DNA from: Neoroseomonas terrae
Lineage (GTDB): Bacteria; Pseudomonadota; Alphaproteobacteria; Acetobacterales; Acetobacteraceae
Direction: 5' to 3'
Assembly: GCF_018129025.1 (NCBI RefSeq)
Contig: NZ_JAAEDI010000030.1
Span: forward strand, 1 to 64,000
DNA length: 64,000 nt
The translations under genes were made by a program, and so were the position numbers. Position 1 is the first letter of the stretch; every line of letters starts with the position of its first letter. The notes beneath the pieces are model-generated. The model ran no database searches. It saw only the letters and a program-made list of their open reading frames with translations, and was not told where the DNA came from. Of the stretch, positions 1-64,000 are shown one piece after another.

Positions 1-524
1 CGGGGGCCGCCGCTGGCGCCGCCGCGGTCCCCCGCCCGGCGGAACCGGCACCCGCGCCGGTGGCGCCGGAACCACAGGCCTCAGTCGGCGGGGTCACCAA
101 CCTGCCGCTGCCCCGTTTCGCTGCGCTGCGGTCGGATGAAGTGAACCTGCGCGCCGGCCCCGGCACGCGCTTCCCCATCGAATGGACCTATCAGCGGCGC
201 GAGCTGCCCGTCGAGATCACCCGCGAGTTCGAGCTGTGGCGCCGCATCCGCGACCCGGAAGGAACGGAAGGATGGGTCCACCAGTCCACCCTGATGGGCC
301 GGCGCAGCGCCATCGTGCGCGCTGCGCCGGGCACCGAGGCCGCCCTGCGCCGCCAGCCGGAGGACACCGCCCCGCTCGTCGCCCGCCTGCGGCCCGGCGT
401 CGTCGTCCGCCTGCGCCAATGCGAGGCGCGCAGCGTCTGGTGCGAGGCACAGACCGGCGACCACCGCGGCTACATCCGCCGCGCGGATGTCTGGGGCGTC
501 ATGCCGGATGAGGAAGTGAAGTAG
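1..524 (+). CDS. SH3-like domain protein, 5' end outside window
   Basis: The reading frame is open from the first bases of the window, so the start codon lies upstream; the first internal candidate is GTG at 60. The visible part starts with an Ala/Pro-rich stretch and then carries two bacterial SH3-like repeats: one around DEVNLRAGPGTRFP...GTEGWVHQSTL, the second around IVRAAPGTEAALRRQ...WCEAQTGDHRGYIRRADVWG. This is the pattern of periplasmic SH3_4 proteins, which usually follow a signal peptide and bind cell-wall material. A nitrile hydratase operon follows after 33 bp on the same strand, with no evident functional link. Family call is good; role unknown. Confidence 0.75.
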   Translation, partial: GAAAGAAAVPRPAEPAPAPVAPEPQASVGGVTNLPLPRFAALRSDEVNLRAGPGTRFPIEWTYQRRELPVEITREFELWRRIRDPEGTEGWVHQSTLMGRRSAIVRAAPGTEAALRRQPEDTAPLVARLRPGVVVRLRQCEARSVWCEAQTGDHRGYIRRADVWGVMPDEEVK

Positions 525-557
525 ACGACCCGGTGCCGCCGGGCCTAGCCTCCTGTC

Positions 558-851
558 ATGCCCGACGACACGCCCATCCCTGCGATCCACGACCTCGGCG
601 GCGCGGCGCGCTTCCACTGCACGCCGGTCGAGCACGATGAGGTTCCGCCCGACGCCTTCGGCAAGAAGGTCGACGCGCTGCGTCAGATCCTGGCGCAGAA
701 GGGCCTGATGACGGTGGATGAACTCCGCCGTGGCATCGAAAGCATTCCGGAGAGCGAGTATTTCGCCCTCGGCTACTATGAGCGCTGGCTGCGCTCGGTC
801 GCCGCGCTGATGGTCGAGAAGGGCGTGGTCGAGAAGGACGCGGTGGAATGA
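558..851 (+). CDS. Nitrile hydratase beta subunit, N-terminal half as separate gene
   Basis: 97 aa. It matches the N-terminal helical half of nitrile hydratase (NHase) beta: IHDLGG near the N terminus, then the block ESEYFALGYYERWLRSVAALMVEKG, which corresponds to the family's TYYEHWL..LLVEKG motif. NHase beta is normally one chain of about 220 aa; here the chain stops after the N-terminal half and the C-terminal half is the next gene, overlapping by 4 bp (ATGA). Thiocyanate hydrolase and a few three-subunit NHases have this split. The enzyme hydrates nitriles to amides in the cytoplasm; this half contributes to the interface with the metal-bearing alpha subunit. Split NHase is sure; substrate is not. 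Confidence 0.85.
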   Translation: MPDDTPIPAIHDLGGAARFHCTPVEHDEVPPDAFGKKVDALRQILAQKGLMTVDELRRGIESIPESEYFALGYYERWLRSVAALMVEKGVVEKDAVE

Positions 852-1135
852 CGCCGCGCTTCGCGCCGGGCGCCACGGTGCGCGTCAAGGATGACTGGCC
901 CGAACGGCGCGGCCCCTGCCACATCCGGACCCCGCACTATATTCGCGGCCGCACCGGCACCGTCGTACGCCCGCTCGGCGCCTTCGCGAACCCCGAGGAC
1001 CTGGCCTTTGCCCGGCCCGCACCGAAGCGCACGCTCTACCACGTGCTCTTCGCGCAGGAACCGATCTGGCAGGAAGGCAAGCCGGCCGACACCCTGATGG
1101 TGGAAGTCTTCGAACACTGGCTGGAGGAAGCCTGA
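848..1135 (+). CDS. Nitrile hydratase beta subunit, C-terminal half as separate gene
   Basis: 95 aa with the SH3-like barrel of the NHase beta C-terminus: FAPGATVRVKDDWP, then HIRTPHYIRGRTGTVVRPLGAF, LYHVLF and a closing DTLMVEVFEHWLEEA. These match the family's GDRVRV...GHTRLPRYVRGKVG...LYTVRF..WGEDA....DLWEDYLEPA pattern. The start overlaps the stop of the N-terminal-half gene (ATGA), and the alpha-subunit gene starts 3 bp after its stop, so the three genes almost certainly form one translationally coupled unit. The Arg residues of the RTPHYIRGR block are in the region that contacts the modified cysteines in known structures. Whether the enzyme prefers nitriles or thiocyanate cannot be settled by eye. 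Confidence 0.85.
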   Translation: MTPRFAPGATVRVKDDWPERRGPCHIRTPHYIRGRTGTVVRPLGAFANPEDLAFARPAPKRTLYHVLFAQEPIWQEGKPADTLMVEVFEHWLEEA

Positions 1136-1137
1136 CC

Positions 1138-1722
1138 ATGGCAGCCCCCCCGCGCCCCGACAGCATCGCCCTCCTCGACCGCCTGATCGCGGCGCTGGAG
1201 GCGAAGGGCATCGTCACCGAAGCCGAGATCGCCGCGCGCCAGGCGATCACCGACAAGGCGAGCCCCGAGACTGGCGCGCGCATGGTCGCCAGGGCCTGGA
1301 CCGATCCGGCCTATCGCGCCCTGCTGCTGTCCGATGGCAAGGCCGCGGCCGAGCAGATGGGCGCGTCGATGGCGGGCGCCCCACCGCTGGGCGTGTTGGA
1401 GAACACGCCGGGCCGGCATCACCTCGTCGTCTGCACCCTGTGCTCCTGCTACCCACGCGCGGTGCTGGGCTATCCGCCCAACTGGTACAAATCCTTCGCC
1501 TATCGGTCCCGCGCCGTGCGGGAACCGCGGCAGGTGCTGGCCGAATGGGGCCTGAACCTGCCCGACAGCGTCGAAGTCCGCGTCGTCGACAGCACCGCCG
1601 ATTATCGCTGGATGGTGCTGCCGATGCGCCCGGCGGGTACGGAAGGCTGGGACGAGGCGCGGCTCGCCGCGCTGGTCACGCGGGATTCACTGGTCGGTGT
1701 GGCGGTGCCGCAGGCCACCTGA
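1138..1722 (+). CDS. Nitrile hydratase alpha subunit, cobalt-type motif
   Basis: 194 aa, near the usual length of about 200. It holds the metal-binding motif C99-T-L-C102-S-C104 in the block VVCTLCSCYPRAVLGYPPNW. Thr after the first Cys is typical of the cobalt-type (and of thiocyanate hydrolase); iron-type enzymes have Ser. Two of these cysteines are normally oxidised to sulfenic and sulfinic acids. The usual W of CYPWP is replaced by R here. The following KSFAYRSRAVREPRQVLAEWG is also family-typical. The gene is last in the split-beta operon. No activator/metallochaperone gene of the NHase type is visible downstream, where a repeat-filled gap and an opposing gene follow. Thiocyanate hydrolase gamma is the main alternative but is usually longer, about 243 aa. 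Confidence 0.9.
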   Translation: MAAPPRPDSIALLDRLIAALEAKGIVTEAEIAARQAITDKASPETGARMVARAWTDPAYRALLLSDGKAAAEQMGASMAGAPPLGVLENTPGRHHLVVCTLCSCYPRAVLGYPPNWYKSFAYRSRAVREPRQVLAEWGLNLPDSVEVRVVDSTADYRWMVLPMRPAGTEGWDEARLAALVTRDSLVGVAVPQAT

Positions 1723-1794
1723 CCTGCGTGACACCAGGACCCAGGTTCTTCCGCCGCCGGAGATCGGAGCGGCGCTGCCCCATATGCGCGAAGA

Positions 1795-2285
1795 CTGGCG
1801 GGAGCGGTCGGATCAGGAAGGGGCTCTGCCACTTCCCGAACCCTACCCCGGCAAAGGCCGAAGGACCTTTGCAAACCTCGACCTGGCGCTGCGCGCATAG
1901 GGCCGGACGATGATCGTCATATGGCTCTGCGCACTGAAGCGATTTGACGGCAGGGGAATGGCCTTCGCGCCCGGCGCCAAATGATGGCGGTCCAGGCCAT
2001 CCATGGCCTGGCGGGGTGAGGCTCGGAGAGGGGCAGAGCCCCTCTCCGATCTGACCTTCGCGCAAATGGGCCCCTGCTCCTCCGAACCATCCCCCAGGAA
2101 GCGGGTCATCCTGGACCGCAGTCTGTTGGCCGGGGAAGCAACAGGAAGGCCACACCCCCGCGCATATTCGGGCACAGGGGCAGATTCGTGCTGGCCGCGC
2201 CGCCCGATACCAAGTCGAGGTTCGCAAAGGCCCTTCGGCCTTTGCCGGGGCGGGGTTCGGGGAGGGGCGACGCCCCTCCCCGATC
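1795..2285. repeat. Structured repeat element E1 (composite copy)
   Basis: This 491-bp element fills most of the gap between the nitrile hydratase operon and the opposing transglutaminase gene. Outer inverted arms carry the core hairpins at 1851-1872 and 2224-2245 (stem GCAAAGGCC/GGCCTTTGC), and a GAGGGGC-type hairpin at 2260-2280. Inside are extra, different hairpins at 1992-2011 (CCAGGCCAT/ATGGCCTGG), 2025-2047 (GGAGAGGGGC/GCCCCTCTCC) and a decayed one at 2094-2114 (CCAGGA/TCCTGG). It therefore looks like nested insertions of the same family. No coding signal is seen here; the short open frames are repeat translations. Confidence 0.85.
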
Positions 2286-2341
2286 GCTACTCACGAGACT
2301 TATCGCCGCGCCAATAGGGCAAGCGAACGTCGATCCAACGG

Positions 2342-3322
2342 TCAATCAGCAGGGCCGGCGGTGTCGGGCGGCGGTGGGGCGGGCGACGGCTCGACGGCCG
2401 GCGGTGCCTCGGGTGGCTCGAAGGGCGGCAGGGCATCGTCCGTGGTGCCCACCATCACGGCGACATCCACGTGCAGCCGGGCGAAGTCCTCGGGCTTGCC
2501 GAAATACCCGCCACCGACCGGCACCGCCTGTTCCGGCGTGCGCGTGGCGCCGACGCGGATCAGGTTCTCGCCGGCCACCAGCCCGTTGGTCGGATCGTAT
2601 TCCACCCAGCCTGCGCCAGGGACGTAGATCGCGCACCACGCATGCGTGGCCCCGCCGCCCACCACGCCGGAACCCGCCGCGTCATATAGGTAGCCGCTGA
2701 CGAAACGCGCCGCGAGACCAAGGCTGCGGGCCGCCTCCATCATCAGCAGCGTGAAGTCGCGGCACGCGCCCTTGCCGGATTCCAGCGTCTCGACCGGGCT
2801 GTTGGTGCCCTCGGCATCGCGCGCCTCATAGATGAACTCGTCCCGGATCGCCCGCGTCATCGCCTCGAGCATCGGCAGCGTCCGCGTCGCCCCGCCCTGC
2901 GCCAGGAAGCGCCGGGCCCAGGCGTCGATCCGCCGCTGCGGGTCGGGCAGGTGGCGTTCACGCAGCCGGGCGAGGTCCGGCGCCTCATCGGCAGCGTAGG
3001 AGAAGGGGAAGGTCTCGACGGTCGGGTCGACGGTCGCGCGCGGCTGTTCCGGCCCCGCGGGATAATGCGTCAGGTCGAGTTCGGAGATGATCTCGAGATG
3101 GTCGGTCCGCGCCTCCGGCTCCCAGTCGATCAGGCAGACGGAGTTGCCGAAGACGTCGTGCGCCCAGCGGGTGACGCGCGGCGTGGGGGAAACGCTGAGC
3201 GTCGCTTCATGCAGCCGCAGGTCGTGGCTGTCGCGCGGCCGGATCATGAGCCGGTGCGGCGTCAGCCCGACCGGGTTGCGGTAGTCGTAGCGCGTGATGT
3301 GGCGGATGCGCAGGCGGGCCAT
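2342..3322 (-). CDS. Transglutaminase-like cysteine peptidase family protein
   Basis: 326 aa. The N-terminal part (about 1-95, starting RIRHITRYDYRNPV) matches the bacterial transglutaminase N domain, and about 120-255 matches the transglutaminase core. The catalytic triad can be placed as Cys187 (GKGACRDF), His227 (GATHAWC) and Asp243 (EYDPTNG). The C-terminal tail from about 295 is Pro/Ala-rich and looks disordered. No signal peptide is seen, so it is probably cytoplasmic. Such proteins act as peptidases or cross-linking enzymes and are often beside circularly permuted ATP-grasp or alpha-E genes; neither is here. AGGAAA upstream of the ATG is a modest ribosome-binding site. Family secure, substrate unknown. 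Confidence 0.85.
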   Translation of the reverse strand: MARLRIRHITRYDYRNPVGLTPHRLMIRPRDSHDLRLHEATLSVSPTPRVTRWAHDVFGNSVCLIDWEPEARTDHLEIISELDLTHYPAGPEQPRATVDPTVETFPFSYAADEAPDLARLRERHLPDPQRRIDAWARRFLAQGGATRTLPMLEAMTRAIRDEFIYEARDAEGTNSPVETLESGKGACRDFTLLMMEAARSLGLAARFVSGYLYDAAGSGVVGGGATHAWCAIYVPGAGWVEYDPTNGLVAGENLIRVGATRTPEQAVPVGGGYFGKPEDFARLHVDVAVMVGTTDDALPPFEPPEAPPAVEPSPAPPPPDTAGPAD

Positions 3323-3443
3323 GCGGCGGGCTTTCCTGGAGTTGCAGCGTCCACCGCGCCCTCTGCGCTGCGGCCGTGTCGGGCCGGACCATAGTTGGCC
3401 GCAGCGTTCATGCGCGACCGGGAAAGGGCCGGCCCTCGTGTCC

Positions 3444-4142
3444 TCACACGCCCCCGTAGATGTACACCGGCATGGGCTGCGTCTCGTCCTTCACGCCCTT
3501 CACGCCGGGCGTGTTCTCCGCCAGCACGCGCAGGGCCTTCTGCACCGAATCGGACCGTCGGAAGCCGTGGAACGTCGCCACGCCGTCATGCACCTCGACC
3601 ATCGTGTAGAAGGTGTCGGTCCAGGGCTGGCTCTTCATCGCCGCCAGCAGAGCGCGTCGGATGCGCTCGTCGGACAGTTCCGCATCGACATGCACCGGTG
3701 CCACCAATGCGCGCAGGAGGTCGGCGCGGCTGACGATGCCCGTCAGCTTGCCGCCGTCCACCACCACGACGCGGCGGACCTTCTGCTCCTCCATCAAATG
3801 CGCGACGTGCGCTGCGGTGGCATCCGGCGTCACGGACACGACCTTCTCTGTCATCAGGTCCGCTGCCGTCACGCCGTGGGTGCGGGCGAAGCGTTCGGCC
3901 TGCCGCGCCGGATCGGCGAACAGGGAGGCGAACCACGAGGCCGGCTTGTCCTCCTCACCCGCCAGGCGGCTGATCAGGTCGGCTTCGGTGACGATGCCGA
4001 GCACCGCACCTGCCGCATCGACCACCGGCACCGCCGAGATGCCGCGATCGGCCAGCAGGCGCGCCATGGCCATCACGGGCGTGTCCGGCGGCACGGTCAC
4101 GACGTCAGGGGTCATCAGATCGCGGGCGGTCAGGCCAGACAT
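3444..4142 (-). CDS. Two-CBS-domain protein with C-terminal BON domain
   Basis: 232 aa. The first CBS domain (about 7-62) begins LTARDLMTPDVVTVPPDTPV and the second (about 92-150) begins VTAADLMTEKVVSVTPDATA. A BON domain follows (about 155-222: LSDERIRRALLAAMKSQPW...EVHDGVATFHGFRRSDSVQKALRVLAENTPGVKGV). CBS pairs bind adenosyl ligands such as AMP or ATP and act as energy sensors; BON domains bind membranes or ligands. The CBS-BON arrangement is a common stand-alone regulator in alphaproteobacteria. A GAGGAG site sits 6 bases upstream of the ATG. It is divergent from the TAXI-TRAP genes across 143 bp. Partner protein unknown. Confidence 0.9.
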   Translation of the reverse strand: MSGLTARDLMTPDVVTVPPDTPVMAMARLLADRGISAVPVVDAAGAVLGIVTEADLISRLAGEEDKPASWFASLFADPARQAERFARTHGVTAADLMTEKVVSVTPDATAAHVAHLMEEQKVRRVVVVDGGKLTGIVSRADLLRALVAPVHVDAELSDERIRRALLAAMKSQPWTDTFYTMVEVHDGVATFHGFRRSDSVQKALRVLAENTPGVKGVKDETQPMPVYIYGGV

Positions 4143-4285
4143 GGCGTGCTCCTCGGGAAGGCAATGTCAGCAGTATACTACGCCAAAGCCGGCGCCACCT
4201 TGCGCCAAGTCAACGGCCGGGGCTTAAAGGAGTTGCCGATTGCGACTATCAGGTCCGATCGGTCCAAGAAAGTGGAGGAGTGAAC

Positions 4286-5263
4286 ATGTCCGGGATATCC
4301 CGCCGTCACATCATTGCAGGCGCCGCCGGCGCGCTGGCACTGCCGGGCTTGGCGCGGGCGCAGGCACAGCAGCAGCTTGCCATCGCCACGGGCACCACGG
4401 GCGGCGTCTACTACCCTCTCGGCGGTGCACTGGCGAACTACCTGTCCCGCGGCATCCCGGGCATGAGCGCCACGGTCGAGGTCACCGGCGGGTCGGTCGC
4501 CAACATGCAGTTGCTCGGCGCCAACCGCGTCGGCATCGCCATCACCCAGGTGGACGCGGCGGTGGATGCGCTGCGCGGCAATGACCGCTTCCGCGGCCGC
4601 CCGGTGCCGGCGCGCACCATGGCCGTGCTCTACACCAACCGCATGCAGGTCGTGACGGTCGCCTCCACCGGCATACGCAGCATGCAGGACCTCAAGGGCA
4701 AGCGCGTGTCCACCGGCGCGCCGGGCTCGGCGACCGAGGTCATGGCGTTCCGCCTGATCGAGGGCGCGGGCCTCGACCGCGACAAGGATTTCCGCGCGCG
4801 CGAGCGGCTTTCCCCGGCCGAGAGCACCAACGCGATCAAGGACGGGAAGCTTGACGCCTATTTCTTCGTCTCCGGCGTGCCGACCAGCGCGATCACCGAC
4901 CTTGGCGCGACGCCCGGCGTGCAGCTCGTGATGATCGACCATGACGAGTACATCCCACGCATCGTCGAGAAGTACGGCCCTGTCTACTTCGCCGAGACCA
5001 TTCCTGCCGGCACCTACCCCGGCCAGACCACGCCGAACCGGCAGATGTCGGTCGGCAACATCATGGCGGTGCGGGAAGACATGCCGGCGGATCTCGTGAC
5101 AAAGATCCTCGATATCACCTGGAACAACCGCGAGGATTGGGCGCGGGTGCATTCGGCGGCGCGCGACTTCACGCTGGAAGGGCAGAAGTCGGCGGCGGCG
5201 GGCGTGCCGTGGCACCCGGCGGCGGAAGCGTTCTGGAAGGCGAAGGGCGCGACGCTCGGTTAG
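4286..5263 (+). CDS. TAXI-family TRAP transporter solute-binding protein
   Basis: 325 aa exported receptor. The N terminus has twin arginines (ISRRHIIAGAAGALALPGLARAQA), pointing to Tat or Sec export with cleavage near ARA-QA. The mature protein begins LAIATGTTGGVYYPLGGALANYLS, the signature of TAXI proteins, which pick up organic acids such as glutamate or 2-oxoglutarate in the periplasm. The ATG at 4286 is preferred over an in-frame GTG at 4280 because GGAGGA at 4274-4279 is well spaced for it. The fused TRAP permease follows in the same direction, separated only by repeat E2. Substrate cannot be read from sequence. Confidence 0.92.
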   Translation: MSGISRRHIIAGAAGALALPGLARAQAQQQLAIATGTTGGVYYPLGGALANYLSRGIPGMSATVEVTGGSVANMQLLGANRVGIAITQVDAAVDALRGNDRFRGRPVPARTMAVLYTNRMQVVTVASTGIRSMQDLKGKRVSTGAPGSATEVMAFRLIEGAGLDRDKDFRARERLSPAESTNAIKDGKLDAYFFVSGVPTSAITDLGATPGVQLVMIDHDEYIPRIVEKYGPVYFAETIPAGTYPGQTTPNRQMSVGNIMAVREDMPADLVTKILDITWNNREDWARVHSAARDFTLEGQKSAAAGVPWHPAAEAFWKAKGATLG

Positions 5264-5270
5264 CGCGATT

Positions 5271-5503
5271 GGAGGGGCCCTGGCCCTCGAGGCCACCCCG
5301 CCAAAGGCCGAAGGGCCTTTGGAAGCCGTCACTTGGCGCCGGGCATGACGGGAACCCGGAACCCCGTCAGCGGCCTCGGTGCACAAGGGCGGGTTTCGTC
5401 GTTGGTTCGGCCTTTGCGCCCGGCGCCAGACATTGGTTTCCAAAGGCCCTTCGGCCTTTGGAGGGGTGAGGTTTGGAGAGGGGCAACGCCAACGCCCCTC
5501 TCC
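5271..5503. repeat. Structured repeat element E2
   Basis: A 233-bp copy between the TAXI receptor gene and its permease gene. Core hairpins lie at 5301-5322 and 5440-5461 (stem CCAAAGGCC/GGCCTTTGG) in inverted orientation. The right outer hairpin at 5475-5503 has an enlarged loop. The element separates two genes that are normally adjacent. Its right arm is open in the permease frame, so the permease could be mis-annotated as starting inside it. Confidence 0.88.
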
Positions 5504-5525
5504 AGGTAATCGGAAAGAACAGCCC

Positions 5526-7544
5526 GTGACCACCACGCACAACCTCCCGCCCGAGGCCGCGACAGACGCGCTCGACGACGCCACCGCCGCGCGGGTCGAG
5601 GCGCTGATCGAGGAGGAGGAAGGTGCGCAGAACCGTTTCTCCGGCTGGCTCGGCTATGGCGCGACGTCGATCGCGCTGGCGATGTCGCTGTTCCACCTCT
5701 GGGCGGCGTGGGACATCGTGCCGACGACGACGCTGCGCTTCGTCCATGTCGGCTTCGCGCTGGTTCTGGGCTTCGTGCTGTTCCCGGTGCTGCGGCGTTT
5801 CCGCAACCGGCTGATGCCGTGGGACATCGCGCTCGCCGCCGCGGCCGTCTATTGCATCTGGTATCTCATCACCGGCGGCGACGACCTCCAGGACCGCTAC
5901 ATCTTCCCCGAGCCGATGGACATCGTCGTCGGCTGGATGCTGATCGCGCTGGTGCTGGAAGCGGCGCGCCGCACGACGGGGCCGGTGATGCCGGTCGTCG
6001 CGATCTGCTTCCTGCTCTACGGCTTCTACGGCCACCTCCTGCCGCCGCCCTGGCAGCACCAGGGCTATGATTCCGAACGGCTGATCCCGCATTTGACCAT
6101 CACGCTCGAAGGCATATTCGGCACGGCGGTCGATGTCTCGGCGACGCTGATCATCCTGTTCACCATCTACGGCGCCATCCTGCAGGCAACCGGGGCGGGC
6201 AAGTTCTTCGTCGACTTCTCCTTCGCGGCCACGGGCGGCAAGGCGGCAAGCGCCGGGCGCACCGTCGTGCTGTCGTCCTTCCTGCTCGGCGGGCCGTCGG
6301 GCTCGGGCGTGGCGACGACGGTCACGCTCGGCACCGTCGCCTGGCCGATGATGAAGCGGGTCGGCTATCGCGGCGACGATGCCGGCGGGCTGCTGGCGGC
6401 CGGCGGCCTGGGGGCGATCATCTCCCCGCCCGTTCTCGGCGCCGCGGCCTTCCTGATCGCCGAATACCTGAAGATCGGCTATCTCGACGTGCTGAAGATG
6501 GCGGTGATCCCGACCATTCTGTACTACGCCTCGCTGCTGTTCATGGTGGAACTCGACCAGCGGCGCATCGCCGCCGAGCGCGGGGGCATCGACACCGTGG
6601 ACGGCATGACGGTGGAGCCCATTCGCGTCCTGCTGCGGCGCCACGGCTTCCACTTCTCCTCGTTGATCGCGATCGTCATCTTCATGGTGTGGGGCTACTC
6701 GGCCACCATGTCGGTGCTCTACGCGATGATGGTCGCGGTCGCGCTGTCGTTCATCCGCCCCGAGCAGGCGCTGTGGCCCCGGCGGCTGGTCGAGACCCTG
6801 GCCGCGGGCGCCATCCAAGCGGTCGGCATCGCCGCCGTCTGCGCCAGTGCGGGCATCATCGTCGGCATCATCACGCTGACGGGGCTCGGGCTGAAGTTCA
6901 GCGACATCGCCATCCAGGCGGCAGGCGGGTCGATCGTCGTCACGGCGCTCTACACGGCGCTGATCGTCTGGGTGGTTGGGCTCGCCGTGCCAGTCACCGC
7001 CTCCTACATCATCTGCGCGGTGGTCGCGGCGCCGGCGCTCATGAAGCTCGGCGTGCCGGATTACGCCGCGCATATGTTCGTCTTCTACTACGCCGTGTTG
7101 TCCGAGGTATCTCCGCCCACGGCGCTGTCCCCCTTCGCGGCCGCCGCCATCACGGGGGCCGGGCCTTACCGCACCACGCTGCAGGCGTGGAAGTACACGC
7201 TGCCGGCCTTCCTGCTGCCCTTCGTCTTCGTCACCGACCCTGCGGGCGTCGGGCTGCTGCTCAACTTCACGCCCACGATGACTTGGATCGACGTCGTCTG
7301 GCAGTTCGTGCTGGCGGCTGCCGGCCTCGCGGCATTGGCAGCGGCGGCGCAGGGCTACGGCCGCCGCGTGCTGGCGGGGTGGGAACGCGCAGGCCTTACG
7401 GTGGCGGGCCTGCTGATGATCTTCCCCGCGCTGATCGAGCACTTCGCCGCCGACCTGCTGCCCTATCCGCATTGGATCGGGCTAGGGCTGGCCATAGGGC
7501 TGGTGGCGTTGCAACGGCCCAGGCCGGCCCAATTTCGCCCATAG
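5526..7544 (+). CDS. TRAP transporter permease, fused small and large subunits (4TM-12TM)
   Basis: 672 aa. An N-terminal DctQ-like part (about 30-190, four hydrophobic helices) is fused to a DctM-like part (about 200-660) with GGPSGSGVATTVTLG, GGLGAIISPPVLGAAAFLIAEYL and SEVSPPTALSPFAAAAI, the conserved loops of fused TRAP permeases that work with TAXI receptors. Transport is sodium-driven import across the inner membrane. The start is placed at GTG 5526 (VTTTHNLPPEA...), because the frame continues upstream only into repeat E2. It ends 32 bp before the YjbF-like gene. Family certain; start moderately certain. Confidence 0.92.
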   Translation: MTTTHNLPPEAATDALDDATAARVEALIEEEEGAQNRFSGWLGYGATSIALAMSLFHLWAAWDIVPTTTLRFVHVGFALVLGFVLFPVLRRFRNRLMPWDIALAAAAVYCIWYLITGGDDLQDRYIFPEPMDIVVGWMLIALVLEAARRTTGPVMPVVAICFLLYGFYGHLLPPPWQHQGYDSERLIPHLTITLEGIFGTAVDVSATLIILFTIYGAILQATGAGKFFVDFSFAATGGKAASAGRTVVLSSFLLGGPSGSGVATTVTLGTVAWPMMKRVGYRGDDAGGLLAAGGLGAIISPPVLGAAAFLIAEYLKIGYLDVLKMAVIPTILYYASLLFMVELDQRRIAAERGGIDTVDGMTVEPIRVLLRRHGFHFSSLIAIVIFMVWGYSATMSVLYAMMVAVALSFIRPEQALWPRRLVETLAAGAIQAVGIAAVCASAGIIVGIITLTGLGLKFSDIAIQAAGGSIVVTALYTALIVWVVGLAVPVTASYIICAVVAAPALMKLGVPDYAAHMFVFYYAVLSEVSPPTALSPFAAAAITGAGPYRTTLQAWKYTLPAFLLPFVFVTDPAGVGLLLNFTPTMTWIDVVWQFVLAAAGLAALAAAAQGYGRRVLAGWERAGLTVAGLLMIFPALIEHFAADLLPYPHWIGLGLAIGLVALQRPRPAQFRP

Positions 7545-7575
7545 GTTAATTTGTGCCGCATGATATTCTTCCATC

Positions 7576-8262
7576 ATGCGACGCTTCGCCGTGCTGGCCC
7601 TGCTGCTGACCGGCGCCTGCGGGTCGTCCCCGGATGACGGCATCGTGCCGTCCGCATTGGTGCCGACCGCCGTCACGGAGGCCCTGTTCGGCACCGGCGA
7701 GCCTGTGGGCGAATGGGAGAATACGCCGTCCGAGCCTGCCGATGGCGAACCGGCCCTGCGGCTGCATCTGGGCTCCCGCCGCGGCATCGCGACGCTGCTG
7801 CAGGAGGAAGGCGACCGCCGCCTATGGCGCACCCCGGGCGGCGTCGCCGTCGCGACCGACGGCGCGCGTGTCGTGGCCACCGCCGGCCTGCGGCAGACGC
7901 TCGCCGCGACGCGCTTCGACGGGACGGACCTGCTCGCCCGCTTGCCGGAGCTCGGCGAAGGGCAGTGGCGCGCCACGCGGGTGGTGGATCTGATGCGCTC
8001 CGCCACCGACCCCACGCGCATGCGCTTCGGTGTCCGGCTCGATTGCCGCATGACCGTCGGGCCGGCCCCGGCCGAGGAGACGCTGCTGGTGACGGAGACC
8101 TGCCGTGGCGGCGCCAGCTTCACCAGCCGCTTCTGGGTCGATGCCCGCAGCTACGCCGTGTTCCGCTCGGAACAATGGGTGGGGGACGACCTGCCGCCCC
8201 TGGTGGTCGAGGTCGTGACCGCCCCCGCCACCCCCACCGAGATCATCCCGCTGCCCAGGTGA
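7576..8262 (+). CDS. YjbF/GfcB-family outer-membrane lipoprotein
   Basis: 228 aa. The N terminus MRRFAVLALLLTGAC has a lipobox (LTGAC) with the lipid-modified cysteine at residue 15, and the +2 Gly suits outer-membrane sorting. The body (VTEALFGTGEP..., RVVATAGLRQTL, WRATRVVDL, RLDCRMTVGP, FWVDARSYAVFRSEQWVGDDLPPLVVEVV) matches YjbF/GfcB proteins, which belong to extracellular-polysaccharide (group 4 capsule-like) operons. Its usual partner YjbH is encoded nearby on the other strand. The last 20 bp overlap the end of the convergent WecA-like gene. Exact function in polymer secretion is unknown for the whole family. Confidence 0.82.
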   Translation: MRRFAVLALLLTGACGSSPDDGIVPSALVPTAVTEALFGTGEPVGEWENTPSEPADGEPALRLHLGSRRGIATLLQEEGDRRLWRTPGGVAVATDGARVVATAGLRQTLAATRFDGTDLLARLPELGEGQWRATRVVDLMRSATDPTRMRFGVRLDCRMTVGPAPAEETLLVTETCRGGASFTSRFWVDARSYAVFRSEQWVGDDLPPLVVEVVTAPATPTEIIPLPR

Positions 8263-9301
8263 GCCCAGCGCGGCGCACGCGCCGCGCGACGTACACCGCC
8301 CAGACGATCTGGGCGGCCAGTGCCGGCAGCACGATCAGGGGCTTCGAGGACGGCGTCATCTGCAGGAACAGCGTGACCAGCACGCCATGGAACAGCACGA
8401 AGCCCCAATGCACGCCGGCGACCGTCCGCACGCCGAGGCCCGACCGCTGCGCCATCTGGTACAGATGTGTCCGGTGGCCCGCGGCCAGGCGTTCCCCCAT
8501 CAGGGCACGACGCACGAGGGTGAAGGCGGCATCGAACAGCAGCCCGAACAGCAGCAGCGGCACGATCAGGAAGGACACGGCGGCCGCATCGAAGCGCGCC
8601 GCCGCCACCGCGAGCACCGCCATCATGAAGCCGAGGAACTGGCTGCCGACATCGCCCATGAAGATGCGCGCGGGATGTAGGTTGAACGGCAGGAAGCCCG
8701 CGAGCCCCGCCGCCAGCAGTAGGGATGCGGCGTAGACGAACCAGCCCCCCTCCTCCCCCGCCACGACGCACAGGATGACCGCGGCGAGGAACACCGACCC
8801 GCCGACCAGCCCGTCCAGCCCGTCCATGAAGTTCAGCGCATTGGTGCAGCCGACGATCCAGAACAGCGTCAGCGGCAGGCCCACCCAGCCGATCGACACC
8901 TGCCCGACCCAGGGCAGCGCGAGGCGATCGATCACCAGCCCGGACGCCACCGCGACCATCGCCGCCACCGCCTGCGCCGCGAGCTTCAGGGAAAAGCGTA
9001 GATCCGCGGCATCATCCCACAGCGACACCGCCGCGATCGCCACCGCGGCCCCGATGACGCCCAGGAATTGCGGCGGCGGCAGCCGGGCATAGGCAGCCCC
9101 GAAGTACAGGGCCGCCATCCCGACGACGAAGGCCAGCACCACGCCCACCCCACCGCCGCGCGGCGTCGGCCGCGTATGGGAGGACCGCGCATTCGGATGG
9201 TCGAGGATCGGATAGGCAATCATGAGCCGCACCGTCCCTGCTGAAAGCAGGGCCAGACACAGCGCGAAAGCAAGATGCTGGAGGATGGCGTCGATCAGCA
9301 T
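8243..9301 (-). CDS. WecA/MraY-family polyprenyl-phosphate sugar-1-phosphate transferase
   Basis: 352 aa integral membrane enzyme with about ten helices. Motifs in order: HPNARSSHTRPTPRGGG, the aspartates of WDDAADL, NALNFMDGLDGL, the catalytic loop IFMGDVGSQFLGF and HRTHLYQ. These define the family that transfers a sugar-1-phosphate (commonly GlcNAc-1-P) from UDP-sugar to undecaprenyl phosphate at the cytoplasmic face, starting a lipid-linked oligosaccharide. It probably belongs to the surrounding polysaccharide locus, which also has a second, unrelated priming enzyme at 19088. Substrate sugar is inferred, not shown. Confidence 0.92.
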   Translation of the reverse strand: MLIDAILQHLAFALCLALLSAGTVRLMIAYPILDHPNARSSHTRPTPRGGGVGVVLAFVVGMAALYFGAAYARLPPPQFLGVIGAAVAIAAVSLWDDAADLRFSLKLAAQAVAAMVAVASGLVIDRLALPWVGQVSIGWVGLPLTLFWIVGCTNALNFMDGLDGLVGGSVFLAAVILCVVAGEEGGWFVYAASLLLAAGLAGFLPFNLHPARIFMGDVGSQFLGFMMAVLAVAAARFDAAAVSFLIVPLLLFGLLFDAAFTLVRRALMGERLAAGHRTHLYQMAQRSGLGVRTVAGVHWGFVLFHGVLVTLFLQMTPSSKPLIVLPALAAQIVWAVYVARRVRRAGLTWAAG

Positions 9302-9413
9302 GGGTGGCAGGGGCTATGCCCCGGTCGCGGCGGGGCGTCCAGCGGCAGCGGGGGGCTGTGCCCTTCTGGAAGCGTGAAGGTCATGGCGAAGGCGGTGTCG
9401 GTCCAATGCCGCC

Positions 9414-11615
9414 TCACCGCGTGAACCACGCCACCCCCCGTTGCAGCGCCTCCTCGCGGCCTTGCCGCGTCACCTCCCATAGCGGGTTCTCCACCGCGAG
9501 CCGCTGCCCGCCGTCGCGCTGCACCGGGCGGATCACCGCCCCCATCGACGACCGCGTCCGCAGCCCGAACAGGTCCAGCGGCACACGGATGAAGATGCCC
9601 TTGTCGAAGGAGCCCTCGCCGAACTGCGCATACGACACATCGGTCAGCGTCGCGAAGGCGCCGACCTCGATGCCGGAATCGAAGCGCCGCGCGATCTCGA
9701 CGGTGCCGCCCCAGTCGCCCGCCAGGTACCGCCCGCCGCGCAGTGTCGTCGTCAGGTTCCACCATGGCAGGTCGAGGTAGAGCGACACCTGCCCGGTCGT
9801 CACCCGATAGTCCTGCACCCCGAAGCGCTGGTCGTAGTCCCGCTGCGCCACGTAATTGACGTCGAGGCCGACGGCATAGGGCTGGTCGTGCGGCCGCCAC
9901 AGGATCTCGCCCGAGACGCCGGCGAACATCGGCTCCAGATACCCCGCCGTCGCGCGGGCGAAGACGTCCGGCGCCAGCGACCAGATGCGCTCTGCATAGA
10001 GCGAGGTGACTGCGAGGTCCCGCCCCTCCTCCGCATAGAGCGCGTAGTCCGAACGTACATGCGGCAGCAGCGAATCCGATGGCGCGGCGTTGGACAGGTT
10101 CTGCGCCACCACCTGCGCCACGCCCCCGCCGATCGAGAAGCCGGCGCCGAGTTCCATCCGCGCCCCCGCCGACACTGCCGCCTGCCACAGCACGGCGCGG
10201 GACGGATCACCGAGGAGCAGCCGCAGGCCCGGATCGACCCGCCAATCGAAGAACGGGCCCGGTGCGCGCACCGCGTCCTCGAAGCCGTCGCCGGGGGCCA
10301 TCAGCGTCGCGGTCGCGAAGATTTCCTCGGCGCTGCCCTGGCCGCGCGCCGCCGCCTCCATCGCCGAGCGGAGCACCATGATGCGCGCGATCTCCACGCC
10401 CGCCAGCGACCAGGCGACGACCACGCGCTCCACCTGCCGCGGCAGCAGCGGCTGCGCCGCCCGCATCACGCGCCCCGCCACCTGCGCCAGCGTGCGGTAC
10501 GGGCCGTCGCCGACGGCGATGCGCGCCTCCTCCCCCTCGATCGCGACGGCGCGGGGGCTGAGCCCCGTCGCGCGCAGCGCCTCGAACAACCGGGGGGCAA
10601 TGAGCCGCGCCTCGGGCGAGGCATCCTCGGGCCGCGCAGTCATCGGCGGCGGGCCCGGCAAGGGGATGCGCGGCGGATCGTCCGGATTCATCCGCACCGA
10701 CGCGCGCAGCAGGATGTCCGTGCCGTTCACGTATTGCACGCCGACATCCAGCCACTCATTCGTCCATTGCACGCCGGCATTCACGCGCGATGCCGACAGG
10801 CCGCGCAGCCCTGTGGCGTTGCCCGGATAGCCGCCGCGCTCGTCGCGCAGCCGGTCGCCGCTGAACTCGATCTTGGCCCGCAGCCCGTCCAGCACGCCCC
10901 AGGGTGTGTCGATCGGCGGCACCGACCATTCGATCCCGCCAAAGAAGGCGATGTCCTGCCCGTGGAAATACGTCCCCCAGCGCGGCGTGCCACCCTGGCC
11001 CACATTGCGCTGCCGCTCGGCGAAGCCGCCCCACAGATCGGTCAACGGATTGCCGGTATCGGCATACGTCCCGAGCCGCCCCCAGCCGATGCCGGCGCTG
11101 AAGTCGAAATCCCAGAACCGCTTGGACGCGACGAGGTATTCCCCGCCATAGATCCCCGTGCCGGCGATGTCCTGGATGCCAAGGGCCAGTGCCGGCCGCC
11201 AGTCATTTTCCTCCCACAGCCGGATCTTGATGTCGAAGGACCGGTCCGAGACCATCCCTTCCCCCGTCGTGCCGTTCAGTCGTTCACTGAGCCGGAAGGT
11301 CGTCTCCAGCCAGGGCAGGGCCTGGAAGTTCAGGAACCAGAAATTGCGCTGGTGCCGCAGCGCGAAGCCGGCCTCCAGCGTGCCATCGGGACGGAAGCGC
11401 GCATTGCGCATCTCGATGAGGCCGACACCGCCCCAGTCGGAGCCGGTTCTCTCCACCGGCATTCCCGGGACCTGCGCCCCTGCGGGAAAGGCGAGGAGGA
11501 CGGCGATGATGAAGACGGAGAGGGGCTTTGCCCCTCCCCGGACCCCACCCCACCAAAGGCCGAAAGGCCTTTGGAAACCTCCGTCTGATGCCGGGCACGG
11601 CTTGCGGTGCTTCAT
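9414..11615 (-). CDS. YjbH-family exopolysaccharide outer-membrane protein
   Basis: 733 aa from the ATG at 11615. The mature part starts GSDWGGVGLIEMRNARFRPDGTLEAGFA, typical of YjbH (DUF940) proteins, and ends in beta-barrel-like amphipathic strands closing with VAWFTR. The signal-peptide core is VFIIAVLLAFPAGAQ; all N-terminal residues before it are encoded by repeat E3, giving an N-region of about 33 residues. No other ATG, GTG or TTG in frame lies between the repeat and the hydrophobic core, so the repeat must supply the start. The frame also stays open upstream to 11903. Likely role: outer-membrane step of polymer secretion with the YjbF-like lipoprotein and the SLBB export protein. Confidence 0.8.
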   Translation of the reverse strand: MKHRKPCPASDGGFQRPFGLWWGGVRGGAKPLSVFIIAVLLAFPAGAQVPGMPVERTGSDWGGVGLIEMRNARFRPDGTLEAGFALRHQRNFWFLNFQALPWLETTFRLSERLNGTTGEGMVSDRSFDIKIRLWEENDWRPALALGIQDIAGTGIYGGEYLVASKRFWDFDFSAGIGWGRLGTYADTGNPLTDLWGGFAERQRNVGQGGTPRWGTYFHGQDIAFFGGIEWSVPPIDTPWGVLDGLRAKIEFSGDRLRDERGGYPGNATGLRGLSASRVNAGVQWTNEWLDVGVQYVNGTDILLRASVRMNPDDPPRIPLPGPPPMTARPEDASPEARLIAPRLFEALRATGLSPRAVAIEGEEARIAVGDGPYRTLAQVAGRVMRAAQPLLPRQVERVVVAWSLAGVEIARIMVLRSAMEAAARGQGSAEEIFATATLMAPGDGFEDAVRAPGPFFDWRVDPGLRLLLGDPSRAVLWQAAVSAGARMELGAGFSIGGGVAQVVAQNLSNAAPSDSLLPHVRSDYALYAEEGRDLAVTSLYAERIWSLAPDVFARATAGYLEPMFAGVSGEILWRPHDQPYAVGLDVNYVAQRDYDQRFGVQDYRVTTGQVSLYLDLPWWNLTTTLRGGRYLAGDWGGTVEIARRFDSGIEVGAFATLTDVSYAQFGEGSFDKGIFIRVPLDLFGLRTRSSMGAVIRPVQRDGGQRLAVENPLWEVTRQGREEALQRGVAWFTR

Positions 11616-11878
11616 GGCGGAGGTCGCGTTGCGCCCGGTATCCTGAATCGATTCGGGGCCTCGGGCGCAGCGACCGTCGTCTATCCGGCCGCGCGCCGCG
11701 CCGTGCTCCGAGTGTTCAGGTATCGTGTCGGGCCCGGCGCCCTGGACCGACACCGGGCGTCGGGCCCAACGCACGCTCTCCCTTGGTCCAACTGCCGCGC
11801 GTGGCACCAATCCAAGGTTTCCAAAGGCCTTTCGGCCTTTGGCGGGGTGAGGTTTGGAGAGGGGCGGCGCCCGTCTCC
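11517..11878. repeat. Structured repeat element E3, overlapping the YjbH-like gene start
   Basis: A 362-bp copy. Outer hairpins lie at 11517-11539 and 11856-11878; core hairpins at 11553-11574 and 11821-11842. The cores have loop GAAA on one strand instead of GAAG, with the same stem CCAAAGGCC/GGCCTTTGG. It sits between the SLBB export gene and the YjbH-like gene, both on the minus strand, and reaches into the coding region for the YjbH signal peptide. Confidence 0.88.
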
Positions 11879-11903
11879 ACCGCCAACAGCGCCGCAACAC
11901 CAC

Positions 11904-14627
11904 CTATTGCCCGGCCTCGCGCGCAATCACGGCCAGCGCGGCCGCGGACACGGACACCTGCCCCAGCACCTGCGTCAGGTCCCGCACGAAGCCCCAGGTC
12001 TCATACGGGCTGGGGTCCTGCGGCACGACCACCAGGCTGCCGGGCGGCACCGGCGGCCCGCCCTGCTGCCAGGCGCCGAGGCCCGCGCTGGTCGACTGCC
12101 CGTTGGGCAGCACGATGAAGGCGCGGGACGGATCGGCGAAGCGCTGCGTGCCGCCGGAAGCGCGGACGTAGTCGGCGGCGCGCCAACCGGAGCGGAACTG
12201 CAGCGACCCGGCATTGAGCACGGAACCCACGACCGTGACCTCGTTCGGCCGCTTCGGCACGGCGATGATGTCGCCGGGTTCCAGCAGCACGTCGAGTTCG
12301 GGACGGGCGGCGAGGATGACGGGATTTGCCTCCACCACCATGCGCCCGGCGGCCCGGGCCTCGCGCAGCGAGTTGGCCAGTTCGCGCCCCGCGCTGATGG
12401 CGGCGCCGAGATCGACGCCGGAGGCGCGCGAGCCCGCGACGGCCTGGCCGGAGGCGACCTGGATCAGGCTGGTCTCCAGCTCGCGCGCGGTGCGGGCGAA
12501 GCCTTCCTGCTGACGCTCACGCACCGAGATCCGGGTGAAGACGGCCCCATACGGATAGGCATGCGGCGTCAGCCCGCCGGCCCGGGCGATGACCTCCGAC
12601 AGGCGCTCGCCACGTCGGATGTCGTAGGTGCCGGGGCGCAGGAACTCACCGACCAGGATGACCGGGCCGGTGTCACGATCCCCGAAGCCGCGCGGGATGC
12701 GGATGGTGTCGCGCGGGGAAAGGCGGATCGCCGCGAAATTGCGGCTGCCGAGGTCGAGCCGCGTGCGCGCCAGCGGGATGGCGCCGCCGGTGTCGGGCGG
12801 TTCGCGCGCGAATTCCACCACGCGCAGATCGGCAGCGTCCGACAGGCCGGCGGCGGCCGCGATCACCGTGTCGAGCCCCGTATCGTCGGTGATGGGAAAC
12901 AGGCCCGGCGCGCGCACTTCCCCGGTCAGCACGACCGACTGGTCCAGCAGGAAGGCCGGCAGGTCGGGGTAGTCGAGGTAGACCTGCGGACAGGCCGCGT
13001 TGCCGATCTCGGGAAACCCCGCGCCCTTCACATGGGCGTAGCGCTGCGGGGAGGCGCGCGAGGCGAGCGCCAGCGCCGTCAGCGCCGGGCAATCCACGGC
13101 CGGCGGTGCGTTCGGCACGGCCGCCGGCGCCTCCCCCCGCAAGGCTCGCTGGACCGCCGGCGAGGTCAGAAAAACGATGTCGGACCGCGCGAAGACGATC
13201 ACCTCGTCGCCCTCGCGCAGGGGCATGTTGGCGCGGCCTTCCAGCACGCGGCCGAGGTCGAAGGCCAGGAAGCCCCGCTGGCCCGTGCGCGCATCCGCCC
13301 GCCAGATGACGCCGAGCCGCACATAGGGATCGTTGCGCAGCAGCCGCCGATCGGAGATCAGTCCGCGCAGCGTCTGGCTCTGCCGCCCGCCCGTCGCCGC
13401 GCGCGTGACCGGGATGGCGACATGGCCCGCCAGGCGCACCGCATTGGCGACGACATCGGCGCCGGGCTGCACCAGCACCGCATCGCCGCGGCGGACTGCG
13501 GATGTGGGCGCCAGTTCGGCGAAGGAGCGCCGGCCGGCGCCGTCGCCCTGCTGCACCAACAGACGGTTGCCACCCTGGCGGATCGTGCCGCCTGCCAGCG
13601 CCAGCAGGTCGCCGAGCGGCGCCGCCGCCATCCGCGCCGGCAATTCGTAGATGCCCGGTCGCGCGACGTCGCCGGCCACCGCCACGGTGCCGCCGACGGG
13701 CGGAACGATGATGCGGTCGCCTTCACGCAACCCAAGATTCGCTTCGCCCGGCGCATCGGCGATGACGGCGTAAAGGTCCACCACGCGCCGCCCGCGCGGC
13801 CCCTCGATGCGGATGGCGCGCAGCGATCCGGTCTTGCGCACCCCGCCCGCAGCCGACAGCGCATCCAGCAGCGTGGACAGCGCGTTGGGCGGCTGGAAGC
13901 CCGGCCGCAGCACCTCTCCCGCGACGAAGATGCTCATCTGCCGGACCTGACCGATCGAGACGAACACCTCCGACCCGCCAAGGTCGCGCGTCGCGAGCCC
14001 CTCCAGATGCGCCCGCAAATCCTTCAGGCTGCGCCCGGCAGCCGGAATGGGCGCGAGGTCGGGCAGCAGCAGGTTGCCGTCGCGCCCGACCCGAAGCGTG
14101 AGCGTCTGCCGCGCCCGGCCTCGGAAGGCGACGATCAGCTCGTCATCCGGACCGAGGACGTAGTCCTCCGGCAAGGCGCCGAAGCCCTGCGCGGGCGCAC
14201 CGCCGCCACCCCGGAAGGTCTCGTAGCCGAACTGCCGCAGGGGCGCCCCGTCGAGCCGCGCAGCGAAGAAGGCTTCGGCTGCGGAAAGCGGCTCCTCGGG
14301 CACGGACGGCGCCGGCAGCGCCTGCGCGGCATAACCCGGCGCGGGAAAGACCGGTGCGGCGCGCGGCAGGCCCGACGGCGGGCCGCGCGTCGCTCCGCCA
14401 TCCAGCAGCCGCTGCAGCACATCCTGCTGAGTGCCCGGGGGCAGCCCGGGCAGCGACGCCCCGCCCGGCATGACTGGCGGCAGGGACGGCGGGGCCAGCA
14501 ACGCAGACCCGGCCGGGCCGGTCTGGCCCGAGGCCGCGGCCGACAGGCCCACCAGCCCTGCCGCCACCACCGGCAGGAACCGGCGGACAAGCCTAGGCCC
14601 GCGGAGCCTCGCCCATGGCCAGGTCAT
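11904..14627 (-). CDS. Large SLBB-domain polysaccharide export protein (Wza-like)
   Basis: 907 aa, more than twice the length of Wza (about 380). After a hydrophobic N terminus (FLPVVAAGLVGLSAAASGQ) comes a Pro-rich linker, then a polysaccharide-export domain starting near DYVLGPDDELIVAFRGRARQ, followed by several SLBB beta-grasp modules (VFVAGEVLRPGFQ, VAVAGDVARPGIYELP, VVLTGEVRAPGLFPI, ILVGEFLRPGTYDI, VTVVGSVLNAGSL). The C-terminal VSVSAAALAVIAREAGQ is a possible amphipathic helix. Such proteins form the outer-membrane or periplasm-spanning export channel for capsule or exopolysaccharide. No lipobox cysteine is evident. The gene lies upstream of the YjbH-like gene in the same direction and is divergent from the biosynthetic operon. 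Confidence 0.9.
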   Translation of the reverse strand: MTWPWARLRGPRLVRRFLPVVAAGLVGLSAAASGQTGPAGSALLAPPSLPPVMPGGASLPGLPPGTQQDVLQRLLDGGATRGPPSGLPRAAPVFPAPGYAAQALPAPSVPEEPLSAAEAFFAARLDGAPLRQFGYETFRGGGGAPAQGFGALPEDYVLGPDDELIVAFRGRARQTLTLRVGRDGNLLLPDLAPIPAAGRSLKDLRAHLEGLATRDLGGSEVFVSIGQVRQMSIFVAGEVLRPGFQPPNALSTLLDALSAAGGVRKTGSLRAIRIEGPRGRRVVDLYAVIADAPGEANLGLREGDRIIVPPVGGTVAVAGDVARPGIYELPARMAAAPLGDLLALAGGTIRQGGNRLLVQQGDGAGRRSFAELAPTSAVRRGDAVLVQPGADVVANAVRLAGHVAIPVTRAATGGRQSQTLRGLISDRRLLRNDPYVRLGVIWRADARTGQRGFLAFDLGRVLEGRANMPLREGDEVIVFARSDIVFLTSPAVQRALRGEAPAAVPNAPPAVDCPALTALALASRASPQRYAHVKGAGFPEIGNAACPQVYLDYPDLPAFLLDQSVVLTGEVRAPGLFPITDDTGLDTVIAAAAGLSDAADLRVVEFAREPPDTGGAIPLARTRLDLGSRNFAAIRLSPRDTIRIPRGFGDRDTGPVILVGEFLRPGTYDIRRGERLSEVIARAGGLTPHAYPYGAVFTRISVRERQQEGFARTARELETSLIQVASGQAVAGSRASGVDLGAAISAGRELANSLREARAAGRMVVEANPVILAARPELDVLLEPGDIIAVPKRPNEVTVVGSVLNAGSLQFRSGWRAADYVRASGGTQRFADPSRAFIVLPNGQSTSAGLGAWQQGGPPVPPGSLVVVPQDPSPYETWGFVRDLTQVLGQVSVSAAALAVIAREAGQ

Positions 14628-14783
14628 CGGCGGCGGTCATGCCGCGCCGGGTGGCCGGGCGGCCCTCCACGAAACCAAAGCTCCCATACCCGGCCAGTCG
14701 AGGGGCTGACGGGTATCGAACGCAAGCCGGGCATCGGGCGCGGTGGCACGGGATCAGAACGCCTAGCGACAATTTGAGAATTT

Positions 14784-14810
14784 ATTATACAACTTATTGG
14801 TGATTGTTAA
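14784..14810 (-). promoter_or_regulatory. Candidate promoter for the SLBB export gene
   Basis: An AT-rich island (14771-14812) stands out in the gap between the divergent export gene and heparinase-family gene. Read on the minus strand it has TTAACA (14805-14810) and TATAAT (14784-14789) separated by 15 bases, slightly short for a sigma-70 promoter. It lies about 155 bp upstream of the ATG at 14627. A plus-strand TTGAGA at 14774-14779 has no good -10 partner. Assigned by eye only. Confidence 0.35.
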
Positions 14811-15056
14811 CCACCGGATAGCCTCGCCCTGAGCAAGAGCGCCATTCCTGACGAGGCTGTATCAACCGCGCCCCGCCGAGGGTCGGGGCGGCCGCTGCTG
14901 CTGCGCGCGGATGCCGCCCGTCGGCTCGGCCCCCGCGCCTGCCTGCTGTTTGCATGGCACCGGCTGGCGCTGCGCAGCGGGATCGCGTCGCTCCGGCTCG
15001 GCGATGCAGCGCTGCGCGCCGGACCGCTGCTGCCTGCGGCAGCGCCCGACGGAGCG

Positions 15057-16919
15057 ATGGAGGGCGACGCCGCAGCGCTCGCGGCCGCCGCGCACGCCGC
15101 CATCCCGGCGAACTGGCACGGACCCTTTCCGGCCAATGCCCCGTCCCTGGGCATGGACCTGTTCTCCCCCGGCGACATCCGCCCCGTCTGGGAAGCGAAC
15201 CGGTTGCTTGCGGTACCACTGCTCGCTCTGGCGGCTCGGATCGCCCCGGCACACGGCCATCTCGTCCGCGCCGAAACCCTGCTGCACGAATGGGTCGCAG
15301 CGAACCCTCCGTTCCGCGGCCCCGCCTGGGCCTGCGGCCAGGAAGCGGCGCTGCGCGCCATGCATCTATGCCTGGCCCTCGCGCTGCTCGACGCCGACCG
15401 CACACCCTCATCGGCCATGCGCGTGCTGCTGTCGGCGCACGCCCGGCGCATCGCCGCGACCCGCGCCTATGCCGCCGCGCAGGACAACAACCACGCCGTC
15501 AGCGAGCCGGCCGGGCTCTTCGTCATCGGCCTCGTGCTCGGTGACCCGACGCTCGCGCGGTGCGGTGCGCGCGGCCTGGCGCGCGCTGTGGCGCGGCTGG
15601 TCGCACCGGACGGCGCCTTCGCCCAACCCTCACCCGGCTACCACCGGCTGTTGCTCGATACGCTCGCCGTCGCGGAGTGGTTCCGCCTTCACCACGGCGC
15701 ACCCCCCTTCGCGGCGCCGTTCGCCGATCGTGCGAAGGCAGCGACGCTGTGGCTACGGCGCGTGATGGAGCCGACGACCGGGGTCCTGCCGCGCTGCGGG
15801 GCGGTGGATGATTCGGTCTTCGCCGACCTCTCACTGCACGGGACGGCCGATGCGCGCGGCAGCGTCGGGCGGGCGGTGGCTCTGTTTGCGGCGGACGGCT
15901 CTGCTGGAGGGGCTTTGCGCCTCCAGACCACCCCACCAAAGGCCGAAGGGCCTTTGGAAACCTCGTCTTGGCTCCGGGTCCGGCTGACGGGATTGGTGAC
16001 GCAAGGCACGCCGGGGGCCGTTGAACCGGCTCCGATACCAGGCGGGGCCCCATCGCCGCTGGCGCTCAGCATCCCGTTCCCGCCCATCGCCGCAAGACAA
16101 GCCCGTGTCCCGCGCACGACGACGGTTCCATCACCTCGAACGAACCACAGGGCCCGGCACCATATCGAGGTTTCCAAAGGCCCTTCGGCCTTTGGTGGGG
16201 TGAGGTCCGGAGAGGGGCAAAGCCCCTCTCCGGTCGCCCCCTATTCGCCCCCACCGGACGCCCCCCCTCCAGCCCGCACCTGGCGCACCGAGGGCTGGTA
16301 CGGCGCATCGACCGACCGCTTCCGCCTCCTCCTCCGCACCGGCGCACCGCTTCGCTTCCGCCCGGCGCAGAACGACCTGCTGCATCTCGACCTCGCGCTG
16401 GATGGCGCGCCGCTGCTGATCGATGGCGGAACCGGCGCGTATAACCCGCCGCCGGGCCGCGACTGGTGGACGGCGGCGCTCGCCGGCACGGCCGGGCACA
16501 ACACGATCCAGTTCGATGGGGAGGAGCAGATGCCGCGCGTCGGCCGCTTCCTGTTCGCGCGCTGGCCCCGCTGCCGCGCCGTGCCCGGCGGCGCTGCCCT
16601 GCGCGACGCCGCCGGCCGGCGGCATGACCGTTGCGTGGATCTGTCGGGCGGCCGGGTCGTTGTCGCGGATCGCGCGGCCGGCGCCTTCTCGGCACTGGTG
16701 CTGCGCTGGCGGCTGGCGCCGGGCGAATGGCGCCTGACGGACGAGGGGGCGGCGGGGCCTCGGGCACGTTTGCGGCTGACCGCCGACGCGCCCCACCGCC
16801 TTCGCCTCGCGCAAGGCTGGCACAGCCCGGCCTATGGCAGGGTGGAGCCGGCGCCGGTGCTGGAACTCGCGGCGGCGGCGCCCGTCTCGCTTCTGACGAC
16901 GCTGGTCGAGGCCTGGTGA
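15057..16919 (+). CDS. Heparinase II/III-family protein carrying an in-frame repeat insertion
   Basis: 620 aa from the ATG. The alpha-helical part (WEANRLLAVPLLALA..., NNHAVSEPAGLFVIGLVLG, QPSPGYHRLLLDTLAVAEWFRL) and the C-terminal beta-sheet part (HLDLALDGAPLLIDGGTGAYNP, AGTAGHNTIQFDGEEQM) match the heparinase II/III-like lyases of polysaccharide clusters. Between them, 15906-16231 is repeat E4, translated without a stop, adding about 109 foreign residues. Coding resemblance also extends upstream of the ATG (LLLRADAARRLGPRACLLFAWHRLALRSG), open back to a stop at 14808, but with no ATG, GTG or TTG; CTG at 14829 is the first plausible start. Likely a periplasmic or cytoplasmic polymer-processing enzyme; activity of this copy is uncertain. 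Confidence 0.8.
   Translation: MEGDAAALAAAAHAAIPANWHGPFPANAPSLGMDLFSPGDIRPVWEANRLLAVPLLALAARIAPAHGHLVRAETLLHEWVAANPPFRGPAWACGQEAALRAMHLCLALALLDADRTPSSAMRVLLSAHARRIAATRAYAAAQDNNHAVSEPAGLFVIGLVLGDPTLARCGARGLARAVARLVAPDGAFAQPSPGYHRLLLDTLAVAEWFRLHHGAPPFAAPFADRAKAATLWLRRVMEPTTGVLPRCGAVDDSVFADLSLHGTADARGSVGRAVALFAADGSAGGALRLQTTPPKAEGPLETSSWLRVRLTGLVTQGTPGAVEPAPIPGGAPSPLALSIPFPPIAARQARVPRTTTVPSPRTNHRARHHIEVSKGPSAFGGVRSGEGQSPSPVAPYSPPPDAPPPARTWRTEGWYGASTDRFRLLLRTGAPLRFRPAQNDLLHLDLALDGAPLLIDGGTGAYNPPPGRDWWTAALAGTAGHNTIQFDGEEQMPRVGRFLFARWPRCRAVPGGAALRDAAGRRHDRCVDLSGGRVVVADRAAGAFSALVLRWRLAPGEWRLTDEGAAGPRARLRLTADAPHRLRLAQGWHSPAYGRVEPAPVLELAAAAPVSLLTTLVEAW
15906..16231. repeat. Structured repeat element E4, inside the heparinase-family gene
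   Basis: A 326-bp copy with outer hairpins at 15906-15924 and 16209-16231 and core hairpins at 15936-15957 and 16174-16195. It lies wholly within an open reading frame that continues on both sides with recognisable heparinase-family sequence. The two arms are read as ...TTPPKAEGPLETSSW... and ...IEVSKGPSAFGGVRSGEGQS.... Confidence 0.9.
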
Positions 16920-17878
16920 TGCCGCTGTCGTTGCTCCTGTCAGGCCTGTGGTGCCGGCGCTGGCAGCTGCTCTCCATCATGGCCGTGCTCTGGATCGGCG
17001 GCGCCACGCTGATCCTGCTGACCCCACGCGCGCATGTGGCGCAGTCGGTGGTGGCGCCGGCGGAGACGACGTCCTTCGCCGTCTCGACCCTGCTGTCGCC
17101 CTCGCCCTTCGCGCCGGCGGGGCTGCTCGACACCCGGCCGAGCGGGAATTTCGCCGTCTATCTCGGCGCCCTGCGCTCACCCGAGGCGGCGACGATGCTG
17201 ACGCGCGACACGAGCATTGCCGAGGCGCTGACGCGGCGGCGGATGGCAGGGCTCGGCGGGGCGTTGCGCGCCCTGCTCGGCGCCGATCGCCCGGCCGATG
17301 CGGATGACGTGCTGGACTGGCTGACGCGCAACCTTGCCGTGACGCAATCGCTGGCCTCGGTGACCTGGACGATCGAGATCGCGCAGCAGGATCCGGCGCT
17401 CGCGCTCGACATGCTGCGACGGCTGCACGGCTTCGCCGAAGCCAAGGTACGCGCGGATCTGGCGGAACAGGCCGGCCGCCGCGTCGCCGCGCTGGAACGG
17501 CGCATCGCACGGGAAAACGACGTCTTCCTGCGCAACAGCCTGTACGAGCTGCTGGCCCAGCAGCAGCGCGCCGGACTCGTTGTGGCCGCCGATGAATCCG
17601 TCGCGGCGCGGGTGGTCTCGGCGCCGATGGTCGAGGCGCGTCCATCCCTGCCCAACCGGCCCCTGCTGATGGCCCTGCTGGCCGTGGCGGTGCCGGTCGC
17701 GGTGCTGCTGGCGGCGGCGGCGCTGCTGCTGATGCGCTTCAACCCGGTGCGGGCAGTCGTTGCTGCGGCGGCACCCCCGCCCGCACGCCAGCGGCAGGAG
17801 CCGGCGATGATGCCGGCTGGCCTGCCCGACCGGCCGCCGCCGCCGATCCCCCCGCCGCGTGGCATCGGCGAATGCTGA
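16919..17878 (+). CDS. Wzz-like chain-length determinant without kinase domain
   Basis: 319 aa. One hydrophobic helix near the N terminus (WQLLSIMAVLWIGGATLILL), a long periplasmic helical region (about 45-245, with LRSPEAATMLTRDTSIAEAL and an ERRIARENDVFLRNSLYELLAQQQRA coiled stretch), a PMVEARPSLPNRPLLM block and a second helix (MALLAVAVPVAVLLAAAALLLMR), then a Pro-rich cytoplasmic tail. The PxxPxxP-like motif just before the second helix is typical of polysaccharide co-polymerases (Wzz/GNVR). No Walker-type tyrosine-kinase domain follows. The start overlaps the stop of the previous gene (TGATG). It should set polymer length together with the polymerase encoded next. Confidence 0.75.
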   Translation: MPLSLLLSGLWCRRWQLLSIMAVLWIGGATLILLTPRAHVAQSVVAPAETTSFAVSTLLSPSPFAPAGLLDTRPSGNFAVYLGALRSPEAATMLTRDTSIAEALTRRRMAGLGGALRALLGADRPADADDVLDWLTRNLAVTQSLASVTWTIEIAQQDPALALDMLRRLHGFAEAKVRADLAEQAGRRVAALERRIARENDVFLRNSLYELLAQQQRAGLVVAADESVAARVVSAPMVEARPSLPNRPLLMALLAVAVPVAVLLAAAALLLMRFNPVRAVVAAAAPPPARQRQEPAMMPAGLPDRPPPPIPPPRGIGEC

Positions 17879-19119
17879 CCGGCATGCGGGGGCTCGCGGG
17901 GCTCACCGGCATCCTCGCCGCCGCGCTGCACTTCGCGGGGGCGCTGAAGTCGACGCCGCCAGGCGCCGCGATGCCCGTCGATCTGACGGCCATGGCCGCG
18001 CTCGGCCTGCTGGCGACGCTGCCGCTGCTGGTCGCCGGGCATCATTGGCGGCTGGATGCAACGATCGGCCCACCGCTCGCCGCCTGCGGCGCGCTGTGGC
18101 TGTGGATGGTGCTGGCTGGCGCGTGGAGCCCCTCGCGCGGCATCCTCGCCGCCAAGCTGCCCGATGCAGTGCTGCTGGGACCTGCCATGCTGCTGGCGGG
18201 GATGGCGGTGGCGGGGCATCCCCGCGCGCTATCGCGCTGTGCCGGCGCGGCGCTGGCGATCGGCACCTTCGTCGCCGCGACCATCGCATGGGGTCTCGCA
18301 ACCGAGAGCATCGTTCTCGGCGGCCAACCAGGATCGAGCCCGGAGCTGCTCCGCGTCCAGTACCAGATCGCCGGGCTGGCCATTGCCTCGGCCGCCGCCC
18401 TCGCGGCGGTCCGGGCGGCGGAGGCGCGGCGCTGGGCGGCGCGGATCGGCTGGCTCACGCTGGCCGGGCTGCTGTCGGCCTCGGCGCTGCTGCCTGGGGG
18501 ACGGGCGGCGCTCGCGGCACTCGCCCTGGCGTTGGCGGCAGCGCCGGCCATCGTGCTGTGGCGCGCGGGCCGGCGCGGCGTCGCGCTGCTCTGGCCGGGC
18601 CTGGTACTGGCCGCAGCCGCCGCCGTGCTGCTGGTGGTGCAGTCGGATCCGCCGCTGGCGGCCGGGCTGCGCACGCTGGAGCGCCTCTCGCAGGGGGAGG
18701 TCGCCGAAGCCTCTGGCCGGCTGCCACTGTGGCGCGCGGCGACCGAACAGGGCGGGGCGGCGCTTCCCTGGGGGCTCGGCACCGGCGGCTTCACCATCGC
18801 CGCGGGGCACGGCGAACGCCGGGCGCTCTATCCGCACAATCACCTGCTGGAAGCCCTGGCGGAAGGGGGGCTGCCGGGCTTCGTCCTGTGGCTCGCGGCC
18901 TTCGGGGGCGGCGGCGCGGCGGCGGTGCTGCTCGGCGCACGGGTCGAGGCCGAACGGGCGGCACGCATCGCCGCACTGACCCTACCGGTCGCGCTGTCGG
19001 TGATGGTCTCGACCGATCTCGGCAATCGGATGGCCTGGCTGGCGCTCGGGCTCGCCCTCGGGTTGGGCGTCACGGCGGAACCACGGCATGTACCGGCGCT
19101 TCGGCAAGCGGGGGTTTGA
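17872..19119 (+). CDS. O-antigen polymerase/ligase family membrane protein (Wzy/WaaL type)
   Basis: 415 aa, about ten to twelve hydrophobic helices. A long periplasmic loop contains LERLSQGEVAEASGRLPLWRAATEQ...PWGLGTGGFTIAAGHGERRALYPHNHLLEALAEGGLPG; the GRxxLW and HNHLLE..AEGGLPG motifs are characteristic of the Wzy_C superfamily, which joins lipid-linked repeat units or ligates polymer to an acceptor. It overlaps the Wzz-like gene by 7 bp and the priming transferase gene by 32 bp. Polymerase is favoured over ligase because it sits beside the chain-length regulator. Confidence 0.82.
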   Translation: MLTGMRGLAGLTGILAAALHFAGALKSTPPGAAMPVDLTAMAALGLLATLPLLVAGHHWRLDATIGPPLAACGALWLWMVLAGAWSPSRGILAAKLPDAVLLGPAMLLAGMAVAGHPRALSRCAGAALAIGTFVAATIAWGLATESIVLGGQPGSSPELLRVQYQIAGLAIASAAALAAVRAAEARRWAARIGWLTLAGLLSASALLPGGRAALAALALALAAAPAIVLWRAGRRGVALLWPGLVLAAAAAVLLVVQSDPPLAAGLRTLERLSQGEVAEASGRLPLWRAATEQGGAALPWGLGTGGFTIAAGHGERRALYPHNHLLEALAEGGLPGFVLWLAAFGGGGAAAVLLGARVEAERAARIAALTLPVALSVMVSTDLGNRMAWLALGLALGLGVTAEPRHVPALRQAGV

Positions 19120-19681
19120 CCTCCTCGCCGCGGCGCTGCTGATCGCGGCGCTGGCACCGGCTATGGCGGCGGTCGCGCTGGCGGTGCGGCTGGCGCTCGG
19201 CCGTCCGGTGCTGTTTCGCCAGGTCCGCGCCGGGCGCCACGGCGCGCCCTTTATCCTGCTGAAGTTCCGCACGATGCGGGAAGGCGCCGGCGACGACGCC
19301 GCGCGGATGACGCGGCTGGGCCGCGGACTCCGGGCGATCGCGATCGACGAATGGCCGCAGCTCGTCAATGTCCTGCGCGGGGAGATGAGCCTGGTCGGCC
19401 CCCGGCCTCTGCCCCTCGACTACCTGCCGCGCTTCTCGGCCCGGCAGGCATCGCGGGTCTCGGTGCTGCCGGGCCTTGCGGGGCTGGCCCAGGCGGCGGG
19501 ACGCAACGCCGTCCCGTGGGAGGCGCGGCTGGAACTCGATGCCCGCTATGCCGAGGCGCCGCCGCGACTGTCACGCGACCTCCGGCTGCTGCTGCGCTGC
19601 GCCGTGCTCGCTGCCACCGGCCGCGGTGCTGCCGCCCCCGGCCACGCAACCATGCCGACCTTCGAGAAAAATCGAGCATAA
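19088..19681 (+). CDS. Small bacterial sugar transferase (phosphoglycosyl transferase, WcaJ/PglC type)
   Basis: 197 aa. N-terminal re-entrant hydrophobic helix (FDLLAAALLIAALAPAMAAVALAV), then KFRTMR, IDEWPQLVNVLRGEMSLVGPRPLP and LPGLAGLAQ, the core motifs of monotopic phosphoglycosyl transferases; the Asp-Glu pair in IDEWPQL is the catalytic dyad. It lacks the four extra helices of WcaJ/WbaP and so resembles PglC. It would load the first sugar-1-phosphate on undecaprenyl phosphate. With the PglF-like dehydratase and DegT aminotransferase in the same operon, a 4-amino-4,6-dideoxy sugar such as a bacillosamine-type precursor is a reasonable guess for the first sugar. Confidence 0.9.
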   Translation: MYRRFGKRGFDLLAAALLIAALAPAMAAVALAVRLALGRPVLFRQVRAGRHGAPFILLKFRTMREGAGDDAARMTRLGRGLRAIAIDEWPQLVNVLRGEMSLVGPRPLPLDYLPRFSARQASRVSVLPGLAGLAQAAGRNAVPWEARLELDARYAEAPPRLSRDLRLLLRCAVLAATGRGAAAPGHATMPTFEKNRA

Positions 19682-19720
19682 CCCCTGGTTGATTTCCATC
19701 TATCGAAATATCGTCCCTTT

Positions 19721-20914
19721 GTGACGTTCCTCGCCCCCCTCCGCGCTGCCACCTGCGCCCTCGAAGGTCTCGCCGCCGAGGTGCCCCCGGCGCGCATCCA
19801 CCTTTCCCCGCCGCATCTGACGGGAGGTGAGGCCGCGGCGCTGCTGGCGGTGCTGGACAGCGGCTGGGTCGCCCCGGCCGGTCCCGCCATCGCGGAGTTC
19901 GAGGCCGCGGTCGCAGCCGCCACCGGCTTTCCCCATGTGCTGGCCACGGCCTCGGGCACGGCGGCGCTGCACCTCGCCTTCCGGGTGCTGGACATTGCCC
20001 CCGGCGACGAGGTCTGGGCGCCCGGCTTCACCTTCGTCGCGACCGTCGCGCCGGCGGTGCAAATGGGCGCGGTGCCGCGCTTCCTCGATGTCGATCCTGC
20101 GTCCTGGACGCTCGACCCCGACCTGCTGCGCGCCGAACTGGCGGCCGCGGCACGCCGCGGCCGGCTGCCGCGGGCGGTCGTCGCCGTGGACATCTACGGC
20201 CAGGCCGCCGATCTCGACGGCATCCTCGCCGCCTGCGACCGCTGGGGGGTGCCGGTCGTCAGCGACAGTGCGGAAGGGCTGGGCGCGAGCATGCGCGGGC
20301 GGCACGCCGGGCGCGGTGCGCGGGTCGCGGCCCTCTCCTTCAATGGCAACAAGATCGTCACGGCGGGCGGCGGCGGGGCATTCGCCGCCGACGATCCGGT
20401 GCTGGTCGCGCGGGCGCGTCACCTGGCGCACCATGCCAAGGACCCGGCGCCGCACTATCAGCACTCGGTGACCGGCCATTCCTATGCCCTGTCCTCGCTG
20501 CTGGCGGCGGTCGGAACGGTGCAGCTCGCCGCGCTGGCGCCGCGCGTGGCAGCGCGCCGGGCCCTGTTCGACCGATACCGCGATGCGTTGTCCGACCTGC
20601 CGGGGATCAGCTTCATGCCGGAGGCGCCGTGGGGCACGGCGACGCGCTGGCTGACCGCAATGCTGGTGCGGCCCGACCGCTTCGGCATGGACCGGGAGGC
20701 GCTGCGGCAGCGTCTCGACGCCGCAGGCATCGAAAGCCGTCCGGTGTGGAAGCCGCTGCCGGACCAGCCGGCGTTCCGCGATGCGCCACGCGCCGGCGGC
20801 GCCGTTGCGGCGGCGCTGTTCGCGCAGGGCCTCTGCCTCCCCTCCGGCAACGGCTTGGCGGAAGCCGAGCAGGACCGCGTCATCGCCGTCATCCGAGGGG
20901 CCTGCCTGGCGTGA
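19721..20914 (+). CDS. DegT/DnrJ/EryC1/StrS-family sugar aminotransferase
   Basis: 397 aa, PLP-dependent. IHLSPPHLTGGEAAALLAVLDSGWVAPAGP at the N terminus and ATASGTAALHLAFRVL are family blocks; the Schiff-base lysine is in SFNGNKIVTAGGGGAF. The sequence resembles PglE/WecE-type enzymes that place an amino group on a keto-sugar nucleotide made by a 4,6-dehydratase; such a dehydratase is encoded at the end of the same operon. The start is GTG at 19721, 39 bp after the transferase gene. The following gene overlaps its stop by 4 bp (GTGA). Confidence 0.9.
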   Translation: MTFLAPLRAATCALEGLAAEVPPARIHLSPPHLTGGEAAALLAVLDSGWVAPAGPAIAEFEAAVAAATGFPHVLATASGTAALHLAFRVLDIAPGDEVWAPGFTFVATVAPAVQMGAVPRFLDVDPASWTLDPDLLRAELAAAARRGRLPRAVVAVDIYGQAADLDGILAACDRWGVPVVSDSAEGLGASMRGRHAGRGARVAALSFNGNKIVTAGGGGAFAADDPVLVARARHLAHHAKDPAPHYQHSVTGHSYALSSLLAAVGTVQLAALAPRVAARRALFDRYRDALSDLPGISFMPEAPWGTATRWLTAMLVRPDRFGMDREALRQRLDAAGIESRPVWKPLPDQPAFRDAPRAGGAVAAALFAQGLCLPSGNGLAEAEQDRVIAVIRGACLA

Positions 20915-22176
20915 CGCTCCACATCCTTTACCTGCACCAGCACTACTCCTCCCCGGCGGGCAGCACGGCGACGCGTAGCCACGGGCTGGCCCAGGCGCTG
21001 GCCGCGCGCGGCCATGCGGCCACCCTCGCCTGCGGTCGCTACGACGGCGCGGAAAGCGGGCTGGATGGCCCCTTCCGCCGCGGCCGGCGCGAAGGGCGCG
21101 CCGGCAGCATCCGCGTCGTGGAGTTCGACATCGCCTGCAGCAATGCAATGGGACTGCCCGCCCGGGCCGCAGCCTTCCTGCGCTATGCCGCCGCGGCTAC
21201 GCGGCTGGCGCTGACGCGGCGCTTCGATCTGATCGTCGCCTCCTCCACCCCGCTGACGGTGGCGTTGCCGGCGCTGGCGGCGCGGGCGCTGCGCGACACG
21301 CCCTTCGTCTTCGAGATCCGGGACCCGTGGCCGGAACTGCCGCGCGCCATGGGCGGGGTTCCGGGTCCGCTGCTCGGGGCGATGGATCGCCTGGCCACGG
21401 CGGCCTGCGGGCGTGCGGCGGCCGTGGTGGCGCTGTCCGACGGCATGGCCGCGACTGCCGTGGCCCGCGGCGCCGAACCCGAGCGCGTCCATGTCCTCCC
21501 GAATGGTTGCGACCTGGACCTGTTCGGGCCGCATATCGCGCCCTGGCGGCCGGAACAGGCCGGGTCGCAGGAATGCGTCGCGCTCTATGCCGGGGCGCAT
21601 GGCCGGGCGAACGGGCTCGGGGTGCTGCTCGACGCCGCCGCCATCCTGCGGGCCCAGGGCGAGGCGCGGCTGCGCCTCGTGCTGGTCGGCGACGGATCGG
21701 AGAAGCCCGCGCTCGTCGCCCGTGCACGGCAGGAGGGTCTGGACAACGTCACCTTCCTGGATCCCATGCCGCGGGCAGCCATCGGCGCACTGCACGCGGG
21801 CAGCCAGATCGCGTTGCATCTGCTCGCGAACGTGCCGGCCTTCGCCGAATGGACCTCTCCCAACAAGCTGATGGACGGGCTCGCCGCCGGACGGCCGGTG
21901 GTGACGAACCAGCCGGGCCGCACGGCCCGCATCGTCGAGAGCGGCCCTTCCGGCATTGCCGTGCAGCCCGGGGATCCGGCGGCCCTGGCCGCGGCGCTGC
22001 GTCGTCTCGCCACGAACGCCGCCCTGCGCGCGGCGATGGGCGAGGCGGCGCGCCGCCAGGCCGAGGCGCGCTGGGACCGGCGACTGCTCGCCACGCGATT
22101 CTGCGCCGTAGTCGAGGCGGCGGCGCGCAGCCCGGCGGGCGTGCCGGCACGGCTGGGTGGCGCGGCGCTGCCGTGA
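20911..22176 (+). CDS. GT4-family glycosyltransferase (WbuB-like)
   Basis: 421 aa, GT-B fold. N-terminal domain begins LHILYLHQHYSSPAGSTATRSHGLAQALAARGH, typical of WbuB/GT4 enzymes; FEIRDPWPELP and ALSDGMA follow. The C-terminal domain has HVLPNGCDLDLF, LYAGAHGRANGL, LVGDGSEKPALVARA and the nucleotide-binding end SPNKLMDGLAAGRPVVT. These retain the activated sugar through E/K contacts. Start is GTG overlapping the previous stop. It probably adds one residue to the lipid-linked repeat unit in the cytoplasm; donor and acceptor unknown. Confidence 0.88.
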   Translation: MTLHILYLHQHYSSPAGSTATRSHGLAQALAARGHAATLACGRYDGAESGLDGPFRRGRREGRAGSIRVVEFDIACSNAMGLPARAAAFLRYAAAATRLALTRRFDLIVASSTPLTVALPALAARALRDTPFVFEIRDPWPELPRAMGGVPGPLLGAMDRLATAACGRAAAVVALSDGMAATAVARGAEPERVHVLPNGCDLDLFGPHIAPWRPEQAGSQECVALYAGAHGRANGLGVLLDAAAILRAQGEARLRLVLVGDGSEKPALVARARQEGLDNVTFLDPMPRAAIGALHAGSQIALHLLANVPAFAEWTSPNKLMDGLAAGRPVVTNQPGRTARIVESGPSGIAVQPGDPAALAAALRRLATNAALRAAMGEAARRQAEARWDRRLLATRFCAVVEAAARSPAGVPARLGGAALP

Positions 22177-23246
22177 GCCTGCCGGAGGTCCACCTCGTCG
22201 CGGCCGCGCGCCCGAACCTGCCGAAGCTCGCCGCGCTGTGGCACGCCTTGGCGGAGGGCGCACCGATCTGTCGGCCGCTGCTGATGCACACCGGCCAGCA
22301 TCACGACGCGGCGATGTTCGGCGACCTGCTCGAGGATCTGCGCCTGCCGGCGCCGACGATCTCTCTGGGCATCACCGGCGGCACCCACGCCGAGCTCACC
22401 GGCCGGACCATGATCGCCGCCGAGGCGGTGTGGCGGCAGCGACGCCCCGCGCTGGTAGTAGTGGCGGGGGATGTGGACGGCGCGCTGGCGGCGGGGCTGG
22501 CGGCGCGCAAGCTTGGCGTCCCGGTAGCGCATCTGGAGGCAGGGCTGCGCTGCGACGACCGCGACATGCCAGAGGAGGTCAACCGCCGCGCGCTGGATGC
22601 GATCAGCGACCTGCTCTGGGCGCCGGACCGGGATGCGGCCATGCGCCTGGTGGCTGACGGCTTCGGGGCCGACCGCGTGCGGCCCGTCGGCAACGCCATG
22701 GTGGACACGCTGCTGCGCCATCTGCCGGAGGCGCGCGATCGGCCGCTGCCGAACGGCCTGAAGGCGGGCGGATACGGCGTCGTCACGCTGCACCGGCCGG
22801 CCAATGTGGATGAGCGGCGCGCGCTCGGCGCGATGCTGGCGGGGCTGGCGGCAGCGGCGCGGCATTTGCCGCTGGCCTGGCCCGTGCACCCGCGCACCGC
22901 GGCGCGGATGCGGGATTTCCACTGCACGCCACCGCTCGGCGTCACCCTCCTGCCACCGCTGCGCTACCTCGATTTCCTGGCCCTGATGGCAGGGGCGAAG
23001 CTGATCGCGACCGATAGCGGCGGCGTCCAGGAGGAAGCGGCGGCGATCGGCCTGCCCTGCCTGACGCTGCGCCGGTCCACCGAGCGCCCGGTAACCGTCG
23101 CGGCAGGCGGCAACCGTCTCGTCACACCGGAGGAACTTCCACGGGCCGTGCTGGAACCTCCGGGCCGAGCACGGCCGATCCCGCTGTGGGACGGCCATGC
23201 CGGGGTCCGGATGCGGGCGCATCTGGCCGAGGTGCTGTCTGCTTGA
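22173..23246 (+). CDS. WecB-like UDP-N-acetylglucosamine 2-epimerase
   Basis: 357 aa, start GTG overlapping the previous stop by 4 bp. Blocks seen: MHTGQHHDAAMFGDLLEDL, VAHLEAGLRCDD, MPEEVNRRALDAISDLLWAPD, VTLHRPANVD (the conserved His) and KLIATDSGGVQEEAAAIGLPCLTLR. These are the family's UDP-binding and catalytic regions; the acidic residues of HLEAG and PEEVNR and the LHR histidine are in place. One change: the usual GDT-x-S/T motif reads GDVDG here, so specificity may differ. A conventional WecB interconverts UDP-GlcNAc and UDP-ManNAc, supplying ManNAc for the polymer. Confidence 0.85.
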   Translation: MSLPEVHLVAAARPNLPKLAALWHALAEGAPICRPLLMHTGQHHDAAMFGDLLEDLRLPAPTISLGITGGTHAELTGRTMIAAEAVWRQRRPALVVVAGDVDGALAAGLAARKLGVPVAHLEAGLRCDDRDMPEEVNRRALDAISDLLWAPDRDAAMRLVADGFGADRVRPVGNAMVDTLLRHLPEARDRPLPNGLKAGGYGVVTLHRPANVDERRALGAMLAGLAAAARHLPLAWPVHPRTAARMRDFHCTPPLGVTLLPPLRYLDFLALMAGAKLIATDSGGVQEEAAAIGLPCLTLRRSTERPVTVAAGGNRLVTPEELPRAVLEPPGRARPIPLWDGHAGVRMRAHLAEVLSA

Positions 23247-24379
23247 GCACCGTGCTGATGCTCTCCGCGGCGCATCCTGCTGGCGATACGCGGGTGGTGC
23301 GCAAGGAAGGGGCGGCGTTGGCGGCAGCCGGCTGGCGCGTTCTGCATCTCTGTCCGGGCGACGTCGAAGGATCGATCGACGGCGTCAGCATCATCCCCCA
23401 CCGGCGGCGGCGCCTGCGCGGCCTGTGGGGGTTGGCTGGCGATGCGGCGAAGCTGCGGCCAGCCGTGATCCATGCCTCCGAGCCGGATGCATGGCTGGCG
23501 GCGCTGATCGCGGCCCGGCGCTGCGGCGCACGGGTCGTCCTAGATGTGCATGAGCATTACCCGTCGCGGCTCGACGCCCGGCTGCCGGCGCCGCTGCGCA
23601 CGGTGATGCGGCGGGCGATCGAAGCCGCCTGCCGCGCCATGGGCGCCGCCGCCGATGCGGTGGTGGTGGCGAAGGACGGGCTCGACGATGCCTTCGGTGG
23701 CGGCGCCCGGATCGTGAAGGTGCGGAACTACGCCCCCGCGCCGGTCGCGCCGCCGCGCGAGCAACGGGCCGGTCCGCTGGCGCTCGGGCATCTCGGCGCG
23801 ATCACGCGGTCGCGCGGCTGGCCTGTCATGCTGGACGCGCTGGCGCGCGGTGATGCGGCGACGCGGCTGATGCTCATCGGCCGCTTCACGGATGGCAGCG
23901 AGGCCGCGTTCCAGGCGCGGGCGGCGGCGCTGGGCGTCGCCGCCCGCGTCACCGTCACGGGCTGGCTGCCGCAGGCGGAGGCGCTGCGGCGGCTGCGGGA
24001 CTGCGACGTGGCGCTCGTGCTGTTCCAGCCCGGCGAGGAGAATCACCGCCTAGCCCTGCCGCACAAGTTGTTCGACGCCATGGCCGCCGGGGTGCCGGTG
24101 ATCGCGCCCGCCTTCGCCGAGGAGGTGGCGGCGGTGGTACAGGCCTCCGGCTGCGGGGTTCTGGTGGACAGCGGCGATGCGGCAGCGGTGGCGGCGGCCG
24201 TCGCCTCCCTGACCGATCCGGGCCGCCGCGCGGCCCTCGGCGGTGCGGGCTGGCGCGCGGCGCGAGAGGATTTCGCCTGGGAGGCCGAGGCCGCGCGGCT
24301 GGTGGCGCTGTACCGCTCCCTGGGGTCCTGCGGCGTGACTCGTCAGAAGGCTGGCCGTTCCGCCGGGGCCGCCGTATAG
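23243..24379 (+). CDS. GT4-family glycosyltransferase
   Basis: 378 aa. TTG at 23243 is taken as the start because it overlaps the previous stop (TTGA), as the two genes upstream do with GTGA; a GTG at 23252 is the alternative. GT-B features: MLSAAHPAGDTRVVRKEGAALAAAGWRV at the N terminus, VVLDVHEHYPSRLD, VVVAKDGLDDAFGG, then LGHLGAITRSRGW, LIGRFTDGSE, VTVTGWLPQAEALRRL, VLFQPGEENHRLALPHKLFDAMAAGVPVIAP. The last block is the sugar-nucleotide site. Likely one of two chain-extending transferases in this operon. Confidence 0.85.
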   Translation: MSTVLMLSAAHPAGDTRVVRKEGAALAAAGWRVLHLCPGDVEGSIDGVSIIPHRRRRLRGLWGLAGDAAKLRPAVIHASEPDAWLAALIAARRCGARVVLDVHEHYPSRLDARLPAPLRTVMRRAIEAACRAMGAAADAVVVAKDGLDDAFGGGARIVKVRNYAPAPVAPPREQRAGPLALGHLGAITRSRGWPVMLDALARGDAATRLMLIGRFTDGSEAAFQARAAALGVAARVTVTGWLPQAEALRRLRDCDVALVLFQPGEENHRLALPHKLFDAMAAGVPVIAPAFAEEVAAVVQASGCGVLVDSGDAAAVAAAVASLTDPGRRAALGGAGWRAAREDFAWEAEAARLVALYRSLGSCGVTRQKAGRSAGAAV

Positions 24380-24386
24380 CCCCGGC

Positions 24387-26330
24387 ATGGCCCGCGGCCC
24401 GTCGCTTCGCATCCTGCTGAACCTCACGCTCGACAGCGTGCTCGCGCTGGCCGCCCTGCCGGCCGCGATCTGGGCGGCCGCGCCGGGGATATGGCCACCA
24501 GCGGGCTGGTGGGCTGGTGCCCTGCCCGGCGCGGTGCTGGCGCTCGCCGTCGCCGGTGCACCGCTGCGGCTGGCGCAGCAATATTGGCGCTTCGTCGGGC
24601 CGCGCGACCTGATGGCGGTGGGCGGCGCGGCGCTCGGCTCGGCCATCATGTTCAGCCTGGGATTGTACCTGCTGAGCGCCTGGCGGCCACCCAACGACGC
24701 CTTCCCGCTGATCCATGCCGCCGCGCTCGGCCTGCTGCTGGCCGGCGGGCGCGTCGCCAGCCTGCTGCAGGCGGCGCGGCATGCGAGCGATGCGTCCCCC
24801 GATGCGCAGAACGTCCTGCTCGTCGGCGCGGCCGAAGGGACAGACCTGTTCCTGCGCGCCCTGTCGCGCGACCGGCGGGCGCCCTATCGCGTCATCGGCA
24901 TCCTTTCCCTGCGCGCCCGGCAGGCGGGGCGACGGATGCAGGGCCATGCCATCCTCGGCACGGTCGAGGAGATCGACGCCGTGCTCGACACGCTGCGCGC
25001 CGAGGGGCGGTTGCCGGCGGCGATCGTGCTGGCCTCGGGCCTGTCCGGCCCGGCTCTGGAATCCCTGCTGGACGCGGCGGACCGCCACGGCGTGCCGGTG
25101 CGCCGCGCCCCGGCGCCCACCACGCTCGCGCCCGCGGGCGGCGGGGAAGGGCGTCGGGTGGAACTGCGCCCGGTGTCGATCGAGGATCTGCTGGACCGTC
25201 CGCAAGTGCCGCTCGACCGCGAGGGCATGGCGCGGCTGGTACAGGGGCGGCGCGTGCTGGTCACCGGCGCGGGTGGGACCATCGGCGGGGAGTTGGCGCG
25301 GCAGGTGGCCGCTCTCGGCCCGGCCAGCCTGACGCTGCTCGACCACGGCGAGTACGTGCTCTACGAAATCGATCTCGAGCTCCGCGAGAAGCACCCGGAG
25401 GTGGTGCGCCGCGCCGTGCTCGCCGATGTGCGGGACGAGCCGCGCATCCGCCGCCTGTTCGAGGAGATCCGGCCCGAGCTGGTGTTCCACGCCGCCGCCC
25501 TCAAGCACGTCCCGATGGTCGAGAACGACCCGTTGGAGGGGTTGCTGACGAATGCGCTCGGTACGCGCATCGTCGCCGATGCGGCGCGTGCCGTCGGCAC
25601 CGCGGCGATGGTGTTCATCTCGACCGACAAGGCGGTGAACCCGACATCCGTGATGGGCGCATCGAAGCGCCTTGCCGAGATGTACTGCCAGGCCTTCGAC
25701 CGTGAAGCCCGCGCCGCGCGCGGCGACGAAGCGCGGCTTGGCCGCGATGGCATGCGCTGCATCACCGTGCGCTTCGGCAATGTGCTGGGGTCCACCGGCT
25801 CCGTCGTGCCGCTGTTCCGCCGGCAGCTTGAACGCGGCGGCCCGCTGACGGTCACGCATCCCGACATGCGCCGGTACTTCATGACCGTGAGGGAGGCCGT
25901 GGGGCTGGTGCTGCAGGCGTCCGTCGTCGGCACGACAGACCCCGAGAACATGCCGCCGGAACTCGCCGATGGCGGCATCTTCGTGCTCGACATGGGCGAG
26001 CCCGTGAAGATCGTCGACCTTGCCCGCCGCATGATCCGCCTCGCCGGCTTGCGACCCGACGAGGATGTGGAGATCCGCTTCACTGGCCTGCGCCCTGGCG
26101 AGAAGCTGTTCGAGGAACTGTTCCACGGCAAGGAAGCGCCGCGCCCGACCGAGTATCCGGGGTTGCTGGTCGCGACGCCGCGCACGGCGGATGCCGCGCT
26201 GGTCGGTCGCGCGATCGACGAGATCTCGACCGCGGCACGCAGCGGGACGCCTCGGGTGGCGCTGCAGCAGCTCGGGCGGCTGGTACCGGAATTCGAGCAC
26301 GCGCCGGAAGGGACAGTGGCGACGCGCTGA
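24387..26330 (+). CDS. Nucleoside-diphosphate-sugar 4,6-dehydratase, membrane-anchored (WbpM/PglF/CapD type)
   Basis: 647 aa, matching WbpM (665). N-terminal third has about four membrane helices; then a first small Rossmann region (NVLLVGAAEGTDLFLRAL). The catalytic SDR domain begins at residue 292 with VTGAGGTIGGELARQ, followed by HAAALKHVPMVENDP, STDKAVNPTSVMGASKRLAEM (Met/Lys replacing the normal Tyr/Lys, as in this family), RFGNVLGSTGSVVPLF and LRPGEKLFEELF. These enzymes convert UDP-GlcNAc to the 4-keto-6-deoxy sugar. It ends the operon; repeat E5 follows. Its product is the natural substrate for the aminotransferase at 19721. Confidence 0.92.
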   Translation: MARGPSLRILLNLTLDSVLALAALPAAIWAAAPGIWPPAGWWAGALPGAVLALAVAGAPLRLAQQYWRFVGPRDLMAVGGAALGSAIMFSLGLYLLSAWRPPNDAFPLIHAAALGLLLAGGRVASLLQAARHASDASPDAQNVLLVGAAEGTDLFLRALSRDRRAPYRVIGILSLRARQAGRRMQGHAILGTVEEIDAVLDTLRAEGRLPAAIVLASGLSGPALESLLDAADRHGVPVRRAPAPTTLAPAGGGEGRRVELRPVSIEDLLDRPQVPLDREGMARLVQGRRVLVTGAGGTIGGELARQVAALGPASLTLLDHGEYVLYEIDLELREKHPEVVRRAVLADVRDEPRIRRLFEEIRPELVFHAAALKHVPMVENDPLEGLLTNALGTRIVADAARAVGTAAMVFISTDKAVNPTSVMGASKRLAEMYCQAFDREARAARGDEARLGRDGMRCITVRFGNVLGSTGSVVPLFRRQLERGGPLTVTHPDMRRYFMTVREAVGLVLQASVVGTTDPENMPPELADGGIFVLDMGEPVKIVDLARRMIRLAGLRPDEDVEIRFTGLRPGEKLFEELFHGKEAPRPTEYPGLLVATPRTADAALVGRAIDEISTAARSGTPRVALQQLGRLVPEFEHAPEGTVATR

Positions 26331-26367
26331 GCAGGAGCTTACGTCGCGCTGCTCATGTGCGCGCTGG

Positions 26368-26760
26368 CGGCATTGAAGGGGCTTTGCGCACCATGGCCGA
26401 AGAGCCTTTCTGATTAGCTCGATACTTTCGCTGTCGAGTTGGAGGGGCGTTGCCCCTCCAAGCCACCCCAGCAAAGGCCGAAGGGCCTTTGCAAACCTCA
26501 ACTTGGTGCGGGGCGCCGTTGGCGGGATGGGTGCCGGCACCCGCCCTTGCGCACGAAGCGCGCTTGGAGGGTGCAGCAAGCCCGCGAAGCCCAACGCCAA
26601 CAGATTGCGGTCCAGGGGGTCCAACCCCCTGGCGGGGTGGTTCGGAGGGGCAGCGCCCCTCCGATCTCCGATGGCGAAATAGCCGGCTAATCACGAAGGC
26701 CCGTCGGCCTTTGCTCGGCAGAGGTTCGGCGCAGGGCAAAGCGCCGTTCCGGTTGTCCGC
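26368..26760. repeat. Structured repeat element E5 plus decayed flanking copies
   Basis: The intact copy spans 26441-26662. Its left arm has hairpins at 26441-26459 and 26471-26492 (AAAGGCC type); its right arm has 26612-26632 (CCAGGGGGT/ACCCCCTGG) and 26644-26662, so the two arms have different core hairpins. Decayed AAAGGCC-type cores occur on both sides, about 26390-26412 and 26694-26722. The region fills the gap between the convergent dehydratase and PPK2 genes; no gene is seen in it. Confidence 0.85.
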
Positions 26761-26784
26761 CGCCGCACCGGAAGGCAGGGCCCT

Positions 26785-27705
26785 TCAGTACCGCTCCGGC
26801 ACATACAGCTCCGGCGGCAGCACGGCGCGTTCGTAGTTCGGGTTGAACACGCGCTCCGGCAGCAGCACCGGCTCGTGCGGCGCTTCACCGTAGGGCACCA
26901 TCGTCAGCAGGTGCGCGATGCAGTTCAGCCGCGCGCGCTTCTTGTCGTTGCCTTCGACGATGGTCCACGGCGCTTCCGGGATGTTCGTGCGTTCGAACAT
27001 CGCTTCCTTCGCCTTGGTGTATTGTTCCCACCGCACGCGGGACTGCAGGTCCATCGGCGAGAGCTTCCACTGCTTGATCGGGTCGTGGATGCGCATGAGG
27101 AAGCGGAACTGCTGCTCCTCATCAGTGATCGAGAACCAGTACTTCACGAGGATGATGCCGGACCGCACGAGCATGCGCTCGAATTCCGGCACGTCGCGGA
27201 AGAATGATTCGACCTGGTCCTCGTTGGCGAAGCCCATCACGCGCTCGACGCCGGCGCGGTTGTACCAGGACCGGTCGAACAGGACTATTTCGCCCGCCGC
27301 CGGCAGGTGCGGCACGTAGCGCTGGAAGTACCACTGCGTCTTCTCGCGGTCGTTCGGCGCCGGCAGCGCAACGACGCGGGCATAGCGCGGGTTCACGCGC
27401 TGGGTGATGCGCTTGATCACGCCGCCCTTGCCGGCCGAATCGCGGCCCTCGAACAGCACGACGACCTTCAGGCCCTTGTGCTGGACCCAGTCCTGCAGCT
27501 TCACCAGCTCGGCCTGCAGGCGCATCAGCTCGCGGAAATACAGGTTGCGGTCGAGCGTGCTCTTCTTCCGCCGGGCCAGCAGCGCACGCAGCTCGGGCGG
27601 GATGCGCCCGTCGTCGATCTCGTTCTCGAACTCCTCGTCGAAATCGTCCTCGAGTTCGATGTCCACCCAGGACCGTTCAGCGGGGTCCTTCAACTCGTCG
27701 TTCAT
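26785..27705 (-). CDS. ppk2: Polyphosphate kinase 2
   Basis: 306 aa. The acidic N terminus (SWVDIELEDDFDEEFENEIDD) leads to the core KVVVLFEGRDSAGKGGVIKRI (Walker A), then FDRSWYNRAGVERVMGF (Walker B and lid) and WEQYTKAKEAMFERT, NDKKRARLNCI. This is a single-domain PPK2, which moves phosphate between polyphosphate and nucleoside diphosphates (ADP or GDP) in the cytoplasm; the acidic leader resembles class I enzymes. The ATG at 27705 is chosen because homology begins there; an in-frame start at 27771 would add an unrelated Arg/Thr-rich stretch. Confidence 0.93.
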   Translation of the reverse strand: MNDELKDPAERSWVDIELEDDFDEEFENEIDDGRIPPELRALLARRKKSTLDRNLYFRELMRLQAELVKLQDWVQHKGLKVVVLFEGRDSAGKGGVIKRITQRVNPRYARVVALPAPNDREKTQWYFQRYVPHLPAAGEIVLFDRSWYNRAGVERVMGFANEDQVESFFRDVPEFERMLVRSGIILVKYWFSITDEEQQFRFLMRIHDPIKQWKLSPMDLQSRVRWEQYTKAKEAMFERTNIPEAPWTIVEGNDKKRARLNCIAHLLTMVPYGEAPHEPVLLPERVFNPNYERAVLPPELYVPERY

Positions 27706-27877
27706 GCGCGGCTCCGTCGTCGTCGTGCATCCGGGGACGGAGCGGATTCCACGCGCCCTCGCGCACGGCAATCCCCCGCACCCTCCTATGCCGCGGGCGG
27801 GTCCGCCCGGGCGGGGCTGCTCTAGCCGTTCCTGGCGAAAGGCGGATGACGGTCTCGTGACGAATGCGGCAGCCGCG

Positions 27878-28246
27878 TCACGCGCCGTTGCCGACCTCCT
27901 GCGGCGCGCAGCCGAAGCGCAGCAGGTTGCCGTGCGGGTCCAGGATGGCGAATTCCAGCATGTTCCAAGGCTTCACCTCGAAGGCCGTGAGGCCCGGCAC
28001 GTTGCGCGCCGAGAACTCCTCGAACAGCGCCGGCACCTGGCCGCCGCGGATGTAGCAGGCCGTGTGCTCCGGATGGATGCGGTCCTTCGCCAACCAGAAA
28101 TGCAGTTCCATCTCGTCGCGCCGCACGAGCGCGTAGTCGCCCCATGCCTCCCCGGCAAAGCCCAACTGATCGCGATAGAAGGTGAGCGTCTCGGCGATGT
28201 CGAGCGAGGCGAGAATCGGGATGCAGCGCGCCGGATCCTTCGTCAT
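27878..28246 (-). CDS. VOC-family (glyoxalase/bleomycin-resistance-like) protein
   Basis: 122 aa. One vicinal-oxygen-chelate module: CIPILASLDIAETLTFYRDQLGF at the N terminus, LHFWLAKDRIHPEHTACYIRG in the middle and EFAILDPHGNLLRFG at the end. Conserved metal-type positions are the His of LHFW and Glu of MLEFAI. Such small proteins bind or modify toxic compounds, or bind bleomycin-type drugs. The ATG overlaps the stop of the nitroreductase gene (ATGA), so the two are co-transcribed. Specific substrate unknown. Confidence 0.85.
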   Translation of the reverse strand: MTKDPARCIPILASLDIAETLTFYRDQLGFAGEAWGDYALVRRDEMELHFWLAKDRIHPEHTACYIRGGQVPALFEEFSARNVPGLTAFEVKPWNMLEFAILDPHGNLLRFGCAPQEVGNGA

Positions 28247-28848
28247 GCGCCGGGCACCCAGTGCCGCGCGACGCCCTGCACATCCACGGTCCGTGGCGTC
28301 GGGCGTTCCGGCGCCGGTGTCCCGACATAAACCCAGCCGAGCAGCGTATCCGTCTCGGCAAAGCCCAGCGCCTGCTTCACCGCAGGATCGCGAAGCGCGC
28401 CGGAGGACAGCCAGACGGTCCCGAAGCCGAGCGCGTCGAGCGCATTCAGGAAGTTCATCGTCGAGGCCGCGACCGAGGCTTCCTGCTCCCACGGCGGCAC
28501 GCCGGGGCGGTCGTGGCGGATCGCCGCGCCGACGGCGACGACAAGTGGAGCGCGCAGCGGCTTGGCACGCTCGATGTCGAGCCGCTCGGGCGGAGTCTGG
28601 GGTTCCCGCCGGGCCAGCGATGCGGCCATCATCTCCCCCAGCGCCTGCCTCGCCGTGCCGGAGACGAAGATGAAGCGGGCCGGTCGCAGGCCACCATGGT
28701 CCGGCGCCCGCAACGCGGCCGCGACCGCGAGGTCCAGCGCCGCCTGGTCGGGTGCCGGGTCGCGCATCAGCCGTGGCGGGACGGAACTGCGGGAAAGGAG
28801 CGCCGCCAGGGCGGGCGGCATGGTGGGGATCGCGTCTGGCATGGTCAC
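28243..28848 (-). CDS. Nitroreductase-family flavoprotein
   Basis: 201 aa. The FMN-binding blocks are seen: LSRSSVPPRLMRDPAPDQAALDLAVAAALRAPDHGGLRPARFI at the N terminus (the Arg and Ser of the phosphate site), ASVAASTMNFLNALDALGFGTVWLS in the middle and LLGWVYVGTP near the end. It is closest to the YdjA-like branch of FMN-dependent NAD(P)H nitroreductases that act in the cytoplasm. It is first in a two-gene unit with the VOC protein. A Fur-like palindrome lies just upstream of the start. Confidence 0.88.
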   Translation of the reverse strand: MTMPDAIPTMPPALAALLSRSSVPPRLMRDPAPDQAALDLAVAAALRAPDHGGLRPARFIFVSGTARQALGEMMAASLARREPQTPPERLDIERAKPLRAPLVVAVGAAIRHDRPGVPPWEQEASVAASTMNFLNALDALGFGTVWLSSGALRDPAVKQALGFAETDTLLGWVYVGTPAPERPTPRTVDVQGVARHWVPGA

Positions 28849-28861
28849 TCCCGCGTCTCGA

Positions 28862-28876
28862 TGCGAATCATTCTCA
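28862..28876 (-). promoter_or_regulatory. Candidate Fur-type operator upstream of the nitroreductase gene
   Basis: On the minus strand the site reads TGAGAATGATTCGCA, matching the 7-1-7 Fur consensus TGATAATnATTATCA at 11 of 14 arm positions. It lies 14 bases upstream of the ATG at 28848 and just downstream of a TATATC that could be a -10 element (28882-28887). A regulator bound here would block transcription. Found by eye; Irr- or RirA-type sites are alternatives in alphaproteobacteria. Confidence 0.35.
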
Positions 28877-28996
28877 ATTGAGATATAGGCGCTTCACCCT
28901 CACCCTACTACGGCGCAGGCGGCGCTGCGTTGCACAAGGACACCAACGTTGATTTCGCCCGACGCGGCACCCCGGTCTAAGAGATCGCCTGCAAAG

Positions 28997-29082
28997 TCCG
29001 GCACTGGCCCGCACCCCCACCCGACCACCCACGTCAGCGGCTGGATTGGGTGGCCGGGTGGGGGTGCGGGCTGGTTGCCGGA
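28997..29082. repeat. Long near-perfect inverted repeat upstream of the DegT aminotransferase gene
   Basis: Arms of about 35 bases (28997-29031 and 29047-29082) are separated by 15 bases. The inner 25 bases of each arm, around GCCCGCACCCCCACCC, match except at one position, and the outer TCCGGCA also pairs. There is no T-tract. It lies 81 bp before the ATG at 29163, in the gap between two divergent genes. It is unlike the dispersed elements E1-E10. It could form a very stable hairpin in the leader RNA. Confidence 0.75.
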
Positions 29083-29162
29083 CACGGAAATGCGCCTTCA
29101 AGCGCACTTCCAAACGATTTCTGAGACCCTGCCAGGTTTCGCGTGAGGCTTTTCGAGGAATC

Positions 29163-30311
29163 ATGACCGCTCCCATCGCGCTGTTCGACGTGAAGGCCCA
29201 GCAGGCGCTGATCCGGCCTGAGCTGGATCGCCGCATCGCCGCCGTTCTCGATTCCGGCCGCTTCATCAATGGGCCGGAGGTCGCCGAGCTGGAGGAAAAG
29301 CTCGCCGCCTTCGCCGGCTGCGCCCATGCGGTCGGCGTGTCCTCCGGGACCGACGCGCTGCAGATCGCCATGATGGCCGAGGGCGTCGGACCCGGCGACG
29401 CGGTGTTCCTGCCGGCCTTCACCTACACCGCGACGGCCGAGGTGCCGCTGGTCCTCGGTGCGACGCCGATCTTCGTCGACGTCGAGGCATCGACCTTCAA
29501 CATCGACATCGACGACCTCGAAGCCCGCATCGCCGCGGTGAAGCGCGAGGGCCGGCTGACGCCGCGCGCGATCGTCGGCGTCGACCTGTTCGGACTGCCG
29601 GCGAACTGGACCAGCATCGAGGCGATCTGCGCCCGGGACGGCATGTTCGCCCTGGACGACGCCGCACAGGCGTTCGGCGCCTCGCTCGGCAACCGGCGGC
29701 TCGGCTGCTGGGCGCATGCCACCGCCCTGTCCTTCTATCCGACCAAAACGCTCGGCGCTTATGGCGATGGCGGCGCGCTTCTCACCAATGATGCCGATCG
29801 GGCGGAGCTGTATCGCTCGCTGCGGACGCACGGCGAGGGGAAGACACGCTACGCCGTGGAACGCACCGGCATGAACGGCCGTCTCGACACGATCCAGGCC
29901 ACCATCCTGCTGGCGAAGATGTCGCTGCTCGAGGACGAGCTGGCGCAGCGGAAGCGCCTCGGCGCAGCCTATGACGCCGCACTCTCCGGCCGCGTCGGCG
30001 TGCAGAAGGCGCCGTCGGGGGCGGAGAACGCCTACGGCCTCTACACCATCCGCCTTCCGGATGCGGCCGTGCGGACGCGGGTCCAGGCGGCCCTGACGGC
30101 CGAACAGATCGGCAGCGGCATCTACTACCCGAAGCCGCTGCACCATCAGCCGGCCTACGCAACGCATCATGCCGGCAGCGTCGCCGGCGGGCCGGCGCCC
30201 CTGCCGGTCAGCGAAGCGCTGTGCGACCAGGTGCTGTCCCTGCCGATGCACCCCTACATGACCGAGGCGGATGCGGCGCGGGCAGCGAAGGTGGTGATCG
30301 GGGCGCTGTAG
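29163..30311 (+). CDS. DegT/DnrJ/EryC1/StrS-family aminotransferase (WbpE-like)
   Basis: 382 aa. PIALFDVKAQQALIRPELDRRIAAVLDSGRFINGPEVAELEEKLAAFAG at the N terminus, SSGTDALQIAMMA, LPAFTYTATAEVPLVLGATPIFVDVE and the PLP lysine in SFYPTKTLGAYGDGGAL. The substrate-end block ENAYGLYTIRL, GIYYPKPLHHQPAY resembles WbpE/ArnB-type enzymes acting on UDP-3-keto or 4-keto sugars. GAGG precedes the ATG. It stands apart from the polysaccharide operon, with no dehydratase or glycosyltransferase adjacent; a GT2 enzyme is 2 kb away on the other strand. It is not a copy of the aminotransferase at 19721. Confidence 0.9.
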   Translation: MTAPIALFDVKAQQALIRPELDRRIAAVLDSGRFINGPEVAELEEKLAAFAGCAHAVGVSSGTDALQIAMMAEGVGPGDAVFLPAFTYTATAEVPLVLGATPIFVDVEASTFNIDIDDLEARIAAVKREGRLTPRAIVGVDLFGLPANWTSIEAICARDGMFALDDAAQAFGASLGNRRLGCWAHATALSFYPTKTLGAYGDGGALLTNDADRAELYRSLRTHGEGKTRYAVERTGMNGRLDTIQATILLAKMSLLEDELAQRKRLGAAYDAALSGRVGVQKAPSGAENAYGLYTIRLPDAAVRTRVQAALTAEQIGSGIYYPKPLHHQPAYATHHAGSVAGGPAPLPVSEALCDQVLSLPMHPYMTEADAARAAKVVIGAL

Positions 30312-30325
30312 TCCCGGCGGTGATC

Positions 30326-30531
30326 GGAGGGGCGCTGCCCCTCCGATCCTCCCCGCCAGGGGGTTGGACCCCCTGGACCGCAACATGTTGGCGCCGGGCG
30401 CGGCGCGCTTCGTGCGCAAGGGCACGTTGCAGCACCTGTTCTGCCAGCGGCGCACCGCACCAGGTCGAGGTTTGCAAAGGCCCTTCGGCCTTTGCTGGGG
30501 TGAGGTCCGGAGAGGGGCAAAGCCCCTTTCC
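30326..30531. repeat. Structured repeat element E6
   Basis: A 206-bp copy in the opposite orientation to E5, E7 and E9: left arm with hairpins at 30326-30344 and 30356-30376 (CCAGGGGGT/ACCCCCTGG), right arm at 30474-30495 (GCAAAGGCC/GGCCTTTGC) and 30509-30531. It lies between convergent genes, 14 bp after the aminotransferase stop. Confidence 0.9.
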
Positions 30532-30552
30532 GAATCCGCCCGCGGACGACCG

Positions 30553-31734
30553 TCACCGCCCCGGCATCGCCCTCAACGGCCGCCCCGACGGCGCATCCAT
30601 CAGCCCGGCCACGATCATCTTGCGCACCGGGGCGAGCGCAGCCCCCGCCCCGACCAGCGCCGCCCGTGCCAGCCGCGCCGGCGCGCGGTCGTCGGAATAC
30701 AGACGGGCGACGGCATTCGTCGCGAGGAACAGCGGCAGCGTCGCCCGGCGGTGCGCCACCGCATAGCCATTCAGCGCCGTACCCGGGTCGCTGGCGTGGC
30801 GAATGTCGGCCGCGAGGCGTTCGGCGCCCGACAGCCCGAAGTTGAAGCCATGCGCCGTGACGGGGTGCATGCCAACGGCGGCGTCGCCGAGCAGTGCGAA
30901 GCGCCGCGCGATGAAGCGATGGGCGTAGGTGGCCACCAGCGGGTAGGCATGCCGGGTCCCGGCCGGCCGCATCGGGCCGAGCCGCGATTGGTAGCGCCGC
31001 GTCACCTCGGCGGCGAAATCCTCCGGGGAGAGAGCCATGGCGGCCTGGGCCTCCGCCGGCGGCAGGGTGAGCACGACGGAGGACATCGCACCGTTCAGCG
31101 GCAGCATGGCGATGGTCTGGCCGTGGCCGAACCACTCGGTCGCGACGCCGCCATGCGGCGCGTCATGCGCGACGCGCGCGACGATCATGGTGCGGCCGAA
31201 ATCGAGCATCCGCGCACCGATTCCGGCCCGCCGCCGCGCCTCGGAAAAGCGGGAATCTGCGGCGACGACGAGGCGCGCCGATACGACCTCCCCGCCGTCG
31301 AGCGTCACCTGCGCCCCCTCGGCGCCGAGCGACAGGCCGGCGACGGCGCGACCGGCCATCAGTACGGCGTCGGTACCGGCAGCCGTCTCGAAGAGCGCGC
31401 GGCGGATCAGGTGGTTGGGCACCAGCCTGCCCAATGGCTCGCCGTCGCGCCCGGGCGCGAAACGCAGGGCCAGGGGATTCGCGCCGTTCAGCACCTTGGC
31501 CTCCCGCAGCGGTGCGGTCTCGGCCGCCGGGATGCGGTCCCAGGCGCCGAGATCGCGCAGGATGGCCTGCGAGCGGTGGGTCAGCGCGATCTCCCGTCCG
31601 TCGAAGGCGGGGTCGGCGATCGCGGCCTCGGGCGCGCGTTCCAGCAGGGTGACGCGCAGCCCGCTGCCCGCGAGCGCGCACGCCATGGCCAGCCCAGCCG
31701 GCCCGGCCCCGATGATGGCGACATCCGTATCCAT
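30553..31734 (-). CDS. FAD-dependent hydroxylase of the UbiH/COQ6 family, UbiM-like
   Basis: 393 aa. FAD-binding Rossmann motif VAIIGAGPAGLAMACALAGSGLRVTLLER at the N terminus, the second FAD motif near ALLGDAAVGMHPVTAHGFNFGLSGAERLA and LVVAADSRFSEARRRAGI between them. These place it with the ubiquinone-ring hydroxylases; the substitution of HPVTAHGFN for the more common HPIAGQGLN fits the UbiM branch. UbiM adds hydroxyl groups to the demethoxyubiquinone ring. A UbiA prenyltransferase is encoded at 50134. UbiM rather than UbiH/UbiF is inferred. Confidence 0.8.
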   Translation of the reverse strand: MDTDVAIIGAGPAGLAMACALAGSGLRVTLLERAPEAAIADPAFDGREIALTHRSQAILRDLGAWDRIPAAETAPLREAKVLNGANPLALRFAPGRDGEPLGRLVPNHLIRRALFETAAGTDAVLMAGRAVAGLSLGAEGAQVTLDGGEVVSARLVVAADSRFSEARRRAGIGARMLDFGRTMIVARVAHDAPHGGVATEWFGHGQTIAMLPLNGAMSSVVLTLPPAEAQAAMALSPEDFAAEVTRRYQSRLGPMRPAGTRHAYPLVATYAHRFIARRFALLGDAAVGMHPVTAHGFNFGLSGAERLAADIRHASDPGTALNGYAVAHRRATLPLFLATNAVARLYSDDRAPARLARAALVGAGAALAPVRKMIVAGLMDAPSGRPLRAMPGR

Positions 31735-31786
31735 GCCGTGTCGTCCCTCCGGACGGCGACCGCGCCGTCCCTGGTAATGTGGCGTC

Positions 31787-32482
31787 TCAGCCGTCCTCGT
31801 CCAGCGCCCGGCCCGCCTGGTGGCGGCGCAGCAACATCAGGCCGATGACGGCGGACACCGCGAACAGCCCGATGCCGAGACCGAGTTGCCAGGCTCCGTC
31901 CACCCGGATGCCCTTGCCCAGCAGGGCGAAGACGATGGTCTGCGGCAGGTAGCCGATGGCCGATCCGGCCAGGAAGGGCAGCAGGCTGACGCCTGCCATG
32001 CCGGCCAGCAGGTTCAGCGCCAGGTTGTTGCCCACCGGCAGCAGGCGCAGGGCGAGCGTCGCGTTGAACGGGCTGCCGGCCAGCACGTCCCGCAGCGGCC
32101 GTAGCCGATGGCCGAAACGCCCGGCCAGCCGCCGTTCCGCCCAGCCCCGCCCGATCGCCCGCGCCCATAGGTAGGAGACGGCGCAGCCCAGCACCTGCGC
32201 TGCCAGGGCCAGCGCCGTGCCTTCGACCACGCCGAGCGCGTAGCCCCCGAGAAACGCGACCCCCTGCCGCGGCGCCCCGGCCGCCGTCGCGGCCGCCCCC
32301 ACCGCCACGAAGACGAGGTCACCGAGCAGCCCCTGCCCCAGCACCCAGCGATCCACCCACCCGGTGCCTGGGGCGAGGCCGACCTCGCGCAGCAGCAGCC
32401 CGGCCAGGACCAGCCCGGCGGCGAGGATCGACAGCTTCAGCAGCGCCGCGCGACGCCGCCCCGACGCCGCCTGCGTGGTCAT
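31787..32482 (-). CDS. TVP38/TMEM64-type VTT-domain membrane protein
   Basis: 231 aa, about five to six helices. LVFVAVGAAATAAGAPRQGVAFLGGYALGVVEGTALALAAQVLG and LRLLPVGNNLALNLLAGMAGVSLLPFLAGSAIGYLPQTIVFALLGKGI are the two re-entrant-loop blocks of the VTT (SNARE-associated/DedA-like) domain. Some family members are lipid scramblases or carriers of undecaprenyl phosphate. Its start overlaps the end of the GT2 glycosyltransferase gene by 4 bp, so a shared role in a lipid-linked sugar step is possible but not shown. Confidence 0.85.
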   Translation of the reverse strand: MTTQAASGRRRAALLKLSILAAGLVLAGLLLREVGLAPGTGWVDRWVLGQGLLGDLVFVAVGAAATAAGAPRQGVAFLGGYALGVVEGTALALAAQVLGCAVSYLWARAIGRGWAERRLAGRFGHRLRPLRDVLAGSPFNATLALRLLPVGNNLALNLLAGMAGVSLLPFLAGSAIGYLPQTIVFALLGKGIRVDGAWQLGLGIGLFAVSAVIGLMLLRRHQAGRALDEDG

Positions 32483-33267
32483 GGCGCGTCGTCGGCCTCG
32501 ATGACCGGCCGCCTGCCGCGACGCTGCAGCCAGGCCATGCCGACCAGGTCGAACAGGCTGACCAGCAGCCGGTCCAGCGTTCCGTAGTTCGACACGCCGC
32601 GCACCCGGGGCCGATGGTTCACCGGCTCGCTCACCACGGCGCCGCCCTGGCGCAGCGTCAGCGCCGGCAGGAAGCGGTGCATGTGGTCGAAATGCGGGAG
32701 GTCGAGGAAAAGGTCGCGCGGAAACACCTTCAGCCCGCAGCCGGTATCCGGCGTCCTGTCCCGCAGCAGGCGGGACCGCACCGCGTTGGCGATACGGCTG
32801 GAATACCGCTTCACCCCGCTGTCGCGCCGGTTCACGCGATGCCCCGCGACCATGGTGCGGCGGCCGGCGGCTGCCTCCGCTTCGGCGCGGGCGAGCAGGC
32901 GGGGGATGTCGGCAGGGTCGTTCTGCCCATCCCCGTCCAGGGTCGCGATCCAGCGGCCGCGCGCCGCCTTCACCCCGGTGATGACAGCCGCCGACTGCCC
33001 GCAGGACGCGCCGTGGCGGATGGCGCGCAGCGGCGCACCGCCGGCCCGCGCCTCGCGCAGCGCCGCTGGCGTGCCATCGGTCGATCCGTCGTCGACGTAG
33101 ACGATCTCATGCGGCACCGCGGCGAGCGCAGCCTCGATCTCGGCCACCAGCGGGGCGATGTTCGGCGCCTCGTTGCGGACGGGGATCACGACGGACAGGA
33201 CGGGTGGCGCGGCAGCGTCCGGTCCCGTCGGCGCGGGCCCGGATGCGGCGCGGTGCTCGGGAACCAT
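32479..33267 (-). CDS. GT2-family glycosyltransferase (dolichyl-phosphate mannosyltransferase-like)
   Basis: 262 aa from the ATG at 33267. GT-A motifs: LSVVIPVRNEAPNIAPLVAEIEAAL, VYVDDGSTDGTPAALREA, ATLDGDGQNDPADIPRLL and MVAGHRVNRRDSGVKRYSSRIANAVRSRLL, then DTGCGLKVFPRDLFLDLPHFDHMHRFLPAL. The pattern is that of enzymes moving a sugar from a nucleotide to polyprenyl phosphate. It lacks the C-terminal membrane helices of some relatives. Coupled to the VTT protein gene downstream. An in-frame ATG 24 bp upstream is possible but less likely. Confidence 0.88.
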   Translation of the reverse strand: MVPEHRAASGPAPTGPDAAAPPVLSVVIPVRNEAPNIAPLVAEIEAALAAVPHEIVYVDDGSTDGTPAALREARAGGAPLRAIRHGASCGQSAAVITGVKAARGRWIATLDGDGQNDPADIPRLLARAEAEAAAGRRTMVAGHRVNRRDSGVKRYSSRIANAVRSRLLRDRTPDTGCGLKVFPRDLFLDLPHFDHMHRFLPALTLRQGGAVVSEPVNHRPRVRGVSNYGTLDRLLVSLFDLVGMAWLQRRGRRPVIEADDAP

Positions 33268-33346
33268 GGCGCGGCGGTAGCAGCACCGCACCGCCCCCGC
33301 AAGCAGGCCCCGTGCAGGCGCGCCGCCACTGGCCTATATCGCCCCC

Positions 33347-34447
33347 ATGCCTTTCGATTCACGAGACCCGGCCGACACTTCCGCCCGCGACCGCCGTGCC
33401 GTCGCCCGATGGCTGCTGTTTGTGGCGGGGCTGGTCTGGGTGATGGTGGTGATCGGCGGCGCAACCCGGCTGACCGGGTCCGGCCTGTCCATCATGGAAT
33501 GGGCGCCCATCACCGGCATGCTGCCGCCGATGTCGGACGCCGAATGGACCCGCCTTTACGAGCTGTACCGCACCATCCCCCAGTACCAGCTGGTCAACCA
33601 GGGCTTCGGGCTGGAGGGATTCAAGGAAATCTTCTGGCTGGAATGGATCCACCGCTTCTGGGGCCGGCTGATCGGCATCGCCTACGTAGCGGGCCTGGCC
33701 TGGTTCTGGCTGCGCGGGAAGGTGCCGGCAGGGTATCGCGGGCGGCTGCTGCTGCTCCTTGTCCTCGGCGGGCTGCAGGGCGCGGTCGGCTGGTTCATGG
33801 TCGCCTCGGGCTTCGAGGCCGATCGGACGGCCGTCTCCCCGTATCGCCTTGTGATCCACCTGGGGCTGGCGTTCCTGCTGTTCGGCGTGCTGCTCTGGAC
33901 GGCGATGACGCTGCTTCGCCCTCAGCCGGACTCCGTGGCCGTGCCGCGCGCGCTGCGCCCGCTGGTGCACGCCGCCGCCGGCCTCGCCGTGCTGGCGATG
34001 CTGGCGGGCGGTTTCGTCGCGGGCATCCGCGCGGGGCTCGACTACAACACCTTCCCCCTGATGGAAGGCCGCCTCGTGCCACGCGGCTACTGGATGCTGG
34101 AACCGGCCTGGGCGAATTTCACCGCCAACATCGCGGCGGTGCAGTTCAATCATCGCCTGCTCGCCACGGTGACGCTGGCGGTCGCGATCTGGGCGGCGGT
34201 GGTCGCGGTCCGCCACCTGCCCCGCGGCCGGGTGCGCGGCGCCGTGACAGGCTTCGCGATCGCCATCGCGCTGCAATATGCCGTCGGCATCGTGACGCTG
34301 CTGTTGGTCGTGCCGCCATGGCTCGGCACCTTGCATCAGGGCGTGGCGGTGCTGGTGCTGACGGGCGCGCTGCTGGCCCTTCATGCGCTGCGCCGTCCCG
34401 CTCCCGGCACGGCCGGCCTGTCTCCCCCGGCGGCCGTCGGCGGGTGA
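33347..34447 (+). CDS. ctaA: Heme A synthase (COX15/CtaA family)
   Basis: 366 aa, eight helices. VVIGGATRLTGSGLSIMEWAPITGMLPPMSDAEW, EFKEI-like block FKEIFWLEWIHRFWGRLIG (heme-binding His), QGAVGWFMVASGF, VIHLGLAFLLFG, AGIRAGLDYNTFPLMEGRLVP, NIAAVQFNHRLLA and LGTLHQGVAVLVL, with the four conserved histidines, identify the alphaproteobacterial/mitochondrial type. It oxidises heme O to heme A for cytochrome oxidase in the inner membrane. No oxidase genes are in the window. It overlaps the sensor-kinase gene by 4 bp (GTGA). Confidence 0.95.
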   Translation: MPFDSRDPADTSARDRRAVARWLLFVAGLVWVMVVIGGATRLTGSGLSIMEWAPITGMLPPMSDAEWTRLYELYRTIPQYQLVNQGFGLEGFKEIFWLEWIHRFWGRLIGIAYVAGLAWFWLRGKVPAGYRGRLLLLLVLGGLQGAVGWFMVASGFEADRTAVSPYRLVIHLGLAFLLFGVLLWTAMTLLRPQPDSVAVPRALRPLVHAAAGLAVLAMLAGGFVAGIRAGLDYNTFPLMEGRLVPRGYWMLEPAWANFTANIAAVQFNHRLLATVTLAVAIWAAVVAVRHLPRGRVRGAVTGFAIAIALQYAVGIVTLLLVVPPWLGTLHQGVAVLVLTGALLALHALRRPAPGTAGLSPPAAVGG

Positions 34448-37400
34448 CCCGCGACGACGCCGCGTTACGGGCCCTGGAGGCGCTGCCTCATGCGGTCATG
34501 GTGATCGATGAGGCCAGCCGACTGGTGGTCGCCAACGCGGCGTTTTGGAGCGAAGCCGGCGCTCAGCCCGACCGCTTCCCGCCCGGCACGCCGCTGCGCG
34601 ACATGCTGCGGCTGCTCGCCTTTCGCGGCATGCTCGGCGCGGGGGACCCGGCGGCGCTGGCCGAGGAAGCCCTCGCAGCGGACCGGAGCGTACCGCATCT
34701 GCGGCACCTGCGCAGCGCCGACGGCGCCCGGCTGTCGGAGGTCGCGAGCCTGCCCCTGCCTGGCGGCGGCTTCGTGCTGTGCTCGGTCGACATCACCGCC
34801 CTGCATCGGGCGGAGGCCACCGCGCGCAGCCGCGCAGCGCTGCTCGAACATGTGCTGAGCAGCCAGCGCGGGGGGATCGCGCTGTTCGACACAGCCGGGC
34901 GGCTGGTGCTGCACAACCCGGCCTATCTCCGACATTCCGGCGCGACGCCGGAGATGCTGGCCGGCCACCCCACGCTGAACGAGATCGTCACGGCGTTGGC
35001 ACAGGCCGGCGAATTCACCGCCAACGCCGACCGCGACTATGTCCGGGCGCTGCTCGACGGCGACCCTTCCCGCGCGCGGCGCGGCCAGCGCGAGAAGCGG
35101 GACGGCACCGTCGTGCGCTTCCACAGCACGCCGGAGGTGAATGGCGGCTTCCTGGTCGAGAGCGACGACGTGACCGACCTTCGCCGGGCGGAGGATGAGG
35201 CGAGGCGCCGCGCCGCCCTGCTGAACGGCGTGCTGGAGGCGCTGCCGCACGGCATTTGCGTCTGGACCGCGGAACGCCGCGTGGCGCTGTTCAACGATGC
35301 CTATCAGCGCCTGATGGATGGCGCGCCGCTGCAGGTGGGCGACACGCTGCACGACGTGATCACCCGCCGGGCGACGGCCGGCGAATACGGATCCGGGGAG
35401 GCCGAGGCCATCTACCGGCGCGAGATGGGGCGCGACCTCTCCCGCCCTCAGCAGCGGCAACGCCAGCGCCCGGATGGCACCGCGCTCGCCATCCGCACGG
35501 CGCCGCTGCCGGACGGCGGACACATCTCGGTCGTCACAGACATCACCGCGCTGTGGCGGGCCGAGGAGGAGGCACGGCGGCGGGCCGAACTGCTGGAGAC
35601 GGCGATGGGCGCCATCCGGCACGGCATCGTCATCTGCGGGCCGGATCAGCGGATCCTCGCGGCCAACCAGCTTGCCCGCACCCTCGTGGGCCACGCACCG
35701 GATGAGGTACTGGTCGGCCGCACCGTCGAGGACGTGATCGAGCAGCTGCACCGCCAGGGCAGGTACGGTCCCGAGCCGATGGCGACGGACGCCGTGCGGA
35801 TGGCCCTCTCGCTCGACCGCAGCAAGGCCCATGTCTACCAGCGCACGACGCCCGAGGGGCGGGTGCTCGACGTCGCCTCGGACCCCACGCCCGATGGCGG
35901 CTTCGTCATCACCCATTCGGACATCACCGCCCTGGTCCAGGCGGAGGACGAGGCGCGGCACCGCGCGGGGGTGCTGGAGGCGGCCATGGCCTCGATGCGT
36001 CATGGCTTGGTCATCTACGGCCCCGATCGGCGCGTGGTGGTGGCGAACGAGCTTTCCGGCACGCTCGGCGGCCATCCACCCGACTCCATGCAGCCCGGAC
36101 GGCTGCTGGACGATGTTTTGCGCGACCTGCATGCCGCCAGTGCCTTCGGGCCCGAGCCGGGCGCGAGCGCGCTGCTCGCGGCGGGGCTGTCGCTCGACCG
36201 CAGCAAGCCCTACCGCACCGTGCGGGAGGTCGCGAACGGGCGGGTGCTCGAGATTTCCTCCGACCCCACGCCGGACGGCGGCTTCATCGTCACCCATTTC
36301 GACATCACCGCGCGCGCGCGGGCAGAAGCCGAGGCACGGCAGCGCGCCGCGATCCTGCACGTCATGCTCGAGAACATGCGCCATGGCATCGCGCTGTTCG
36401 ACGCCGAGAGCCGGCTGATCGCCTCGAACGGGCTCGCGGCATCGATGTGCGGCCTCCCGCCGGAACTGATGGCGCCTGGCACCACCCTCACCGAGATGCG
36501 GCGTCGGCAGACCGAGCTCGGCGAGTTCCGGATGCCGCAGGAGGACCTGCGCGCCGAGCCGCACCAGTGGGGCCGGCCCCTCGCCGCCCCCGAGCGCTAC
36601 GTGCGCCGCCGCCCGAACGGGCGGATCATCGAGGTGATGACCGACCGCACGCCGGATGGCGGCTACATCCGAAGCTATACGGACGTGACCGACGACCGCC
36701 ACGTGCGGGACGAGTTGGAACGCGCCCGCGCCGCCGCCGAGGCGGCGAGCGAAGCGAAGTCCCGCTTCCTCGCCACCATGAGCCACGAGCTGCGCACGCC
36801 GCTCTCCGCCGTGATCGGCTATGCAGAGGCGCTGCTCGCCGACCCGGCGCCGGACAGCATCGCCGAATACGCCGGGGCCATGCACCAGGCCGGGCGGCAC
36901 CTGCTGTCGCTGATCGACGACATCCTGGACGTGGCGCGCGCCGGCCGGGCGGAATCCGATGCGAAGCCGATGCCGGTCGAACCCGCGGCGCTGCTCGCCG
37001 GCATTGCCGGCACGATTCGTGAGGCCGCGGCGATCGGTGGGCTGACCGTGGAGCTCGGCGCCGAAGCCGGCCTGCCACGCGCGCTGTGCGACGAGCGGCG
37101 GCTGCGCCGCATCCTCCAGGTCCTGGCCGGGAATGCGGTGAAGTTCACGCCCGTCGGTGGCCAGGTGCGGCTGGAGGCTGCGCGGGCGGAGGACGCCGGG
37201 TTGGTGTTCCGCGTCGTCGATAGCGGGATCGGCATCGCGACCGAGGATATCCCCCGCGCTTTCGAACCCTTCACCCAGCTCGAGTCATCGCATGCCCGCC
37301 GCTATCCGGGGTCGGGGCTCGGGCTGCACCTCGCCCGGCTGCTCGCCGAGGCGATGGGGGCGAGCCTGACGCTCGACAGCCGGCCGGACAGCGGGACCAC

Positions 37401-37476
37401 CGCGACCCTTCGCCTGCCGCGCGGCATCACCATCTCTGACGAGGCCGCGCCCGATAGCAGCAGCGCCGTCCTTTGA
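34444..37476 (+). CDS. Soluble sensor histidine kinase with six PAS domains
   Basis: 1010 aa from GTG 34444, which overlaps the ctaA stop. Six PAS modules of the PAS_7 type are strung together, each opening with a line such as LEALPHAVMVID, SSQRGGIALFD, LEALPHGICVWT, GAIRHGIVICG, ASMRHGLVIYG, ENMRHGIALFD and closing with DITAL..AE.EAR. Modules 4 and 5 are close copies (both contain LSLDRSK and SDPTPDGGF). The phospho-acceptor is His781 in FLATMSHELRTPLSAVIGYAEAL; NAVKFTPVGGQV and GSGLGLHLARLLAEAMG mark the ATPase domain. No membrane helix and no receiver domain. Cytoplasmic signal and partner regulator unknown; the operon with ctaA hints at a redox or respiratory cue. Confidence 0.9.
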   Translation: MTRDDAALRALEALPHAVMVIDEASRLVVANAAFWSEAGAQPDRFPPGTPLRDMLRLLAFRGMLGAGDPAALAEEALAADRSVPHLRHLRSADGARLSEVASLPLPGGGFVLCSVDITALHRAEATARSRAALLEHVLSSQRGGIALFDTAGRLVLHNPAYLRHSGATPEMLAGHPTLNEIVTALAQAGEFTANADRDYVRALLDGDPSRARRGQREKRDGTVVRFHSTPEVNGGFLVESDDVTDLRRAEDEARRRAALLNGVLEALPHGICVWTAERRVALFNDAYQRLMDGAPLQVGDTLHDVITRRATAGEYGSGEAEAIYRREMGRDLSRPQQRQRQRPDGTALAIRTAPLPDGGHISVVTDITALWRAEEEARRRAELLETAMGAIRHGIVICGPDQRILAANQLARTLVGHAPDEVLVGRTVEDVIEQLHRQGRYGPEPMATDAVRMALSLDRSKAHVYQRTTPEGRVLDVASDPTPDGGFVITHSDITALVQAEDEARHRAGVLEAAMASMRHGLVIYGPDRRVVVANELSGTLGGHPPDSMQPGRLLDDVLRDLHAASAFGPEPGASALLAAGLSLDRSKPYRTVREVANGRVLEISSDPTPDGGFIVTHFDITARARAEAEARQRAAILHVMLENMRHGIALFDAESRLIASNGLAASMCGLPPELMAPGTTLTEMRRRQTELGEFRMPQEDLRAEPHQWGRPLAAPERYVRRRPNGRIIEVMTDRTPDGGYIRSYTDVTDDRHVRDELERARAAAEAASEAKSRFLATMSHELRTPLSAVIGYAEALLADPAPDSIAEYAGAMHQAGRHLLSLIDDILDVARAGRAESDAKPMPVEPAALLAGIAGTIREAAAIGGLTVELGAEAGLPRALCDERRLRRILQVLAGNAVKFTPVGGQVRLEAARAEDAGLVFRVVDSGIGIATEDIPRAFEPFTQLESSHARRYPGSGLGLHLARLLAEAMGASLTLDSRPDSGTTATLRLPRGITISDEAAPDSSSAVL

Positions 37477-37611
37477 AGTTCGGCTCATCGCCGCGCATCG
37501 GGCCGGCAGCGCATGGCGCGGACGCCACGCACGCGGATGCGGGCGCCGGCGCGTGAGGCACACCGAAGCGACCGTTGGCCATAAGTTCGGCCACCGGCAT
37601 GAGGAGGCGAC

Positions 37612-39042
37612 ATGACCGCCCTTGCCACCACCGACGCCCTGTTCTTCGACCTGCTCGACCGCGACGCCGCCGAGGCCCGCCTGCGCGACGCGACCGAAGG
37701 CTGCGAGGATGGCGAGCTGTTCCTGGAGTATCGGGAGAGCGAGGCGATCTCGATCGATGACGGGCGCATCCGCTCGGCCTCCTATGATGCGACGCGCGGC
37801 TTCGGCCTGCGTGCCGTCAGCGGCGAGGCGGCCGGCTATGCCCATGCGGGCGAGTTGTCGGATGAGGCGCTGGCACGCGCGGCGGAGACAGTGAAGGCGG
37901 TGCGGCAGGGCCGGTCGGGCGTGATCGAGGCCGGGCCGCGAGCAACCAACGCGCGGCTCTATTCCGATGCGAACCCGCTCACGCAGATGGATTTCGCGGC
38001 GAAGACCGCGCTGCTGCAGGAAATCGACGCCTTCGCCCGCGCCCGCGACCCGCGGGTGAAGCAGGTGATGGCATCGATCACCGGGGAATGGCAGGCGGTG
38101 CAGATCATCCGCCCCGATGGCCAGCGCGTGGCCGATCTGCGGCCGCTGGTGCGCGTTAGCATCTCGGTCGTCGTGGAACAGGATGGGCGGCGCGAGACGG
38201 GGTCCTTCGGCACCGGCGGGCGTTTCGAGTATGCGCGCGTGCTGACGGAGGAGGGCTGGAAGGCCGGGGTGGAGGAGGCGCTGCGCCAGGCGCTGGTGAA
38301 CCTCGACAGCGTGCCGGCGCCGGCGGGTGAGATGGAGGTGGTGCTCGGACCCGGCTGGCCCGGCATCCTGCTGCATGAGGCGATCGGCCACGGGCTCGAA
38401 GGCGACTTCAACCGCAAGAAGACCTCGGCCTTCGCCGGGTTGCTAGGGCAGCGCATCGCCTCGCCCGGCGTGACAGTGATCGATGACGGCACGATCCCCG
38501 ACCGCCGCGGCTCCCTGACCGTGGATGACGAGGGCACGCCGACCAATCGCACCGTGCTGATCGAGGACGGCATCCTGACCGGCTTCCTGCAGGACCGGCA
38601 GAATGCGCGGCTGATGGGCGTCGCGCCGACCGGCAACGGCCGCCGGCAATCCTTCGCCCACATCCCGATGCCGCGCATGACCAACACCGTGATGCTGGGC
38701 GGCAGCCACGAGCCGGGCGAGGTGATCGCCTCGGTGAAGCGCGGACTCTACGCGGTGAATTTCGGCGGCGGGCAGGTGGATATCACCTCGGGCAAGTTCG
38801 TGTTCAGCGCGTCGGAGGCTTACCTCATCGAGGACGGGAAGCTCGGCGCGCCGGTGAAGGGGGCCACGCTGATCGGCAACGGGCCGGATGCGCTGACCAA
38901 GGTCGCGATGGTCGCGAATGACATGGCGCTCGACCCCGGCATCGGCACCTGCGGCAAGCAGGGCCAGGGCGTGCCGGTCGGGGTGGGGCAGCCGACGCTG
39001 AAGATGACTGGCCTGACGGTGGGCGGCACGGCGGTGGGGTGA
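37612..39042 (+). CDS. tldD: Metalloprotease TldD
   Basis: 476 aa. GELFLEYRESEAISIDDGRIRSASYDATRGFGLRAVSGEAAGYAH at the N terminus; the zinc site HEAIGHGLEGD, followed by TSAFAGLLGQRIASPGVTVIDDGTIPDRRGSLTVDDEGTPTNRTVLIEDGILTGFLQDRQNARLMG and the C-terminal MVANDMALDPGIGTCGKQGQGVPVGVGQPTLKMTGLTVGG. TldD with TldE/PmbA trims unfolded or leader-bearing peptides in the cytoplasm; TldE is not in the window. A GAGGAGG site lies upstream of the ATG. Confidence 0.95.
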   Translation: MTALATTDALFFDLLDRDAAEARLRDATEGCEDGELFLEYRESEAISIDDGRIRSASYDATRGFGLRAVSGEAAGYAHAGELSDEALARAAETVKAVRQGRSGVIEAGPRATNARLYSDANPLTQMDFAAKTALLQEIDAFARARDPRVKQVMASITGEWQAVQIIRPDGQRVADLRPLVRVSISVVVEQDGRRETGSFGTGGRFEYARVLTEEGWKAGVEEALRQALVNLDSVPAPAGEMEVVLGPGWPGILLHEAIGHGLEGDFNRKKTSAFAGLLGQRIASPGVTVIDDGTIPDRRGSLTVDDEGTPTNRTVLIEDGILTGFLQDRQNARLMGVAPTGNGRRQSFAHIPMPRMTNTVMLGGSHEPGEVIASVKRGLYAVNFGGGQVDITSGKFVFSASEAYLIEDGKLGAPVKGATLIGNGPDALTKVAMVANDMALDPGIGTCGKQGQGVPVGVGQPTLKMTGLTVGGTAVG

Positions 39043-39087
39043 AGCACTTCGTCGCCGCCGTCCGGCGACGTCAGCCAGGGTGAGGAT

Positions 39088-39345
39088 ATGACCCAGATCC
39101 CGGATGCGCCCGAGGAAGAACTCCGCCGCGAGGCCGAACGGCAGCAAGGCGGCACGGTCGGCGACGTCCTCGACGCCACCGGGACGGTGCTCGACCTGGG
39201 CATCACGGCCGTCGAGATCGTCGCGTCCAGCGCTGGCCAGGCCGCCATCGGCGCCGCGAGCGCGGCGGTGGAAGGCACGGTGACGGTCGCAACGGTGTCG
39301 CTCGAGGTCGTCGGCAGCGTGCTGGGCGGCTTGACGGATCTCTGA
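39088..39345 (+). CDS. Small protein of unknown function
   Basis: 85 aa. A charged N terminus (PDAPEEELRREAERQQGG) is followed by an Ala/Val/Gly-rich helix-forming tail (ITAVEIVASSAGQAAIGAASAAVEGTVTVATVSLEVVGSVLGGL). AGGGTGAGGAT precedes the ATG and codon use resembles the neighbours, so it is probably real. The hydrophobic tail could associate with a membrane. No family is recognised. It follows tldD by 45 bp on the same strand. Confidence 0.6.
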   Translation: MTQIPDAPEEELRREAERQQGGTVGDVLDATGTVLDLGITAVEIVASSAGQAAIGAASAAVEGTVTVATVSLEVVGSVLGGLTDL

Positions 39346-39500
39346 AGGCGGACGGCGGGGCATTGCGTCGGCCGCTGGACGGCGCGGGTTTGCACCACAG
39401 GCGCTGAAGGGGGCGGGGCCCCTCGCCCGGGCCGACCCACCACAGGCGAGAGGCTTATCCGCCTTGGCGTGCGTCGATCCTCGCCCGAGGATGGGCGCCG

Positions 39501-40664
39501 ATGTCCATTGCCGCCAACCGCGCCCTGACCGTCGCCGTGCTCGGGACGACGCAGACCCTGTCCTGGGCGTCTTCCTACTATCTGCCGGCCATCCTCGCGA
39601 CGCCTATCGCGGCCGAGTTCGACCTGTCGCGGGCCACGATCTTCGGCATCTTCTCGCTGGCGCTGCTGCTGACGGCGGTGCTCGGCCCGGCGGCCGGGCG
39701 GGCGATCGACCAGCGTGGCGGGCGGGACGTGCTCGCCGTATCGAATCTCGTCTTCGCGGCCGGGTTGGTGATGATGGGCCTCGCGCCCGGCCCTCTGGTG
39801 TTCGGCCTGGCCTGGGCGGTGATGGGCGTCGCGATGGCGATGGGCCTGTATGACGCCGCCTTCGCGACCCTGGCCGGACTGTATGGGAAGGAGGCACGCA
39901 ACAGCATCACCGGCATCACGCTGATCGCCGGCTTCGCCAGCACGGTCGGGTGGCCGGCCTCGGCTCTGATGGAGGCGGAATGGGGCTGGCGCGGCACCTG
40001 CTTCGGCTGGGCGGCGTTGCAGGTCCTGGTCGGCCTGCCGCTGAACCGGCTGCTGTTGCCGCCCGTGCCGCCGCCCGCGAAGGCCGCCGCCGCTGCCGAG
40101 GCCGCCGGCGGGCCGGAACCGCGCTTCGCGGACATGGCGCTGCTCGCCTTCGTGCTGGCGGCGGCGGGCTTCAGCGCCTCCGCGCTCGGCGCGCATCTGC
40201 CAGGGCTGCTGCAGGCGGCGGGCGCGACGGCGGCGGCGGCGGTGGCAGCCGGTGCGTTGCTCGGCCCGGCGCAGGTCGGCGCGCGGATCCTGGAGTTCGG
40301 CTTGCTGCGCAACATCAACCCGATGGTCTCGGCCCGCATCGCGGTACTGGCGCATCCGCTGGCGGTGGCGGTGCTGCTGGCGGGCGGCGCGCCTGTCGCC
40401 GCGGTCTTCGTGCTGATCCACGGCGCCGGCAACGGCATGCTGACGATCACCCGCGGCACCCTGCCGCTCGCCCTGTTCGGGCCGGTCGGCTACGGACGGC
40501 GGCAGGGGCTGATCACCGCACCCGCGCGCGCCACCCAGGCCTTCGCGCCGTATTTCTTCGGCCTGCTGGTGGACGCCTATGGCGCGGGATCGTTGCTGCT
40601 GACAGCGGCGCTCGGCCTCGCCGCACTCGCCGCGCTGTTCGTGCTGAAGGCGAGGCCCGCCTGA
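39501..40664 (+). CDS. Major facilitator superfamily transporter
   Basis: 387 aa, twelve hydrophobic helices. LGTTQTLSWASSYYLPAILATPIAAEFDLSRATIFGIFSLALLLTAVLGPAAGRAIDQRGGRDV gives helices 1-2 and the loop 2-3 motif; YGKEARNSITGITLIAGFASTVGWPASALME is a central block. The loop after helix 6 is Ala/Pro-rich. It resembles uncharacterised alphaproteobacterial carriers; substrate unknown. Convergent with the M35-like peptidase gene across repeat E7. Confidence 0.85.
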   Translation: MSIAANRALTVAVLGTTQTLSWASSYYLPAILATPIAAEFDLSRATIFGIFSLALLLTAVLGPAAGRAIDQRGGRDVLAVSNLVFAAGLVMMGLAPGPLVFGLAWAVMGVAMAMGLYDAAFATLAGLYGKEARNSITGITLIAGFASTVGWPASALMEAEWGWRGTCFGWAALQVLVGLPLNRLLLPPVPPPAKAAAAAEAAGGPEPRFADMALLAFVLAAAGFSASALGAHLPGLLQAAGATAAAAVAAGALLGPAQVGARILEFGLLRNINPMVSARIAVLAHPLAVAVLLAGGAPVAAVFVLIHGAGNGMLTITRGTLPLALFGPVGYGRRQGLITAPARATQAFAPYFFGLLVDAYGAGSLLLTAALGLAALAALFVLKARPA

Positions 40665-40756
40665 GGCCGGCGGACGCCGCACCACCAGCGGACCGCGATG
40701 CGGCCTTGAGGACGCAAGAGCTCGCCTGGTGCCCCGATACTTTCGTTGTCGCCGTT

Positions 40757-40975
40757 GGAGGGGCTTTGCCCCTCCAAGCCTCCCCAGCAAAGGCCGAAAG
40801 GCCTTTGCAGACCTCCTCTTGGCGCCGGCGACACGGGCAAGAACGATGCCGGAACCCGCTCTCGCGCACGAAGCGACTTGGAGGGACAACGAGTCCACTG
40901 TGCCCGGCATCAACAGATTGCGGTCCAGGGGGTCCAACCCCCTGGCGGGGTGGTCCGGAGGGGCAGAGCCCCTCC
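40757..40975. repeat. Structured repeat element E7
   Basis: A 219-bp copy with mixed arms, like E5 and E9: left hairpins at 40757-40775 and 40787-40808 (AAAGGCC core with loop GAAA), right hairpins at 40925-40945 (CCAGGGGGT/ACCCCCTGG) and 40957-40975. It also shares inner sequence with E5 and E9 (the CGCACGAAGC and CAACAGATTGCGGT stretches). Between convergent genes. Confidence 0.9.
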
Positions 40976-41022
40976 GCTCTCCATTGGCGGACGTAGCGCG
41001 TCGATCAGGAAGCCGCGCGCCC

Positions 41023-41682
41023 TCAGCGCGGCAGCGATTCGACGAAATACTCGTAGTTGTCCGCGTTCTCGGCGGCCTGGCCGGGGTTCTCTTTGGCCAG
41101 GCGCAGCGCGCCGGTGGGCCGGTAGACATGGTCGCGCGTATTGGCCGCGATGTGCGACGCCTCGTGGATCAGGATGCCCCAGCGCGCATCCATCCCGTCC
41201 ATGCGGGCGCGGAAATAGGGTGCGCAAAGGCCCAACACGAGGTCCCGCTCCCGCGCATAGGCGAAGCGGCCGCCCGGGCAGCCGGCGGGGTCGTTGCAGC
41301 GCAGGTCGAGCGCCTCGAACGCCTCAAGCCGCGCGAGCGTCAGGTCCAGCGTGATGCGGATGGTCTTGCGCGGCGCATTGCCGAACCAGCGGGTGATGTG
41401 CGCGTTGTCGGGGTCCTCGCGCACCATCCGGATCGCCTCGGCAAGGCGCGTCCGCGCCTCGGCCAGCGCGTCGTCGATCAGCTCGCGGTGGATGGGGGCG
41501 CAGACAGGGCCCGGGATCTCGGCGGCGGTCAGCACGGCCGGCGGCGGCTTCTCGGTGGGCAGCGGCACCTGCAGCACCTGCCGGTTCGGCTCCAGCGGCG
41601 GCGGCTTGTCGGTCGGCAACTCGGCGGGGCCGGCCGCCATCAGCAGGATCACGGCGGGCAGGAAGGAGATCACGCGCTTCAT
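41023..41682 (-). CDS. Secreted M35-like zinc peptidase (aspzincin fold)
   Basis: 219 aa from the ATG at 41682, with a signal peptide (MKRVISFLPAVILLMAAGPA). The zinc-binding HExxH is His173-Glu-Ala-Ser-His177 in GILIHEASHIAANTRDHVY, with Asp185 as the likely third ligand, followed by the family's end block ENADNYEYFVESL. This is the deuterolysin/lysine-endopeptidase (aspzincin) pattern, unusual among bacterial gene neighbourhoods like this. A Pro-rich stretch follows the signal. Longer in-frame starts upstream would hide the signal peptide. Substrate unknown. Confidence 0.72.
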   Translation of the reverse strand: MKRVISFLPAVILLMAAGPAELPTDKPPPLEPNRQVLQVPLPTEKPPPAVLTAAEIPGPVCAPIHRELIDDALAEARTRLAEAIRMVREDPDNAHITRWFGNAPRKTIRITLDLTLARLEAFEALDLRCNDPAGCPGGRFAYARERDLVLGLCAPYFRARMDGMDARWGILIHEASHIAANTRDHVYRPTGALRLAKENPGQAAENADNYEYFVESLPR

Positions 41683-41728
41683 CGCCTGTGATCCTGCCAC
41701 GCCGCGCCGGCGCTCGCGCCGAAACCCT

Positions 41729-42448
41729 TCACGTTCCGTCCCGCGGCCCTGCCGCGACGGCGACAAGCCCCGGTTCATCGAGGACGAACAGAAACGCCTT
41801 CTCGGTGTCGTAGGCGACGAGGTTCGAGCTTCGCCAGGCGTTCAGGATCGAGATGATGCTGCGCGTCGTCGCCCCCAGCAGGTCCGCGAGGTCGCCCTGG
41901 CGGAACCGCGCGGCGAGCCGCACGCCGCGATCCGTCTTCACGCTGTCGGTCTTCAGCAGATAGACCACCTGGCGCGCCAGCCGGACCTCCAGCGGCGCGA
42001 AGGTCGCGTCCTGCAGCAGCCCGAAGGTGCGGCGCAGCCGGCCCGAGAGCATCCGCGCCAGGGCGAGGCCGAGCGCAGGTTCCGTCTCCGCGGTCTCGAG
42101 GAAGACGGCGGCAGGGATGCGGGCGAGCTTCACCTCCCCCTGCACCAGCGCGTCGGCGCTGCGGGGGGAACCGTCGAGCACACCGATCTCACCGAAGATG
42201 TCGCCGGTGCGGAACACCTCGACCATCAGGCGCTTCGCCGCGCTGTCGGGCGCGCCGACCCGCACGCGGCCCCGCCCGTCGAGCACCGCATAGACCGCAT
42301 CCGGCGCATCGCCCTGGGCGAATAGTGGTGCGCCATCGGCGGGCGAAACACGACGCGCGCCCTCGGCGAGCTTCGCATGTGCCGCCGGCGGCAGGTTGCT
42401 GAACAGCGTCATGCGGCCGAGTTCCTCGGCGAGGCGAGCGTCGCTCAT
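41729..42448 (-). CDS. Crp/Fnr-family transcription regulator with intact cyclic-nucleotide pocket
   Basis: 239 aa. The cyclic-nucleotide-binding domain (about 10-130) keeps the phosphate-binding cassette: FGE at 85-87 and Arg96 in IFGEIGVLDGSPRSADA, as in cAMP-binding CRP. No cysteines for an iron-sulfur cluster are present, so it is not an FNR. The helix-turn-helix is in FRQGDLADLLGATTRSIISILNAWR (about 180-204). Its start overlaps the stop of the cyclase-like gene (ATGA). The simplest reading is that it senses the nucleotide made by that protein. Confidence 0.88.
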   Translation of the reverse strand: MSDARLAEELGRMTLFSNLPPAAHAKLAEGARRVSPADGAPLFAQGDAPDAVYAVLDGRGRVRVGAPDSAAKRLMVEVFRTGDIFGEIGVLDGSPRSADALVQGEVKLARIPAAVFLETAETEPALGLALARMLSGRLRRTFGLLQDATFAPLEVRLARQVVYLLKTDSVKTDRGVRLAARFRQGDLADLLGATTRSIISILNAWRSSNLVAYDTEKAFLFVLDEPGLVAVAAGPRDGT

Positions 42449-44166
42449 GCCATGTCCTCCTCGAAGCCCGCGCGCCGGAGCGCGTAGAGCGGCAGTGATC
42501 CGAAGCCCTTGGCCGTCGGGATGCGGCCGGCATAGTCGCAGGCGAGCCCGGCCCCACGCGGCAGCAGCGCAACCTCGCAGGCGAAGGCCTCGGTGGCGAA
42601 GATGCGGCCGGGCGGGGTGACGGGCTCGATGCGGGCGGCGCGCGTCATCGCCCGGCCCGAATACTTGTCGGCCCGCTGCACCGCATCGTGCACCGGCAGC
42701 ATCGGGCCGAAATCCAGCGCGAAGCGCGGGTGGATCGGCGGTTCCTGCAACTCCAGCGCCGCGCGCATGTCGAAGGCGCAGGCGGCCGCGTCCGTCACAT
42801 CGGTGAAGGTGATCTGGACGGCATCGCCCCAGGCATTGCGATAGGTCGCGGGGTGGCGGTCGAGCGCCTTTCCCATCGCCACCAGCGGTCCTTCGTAGAA
42901 GCGGGCGAGGCCCTCATCGTCCAGCGCGCTGAAGCGCGGCAGGTCCCCGAACAGCACGGCCATGGCGCTGCGGCGCGGCTCCGGCGCCGTATCCGCACTG
43001 CCGTTGCGCGGCCAGGGCCAGCCGAGGAACAGCGACTGCCCCCCGGATGCCGTCCAGGCCGCGACATCCGCCCCAGTGCCGGCCGACCCGCGCGAGGGCA
43101 CGCGGTCCCAGGCCGCGACCTGCAAGGCCGTACCGTCCCGGTGGCGGGCATGCAGCCGGGCGAGGCCCATCGCCCGCCGCGCCGCCATGGCGAGGTGCAG
43201 GTCATCATCCGGGAAGGGCCGCTCATCCAGCTGGATCATCCGCACGCGCGACAGGGCGGCACGGTATCGCGGCACCCAGCGCGCGCCCGCCGGAGCCACG
43301 GACGCCGCCTCATAGGTATCGGCATCGCAGGGCAGCACGACAGTCGGCGTGACGCCGGCGCGCAGCAGCGCCTCCACCGCCAGGATGTCCAGCCCCGCCG
43401 CCAGCCCGCCGAAGGCCATGCCGACATTCTGCGCGGCAATCGCCGCATCGAGGGACGCCGCGATCAGCGCCTCGATCGCCGGGTCGTCCTGCCCGAGCTT
43501 CGGCATGTGGCCGGTGTAGTGCAGCACCGACGGGATGCGCAGCGCATCGACGATGGCCGGGGAGATGCCGAGGGCCGTCGCCTCCCGCCGCAATTGCCGG
43601 CGCGTGGTGGCGCGGGCGGACAGGTCGCTGCCGCCGCGCGCCTCGGCTTCATCGAGCGCGCGGCGCGCCGCGAGGTCCCGGCCGGCGAGCAGCAGCGCCT
43701 CCGCCTCGGTCGCGGCCGACCAGTAGTCACCGGAGTCGCGATGGTTGCGCAGCACCGTCTCGGCGATGGTGACGGAGCGTGCGTTGTCCCCGCCCATCAT
43801 GTGCAGCGCGGCGGCGTTGACGCCGTGCCAGCCGGCACCCCCGCGCCGCCACAGCGATTCGTAGCGCTGCGCCGCCTCGGCCAGCAGCGGGCCGCGCGCG
43901 GCAGTCGGCTGCTCGAAGGCGCGGTCCTTGATCAGCCGCGCCCCGAGGGCCGTGATCTCCGGGTCCGATTCCGCATGCAGGCGAAGCTGGTGGAACAGGT
44001 CTAGCGCGCGGCCCGTGGCCCCGGCGCGCGCGATGGTCAGCGTGGCGCGGTAGCGCAGCGCGGCATCGTCGGGATCCTCGGCCAAGGCGGCCATCGCCCT
44101 GTCATGGGCGGAGAGAAGGAGGCCCTCCGCCTCGAGGGCCAGGACCTCCGCGAGGGAGTCGGACAT
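42445..44166 (-). CDS. TPR-SLOG-nucleotide cyclase-like signalling protein
   Basis: 573 aa. Residues 1-200 are TPR-like helices. Residues about 211-330 look like a SLOG nucleotide-binding domain (VLHYTGHM, then NVGMAFGGLAAGLDILAVEALLRAGVTPTVVLPCD and WVPRYRAALSRVRMI). Residues about 400-570 resemble a class III adenylate/guanylate cyclase: AVLFGDLPRFSALD with metal Asp408, NAWGDAVQITF with Asp448 and SGRAMTRAARIEPVTPPGRIFA. The lysine expected just before GD is Asn/Ala/Trp here, so the product need not be cAMP. The ATG at 44166 is chosen at the homology start. The Crp-like gene is coupled downstream and a TIR gene is divergent across 125 bp. Confidence 0.72.
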   Translation of the reverse strand: MSDSLAEVLALEAEGLLLSAHDRAMAALAEDPDDAALRYRATLTIARAGATGRALDLFHQLRLHAESDPEITALGARLIKDRAFEQPTAARGPLLAEAAQRYESLWRRGGAGWHGVNAAALHMMGGDNARSVTIAETVLRNHRDSGDYWSAATEAEALLLAGRDLAARRALDEAEARGGSDLSARATTRRQLRREATALGISPAIVDALRIPSVLHYTGHMPKLGQDDPAIEALIAASLDAAIAAQNVGMAFGGLAAGLDILAVEALLRAGVTPTVVLPCDADTYEAASVAPAGARWVPRYRAALSRVRMIQLDERPFPDDDLHLAMAARRAMGLARLHARHRDGTALQVAAWDRVPSRGSAGTGADVAAWTASGGQSLFLGWPWPRNGSADTAPEPRRSAMAVLFGDLPRFSALDDEGLARFYEGPLVAMGKALDRHPATYRNAWGDAVQITFTDVTDAAACAFDMRAALELQEPPIHPRFALDFGPMLPVHDAVQRADKYSGRAMTRAARIEPVTPPGRIFATEAFACEVALLPRGAGLACDYAGRIPTAKGFGSLPLYALRRAGFEEDMA

Positions 44167-44291
44167 CAATTTCCTGCCGCGCGGCTCGTGCAATCCTAGA
44201 AGGCGCGCCGGGGTGCGGGCAATCTGTGACCTAGCGCGCATGGCGCAGCGACGCCGCCTGTGTCAGAAGGCGTCGTTCCGGACGCCGCCAA

Positions 44292-45638
44292 ATGCCGCAT
44301 GACGTCTTCCTGAGCTATGCTTCGACCGACCGTGGCGCCGCCGAGGCGATCTGCGCGGCGCTGGAGGCGCGCGGCATCCGCTGCTGGGTGGCGCCGCGCG
44401 ACGTGCCGGCCGGCGCGGATTGGGGCGAGGCGATCCTGACGGCGATCGGCCGCGCCCATGCCATGGTGCTCGTGCTGTCCCGTACCACCGCCAATTCCGT
44501 GCACGTCAGGAACGAGGTGGTGACGGCGGTCTCCCAGTCCCTCGCGCTCGTGCCGGTGCGCGTGGAGGATTGCCAGCCGGGCGGTGCGCTGCGGCTGCAT
44601 CTGGCCGGATCGCACTGGCTGAACGTCTATCCGCTGCCGGTGGAACAGCACGCCGATGCGCTGGCCGCCGGCGTGCGACTGGCGCTGGCCGCGGATGAGA
44701 CGATCGAGATCCCGCGCGCTCAGGCTGCGGCCATGGTCGCGGCGGCACGCGCATCCCATGCGGCGGCGCGGCCGCCCGCACCGCTGCCGGTCTCCGCGAT
44801 GGCGCCGCGGCCGGCAATGCGACCGCTGTCACCCTCCCCTGCCAGGCCGCAGGCGATCATGGCGGCACCCGCCGCGGCGCCGCAGCGGCGCACCGCGCTG
44901 GCGATCGCGCTCGGCCTCGGCGCCGCCGCGCTGCTGGTGGCGCTCGGCGTCGCTGCCTGGTTTCTGGATCCACGGGTCCGTGGGCTGATCGGTGCGGCGA
45001 CCGAGGTGCCGGCCGCCTTGGCTGGCGTCGCACCGCCAACCGACATGGCCGACATGCCTCCACCCGCGTCGGCGGTGCCCGAACTGCCGCCCCGGCTCGC
45101 GGCGCGGCTGGTCCCGGCGACGCCGCCACCCCGCACGCTGCCTGATGATGAGACACGGCCGCGCAGCATGGCGCCCTCGGGCTCCCTGGCCGGGCTGAAC
45201 GGCGGCGCCCCGCTGCCGCATCTCGCGGCGGCCCCGCGCACACTCGCACCGGGCTCCTCGCTCGCCGGCGTCGGTGGAGGCATCGCCCTGCCATCGACGC
45301 CCGCGCCCGCACCGTTTGCGCCTGCATCGATACCCGACCCCGCAGCCACGCCGGCGCCGCCCGCGCGGCTGATGAACGTCGGGCGGGAGACGATCTCGCG
45401 CCTCCTCGTCGGCCGCGCGGGAAACGGCCCGGGGCGCGACGACTGGCTCGGCAACGCGCAGCTCACCCCCGGCAATGCGGTGCACATCCGCGCGCCGCAG
45501 GGGCAGGGTTGCGTCTTCGATCTTCGCGCGGTCTATGTTGGCGGCAGGATCGAGGATCGTCCGGGAGTTGATCTTTGCGCTGCGTCCGAACTGCGTTTCG
45601 ACGGAAGCACGGGCGCCGCCACGGCATCATCGCGCTGA
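44292..45638 (+). CDS. TIR-domain membrane protein with periplasmic C-terminal domain
   Basis: 448 aa. TIR domain at 1-135: HDVFLSYASTDRGAAEAICAALEARGIRCWVAPRDVPAGADWGEAI, then VLVLSRTTANSVHVRNEV with Glu75 at the position of the TIR NADase glutamate. A Pro/Ala linker, one helix at 201-225 (TALAIALGLGAAALLVALGVAAWFL), a long Pro-rich stretch and a C-terminal domain at about 361-435 (NVGRETISRLLVG...VFDLRAVYVGGRIEDRPGVDLC) with two cysteines follow. If the N terminus is cytoplasmic the last domain is periplasmic. That domain recurs in the next gene. Bacterial TIR proteins of this type may act in signalling, NAD cleavage or scaffolding. Confidence 0.82.
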   Translation: MPHDVFLSYASTDRGAAEAICAALEARGIRCWVAPRDVPAGADWGEAILTAIGRAHAMVLVLSRTTANSVHVRNEVVTAVSQSLALVPVRVEDCQPGGALRLHLAGSHWLNVYPLPVEQHADALAAGVRLALAADETIEIPRAQAAAMVAAARASHAAARPPAPLPVSAMAPRPAMRPLSPSPARPQAIMAAPAAAPQRRTALAIALGLGAAALLVALGVAAWFLDPRVRGLIGAATEVPAALAGVAPPTDMADMPPPASAVPELPPRLAARLVPATPPPRTLPDDETRPRSMAPSGSLAGLNGGAPLPHLAAAPRTLAPGSSLAGVGGGIALPSTPAPAPFAPASIPDPAATPAPPARLMNVGRETISRLLVGRAGNGPGRDDWLGNAQLTPGNAVHIRAPQGQGCVFDLRAVYVGGRIEDRPGVDLCAASELRFDGSTGAATASSR

Positions 45639-45946
45639 CGCTGCTCGCGGCGCCGGCCATGGCGCAACAATCCCAGCGGCCACGCGCCTTCACCCTGATG
45701 AATCTGGGGCCTGCCATCATCGTCGGCGTGGAGCTGTCCCCTGCTGCGGAGTCACGCTTCGGACCATCGCTGATCGGTCGCGTCGAGCTGCCTCCGGGCA
45801 ATGCGCTGCACATCACCCCGCCATCCGGCGCGCCCTGCGTGAACGACCTGCGCATCCGCTGGTCCGACGGCAGCGCGCAGGAACGGGCGCGGGAGGATCT
45901 CTGCCAGCCGCGCCGCGTCCTGAACGTCAGCACGCCATCACCCTGA
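45575..45946 (+). CDS. Small secreted protein repeating the TIR protein's C-terminal domain
   Basis: 123 aa from TTG 45575, overlapping the TIR gene end by 64 bp in another frame. A signal-peptide-like stretch (HGIIALTLLAAPAMAQQ) is followed by TLMNLGPAIIVGVELSPAAESRFGPSLIGRVELPPGNALHITPPSGAPCVNDLRIRWSDGSAQERAREDLC. This aligns with the C-terminal domain of the TIR protein (NVGRETISRLLVG...GNAVHIRAPQ...CVFDLRAVYVGGR...VDLC), including both cysteines, which could form a disulfide in the periplasm. Start codon uncertain. Function unknown; pairing or competition with the TIR protein's outer domain is a guess. Confidence 0.65.
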   Translation: MRCVRTAFRRKHGRRHGIIALTLLAAPAMAQQSQRPRAFTLMNLGPAIIVGVELSPAAESRFGPSLIGRVELPPGNALHITPPSGAPCVNDLRIRWSDGSAQERAREDLCQPRRVLNVSTPSP

Positions 45947-45964
45947 AGGAAGACGATCCCCGCC

Positions 45965-47653
45965 ATGACACAGGACTGGACCGCGCGCGCGGGCACACGC
46001 TTCACCACTGAGAAACGGCCCGCCACCGGTACGAAGGGGATGGTGGTGACGAACCATCCGCTGGCCTCCGCCGCCGGGGCGGAGATGCTGGCGGCCGGCG
46101 GCAACGCGGTCGATGCGGCGATCGCGTCGCTGTTCGCGCTGACGGTGGTGGAGCCGATGATGGTCGGGCTGCTCGGCGGCGGCACCGCGCATCTGCGCCT
46201 CGCCGACGGGACGCATACCATCATCGACGGCATGGCCTGCTGCGCCGCCACCGCGCGGCCGGACATGTTCACGCCGGCGCAGCCGGACAATCCGCGCTTC
46301 CTGGAGGCGGTGGATCGGGCCAACGTCGTCGGCGGGCTGTCGGTCGCGACGCCCGGCAACCTCAAGGCCTGGTGCGAGATGCTGGATCGCTTCGGGTCCT
46401 TCCCGCTGGCCGATGTCATGGCGCCGGCGATCCGCCACGCCGAGCGCGGCTACCGCGCCACCCCCTACCTCGCCGAATGCGCCAAGGAAGCGGCGCCGGA
46501 CATGATCAGGGATGCGGCCATCGCTGCGCTGTACGTGCCGGACGGCATGCCGCTCAAGGCCGGCCATCGCGTCGTGCAGTCCGACTACGCCGAGACGTTG
46601 AAGACCATCGCGAAGGACGGCGTCGCCGCACTCGACGGCGCGCTGGGGCAGGCGGCGGCCGACGGCATCGCGCGCGCCGGCGGCATCGTCACCGCGGCCG
46701 ATATCCGCGGCTACCGCACCATCGAGCGCGCGCCGCTGCGCGGCCCCTATCGCGACGTGGAGATCGTGCTGCCGCCACCACCGGCCTCATCCGGCGTGCA
46801 TGTGATGCAGATGCTGAGCATCCTGTCGGGCTACGACCTGCGCGCGATGGGCTTCGGCACGGCCGACACGCTGCATCTGCTCGCCGAATGCCTGAAGATC
46901 GCCTTCGCCGACCGCGCCGCGGCCTCCGGCGACCCGGCCTTCGTCAAGGTTCCAGTCGAGAAGCTGACGTCACGCGCCTATGCCGACGAACGCCACGCGC
47001 TGATCGACATGGCGCGCACCCAGGCCTGGGGGCCGGGCGTCGCACCGGAAAGCCCGAACACCACGCACCTGACCGTGGCCGATGGCGAGGGGCGCATCTG
47101 CTGCTTCACCCAGACGATCAATTCCTCCTTCGGCGCCCGCTTCATCGTGCACGGCACGGGCATGATCCCGAACAACTACCTCGCGACCTTCGACCCGCGC
47201 CCGGGCCGCGCACTGTCCATCGCGCCGGGCAAGCGCGTGACCACCTCGATGTCGCCGATGATCGTGCTGCGCGGGGGCAAGCCGGCCTACGCGCTCGGCA
47301 TGCCCGGGGGCCTGCGGATCTTCGGGTCCGTGATGCAGGGGATGCTGAACCTGGTCGATCACGGCATGTCGCTGCAGGAAGCCGTGGAAGCGCCGCGCCT
47401 GTGGACCCAGGGCGACGCCGTGGAGGTCGAGCCGGCCTTCGGCGAGGCGGTGCGCACCGATCTCAAGGCGCGCGGCCATGACGTCGCGCGCATGCCCCAT
47501 GTCGGCGGCGGGATGTGCGCGGTCGGCTTCCATGAGGACGGCACCTTGGAAGGCGCCGCCTGCTGGCGCGCGGACGGGACAGCGATCGGCGTCGGCGGCG
47601 GCCTGGCGCGGGAAGGCGTGCGGTTCTGGCCGGATGCGGCGGGGGCACGGTGA
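45965..47653 (+). CDS. Gamma-glutamyltransferase family protein
   Basis: 562 aa. KGMVVTNHPLASAAGAEMLAAGGNAVDAAIASLFALTVVEPMMVGLLGGG at the N terminus and the self-cleavage site at SPNTTHLTVAD, with Thr366 the expected nucleophile of the small subunit; TSMSPMIVL and GMPGGLRIFGSVMQ are further family blocks. No signal peptide is seen, unlike secreted GGTs, so it may be a cytoplasmic or acylase-like member. It would hydrolyse or transfer gamma-glutamyl groups. GshA is encoded convergently just across repeat E8. Family certain; substrate open. GAAGGAAG precedes the ATG. Confidence 0.9.
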   Translation: MTQDWTARAGTRFTTEKRPATGTKGMVVTNHPLASAAGAEMLAAGGNAVDAAIASLFALTVVEPMMVGLLGGGTAHLRLADGTHTIIDGMACCAATARPDMFTPAQPDNPRFLEAVDRANVVGGLSVATPGNLKAWCEMLDRFGSFPLADVMAPAIRHAERGYRATPYLAECAKEAAPDMIRDAAIAALYVPDGMPLKAGHRVVQSDYAETLKTIAKDGVAALDGALGQAAADGIARAGGIVTAADIRGYRTIERAPLRGPYRDVEIVLPPPPASSGVHVMQMLSILSGYDLRAMGFGTADTLHLLAECLKIAFADRAAASGDPAFVKVPVEKLTSRAYADERHALIDMARTQAWGPGVAPESPNTTHLTVADGEGRICCFTQTINSSFGARFIVHGTGMIPNNYLATFDPRPGRALSIAPGKRVTTSMSPMIVLRGGKPAYALGMPGGLRIFGSVMQGMLNLVDHGMSLQEAVEAPRLWTQGDAVEVEPAFGEAVRTDLKARGHDVARMPHVGGGMCAVGFHEDGTLEGAACWRADGTAIGVGGGLAREGVRFWPDAAGAR

Positions 47654-47699
47654 GGCTGGAGGGCGGCGCCACCCTTTATGCGCGGATGTGACCGACCAG

Positions 47700-47962
47700 A
47701 GAGGGGCTTTGCCCCTCTCCGGACCTCACCCCAGCAAAGGCCGAAGGGCCTTTGCAAACCTCCACTTGGCGCCGGGCAACACGGCCTGTCAGGAATGGTG
47801 GGGTCATCGTCATGCGCAGCGCCAGGGATTGCTCCCTGATGATGGGCACGGAGGTCGCGCCGGCATGGCAAAGGCCCGCCCCGCCCGGCACCAAGTCAGG
47901 GTTTCCAAAGGCCCTTCGGCCTTTGGCGGGGTGAGGTTTGGAGAGGGGCAGCGCCCCTCTCC
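47700..47962. repeat. Structured repeat element E8
   Basis: A 263-bp copy between the convergent GGT and gshA genes. Outer hairpins at 47700-47718 and 47940-47962; core hairpins at 47734-47755 (outer pair G-C: GCAAAGGCC/GGCCTTTGC) and 47905-47926 (outer pair C-G: CCAAAGGCC/GGCCTTTGG). The two arms of one element thus differ by a compensatory base-pair swap. Confidence 0.9.
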
Positions 47963-47998
47963 AATTCCCTGGGAGCGACCTCGGCCGAGGTCAGCGCG

Positions 47999-49342
47999 TC
48001 AGACCGCCGCCTCGCCCAACACCTTGCCGACGTCACCGCCCCACGCCGTCGCGCAGCGATCCAGCCAGCGATCCGCCTGGGTCTGCCCGGTCGCCACGAC
48101 GGCATCCAGCGGATCGAGGAAACCTGCCTCGTCAAACCCGCGCGCAACCAGCCCGCCGCGCGCGATGGCCAGCACGTCGCGCGCCACATCCAGCAGGCTG
48201 CGCCCGCCGATCGTCGCGGTCAGGCCGTCCTTCGGCACGGCTTCGCGCAGCGCGCGGATCTCGGCCACCGACCAGCCCTTCGTCAGCGCGCGCGCTGCCT
48301 TCTGCGCGGCGTCGTCGTAGATCAGCCCCACCCAGAAGGCCGGCAGCGCGTTCAGGAAGGATGGCGCGCCGGCATCGGCCCCGCGCATCTCGAGAAATCG
48401 CTTCAGCCGCACATCGGTGAAGACGGTGGTGACGTGGTCCGCCCAGTCGCCCATCGTCGCGGAGTAGTCCTTCAGCTTCTCCGCACGCCCTTCGAGGAAG
48501 GCGCGGAAGGACATGCCGGCGGCGTCGATCCATTGCCCGTCGCGCATGATGAAATACATCGGCACGTCGAGCACCCAGGCGGCGAAGCGGTCGAAGCCGA
48601 AGCCGTCCTCGAACACCACGGAGGGGATGCCGGTGCGGTCCGGGTCGGTGTCGGTCCAGACCTTGCCGCGCAGCGTGCGGTAGCCGTTGACCTTGCCCTC
48701 GGCGAAAGGGGAGTTCGCGAACAGCGCGGTGGCAAGCGGCTGCAGCGCGAGCGAGACGCGCAGCTTCTCGACCATGTCGGCCTCATCGCCGAAGTCGAGA
48801 TTCACCTGCACGGTGCAGGTCCGCAGCATCATGTCGAGGCCCATATGGCCGACCCGCGGCATGTACTCGCGCATGATCGCGTAGCGGCCCTTGGGCATCC
48901 ACGGCATCTGCTCCCGCGTTGCGATCGGGTGGAAGCCGAGCGGCGCGAAGCCGAGGCCAAGCGGCGCGGCGACCGCGCGCACTTCCTCCAGATGCTCGGC
49001 GAGTTCTGCGGCGGCCTCATGCATCGTCGCCAGCGGCGCGCCGGACAATTCGAACTGCCCGCCCGGTTCCAGCGAGACGGATGCCTGGCCGCGCTTCAGA
49101 CCGATGGGGTTGCCGCGGTCGAGGATGGGCTCCCAGCCGAACCGCGTCAGCCCTTCCAGCATGGCGCGGATGCCATCGGGCTCATACGGCGGCGGGGCCA
49201 GGTCGGTCAGGCGGAAGCCGAACTTCTCGTGCTCGGTGCCGATGCGCCATTGGTGGCGCGGCTTGCTGCCGGCCGCGAACCATTCGGCAAGCTGACGCGC
49301 GGAGGTGATCGGCGTGGGATCCGACTCGCCAGGATTCGACAT
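47999..49342 (-). CDS. gshA: Glutamate-cysteine ligase, plant/alphaproteobacterial type
   Basis: 447 aa. WRIGTEHEKFGF (the catalytic acidic pair), LKRGQASVSLEPGGQFELSGAPLATMHEAAAEL, MLRTCTVQVNLDFGDEADMVEKLRVSLALQPLATALFANSPF and FEDGFGFDRFAAWVLDVPMYFIMRD match the plant-type GshA. It joins L-glutamate and L-cysteine, first step of glutathione synthesis, in the cytoplasm. The rsmE gene lies 36 bp upstream on the same strand; gshB is not in the window. Confidence 0.95.
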   Translation of the reverse strand: MSNPGESDPTPITSARQLAEWFAAGSKPRHQWRIGTEHEKFGFRLTDLAPPPYEPDGIRAMLEGLTRFGWEPILDRGNPIGLKRGQASVSLEPGGQFELSGAPLATMHEAAAELAEHLEEVRAVAAPLGLGFAPLGFHPIATREQMPWMPKGRYAIMREYMPRVGHMGLDMMLRTCTVQVNLDFGDEADMVEKLRVSLALQPLATALFANSPFAEGKVNGYRTLRGKVWTDTDPDRTGIPSVVFEDGFGFDRFAAWVLDVPMYFIMRDGQWIDAAGMSFRAFLEGRAEKLKDYSATMGDWADHVTTVFTDVRLKRFLEMRGADAGAPSFLNALPAFWVGLIYDDAAQKAARALTKGWSVAEIRALREAVPKDGLTATIGGRSLLDVARDVLAIARGGLVARGFDEAGFLDPLDAVVATGQTQADRWLDRCATAWGGDVGKVLGEAAV

Positions 49343-49378
49343 GCAGCCCTTCCGCGGTCGCCGCAGGACGCGGCGCGT

Positions 49379-50104
49379 TCAGATCCCGTCCCAGTCCCCC
49401 GCCAGTGCCTGGAGCACCGCTAGGCCCGCGACCGCCGCCGTCTCGGCCCGCAGGATGCGGGGGCCGAGGGCAGCCGCGGTAACAAAGGGACGACTTACGA
49501 CATCGTCAAGTTCGCGCGTCTCGAAGCCACCCTCCGGCCCGACCAGCCAGCCAACAGGAAGCCTTGCTCCGGCTACGGCATGCCGCAGCGGCATTGCACC
49601 CCTGCGCTCGGCGGCGACGAACAGCGATCCCCCGTCCCAGGCATCCAGCGCGGCGTGAAGCGGCAGCGCGGCGGCGACGCGCGGCACCGACAGGCGCTCG
49701 CATTGTTCCGCCGCGCCGCGGGCGATCGCCGCGAGTCGATCCGTGTTCACCCGGTCGACGATGCTGCGCCGGGTCAGCACGGGCTGGATCACGGAAACGC
49801 CGAGCTCGGTCGCCTTCTCGACCACCCAGTCCAGCGCGTCACGCTTGATCGCGGCCACCAGCAGGCGGAGGTCGGGTTCGGGCGCGGCGTCACGCAGGCG
49901 GCCTTCCACGGCGAAGGCACAGCGGTCCTTCCTCAGCGCGGCGATGCGCGCTGCGAACTCGCCGTCGCGCGGGTTGAACACCGCCACCGCATCGCCTGGG
50001 CCGCGCCGCAGCACGGTGCCGAGGTGATGCGCCTGGGCCGGCGTGCCGGGAAGTTCGGCGCCCTCGGACAAGGGCGCATCGAGGAAGAGTCGCGGGGTGG
50101 ACAT
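49379..50104 (-). CDS. rsmE: 16S rRNA (uracil1498-N3)-methyltransferase
   Basis: 241 aa, SPOUT fold. N-terminal PUA-like part (PRLFLDAPLSEGAELPGTPAQAHHLGTVLRRGPGDAVAVFNPRDGEF), then LLVAAIKRDALDWVVEKATELGVSVIQPVLTRRSIV, AEQCERLSVPRV and the SAM knot WLVGPEGGFETRELDDV with PRILRAETAAVAGLAVLQ. It methylates U1498 of 16S rRNA. Upstream of gshA in the same direction; divergent from ubiA with only 29 bp between start codons, so their promoters must overlap or lie inside coding sequence. Confidence 0.95.
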   Translation of the reverse strand: MSTPRLFLDAPLSEGAELPGTPAQAHHLGTVLRRGPGDAVAVFNPRDGEFAARIAALRKDRCAFAVEGRLRDAAPEPDLRLLVAAIKRDALDWVVEKATELGVSVIQPVLTRRSIVDRVNTDRLAAIARGAAEQCERLSVPRVAAALPLHAALDAWDGGSLFVAAERRGAMPLRHAVAGARLPVGWLVGPEGGFETRELDDVVSRPFVTAAALGPRILRAETAAVAGLAVLQALAGDWDGI

Positions 50105-50133
50105 GCAGGGTCTCCACAGCCTCTATACGCCGC

Positions 50134-51033
50134 GTGAGTGGATACACCGACATCCGCGCCGGTGGCTGGGTGGCCCGCCTGCCCGAGGGCTGGCGGCCTT
50201 ACGCGCTGCTCATGCGGCTCGACCGGCCGATCGGGTCCTGGCTGCTGTTCCTGCCCGGGCTGTGGGCCTTCGCCATGGCGGCGCCGTCCTGGGGGCGGGG
50301 GCTGTGGCTGACGGCGCTGTTCGGCGCTGGCGCCGTGCTAATGCGGGGCGCGGGCTGCGTCGTGAACGACCTCTGGGACCGCGACATCGACCGCCAGGTG
50401 GAACGCACGGCCGGGCGGCCGCTGGCATCCGGGGCCGTGCGACCGAAGCAGGCCCTGGCCTTCCTCGCCGGCATCCTGGCGCTGTCCCTCCTCATCCTGC
50501 TCATGCTGCCGCCGGCGGCGATCCTGCTGGGCGTCGTGTCGCTGGTGCCGGTGGTGCTTTATCCTCTGGCCAAGCGCGTCACGGACTTCCCACAGGCGGT
50601 TCTCGGCGTCGTCTTCTCCTGGGCCGCGCCGATGGGATATGCGGCGGCGACCGGTGGGCTGGATGCCGCGGCCGTCGCGCTTTGGGTGGCCGGGCTGTTC
50701 TGGATCCTGGGCTACGACACGATTTACGCGCATCAGGACCGCGAGGACGATGCGCTGCTCGGCATCGGCTCCACTGCCCTGCGCTTCGGGGAGCGGACGC
50801 GGCCTTTCCTCGCCGCCTGCTATGGCGTCACGCTCGGGCTGCTCGTGCTCGCAGGGTGGCTTGGCGGCCTGTCAGCGTGGTTCGTTCCGGCCATGCTCCT
50901 GCCGGCGGCGCTTCTGGCACGGCAGGTCGTGCGGCTCGACATCCACGACCCCGCACTGTGCCTCATGCTGTTCAAGGCCAATCGCGAGGTCGGCCTCGCC
51001 ATCGCGCTCGCCTTCCTGATCGGCCGGCTGTGA
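50134..51033 (+). CDS. ubiA: 4-hydroxybenzoate polyprenyltransferase
   Basis: 299 aa, about eight helices. RLDRPIGSWLLFLPGLW, the first aspartate motif NDLWDRDIDRQVERTAGRPLASG and the second YAHQDREDDALLGIGSTALRFG are diagnostic. It attaches the isoprenoid chain to 4-hydroxybenzoate in the inner membrane, the committed step of ubiquinone synthesis. Start is GTG at 50134. The next gene, a methyltransferase, overlaps its stop by 4 bp. Confidence 0.94.
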   Translation: MSGYTDIRAGGWVARLPEGWRPYALLMRLDRPIGSWLLFLPGLWAFAMAAPSWGRGLWLTALFGAGAVLMRGAGCVVNDLWDRDIDRQVERTAGRPLASGAVRPKQALAFLAGILALSLLILLMLPPAAILLGVVSLVPVVLYPLAKRVTDFPQAVLGVVFSWAAPMGYAAATGGLDAAAVALWVAGLFWILGYDTIYAHQDREDDALLGIGSTALRFGERTRPFLAACYGVTLGLLVLAGWLGGLSAWFVPAMLLPAALLARQVVRLDIHDPALCLMLFKANREVGLAIALAFLIGRL

Positions 51034-51671
51034 GCCCGGAGGATTTCGTGCGCGCCCACACCACCGTGGGGCGGGCGCCGATGGTGCCGGAGATCGCGCT
51101 GTACCTCGCCACCGAGATCACGCCGATCTGGCAGGCGACCGAGGACTGGCTGAAGGAGCGCAACATCGAGCCCCCCTTCTGGGCCTTCGCCTGGCCCGGC
51201 GGCGTCGCGACGGCCCGGCTGCTGCTCGACGAACCCGCGCGCGTCGCCGGCAAGCGGGTGCTGGATTTCGCAGCCGGCTGCGGCATCGCGGCAGTGGCGG
51301 CGGCCATGGCCGGCGCGGCGGCGGTCGAAGCCGCCGAGATCGACCCGCTGGCGCTCGCCGCCGTGCGGATCAACGCCGCGCTGAACGGCGTGACGGTCGC
51401 CGCGCCGGCGGGCGACATCGTCGGCGCCGCCTGCCGGTGGGACGTCATCCTCGCCGGCGACGTCTGCTACGAGGCGCCCATGACCGCGCATATCCTGCCC
51501 TGGCTGCGCCGCATGGCCGCGGACGGTGCGGATGTGCTGCTGGCCGACCCCGGCCGCGCCTACCTGCCGGCCGAGGGCCTGCAGCCGCTGGTCCGGCACG
51601 CCGTGGCGACGACCCGGGAACTCGAGGACCGCACGCAGCGCGACGTGACCATCCACCGCCTGCTGCCCTGA
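51030..51671 (+). CDS. Class I SAM methyltransferase (ETFB-lysine methyltransferase-like)
   Basis: 213 aa from GTG 51030. PEIALYLATEITPIWQATEDWLKERNIEPPFWAFAWPGGVATARLL, then the SAM motif VLDFAAGCGIAAVAAAMAGAAAVEAAEIDPLALAAVRINAALN and DVILAGDVCYEAPMTAHILPWLRR. The PFWAFAWPGG line before motif I is typical of the family that includes mitochondrial ETFB lysine methyltransferase and the old Nnt1 group. It likely methylates a protein lysine, possibly ETF beta. Coupled to ubiA by a GTGA overlap; it need not act on ubiquinone. Confidence 0.85.
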   Translation: MSPEDFVRAHTTVGRAPMVPEIALYLATEITPIWQATEDWLKERNIEPPFWAFAWPGGVATARLLLDEPARVAGKRVLDFAAGCGIAAVAAAMAGAAAVEAAEIDPLALAAVRINAALNGVTVAAPAGDIVGAACRWDVILAGDVCYEAPMTAHILPWLRRMAADGADVLLADPGRAYLPAEGLQPLVRHAVATTRELEDRTQRDVTIHRLLP

Positions 51672-51689
51672 CGCCGCCCGTCCGGAGGG

Positions 51690-52439
51690 TCAGACCACCA
51701 CCCCGCCGCTGACATGCAGCAACTGCCCCGTGACGTAGGCTGCGCCCGGTGACGCCAGGAAGGCGATGGCCGCCGCCACGTCGTCCGGCGTGCCGAGACG
51801 CCCCATTGGAATCCGCGCCGCGATCGCATCCCACTGCGCCTGCGTCATCGCCGCATGCGCGCCGGGGTCCTTGCGCGTGTACCCCGGCACCACGGCATTG
51901 ACCGTGACGGACGGCGCCCATTCCAGCGCCAGTGCGCGGACCAGTGCCTCCACCGCGGCCTTCGCCGCCGCCGAGGCGGGGAAGGCCGTCACGTCGTTGC
52001 GGAACAGATGCGCGACGAAGGAGGAAACGGCGACGAGCCGCGGGTCCCTGCCCTGCCTGAGGATCGGCCCGGCCTCCCGCGCTAGCCGCAGGAAGGCGAG
52101 TGCGATGGCGTCATGGCTTCGCGCGAAGCCCTCATCGGTCAGCGCGGCGACCGGCGTGCGATCCGCGAAGCCGGCATTGGACACCACCACGTCCAGCCCG
52201 CCGAGCAGTTCCGCTGCCTCCTGCACCGCACGCTCTGGCGAGCCGGGTTCGGCCAGGTCGCAGAAGACCTCATAGGCAACGGCGCCGCGGGCACGCACCG
52301 CCTCCGCCGTCCGGGCCGCGCCTTCCCGATTGCCACGGGTATGCACCGCGATCGCCACCCCAGGGGCGGCCAAGGCCCGGCAGGCCGCCGCGCCGATGCC
52401 ACTGGCGGCACCGGTAACAAGGATGTTGCGGTCGGCCAT
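51690..52439 (-). CDS. Short-chain dehydrogenase (FabG-like) lacking the catalytic tyrosine
   Basis: 249 aa. Cofactor motif NILVTGAASGIGAAACRAL, then VVVSNAGF, VAVSSFVAHLF (catalytic Ser), FPASAAAKAAVEALVRALALEW and VTVNAVVPGYTRKDPGAHAAM, ending GQLLHVSGGVVV. In the family the YxxxK motif precedes AAVEAL; here the position four before the Lys is Ser (SAAAK), so the usual proton-donating Tyr is missing. It may be a degenerate, non-catalytic or altered enzyme. Convergent with the methyltransferase gene. Likely NAD(P)-binding, cytoplasmic; substrate unknown. Confidence 0.85.
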   Translation of the reverse strand: MADRNILVTGAASGIGAAACRALAAPGVAIAVHTRGNREGAARTAEAVRARGAVAYEVFCDLAEPGSPERAVQEAAELLGGLDVVVSNAGFADRTPVAALTDEGFARSHDAIALAFLRLAREAGPILRQGRDPRLVAVSSFVAHLFRNDVTAFPASAAAKAAVEALVRALALEWAPSVTVNAVVPGYTRKDPGAHAAMTQAQWDAIAARIPMGRLGTPDDVAAAIAFLASPGAAYVTGQLLHVSGGVVV

Positions 52440-52541
52440 GCGTTGCTGCCCCTGCTGGATGATCGGCCACTATAGGCAGCGTCGCGCGGGGCGGGAGGGC
52501 GCGGGTTCTGGCGGCTGGGCATTCTCGCCGACAGTCGGAAC

Positions 52542-52770
52542 GGGGAAGGGCTTTGCCCCTCCCCGGACCCCTCCCCAGCAAAGGCCGAAGGGCCTTTGCA
52601 AACCTCCTTCTGGCACCGTGCGCCGCACGGTCAGGAAACGGAACCGGCGCCCGCCCTGCGCACGAGGCACCTCAAGGGGGCAGCGCGCCCCGCTATGCCC
52701 GGCACCAACAGATTGCGGTCCAGGTGCTCCAAGCACCTGGCGGGGTGGTTCGGAGGGGCAGCGCCCCTCC
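52542..52770. repeat. Structured repeat element E9
   Basis: A 229-bp copy between two minus-strand genes. Left hairpins at 52542-52564 and 52578-52599; right hairpins at 52720-52740 and 52752-52770. The 52720 hairpin has stem CCAGGTGCT/AGCACCTGG where E5, E6 and E7 have CCAGGGGGT/ACCCCCTGG: changes on both sides of the stem preserve pairing. Confidence 0.9.
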
Positions 52771-52830
52771 GATCTTCAACGGTGGAAGCAGCAAGGTCAT
52801 CACCCCTTCCCCCATCGGCACGCCGCCCGG

Positions 52831-54012
52831 CTATGCCCGTTCCAGCAGCCCAAGCCCCGCGAGCCGCCGGCAGAACTCCAGCGCCTCCCCGCCCAGTTCC
52901 ATCGCCGTCGCGCCGTCCTCCAGCGCCATCAGCCAGCCGAGTTCTTCAGCCGTCACCTTCTCGATTCCGCCGTACCAGCGCAGCACCGCGCCTTTGCCGT
53001 TCGGGAATGGCACCAACGTATGGTGCATGGTCTCCGACAGCCGCAGCCGGTCGTCTGGCCCGGGTGGCGGCGTGTGCAGGGTGCGACCGGGCAAAGACAT
53101 ACGGTCGCGCGCGATGCGGTCCAGCGCCGCCATGGTCAGCCGGTCGGCGATATCCGGCCGCGCCAGCGCCGCCAGCGCCGAGGCCAGGCGGTCCTGCACC
53201 ATCGCCGTGCCGCCGGGCTCGGCGAGGCGCCAAGTCGGCATGGCGGCGCGCAGCGCGGGCTCCTCGGCTTCCAATTCGGCGAACAGATTGCGCAGCATCT
53301 CGCCGAGGCCGGGCTCCATCAGCCCGATGGTGATGTGCAGCGATGGCTCGCCGCCATCCTGCACCATCGCCTCATGCATCACCCCGCGCGGGAGATAGAG
53401 CGTGTCGCCCGGCGCCATCGCCAGCGCATGGGGCTCGCCTTCCGTCCCGGCGTTGTTCGCCCAGGGCGTGTGGCGCGTCGGCGCGGCGAAGGGGATGTTG
53501 TCCCACACGCGCCACGCCTTGCTGCCGGACACCTGCATGACCAGCACGTCGTGGGTGTCGTAGTGCACGCGGAAGCCCTGCGCGCCGGGCGGTGTCAGGT
53601 AGATGTTGGCCTGCACGCCGTGCAGGAAGGCCTTCTCCAGGCCGCGGCAGAACTGCGCGAGCGGCGGATGGCTGTCGTGGAACTGGGAGACGATGAGGCT
53701 CGCCCCGGCGTCGTGGCAGGCAAACAGCGCCGGCAGGTCGACGCGGTCGCCGCCTTCCTCGATGTAGTCGTCGACCGGCAGCGCGGCGCTGCCCTTGCGC
53801 GCGCCGTCGGCCATGGAAACGCGCGGCGTGCGTGCCGCATCGGTGCGCAGGAAGGCATCGAGATCAGCGACGGACAGTAACTCGGCGAAGCGGTCCGGGT
53901 CGTTGCCCGGCATCAGGCGCCAGGCCGTACCCTCGCGCATCGCCATGCCGTCCTCCAGGGACAGGGTGCCGAAGGCCAGTGACCAGGCTGCCTCGGCCGC
54001 GGTGACGCTCAT
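52831..54012 (-). CDS. JmjC/cupin-type 2-oxoglutarate oxygenase (ribosomal oxygenase-like)
   Basis: 393 aa from the ATG at 54012. The double-stranded beta-helix iron site is His150-x-Asp152 (GFRVHYDTHDVLVMQVSGSKAW) and His213 (PGDTLYLPRGVMHEAM), with the KAWRVWDN block between them. The C-terminal half is helical with a winged-helix-like end (EKVTAEELGWLMALEDGATAMELGG). The layout matches bacterial RoxA/MINA53-NO66-type proteins that hydroxylate ribosomal-protein residues. The target here is not known. A possible start four codons upstream (54024) is less likely. Confidence 0.8.
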   Translation of the reverse strand: MSVTAAEAAWSLAFGTLSLEDGMAMREGTAWRLMPGNDPDRFAELLSVADLDAFLRTDAARTPRVSMADGARKGSAALPVDDYIEEGGDRVDLPALFACHDAGASLIVSQFHDSHPPLAQFCRGLEKAFLHGVQANIYLTPPGAQGFRVHYDTHDVLVMQVSGSKAWRVWDNIPFAAPTRHTPWANNAGTEGEPHALAMAPGDTLYLPRGVMHEAMVQDGGEPSLHITIGLMEPGLGEMLRNLFAELEAEEPALRAAMPTWRLAEPGGTAMVQDRLASALAALARPDIADRLTMAALDRIARDRMSLPGRTLHTPPPGPDDRLRLSETMHHTLVPFPNGKGAVLRWYGGIEKVTAEELGWLMALEDGATAMELGGEALEFCRRLAGLGLLERA

Positions 54013-54111
54013 CGTGATCCTCATCCGCGCCGGGCAGCTTGCGGCCGGTCGCCTTCAGGAAAGAAACGGGGGATTGGTCGCTGGCCGGACCGGTTGCGAT
54101 CCGGGCCGGCT

Positions 54112-54822
54112 TTACTTGCGCGGGGCGCCGCCGCCGCCGCGGCCCTGCCCGGCGCCGTCGTTCGGGTCGGAATCGGTGATGCCCGTGCCGCCTCGCTGGC
54201 GCCATCCGCTGCCGTAGCCCGACGGATCCGTAGGATCGCCGTCATTGATGCCGGTATAGGGCCGGCCCTGCGTCCGCGGCGCCTGGCGATAGCCACCACG
54301 GCCATTGCCTGGCGCGTCATTCGGGTCGTTGTCGGTCAGCCCGGTGCGAGACCCGCCGCGATAGCCGCCACGGCCAGCACCGGGAGGATCGTTGGGGTCG
54401 CCATCGGTCAGACCCGTGCGCGGTCGCCCGCGAGAGCCGCCGCGGCCGTTGCCCGGCGGATCGTTCGGATCCCCGTCGGTCAGGCCGGTGCGCGAACCGC
54501 CGCGGTAGCCGCCACGGCCATAGCCGGCCCCGTCATTGGGATCCGAATCGGTGATGCCGGTCCGTGGGCGCCCGCGATAGCCCCCGCGGCCATAGCCCAC
54601 GCCGTCGTTCGGGTCGGAGTCCGTGAGGCCGGTGCGGTACTGCGCAAGCGTCGGCTCGATCGCTTCCGCGGCCCGCCCGGCGGCCGTGGTGGCAACACCG
54701 AGCGCTGCGATCCGCAGCACCAGCAGCCGCCGCCCCAGGGCCCTGCGCGCAGGCTCCGGCCGCGCTTCCTCGCCCTCGGCCGGCGGCGCGCCGTGCGGCG
54801 CATGCCTCTCGGTCATGGTCAT
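54112..54822 (-). CDS. Exported or membrane-anchored protein with seven TDxDPND repeats
   Basis: 236 aa. After a charged N terminus comes one hydrophobic stretch (LLVLRIAALGVATTAAGRA, about residues 33-51), then seven units of the form TGLTDSDPNDGVGYGRGGYRG, the first four 24 residues long with RPR or GSR endings. Each unit has an Asp-rich DxDPxD core that could bind a divalent cation, and a Gly/Arg/Tyr-rich remainder. GAGAGG lies upstream of the ATG at 54822; 54816 is an alternative. The gene is divergent from the Tct cluster. No enzyme family is recognised; a surface or scaffold role is a guess. Confidence 0.6.
   Translation of the reverse strand: MTMTERHAPHGAPPAEGEEARPEPARRALGRRLLVLRIAALGVATTAAGRAAEAIEPTLAQYRTGLTDSDPNDGVGYGRGGYRGRPRTGITDSDPNDGAGYGRGGYRGGSRTGLTDGDPNDPPGNGRGGSRGRPRTGLTDGDPNDPPGAGRGGYRGGSRTGLTDNDPNDAPGNGRGGYRQAPRTQGRPYTGINDGDPTDPSGYGSGWRQRGGTGITDSDPNDGAGQGRGGGGAPRK
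54128..54637. repeat. Tandem repeat, about 72-bp period, coding for TDxDPND units
   Basis: Seven in-frame units, the first four at 72 bp and the others varied in length (about 69-90 bp). They are marked at DNA level by GATCGTTxGG, GGTCGGAATC and GTCATTCGGGTC-like stretches. Units differ more in the Gly/Arg region than in the DPND core, so the repeats are not recent identical copies. Confidence 0.75.
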
Positions 54823-54966
54823 CCCTCTCAACCCCTGCGCCATCATCGTGCGGAGGCCCCGTTCCCGGCAAGCGGTACGAAAGCGAAAGGCGTGAGGCAG
54901 CGCACCGCTGGCGGTTCACCGCCGGTGTGATCGAAGAAGCCGGTGCCGCCGGGCGGCGGCAATTCG

Positions 54967-55170
54967 TCAGCGACGGCGCGGCGGCGCGAAGGTGTCGCTG
55001 TCCGTCGGTTCCGTCGGCCGAACCGTCCGCTGGTCCATGCCCTGGGCGGTGGGCAGGCGGTGGCCTTTCAGATCGCTGACCGCCATGGGGAGGGTGGCAG
55101 CGCCGGCCGTCGAGACGGTCGGCAGCAAGAGGCGACGATGGAGACGGGACGGCGTGACGGGGCAGGTCAT
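54967..55170 (-). CDS. Possible small exported protein
   Basis: 67 aa from the ATG at 55170. The N terminus (MTCPVTPSRLHRRLLLPTVSTAGAATLPMAV) has basic residues followed by a mild hydrophobic stretch, somewhat like a signal peptide; the end is PTEPTDSDTFAPPRRR. There is no clear ribosome-binding site. Its 3' end lies 145 bp upstream of the repeat-protein start, on the same strand. The start borders the dyad at 55175. It could be non-coding; no family recognised. Confidence 0.25.
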   Translation of the reverse strand: MTCPVTPSRLHRRLLLPTVSTAGAATLPMAVSDLKGHRLPTAQGMDQRTVRPTEPTDSDTFAPPRRR

Positions 55171-55174
55171 GCAA

Positions 55175-55205
55175 GGGATTATTTGCGAATGCGTCGCAAT
55201 ATCCC
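55175..55205. promoter_or_regulatory. Candidate operator dyad upstream of the Tct transporter cluster
   Basis: An inverted pair TTGCGA (55183-55188) and TCGCAA (55194-55199), five bases apart, lies inside a wider GGGAT...ATCCC frame. It is in a locally AT-rich patch about 105 bp before the tctC ATG. The spacing suits a dimeric regulator of the GntR, LysR or TetR kind, but no regulator gene is adjacent. Confidence 0.4.
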
Positions 55206-55307
55206 AGACCTCACCCAGGTTGCGCAAGCCCGAATTCTTCCCGTTTGCGCGGGGCGCGGGCCCGTCGCATGCTGCCATCGCCAGGGGAAACGACCGGACC
55301 GCACGCC

Positions 55308-56267
55308 ATGACCCATCGCCGCAGCCTTCTCGCCGCCACCCTCACCCTCGGCACCCTGCCGCGCCTCGCCGCCGCGCAGCAGCGCTTCGCGAGCCTCTAC
55401 GTCTTCGTACCGGCCGGGCCGGGCGGCGGGTGGGACGGCCTCGGCCGCGCCATCGAGCAGGCCGCGCGCGCATCCAGCCTGGTCGGCACCTTCCAGTTCG
55501 AGAATGTCGGCGGCGCCGGCGGCATGGTCGGGCTGCCGCGCTTCCTCTCCCAGCGGCGCGGCCGCGCGGATTCGCTGATGATCGGCGGCTCCGTCATGGT
55601 CGGCGCGGCGCTGACCAACAAGACGCCGGTGTCTCTGCAGAACACCGTGCCCGTCGCGCGCATGACGGAGGAAGCCGGCGTCATCATCGTGCCGGCCAAC
55701 AGCCCGTACCGGACCATCACGGAACTCGCCGACGCGCTGAAGGCCAACCCCCGCAGCGTCGCGGTCGCCGGCGGCAGCGCCGGCGGGACCGACCACATCA
55801 TCCTCGGACTGATGCTGCAGAAGCTCGGGCGCCAGCCGCGCGAAGCCTCCTTCGTCGCCTTCCCCGGCGGCGGACCCGCGCAGGCCGCGATCCTCGGCGG
55901 GCAGGTCGCCGCCGGCATCTCCGGCTGGTCGGAATTCTCCGAACAGATCAAGGCCGGCCGCGTGCGCGCGCTGGCGACGACCGGCGAGCGCCGCCTGGAT
56001 CCCGACGTGCCGACGCTGAAGGAAAGCGGGCTCGACGTGGTCGCGACGAACTGGCGCGGCGTGTTCGGCGCGCCCGGCATCAACGCCACACAGCGCCAGG
56101 CGCTGGTGGACCTGATGACCGCGATCCACGCCTCCGAGGCTTGGCGTCGCATCCTGGCCGATCGCGGCTGGGAGGACGCCTTTCTGACCGGCGCGCCCTT
56201 CGACCAGTTCCTCGAACGCGACCGCAGCGAGACCGAGAGCGTGCTCAAGGATCTCGGGCTCGCCTGA
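55308..56267 (+). CDS. tctC: Tripartite tricarboxylate transporter substrate-binding protein (TctC/Bug family)
   Basis: 319 aa. Signal peptide MTHRRSLLAATLTLGTLPRLAAAQQ. The mature protein begins RFASLYVFVPAGPGGGWDGLGRAIEQAAR, then FENVGGAGGMVGLPRFLS and VAVAGGSAGGTDHIILGLM, GQVAAGISGWSEFSEQIKAGRVRALATTGERR, the Bug-receptor pattern. It binds a carboxylate in the periplasm for the TctAB permease. In-frame starts upstream would bury the signal peptide. First gene of the transporter cluster; substrate unknown. Confidence 0.92.
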   Translation: MTHRRSLLAATLTLGTLPRLAAAQQRFASLYVFVPAGPGGGWDGLGRAIEQAARASSLVGTFQFENVGGAGGMVGLPRFLSQRRGRADSLMIGGSVMVGAALTNKTPVSLQNTVPVARMTEEAGVIIVPANSPYRTITELADALKANPRSVAVAGGSAGGTDHIILGLMLQKLGRQPREASFVAFPGGGPAQAAILGGQVAAGISGWSEFSEQIKAGRVRALATTGERRLDPDVPTLKESGLDVVATNWRGVFGAPGINATQRQALVDLMTAIHASEAWRRILADRGWEDAFLTGAPFDQFLERDRSETESVLKDLGLA

Positions 56268-56279
56268 CCGGCGATCGCC

Positions 56280-56786
56280 ATGAAGCACGCTGCGCTTCCC
56301 GATCTCACGGTCGGCCTCGCCGTCACCGCGCTCGGCGTGCTGACGGCCTGGCTGACCTGGGTCATTCCCGTCACGCCGGTCTATGCGGTAGTCGGCCCGA
56401 AGCTGGTTCCAGCGGTCGTCGCCGCGGCGCTGGTCGTGCTGGGGCTGCTGCTGTGCGGCTCGGCGCTCCGCGGCGGCTGGAGCGCGAAGCTGCCGGAGGT
56501 GCAGGACGCCGGCCCGCCGAACCTCGTCTCGATCGGCTGGCTCTGCCTCGGCATGGTGCTGAACCTCGTGCTGATCGTGCCGCTCGGCTTCGCGATCGGC
56601 GCCGCGGTGCAGTTCGTCTGCACGGCGCGCGCCTTCGGGTCCCGCGCGCCGCTGCGTGATGCGATCATCGCGCTCATCGTCTCGCTCGGCGCCTTCTTCC
56701 TGTTCGTCGAGGCGCTGGGCGTGAACATCGGCGCCGGCGTGCTGGAAGGCGCCATTCTGCGAGCATTGGGTCAGGAGGTGCCGTGA
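56280..56786 (+). CDS. tctB: Tripartite tricarboxylate transporter small membrane subunit (TctB)
   Basis: 168 aa with four hydrophobic helices: DLTVGLAVTALGVLTAWLTWVIP, FGPKLVP-like VVGPKLVPAVVAAALVVLGLLLCG, LVSIGWLCLGMVLNLVLIVPLGFAIGAAVQFVCTARAFGS and DAIIALIVSLGAFFLFVEALGVNIGAGVLEG. The order and the PxxxP loop after helix 1 match TctB. It lies 12 bp after tctC. The permease subunit TctA is not next but 1.2 kb downstream, after phzF and repeat E10. Confidence 0.88.
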   Translation: MKHAALPDLTVGLAVTALGVLTAWLTWVIPVTPVYAVVGPKLVPAVVAAALVVLGLLLCGSALRGGWSAKLPEVQDAGPPNLVSIGWLCLGMVLNLVLIVPLGFAIGAAVQFVCTARAFGSRAPLRDAIIALIVSLGAFFLFVEALGVNIGAGVLEGAILRALGQEVP

Positions 56787-57676
56787 GGGCGTTCCGCTTC
56801 GTTACCGTCGACGTCTTCACCGACCGTCGTTTCGGCGGCAATCAGCTCGCGGTGTTTCCCGATGCGCGCGGGCTGTCGGATGCCGAGATGCAGTCCCTCG
56901 CCGCCGAGTTCAATCTGAGCGAGACCACCTTCGTCCTGCCCCCGGAGAAGCCGCACAACAGCGCACGCGTGCGTATCTTCAACCGCGTTGCGGAGATGCC
57001 CTTCGCCGGCCATCCGAATGTCGGCACCGCCTATGTGCTCGGCCGCGAAGACGAGGCGAGCCCTCGCACCTATCGCTTCGAGGAACCTGCGGGGCTCGTT
57101 GAGGTGGCGCTGCTGCGTGACGAGACAGGCCGCGTGCTTGGTGCGGAGGTGGCAGCGCCGCAGCCGCTGCGCGTCGGAGCCGAGCTGCCCGTCTCCGTCG
57201 CCGCCGCCTGCGCCGGCTTGTCGAAGGATGCGATCGTCACCGCCCGGCACGTGCCGACGCTCGCGACCGATGGCGGCAATCCACGCCTGCTGACGGAGGT
57301 GACGCGCGAGGGGCTGACGGCCGCCGCGCCGGACCTCGGCGCGTTCCGCCGCGCGGTGGAGGCATATCCCGACCAGACGCGCGGATTCCTCTCGCTGTAC
57401 CTGTACTGCCGGGACGGCGCACAGGTGCGGACGCGGATGTTCTCGCCGCTGACAGGCACCTGGGAAGATTCGGCGACCGGCAGCGCCGCGACGCCACTGG
57501 CCGGCTTCCTGCTGTCGCTCGACGGCGGGGACGACGGTGCCTGGGAAATGCTGCAGGGCGTGGAGATGGGGCGGCCGTCGTTGCTCCTGGCGGGCGCGCG
57601 GCGGACGCCGGAAGGCATCCGCGCGCGCGTCGGCGGGCATTGCGTGCCGGTGCTGCGGGGCGAGGCGGTGCTGTGA
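56783..57676 (+). CDS. PhzF-family isomerase/epimerase
   Basis: 297 aa from GTG 56783, overlapping the tctB stop. RAFRFVTVDVFTDRRFGGNQLAVFPDARGLSDAEMQSLAAEFNLSETTFVLPP at the N terminus (Glu of LSETTFV is the family's catalytic acid), RIFNRVAEMPFAGHPNVGTAYVL, and near the end TRMFSPLTGTWEDSATGSAATPLAGFLL, the second-half GxxxxDPATGSA-like block. PhzF enzymes isomerise small acids; only a few make phenazines, and there are no other phenazine genes here. Its place within the tct cluster suggests it acts on the imported carboxylate. Confidence 0.9.
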   Translation: MRAFRFVTVDVFTDRRFGGNQLAVFPDARGLSDAEMQSLAAEFNLSETTFVLPPEKPHNSARVRIFNRVAEMPFAGHPNVGTAYVLGREDEASPRTYRFEEPAGLVEVALLRDETGRVLGAEVAAPQPLRVGAELPVSVAAACAGLSKDAIVTARHVPTLATDGGNPRLLTEVTREGLTAAAPDLGAFRRAVEAYPDQTRGFLSLYLYCRDGAQVRTRMFSPLTGTWEDSATGSAATPLAGFLLSLDGGDDGAWEMLQGVEMGRPSLLLAGARRTPEGIRARVGGHCVPVLRGEAVL

Positions 57677-57692
57677 TGGCGTCGGGGGGCCA

Positions 57693-57976
57693 GAGAGGGG
57701 CTCTGCCCCTCTCCGGACCTCTCCCCGCCAAAGGCCGAAGGGCCTTTGGAAACCGATACTTGGTTCCGGGCCTGTCGGGTGGTCGTGACCGGGGCAGATC
57801 GCGTCGCGTCGACGGCCGCGCGAAACGCCATGGACAGGATCGGCACCAAGACCCACTTCTGCACGGACGGCGTATCGCCGGGATCGGCACGCCTGTCGTG
57901 CCCTCCGCCAGATCGAGGTTTCCAAAGGCCCTTCGGCCTTTGGTGGGGGAAGCTCGAAGGGGGCAAGGCCCCCTTC
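57693..57976. repeat. Structured repeat element E10
   Basis: A copy of about 284 bp between phzF and tctA. Left hairpins at 57693-57713 and 57728-57749; right core at 57922-57943. The right outer hairpin, 57956-57976, is GAAGGGGG/CCCCCTTC rather than GAGAGGGGC/GCCCCTCTC: another paired change. The element splits a transporter operon. Confidence 0.88.
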
Positions 57977-58005
57977 GTCCCTTCCAGAGACAGGGCTAAG
58001 CCATC

Positions 58006-59499
58006 ATGGACTCCCTCTCCGGCCTCGCGCTCGGCTTCGGCAACGCCTTCTCGCTGGTCAATCTCGGCTGGGCTCTGCTCGGGTGCTTCCTCGGCACCGC
58101 GGTCGGCGTGCTGCCGGGCATCGGACCGGCGCTGACGATCGCGCTGCTGCTGCCCATCACTTTCCAGGTCAGCGCGACGGGCGCGTTCATCCTGTTCTGC
58201 GGTGTCTTCTACGGCGCGATGTATGGTGGCTCGACCACCTCGATCCTGCTGAACACGCCGGGCGAGAGCGGGTCGATCATCACCGCCCTCGAAGGCGCCA
58301 AGATGGCGCGGAACGGACGCGCCGGGCCGGCGCTCGCGACCTCGGCCGTCGGGTCCTTCGTGGCGGGCACGGTGGGGACGCTCGGCATCGCGTTCCTTGG
58401 GCCGGTCATCGTTGAATGGGCGCTGGTACTCGGGCCAGCGGAATACTTCTCGCTGATGGTGCTGTGCTTCGTCACCGTGTCGGCGGTGCTCGGCTCCTCG
58501 CCGATCCGCGGTCTGACGTCGCTCGCCTTCGGGCTGATGCTGGGGCTGGTCGGCGTGGATCTGCAGACCGGGCAGCCGCGATTGACCTTCGGTGTCCCGG
58601 AACTGCTCGATGGCGTGAACGTCGTGCTGGTGGCCGTCGCGCTGTTCGCGGTGGGCGAAGCGCTGTTCATGGCCTGGAACTACCATGCGGGTAAGACCGA
58701 GGTGCTCGAGGTCGGTCGCCTGATGCTGTCGAAGCAGGACCTGAAACGATCCTTCTGGCCCTGGATGCGCGGCGCGGGGCTCGGCTTTCCCTTCGGCGTG
58801 CTGCCGGCGGGCGGCACAGAGATGCCAACGATGTTGTCCTACTACGCCGAGCGGAAGCTCGCGAAGCCGGAGTACGCGAAGGAGTTCGGCACCACCGGCG
58901 CGATCGAGGGCGTGGCGGGGCCGGAGGCCGCGAACAATGCGGCGGCCGCCGGCATCCTGGTGCCGATGCTGACGCTGGGTCTGCCGACCAGCGCGACGGC
59001 GGCGATCATGCTGTCCGCCTTCCAATCCTACGGCATCAACCCCGGCCCGCTGCTGTTCACGCAACAGGCGGAGCTGGTGTGGACGCTGATCGCATCGCTG
59101 TTCATCGCGAACGTGATGCTGGTCGTGCTGAACCTGCCGCTGGTGGGCCTGTGGGTGCGCATCCTGAAGATCCCGGTGCCGCAGCTCTATGCGGGCATCC
59201 TGGTGTTCGCGACGATCGGCACCTACGGCATTTCGAACAGCGTCATCGACCTCGTCATCCTCTACACGCTCGGCGTGATGGCGATGTTCATGCGGCGCTT
59301 CGACTTCCCCGTTGCACCTGTGGTGATCGGCATGATCCTGGGACCGATGGCGGAACAGGCGCTGCGCCAGGCGCTGACGATCAGCCAGGGCGACTGGTCG
59401 GTGCTGGTGACACGGCCGGGCAGTGCGATCATTCTGGCATTCGCTGCGCTTGCGCTGCTGGGACCGCGCCTCTACGGCGCCTTCGCACGGAGAGTTTGA
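58006..59499 (+). CDS. tctA: Tripartite tricarboxylate transporter large membrane subunit (TctA)
   Basis: 497 aa, about twelve helices. [148 protein letters not shown] and [27 protein letters not shown] are the family's signature loops. It forms the transport path with TctB. The flavin reductase gene follows 4 bp after its stop. Confidence 0.95.
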
Positions 59500-59503
59500 T
59501 ACC

Positions 59504-60136
59504 TTGTTCTACGACCCCCGCAACGGCCACGGCCTGCCCTACGACCCGTTCAAGGCCATCGTCGCGCCGCGGCCCATCGGCTGGATCTCGACGCTGGATG
59601 CGCAGGGGCGGCCGAATCTCGCACCCTACTCCTTCTTCAACGCTGTGCTGTCGCGACCGCACATGGTGATGTTCACCACCGAGACGATGAAGCACAGCGC
59701 AGCGAATGCGATCGAGACCGGCGAGTTCGTCTTCAACCTCTGCCCGCGAACGCTGTTCGACGCGATGAACATCTCCTCCGGCCTGCTGCCGGAAGGCGAA
59801 AGCGAATTCGAGGCGGCAGGGCTCGAGATGGCGCCGTCGCAGAACGTGAAGGCGCCGCGCGTCGTGGGGACGCCGGCCGCGCTGGAATGCCGGGTGACGC
59901 AGACCTTCCCCTTCCTGGACCTGAACGGGAAGGAACTGCTGGGGTCGATGGTGATCGGCCAGGTCGTCGGCGTGTATATCGACGACGCCTTCATGCGGGA
60001 CGGCCGCTTCGACACCGCTGCCGCCCAGCCGGTCGCCCGCTGCGGCTATCGCGACTACACGGCGGTGACGGAGATGTTCCAGGCGCTGCGCCCGAGCGAT
60101 GGCGGGGCCTATGTGGCGGGGCAGCGGGATCGGTAG
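59504..60136 (+). CDS. Flavin reductase-family protein
   Basis: 210 aa from TTG 59504, which has GGAGAG 10 bases upstream; the family usually begins FYDPR..HGLP, exactly what this start gives. Motifs: LPYDPFKAIVAPRPIGWISTLDAQGRPNLAPYSFFNAVLSRPHMVMFTT (FMN-binding), KHSAANAIETGEFVFNL and SMVIGQVVGVYIDDAFMRDGRFD. Such split-barrel proteins bind FMN and may supply reduced flavin to a monooxygenase. Last gene of the tct cluster; may take part in catabolism of the imported acid. Confidence 0.85.
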   Translation: MFYDPRNGHGLPYDPFKAIVAPRPIGWISTLDAQGRPNLAPYSFFNAVLSRPHMVMFTTETMKHSAANAIETGEFVFNLCPRTLFDAMNISSGLLPEGESEFEAAGLEMAPSQNVKAPRVVGTPAALECRVTQTFPFLDLNGKELLGSMVIGQVVGVYIDDAFMRDGRFDTAAAQPVARCGYRDYTAVTEMFQALRPSDGGAYVAGQRDR

Positions 60137-60414
60137 AGCGCTGGAAAAATCCACGCTCCGCGGCGCCGACCTCGGACCGGAACCCCGGCGCCCTTGCGAC
60201 CAGTGCGATCAGCGACACGATCCGGGCCGAGACGGTCCGGCTCCGGTAGGGGGGAGAACCGGGAGGCGGCCGGGGCCCATCATCGCCGGGTGGAGGCAAC
60301 GGCCTGCGCCTCGCCAAGTATCGCGTGTTCTGATGGCACGCTTCGGCGCTACGCTCCTCACTTGGTCGAGGACCTTCGCGCCGCGCCCTCGACCTACTGC
60401 TGACCGGCTTCTGA
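60137..60414. other. Intergenic region between convergent genes, nothing recognised
   Basis: 278 bp between the ends of the flavin reductase and the MFS genes. No hairpin of the E family, tRNA, terminator with T-tract or convincing small gene was found. Confidence 0.6.
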
Positions 60415-61662
60415 TCAGCCCCGCACCGGCCGAACCGTCGCGAGGATCGCCGCGCCGACGGCCAGGAACACCAGCACTGTCGCCATCCCCGCGCGCTGGC
60501 TGCCGGTCGCCGCCGTCACCGCGGCCAGCGCGGCCGGGCCGAGAAAGCCCGTGATGCGCCCCGACAGGGCGAACAGCCCGAAATGGGCCGCGATCTCACC
60601 TTCCGGCGCCATGCGCGCCATCAGCGCGCGCGACGCCGCCTGCGCCGGGCCCATGAAGATGCCGAGCGCCATGGCCATGCCCCAGAACACCGCCTTGCTG
60701 TCCGTCAGCAGCAGTGCCGTGCCGAGCGCGATCATGGCCACGAGCGCGATCATCACCGTGGGCTTGGAGCCCAGCCGGTCCTCGACCAGCCCGAACCCGG
60801 CCGCACCCAGCCCGGCCGTGACGTTCAGCGCGATGCCGAACAGCAAGATTTCCTCGAAATCCATGCCATGCACGCCGGCGGCGAAGACCGCGCCGAAGGC
60901 GAACAGCGTGTTAAGCCCATCGGTGTAGAACAGCCGGGCGATCAGGAAGCGCATCATGGCAGGTCGCCGCGGCAAGCCGCGGAGCAGGTTCTTCGTCTCG
61001 GCCACCGCGCCGGTCACCGCCGCGCGGATCGACAGGCGCTGCCCGGGCTGATCGGGCACGAAGGCCAGCACAGGCCAGCCGAACACCACCGTCCAGGCGG
61101 CCACGAGCAGCGCCGTCGCCCGGACATGCTCGGATTGCGACCGGTCCAGCCCAAACAGGGCCGGATCGGGCTGCACCAGCAGCACCAGCGACACGGCGAG
61201 GCAGGCGAGCCCGCCCGCATATCCCAGCCCCCAGGCCAGGCCCGAGACGCGGCCGATCTGCGCCGGTGCTGCCACCTCCGGCAGCATCGAATTGTAGAAA
61301 ACCGTGCCAAGCTCGAAGGCGACGGTGGCGATGCCGACGCAAACCAGCAGCCACAGCGCCCAGGAGGCATTCGGCTCGGCGTACCACACCAGCGCGGTGA
61401 AGATAGCGGTGACGAGGGTACAGCCCGCCAGCAGCGCCCGTCGGTGCCCACCACGATCCGCGATCGCTCCCAGCAGCGGCGACAACACCGCGATGGCGAG
61501 CGCCGCCAGCGTCTGCATCCAGCCCCACTGTGCCTGGCCGGTCGCCGGGTCCGGCGCCACGCCCTGCGTGAAGTAAGCGGCGATGACGAAGGTGGAGACC
61601 ACCGTGGGAAAGGCGCTGTTCGCCCAGTCGAAGGACGCCCAGGCAAAAGCCTTGCGGGTCAT
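60415..61662 (-). CDS. Atg22/UMF1-like MFS transporter
   Basis: 415 aa, twelve helices. FAWASFDWANSAFPTVVSTFVIAAYFTQGVAPDPATGQAQWGWMQTLAALAIAVLSPLLGAIADRGGHRR at the N terminus is the signature of the vacuole-effluxer Atg22-like family, as is FYNSMLPEVAAPAQIGRVSGLAWGLGYAGGLACL. In bacteria these are uncharacterised exporters, perhaps of amino acids or peptides. The gene follows the heparinase-family gene by 18 bp on the same strand. Confidence 0.88.
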   Translation of the reverse strand: MTRKAFAWASFDWANSAFPTVVSTFVIAAYFTQGVAPDPATGQAQWGWMQTLAALAIAVLSPLLGAIADRGGHRRALLAGCTLVTAIFTALVWYAEPNASWALWLLVCVGIATVAFELGTVFYNSMLPEVAAPAQIGRVSGLAWGLGYAGGLACLAVSLVLLVQPDPALFGLDRSQSEHVRATALLVAAWTVVFGWPVLAFVPDQPGQRLSIRAAVTGAVAETKNLLRGLPRRPAMMRFLIARLFYTDGLNTLFAFGAVFAAGVHGMDFEEILLFGIALNVTAGLGAAGFGLVEDRLGSKPTVMIALVAMIALGTALLLTDSKAVFWGMAMALGIFMGPAQAASRALMARMAPEGEIAAHFGLFALSGRITGFLGPAALAAVTAATGSQRAGMATVLVFLAVGAAILATVRPVRG

Positions 61663-61680
61663 GCGGACGGGTTCGGCCCG

Positions 61681-63342
61681 CTACTCGACAGCGGGCGTCG
61701 TGCCCGGGGCGGGCATGGACACGCGGGTGATCGCCCATTGGATGGAGGTCTCGCCCTCCTCCGCCAGCAGCACGACCTGCGACGACCGGCGCGGTTCACC
61801 GCCCAGGTAGACGCTGTCCTCGAGTGCGACGCGCGCACCCTTCGCGCGGATCTTCCAGCCGATGCCGGAGGGCAGCCGCAGCAGCGCCGCGCTTTCGTCC
61901 TGCAACAGTGAAGCGACGACGCCCGGATGCAGGTGAAAGCGCAGGGAGAAGGTCGGCACGGGGGCGTCGCCGGGGATCTCGACCATATCCTCGCCGCGCA
62001 GGTCGTCACCGGATTCCGCGAGATACAGCCGGCGGCGGTGCACCGCGCCGAAGGCGCGGCGCCAGCCATCGTGGCTCGCTTCCAGCCATTGCGCGCCGCC
62101 CGATTCGTGGCGCGCCGTCTCGACCTGCTCCGGCCGGCGACCGAGGCCCTCGAGGCGCAGCTCGGAGGAATTCGTGTCGGACAGCACCAGCGTCGAATGC
62201 GCCGCCGTGGCGCGCAACGCGTCGCGCCAAGCTTCCTCGGCGGCCGGGGCGGCGCCGCAGTTCACGATCAGCCGGTCGCGTCCGACCGACATCTCGAAGG
62301 CCAGCGTGCCGGCATGGGCGAAGCGATCGGCGCCCGCCGGCAGCCCGCCATCGCCGCCCGCCGATGCGCGCGGCGTCGGCGGCGCGCCGGTATCCGCGAT
62401 CACCAGGGTGCGCCCGGCCTGCAATCGCTGGAAGCCGGTTTCCGGCAGGTCGAGCGGTGCCCGCCCGCGCGCCTGGCCCTGCGTCAGCACCAGGTCGAGC
62501 AGCGCCGAGCCTTCATCCCGCGTGCCATTGAACAGGGCGAGCCCGCCATCGCCATGGCGGAACAGCCGCAGGGCCGGCGCGGCGCGATCCAGCACCGCGG
62601 CCAGATGCGGCGGCGGTTCCATACCCGCGCCATGCAGAAGGTTGCGGATCTCGATCAGGTCCTGCAGCGCAACAAGCTGCATCAATGGCGAGCGTTCGAC
62701 ATGCCCGCCATCCGGATGGAACTGGCGCTCGATCTCGGCGGGCAGGAAGCGGGCGGCGCGCTGGAGGTAGGCTTCTTCCTGCAAGGCGATCGCCGCGGCC
62801 ATGGCGCCCTTCAGCGCGGCGAGCGCGCCGCGGTGCTCCGCCTCCGCCGGCAGCGCGGCCGAGAGGTCCCGCGCATCCTGCGCCAGGCGGGTCATCACCG
62901 CGCGGCGGAAGGCGTCCTCGGAGGTCGCGGCGAAGAAGTCCCAATGGCCGAGCCAGGCCGAGAGCCGCGAGCCCACGACTTCCGGCGCGTCCGCCACGGC
63001 CTCGTCGGCGCCGCGGACCAGCCAATCATCGGTCAATGCCCGTGCGTGCAGTCGCGCCGCATCGGTCCCGAGCGCGCGCAGATCCCGCATCCAGGCGAAA
63101 CCATGCGCCGCCGCCCTCCAGGGCGCTGTGCCGGAGGCGCTGTCCCAGCCCTCCCCGCCCGGCAGGCCGATGCGCAGGATGCGTGCGGTGCCGAGCGTCT
63201 CGAACTCGCCGCGCAGCAGCCGCGCGCCGCGCGCCGGGTCGCCGGGCCACAGGTCACGGAAGGCACGCGCCGGCGCATCCGGCACGCGTACAGGCTTCAG
63301 TCGCGCGAGTTTCTGCCGGGCCCCGCGCAGGATCCCGATCAT
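61681..63342 (-). CDS. Heparinase II/III-family protein
   Basis: 553 aa, with the same overall family as the protein at 15057 but clearly diverged and without an insertion. Helical part: [79 protein letters not shown]. Beta part: [106 protein letters not shown]. The [12 protein letters not shown] region is strongly conserved in the alphaproteobacterial group usually found beside rpe and purH. No signal peptide. Overlaps rpe by 4 bp. Confidence 0.9.
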
Positions 63343-64000
63343 GCGGCCGCCCCGCGGATGGCAGCGATCGCTGCCGCATAGTCGGTTTGCCCGAACACCG
63401 CCGTTCCGGCGACCAGGACATCGGCCCCGGCCTCGATGCAGGACCGCGCCGTCTTTGCGGTCACGCCGCCATCGACCTGGAGGTGGATGTGCCGGCCCGT
63501 CGCATCGATCATCCGCCGCAGCGCAGCGATCTTCGAGAGCTGGCTCTCGATGAAGGACTGCCCGCCGAAGCCCGGGTTCACCGACATCACCAGGATGAGG
63601 TCCGTCAGGTCCAGCACATGCGCGACGGCCTCGACCGGCGTGGCCGGGTTCAGCACGACGCCGGCCTTCTTGCCCAGCGCCCGGATGGTCTGCAGCGAAC
63701 GATGCAGATGCGGCCCGGCTTCCGGATGCAGGCTGATCAGGTCGGCCCCAGCCTCGGCGAAGGCCGCCAGGTACGGATCGGCCGGCGCGATCATCAGGTG
63801 CACGTCGAAGGGAATGGTGGTGCGCTTGCGCAGCGCCTTCACCACGACCGGACCAAAGGAAATGTTCGGGACGAAATGCCCGTCCATGATGTCGAGATGC
63901 AGCCAGTCGGCGCCGGCGGCGGCGATGGCTTCCACCTCCTCGCCCAAGCGGGAGAAGTCGGCGGCAAGCAGCGAGGGGGCGATCAGCGGCGAAACGGGCA
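63339..64000 (-). CDS. rpe: Ribulose-phosphate 3-epimerase, start at the window edge
   Basis: 220 codons are in the window. [99 protein letters not shown] and [29 protein letters not shown] hold the metal-binding His/Asp pairs and phosphate loop of the TIM-barrel enzyme. It interconverts ribulose-5-P and xylulose-5-P. The last two bases of the window complete as xTG before CCC GTT TCG, so the start codon is probably only one base beyond the edge; the gene is otherwise whole. Confidence 0.95.

What the first reader, a model, noticed from the sequence alone, without database searches (positions are those of the whole stretch)
1795..57976. Ten copies of a structured repeat family with compensatory stem changes
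E1-E10 share inverted arms, each with a core hairpin (AAAGGCC/GGCCTTT with loop GAAG or GAAA, or a CCAGG-type stem) followed by a GC-rich GAGGGGC-type hairpin. Stems change in pairs between copies: CC..GG versus GC..GC at the ends of the core, CCAGGGGGT/ACCCCCTGG versus CCAGGTGCT/AGCACCTGG versus CCAGGCCAT/ATGGCCTGG, and GAGGGGC/GCCCCTC versus GAAGGGGG/CCCCCTTC. Paired change means the fold, not the base sequence, is kept. The density is about one per 6.4 kb. The plan resembles REP/BIME or MITE elements mobilised by an external enzyme, but I do not recognise the family.
Basis: seen in the sequence. Interest (0 to 1): 0.85.

Follow-up and report, generated by a model that had tools for sequence, protein, structure and literature searches.

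The report
Mobile repeats built from triple-strand hairpins
This bacterium and its relatives carry many copies of a small mobile DNA repeat whose arms look shaped by evolution to fold into three-stranded DNA hairpins, a structure whose role in living cells has been an open question.

Summary
The ten copies are real. Each is an inverted set of ~85-nt arms, each arm with two hairpins; the host is an Acetobacteraceae near Neoroseomonas. A profile finds 53 elements in 864 kb of this genome. Paired stem changes are confirmed. In 29 elements whose two arms differ, the linker fits its own arm better in 21, ties in 8, is worse in none. The code (G·G-C, A·A-T, T·A-T) is that of a purine-motif intrastrand DNA triplex, class I of Holder et al. 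2015: a known kind of motif, but my searches found neither this family nor three-way covariation in print. The elements look mobile: one lies in frame inside a heparinase-like gene that lacks it in a relative, and one 95.7% pair sits in differing flanks. They avoid divergent intergenic regions. No Y1 transposase match in 24 genus genomes speaks against REP/RAYT. Mobilising enzyme, in-cell structure and function remain unknown.

The parts
1812..2284 (.). E1, four arms (><><): A 1812-1896 +, B 1967-2050 -, degenerate B 2068-2132 +, A 2201-2284 -; convergent gene pair
   Evidence: arm profile; sequence; gene context
5268..5501 (.). E2, A arm 5268-5346 + and A arm 5416-5501 -; codirectional genes
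   Evidence: the syntenic G001 site shows GC-rich hairpins by eye but no arm-profile hit
11516..11879 (.). E3, A arms 11516-11598 + and 11798-11879 -; codirectional genes
   Evidence: G001 has a B/A element there; G003 has a class I motif of other sequence
15905..16233 (.). E4, A arms 15905-15979 + and 16151-16233 -, in frame inside a heparinase II/III-like ORF (15057-16919 +)
   Evidence: insertion present in own genome and G001, absent from the G003 ortholog
26439..26751 (.). E5, A 26439-26516 +, B 26588-26667 -, degenerate A 26685-26751 -; convergent genes; synteny break
30323..30533 (.). E6, B 30323-30401 +, A 30450-30533 -; convergent genes; synteny break
40755..40979 (.). E7, A 40755-40828 +, B 40900-40979 -; convergent genes
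   Evidence: G003 site holds two class I motifs of another sequence family
47697..47965 (.). E8, A arms 47697-47778 + and 47882-47965 -; convergent genes (gamma-glutamyltranspeptidase / GCS2); synteny break
52539..52774 (.). E9, A 52539-52622 +, B 52695-52774 -; codirectional genes; synteny break
   Evidence: many homologous A/B copies including the middle in G001
57691..57976 (.). E10, A arms 57691-57772 + and 57898-57976 -; codirectional genes
   Evidence: G003 site holds two class I motifs of the other sequence family
47699..47732 (-). Example triplex unit (E8 left arm): on this strand third strand GGGGTGAGG, 3-nt turn, purine strand, 3-nt loop, pyrimidine strand
   Evidence: sequence; third-strand code and covariation over all arms

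Best explanation
E1-E10 belong to a family of small (two-arm forms 208-364 bp, four-arm forms to 473 bp in the sample), non-coding, mobile elements of Acetobacteraceae. Arms face each other as inverted repeats. Each arm carries an outer hairpin (purine strand P, 3-nt loop, pyrimidine strand Y), a short turn and a linker that mirrors Y, then an inner hairpin with a shorter mirror tail. Read on the opposite strand, this is third strand - turn - P - loop - Y, which can fold as a purine-motif intrastrand DNA triplex. SHOWN: Watson-Crick stem covariation; three-way covariation with the purine-motif code; presence or absence at an orthologous site inside a gene; one near-identical pair in differing flanks; avoidance of divergent (promoter-bearing) intergenic regions. 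INFERRED: selection acts on the triplex as single-stranded DNA, because purine-motif triplexes are reported not to form in RNA; the fold is used when the element is copied or when a replication fork meets it; the 3'-end location is where insertions are least harmful, with a possible side role as a two-way block between transcription units. The mobilising enzyme is unidentified.
For: 112 distinct arms (of 139 with a 3-nt HP1 loop, of 150 called without using linker content): 93.7% of 793 purine positions form allowed triads against 71.7% (sd 1.2, max of 1000 = 76.0%) with linkers swapped; one arm per distinct P (39 arms): 93.3% against 64.3%, max 72.7%. Controls that keep relatedness: mean phi 0.80 at offset 0 parallel, between -0.30 and 0.26 at every other offset tested, antiparallel included, over three row sets; within-element control 21 better, 8 tie, 0 worse of 29, triads 404/421 against 337/421. 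HP2 with its tail follows the same rule more weakly: 74.1% against 57.7%, 1 of 2000 swaps as high. The pyrimidine-motif code explains less, 84.5%. Class I motifs: 97 in 864 kb, 0 in one shuffled copy. Mobility: in-frame insertion in the heparinase-like gene in own genome and G001, absent in G003; 95.7% pair over 210 nt in differing flanks. Context of 53 elements: 26 convergent, 25 codirectional, 1 in a gene, 1 divergent; divergent 1/53 against 63/220 gaps of 150 bp or more, p=3e-6.
Against: No structure was measured. The closest studied motif (TMECO/PIT) forms a triplex in vitro as a single strand, but the double-stranded form stays duplex, in vivo DMS footprinting gave no support, and no promoter or terminator activity was seen (PMC4666352). 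Pyrimidine-type triplexes do form in RNA, so an RNA reading with 84.5% fit is not excluded. About 6% of third-strand positions break the code (C or G opposite A in 27 of 173; non-C opposite G in 23 of 620). No target-site duplication signal (flank direct repeats of 6 nt or more in 1 of 32 against 10% of controls) and no cognate transposase. Both members of the 95.7% pair lack the left outer hairpin's first strand, and about 25 nt before it are also partly alike. Absence at one relative could be loss. Sites turn over: among 11 relatives, arms were called downstream of GCS2 in G001 only, and the class I scan of that region found none in any of the 11, G001 included.
Confidence: 0.6

Rival explanations
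1. RNA-level element: two-way transcription terminator or 3'-end mRNA stabiliser. Hairpins (perhaps with a pyrimidine-type third strand) in the RNA are selected at gene ends, and copies spread because they are useful.
For: 26 of 53 elements lie between convergent genes and 1 of 53 between divergent genes. Strong hairpins (z -4.0 to -5.8 for four arms folded as DNA). Of six syntenic window sites in G001 five give arm-profile hits (E1 shortened, E4 partly degenerate) and E2 shows hairpins by eye only; of five in G003 three hold class I motifs of another sequence family. Pyrimidine-type triplexes can form in RNA.
Against: No T tract follows the hairpins (read from the sequence). The third-strand code is the purine motif, reported not to form in RNA (PMC4666352). 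An element sits in frame inside a gene. Downstream of GCS2 and GGT most relatives have no called arm: arms in 1 of 11 and 2 of 9. E. coli PIT elements had no terminator activity.
Confidence: 0.2
2. REP/BIME element moved by a RAYT (Y1) transposase.
For: Palindromic, inverted pairs, gene 3' ends, mosaic A/B arms.
Against: Y1_Tnp gave no match in 24 of 24 genus genomes with the control ringing in 5 of 14. Arms are ~85 nt with two hairpins, not a 20-40 nt REP (size from the abstract of PMC3733652; GTAG tag from its passages; the tag was not searched for here).
Confidence: 0.06
3. Ordinary MITE with palindromic ends. The mirror relation between linker and hairpin is a by-product of C-rich composition and shared ancestry of a few subfamilies.
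For: 33 of 53 elements link in one cluster through full-length matches of at least 68%; C runs mirror themselves; subfamilies exist.
Against: Register-specific association, within-element control, one-per-P control, and covariation even at the top base pairs (P ...GAC with linker ...CTG: L081, L213, L224). No TSD signal; Y1 absent.
Confidence: 0.08
4. G-quadruplex / i-motif element: G runs, not the mirror, are selected.
For: G-rich strand; 27 of 112 distinct arms have four runs of three or more G; G-rich triplex sequences can also form quadruplexes (PMC4666352).
Against: 85 of 112 lack that pattern (two-tetrad forms not scored); a quadruplex does not require A positions to mirror one another.
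Confidence: 0.06

Closest known systems
Intrastrand triplex motifs of bacteria: PIT / BoxC / TMECO (Holder et al. 2015, PMC4666352; Hoyne and Maher, as cited there)
   Same: Three stems in one strand, purine-motif triads GGC, AAT, TAT, a 3-nt loop; intergenic; in E. coli five pairs lie as inverted repeats that combine two types (section read). Our outer hairpins meet the ITxF class I rule.
   Different: TMECO is class II with another sequence (0 exact matches in the window and 280 loci), 37-nt consensus, reported as always intergenic, more often upstream of ORFs, and not associated with transposons, phages or plasmids. Here: class I, two hairpins per arm, composite elements of 208-473 bp, divergent gaps avoided, evidence of mobility, three-way covariation across genera. 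Acetobacter and Roseomonas do not occur in its main text; its supplements could not be read.
REP / BIME with RAYT (PMC3733652, abstract and passages)
   Same: Palindromic, high-copy, mosaic, gene 3' ends.
   Different: No Y1 transposase match in the genus; larger two-hairpin arms. That paper reports its CGTC-tagged repeats missing from Acetobacteraceae.
Rickettsia palindromic elements (RPE) (MITE review PMC10969869, passages)
   Same: Short palindromic element inserted in frame inside a protein gene (E4).
   Different: One in-gene case among 53 here; no sequence comparison with RPEs was made.
RIME / ABC mosaic elements of rhizobia (recalled, no call)
   Same: Alphaproteobacterial intergenic mosaic palindromes.
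   Different: Not compared by sequence; no mirror third strand recalled.

Membership tests
Intrastrand triplex motif, class I (Holder et al.) | Third strand (A/G/T), loop 1-6, purine stem, loop 1-6, pyrimidine stem; stem 6-15, at most one mismatch | tested here: met
   My own scans near this rule: 97 motifs in 864 kb, 0 in one shuffled copy; fixed stems 7, 8, 9: 57, 80, 46 against 1, 0, 0
Intrastrand triplex motif, class I (Holder et al.) | Forms a triplex in vitro | not testable with these tools
   Needs CD/NMR
TMECO / BoxC | Sequence CCCTCNCCCN3-6GGGNGAGGGN3GGGNGAGGG | tested here: not met
   0 matches in window and in 280 loci, exact pattern only
REP / BIME (RAYT-mobilised) | RAYT/Y1 transposase in the genome | tested here: not met
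   0 of 24 genus genomes, controls 5 of 14
REP / BIME (RAYT-mobilised) | GTAG or CGTC tag at hairpin foot | not tested
   No tag search was run
MITE | Terminal inverted repeats | tested here: met
   Inverted arms in '><' order in 32 of 32 two-arm elements; 16 of 53 have a single arm
MITE | Target-site duplication | tested here: not met
   Flank direct repeats of 6 nt or more in 1 of 32 against 10% in controls; shorter TSDs not excluded
MITE | Parent transposon with the same ends | tested here: inconclusive
   Only Y1 and Y2 transposases searched (Y2 control rang in 0 of 14); DDE families not tried
Rfam families | Match at gathering score | tested here: not met
   0 in the window
Intrinsic terminator | Hairpin followed by T run | tested here: not met
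   Read by eye from the ten copies; no terminator scan was run

The most novel reading that the evidence does not exclude
The selected trait of this mobile family is a DNA triple helix formed within one strand. Three-way covariation across genera would then be the first evolutionary evidence that intrastrand purine-motif triplexes form and matter in living bacteria, and the elements would be transposed, or would act at replication forks, through an unknown protein that recognises the triplex-capped hairpin.
Probability: 0.4. Interest if true: 0.88.

Novelty: new variant of a known kind. Interest (0 to 1): 0.7.

Why it matters
Whether intrastrand DNA triplexes exist in cells has been left open: the best-studied bacterial motif folds in vitro but gave no in vivo footprint. 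Mirror covariation cannot arise by ordinary strand copying (my reasoning), so it is evidence of selection that does not depend on a footprint. This family supplies a large set of natural variants, many with all three strands changed together, so the question can be tested directly. It also offers a mobile element of unknown mechanism and a possible source of rearrangement.

Tried and rejected
RAYT/Y1 mobilisation: rejected for this genus. IS91-type Y2: none in own genome, one match in G187 of 24; its control rang in 0 of 14, so this is weak. Antiparallel alternative pairing of linker with P (an RNA switch): rejected by offsets. Pyrimidine-motif triplex: fits worse, 84.5%, not excluded. Quadruplex: three-tetrad pattern in 27 of 112 arms. 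A pattern for a perfect G5 mirror hairpin over 241 genomes of the class found 3 genomes, own included, 0 backwards; too narrow to map distribution. The four loci hit outside the family held no class I motif with seven or more triads, which the five-G pattern by itself could not have given. Reversed sequence as a control for hairpin pairs was useless, because palindromes survive reversal; discarded; a two-base-block shuffle was used. My first 'empty site' reading of G003 at E7 and E10 was withdrawn: these sites hold another element family. Synteny breaks at E5, E6, E8 and E9 against both G001 and G003 suggest recombination at elements, but breaks also occur where there is no element (against G001 near 7.5, 24.3, 39.3, 45 and 55 kb; against G003 near 4-8, 28, 39, 45 and 61.7 kb), the count was made by hand, and the bias of convergent gaps was not tested; 20001-23500 and 43501-44000 were not queried. 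TSDs sought, no signal. Literature searches; supplementary files could not be read.
Full report
WHAT IS THERE. The window is contig C30 of a 5.77-Mb draft genome of an Acetobacteraceae close to Neoroseomonas (GCS2 protein 90% identical in N. alba). The ten copies are confirmed. Each arm, read from its outer end inwards, is: outer hairpin HP1 (purine strand first, 3-nt loop), a short C-rich linker, inner hairpin HP2 (type A CAAAGGCC-GAAR-GGCCTTTG; type B CCAGGNNNN...CCTGG), then a tail such as AAACC or ACCGC and a half-conserved TTGGYGCCGGGC. Arms point towards each other with HP1 outside. In 864 kb of the same genome (window included) an arm profile finds 97 arms in 53 elements: 32 of the form '><', 16 single arms, 5 with three or four arms; no two-arm element is '<>'. 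Two-arm forms span 208-364 bp.

STEM COVARIATION. On 69 own-genome arms 95.9% of cells pair (shuffled 85.8%), 16 of 21 pairs have two-sided changes, in 133 cells against 32.8, and slid registers fall to 58.2% or less. The alignment was fitted to the model and leans towards it.

THE THIRD STRAND. Arms from several genera showed that the linker mirrors HP1's 3' strand, which makes it the parallel complement of the purine strand P: GGAGAGGGG with CCTCACCCC; GGAAGGGG with CCTACCCC; GAGAGGGAC with CTCTCCCTG (L224); GGGGAAGGGC with CCCCATCCCG (L081). To test this, arms were called without using linker content (two hairpins, gap 3-16, ACC within 6 nt after HP2): 150 arms, 71 own and 79 other, the latter including same-genus relatives. 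Eleven without a 3-nt HP1 loop were dropped and 27 duplicates merged, leaving 112; a few doubtful calls in coding sequence were left in. With the register fixed (linker end at HP2, P end at the loop), 93.7% of 793 purine positions give G with C, or A with A or T, against 71.7% (sd 1.2, max 76.0% of 1000) when linkers are swapped; one arm per distinct P, 93.3% of 253 against 64.3% (max 72.7%); of these, other genomes only, 92.8% of 180 against 61.4% (max 71.1%). Swapping ignores relatedness, so two controls keep it. Shifting the register by 1-3 either way, or reading antiparallel, takes phi from 0.80 to between -0.17 and 0.15 on all 112 arms, and between -0.30 and 0.26 in the own-genome and other-genome subsets, the former over only 2-4 positions. 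Within elements whose two arms differ in P, the linker fits its own arm better in 21, ties in 8, and is worse in 0 of 29; triads 404 of 421 against 337 of 421. P is all purine in the seven tested positions in 87 of 100 arms. HP2 and its tail follow the same code more weakly (27 distinct pairs, 74.1% against 57.7%, 1 of 2000 swaps as high); the calling rule itself asked for ACC in the tail.

WHY A TRIPLEX. On the opposite strand the order is third strand - turn - P - 3-nt loop - Y, with G opposite G-C and A or T opposite A-T. That is the purine-motif class I rule of the ITxF programme (method section). A pyrimidine-motif third strand would need T opposite A; A and T are equally common there (73 and 73 of 173), so it explains 84.5%. 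A three-tetrad quadruplex pattern is present in 27 of 112. Antiparallel re-pairing fails. Class I motifs number 97 in 864 kb and 0 in one two-base-block shuffle. Purine-motif triplexes are reported not to form in RNA, pyrimidine ones to form (PMC4666352); this points to single-stranded DNA as the level of action, which is inference. Stem covariation alone could come from template-switch repair of imperfect palindromes, but a mirror copy cannot be made by copying a strand (both my knowledge).

MOBILITY. E4 lies inside an open reading frame of 620 codons with a heparinase II/III C-terminal domain. The G001 ortholog carries an element at the same place, in frame; the G003 ortholog has about 24 residues there instead. 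Gain is the simpler reading, but three genomes do not exclude loss. Two own-genome elements are 95.7% identical over 210 nt; their flanks differ apart from about 25 partly similar nt before the left end, and both lack the first strand of the left outer hairpin. Flanks show no TSD signal. Y1 transposases gave no match in 24 of 24 genus genomes. Gamma-glutamyltranspeptidase (GGT) and GCS2, neighbours here across E8, lie on different contigs in G001, with arms called downstream of each. Over the relatives fetched, arms are called downstream of GCS2 in 1 of 11 and of GGT in 2 of 9; the class I scan adds a weak hit near GGT in G011 and finds none after GCS2 in any.

SITES. Of 53 elements 26 lie between convergent genes, 25 between codirectional genes, 1 (E4) in a gene, 1 between divergent genes; the script had counted E4 as codirectional. 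Gaps of 150 bp or more, which include element gaps, are 47 convergent, 110 codirectional and 63 divergent (my own simple gene finder). Convergent odds ratio 3.5, p=1e-4; divergent p=3e-6. Six window sites are syntenic with G001 (E1, E2, E3, E4, E7, E10): five give arm-profile hits there (E1 shortened, E4 partly degenerate), E2 only hairpins seen by eye. Of five comparable G003 sites, E3, E7 and E10 hold class I motifs of other sequence, E1 and E4 none. At E7 and E10 the G003 element reads AGGGGGG-turn-GGGGGGAG-loop-CTCCCCCC with GGAGGGGG-TTC-GGGGGAGGT as partner, class I motifs without a bad triad. Synteny with both relatives breaks at E5, E6, E8 and E9, and also at about five places without an element; suggestive only.

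DISTRIBUTION. The arm model matches at E of 0.001 or less in 23 of 39 genomes of the relatives search: all 23 of the genus, none of 16 from other families of the class (at most 112 candidates were scored a genome, a cap that the own and five other genomes reach). In a family draw it matches 68 of 150 genomes over 50 of 102 genera, many weakly; in a class draw 2 of 143, own included, the other at E 2.7e-5. Searches used stricter filters and scored at most 29-30 candidates a genome.

LITERATURE. Holder et al. 2015 (abstract, first part of the introduction, results parts 1 and 2 of 4, section 18, discussion part 1 of 2, one method section, and passages) describe intrastrand triplex motifs in bacteria and TMECO in detail. 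The word stem 'covaria' does not occur in its main text. A search for triplex, covariation, bacteria and DNA triplex gave one paper, on a human lncRNA (listing only); 'intrastrand triplex' gave 19 papers, seen as a listing. Four forms of the core sequence occur in no library paper. PMC3733652 and PMC10969869 were seen as abstract or passages.

VERDICT. Known kind of motif, new composite family, with what I believe, from those searches only, is the first covariation evidence for the third strand. Structure in cells, function and mobilising enzyme remain to be shown.

Noticed in passing
window 54112-54846 (-): 72-bp tandem repeats (24 codons per unit) in a predicted coding region (D3 and D8).
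   Followed up: no
window 34726-36357: Direct repeats, some spaced 381 bp, in a coding region (D4 and D10).
   Followed up: no
window 26.4-30.5 kb and 47.7-52.8 kb: Synteny with both G001 and G003 breaks at both ends of the segments E5-E6 and E8-E9, as if they had moved as cassettes bounded by elements.
   Followed up: partly
L259, L193, L197: Another palindromic repeat, with GATCAGGTGATTCCACCTGATC or a near form, fills intergenic sites in G003, G021 and G015.
   Followed up: no
window 52538-52776 (E9): The A/B subfamily keeps a conserved middle; at least two dozen matches in G001 run through it.
   Followed up: partly
genus genomes of 2.6-4.1 Mb (G002, G005, G007, G008, G009, G013, G014, G017, G019, G022): Small-genome members of the genus have 1-6 arm matches, members of 4.2 Mb or more have 24 to 112, the cap.
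   Followed up: no
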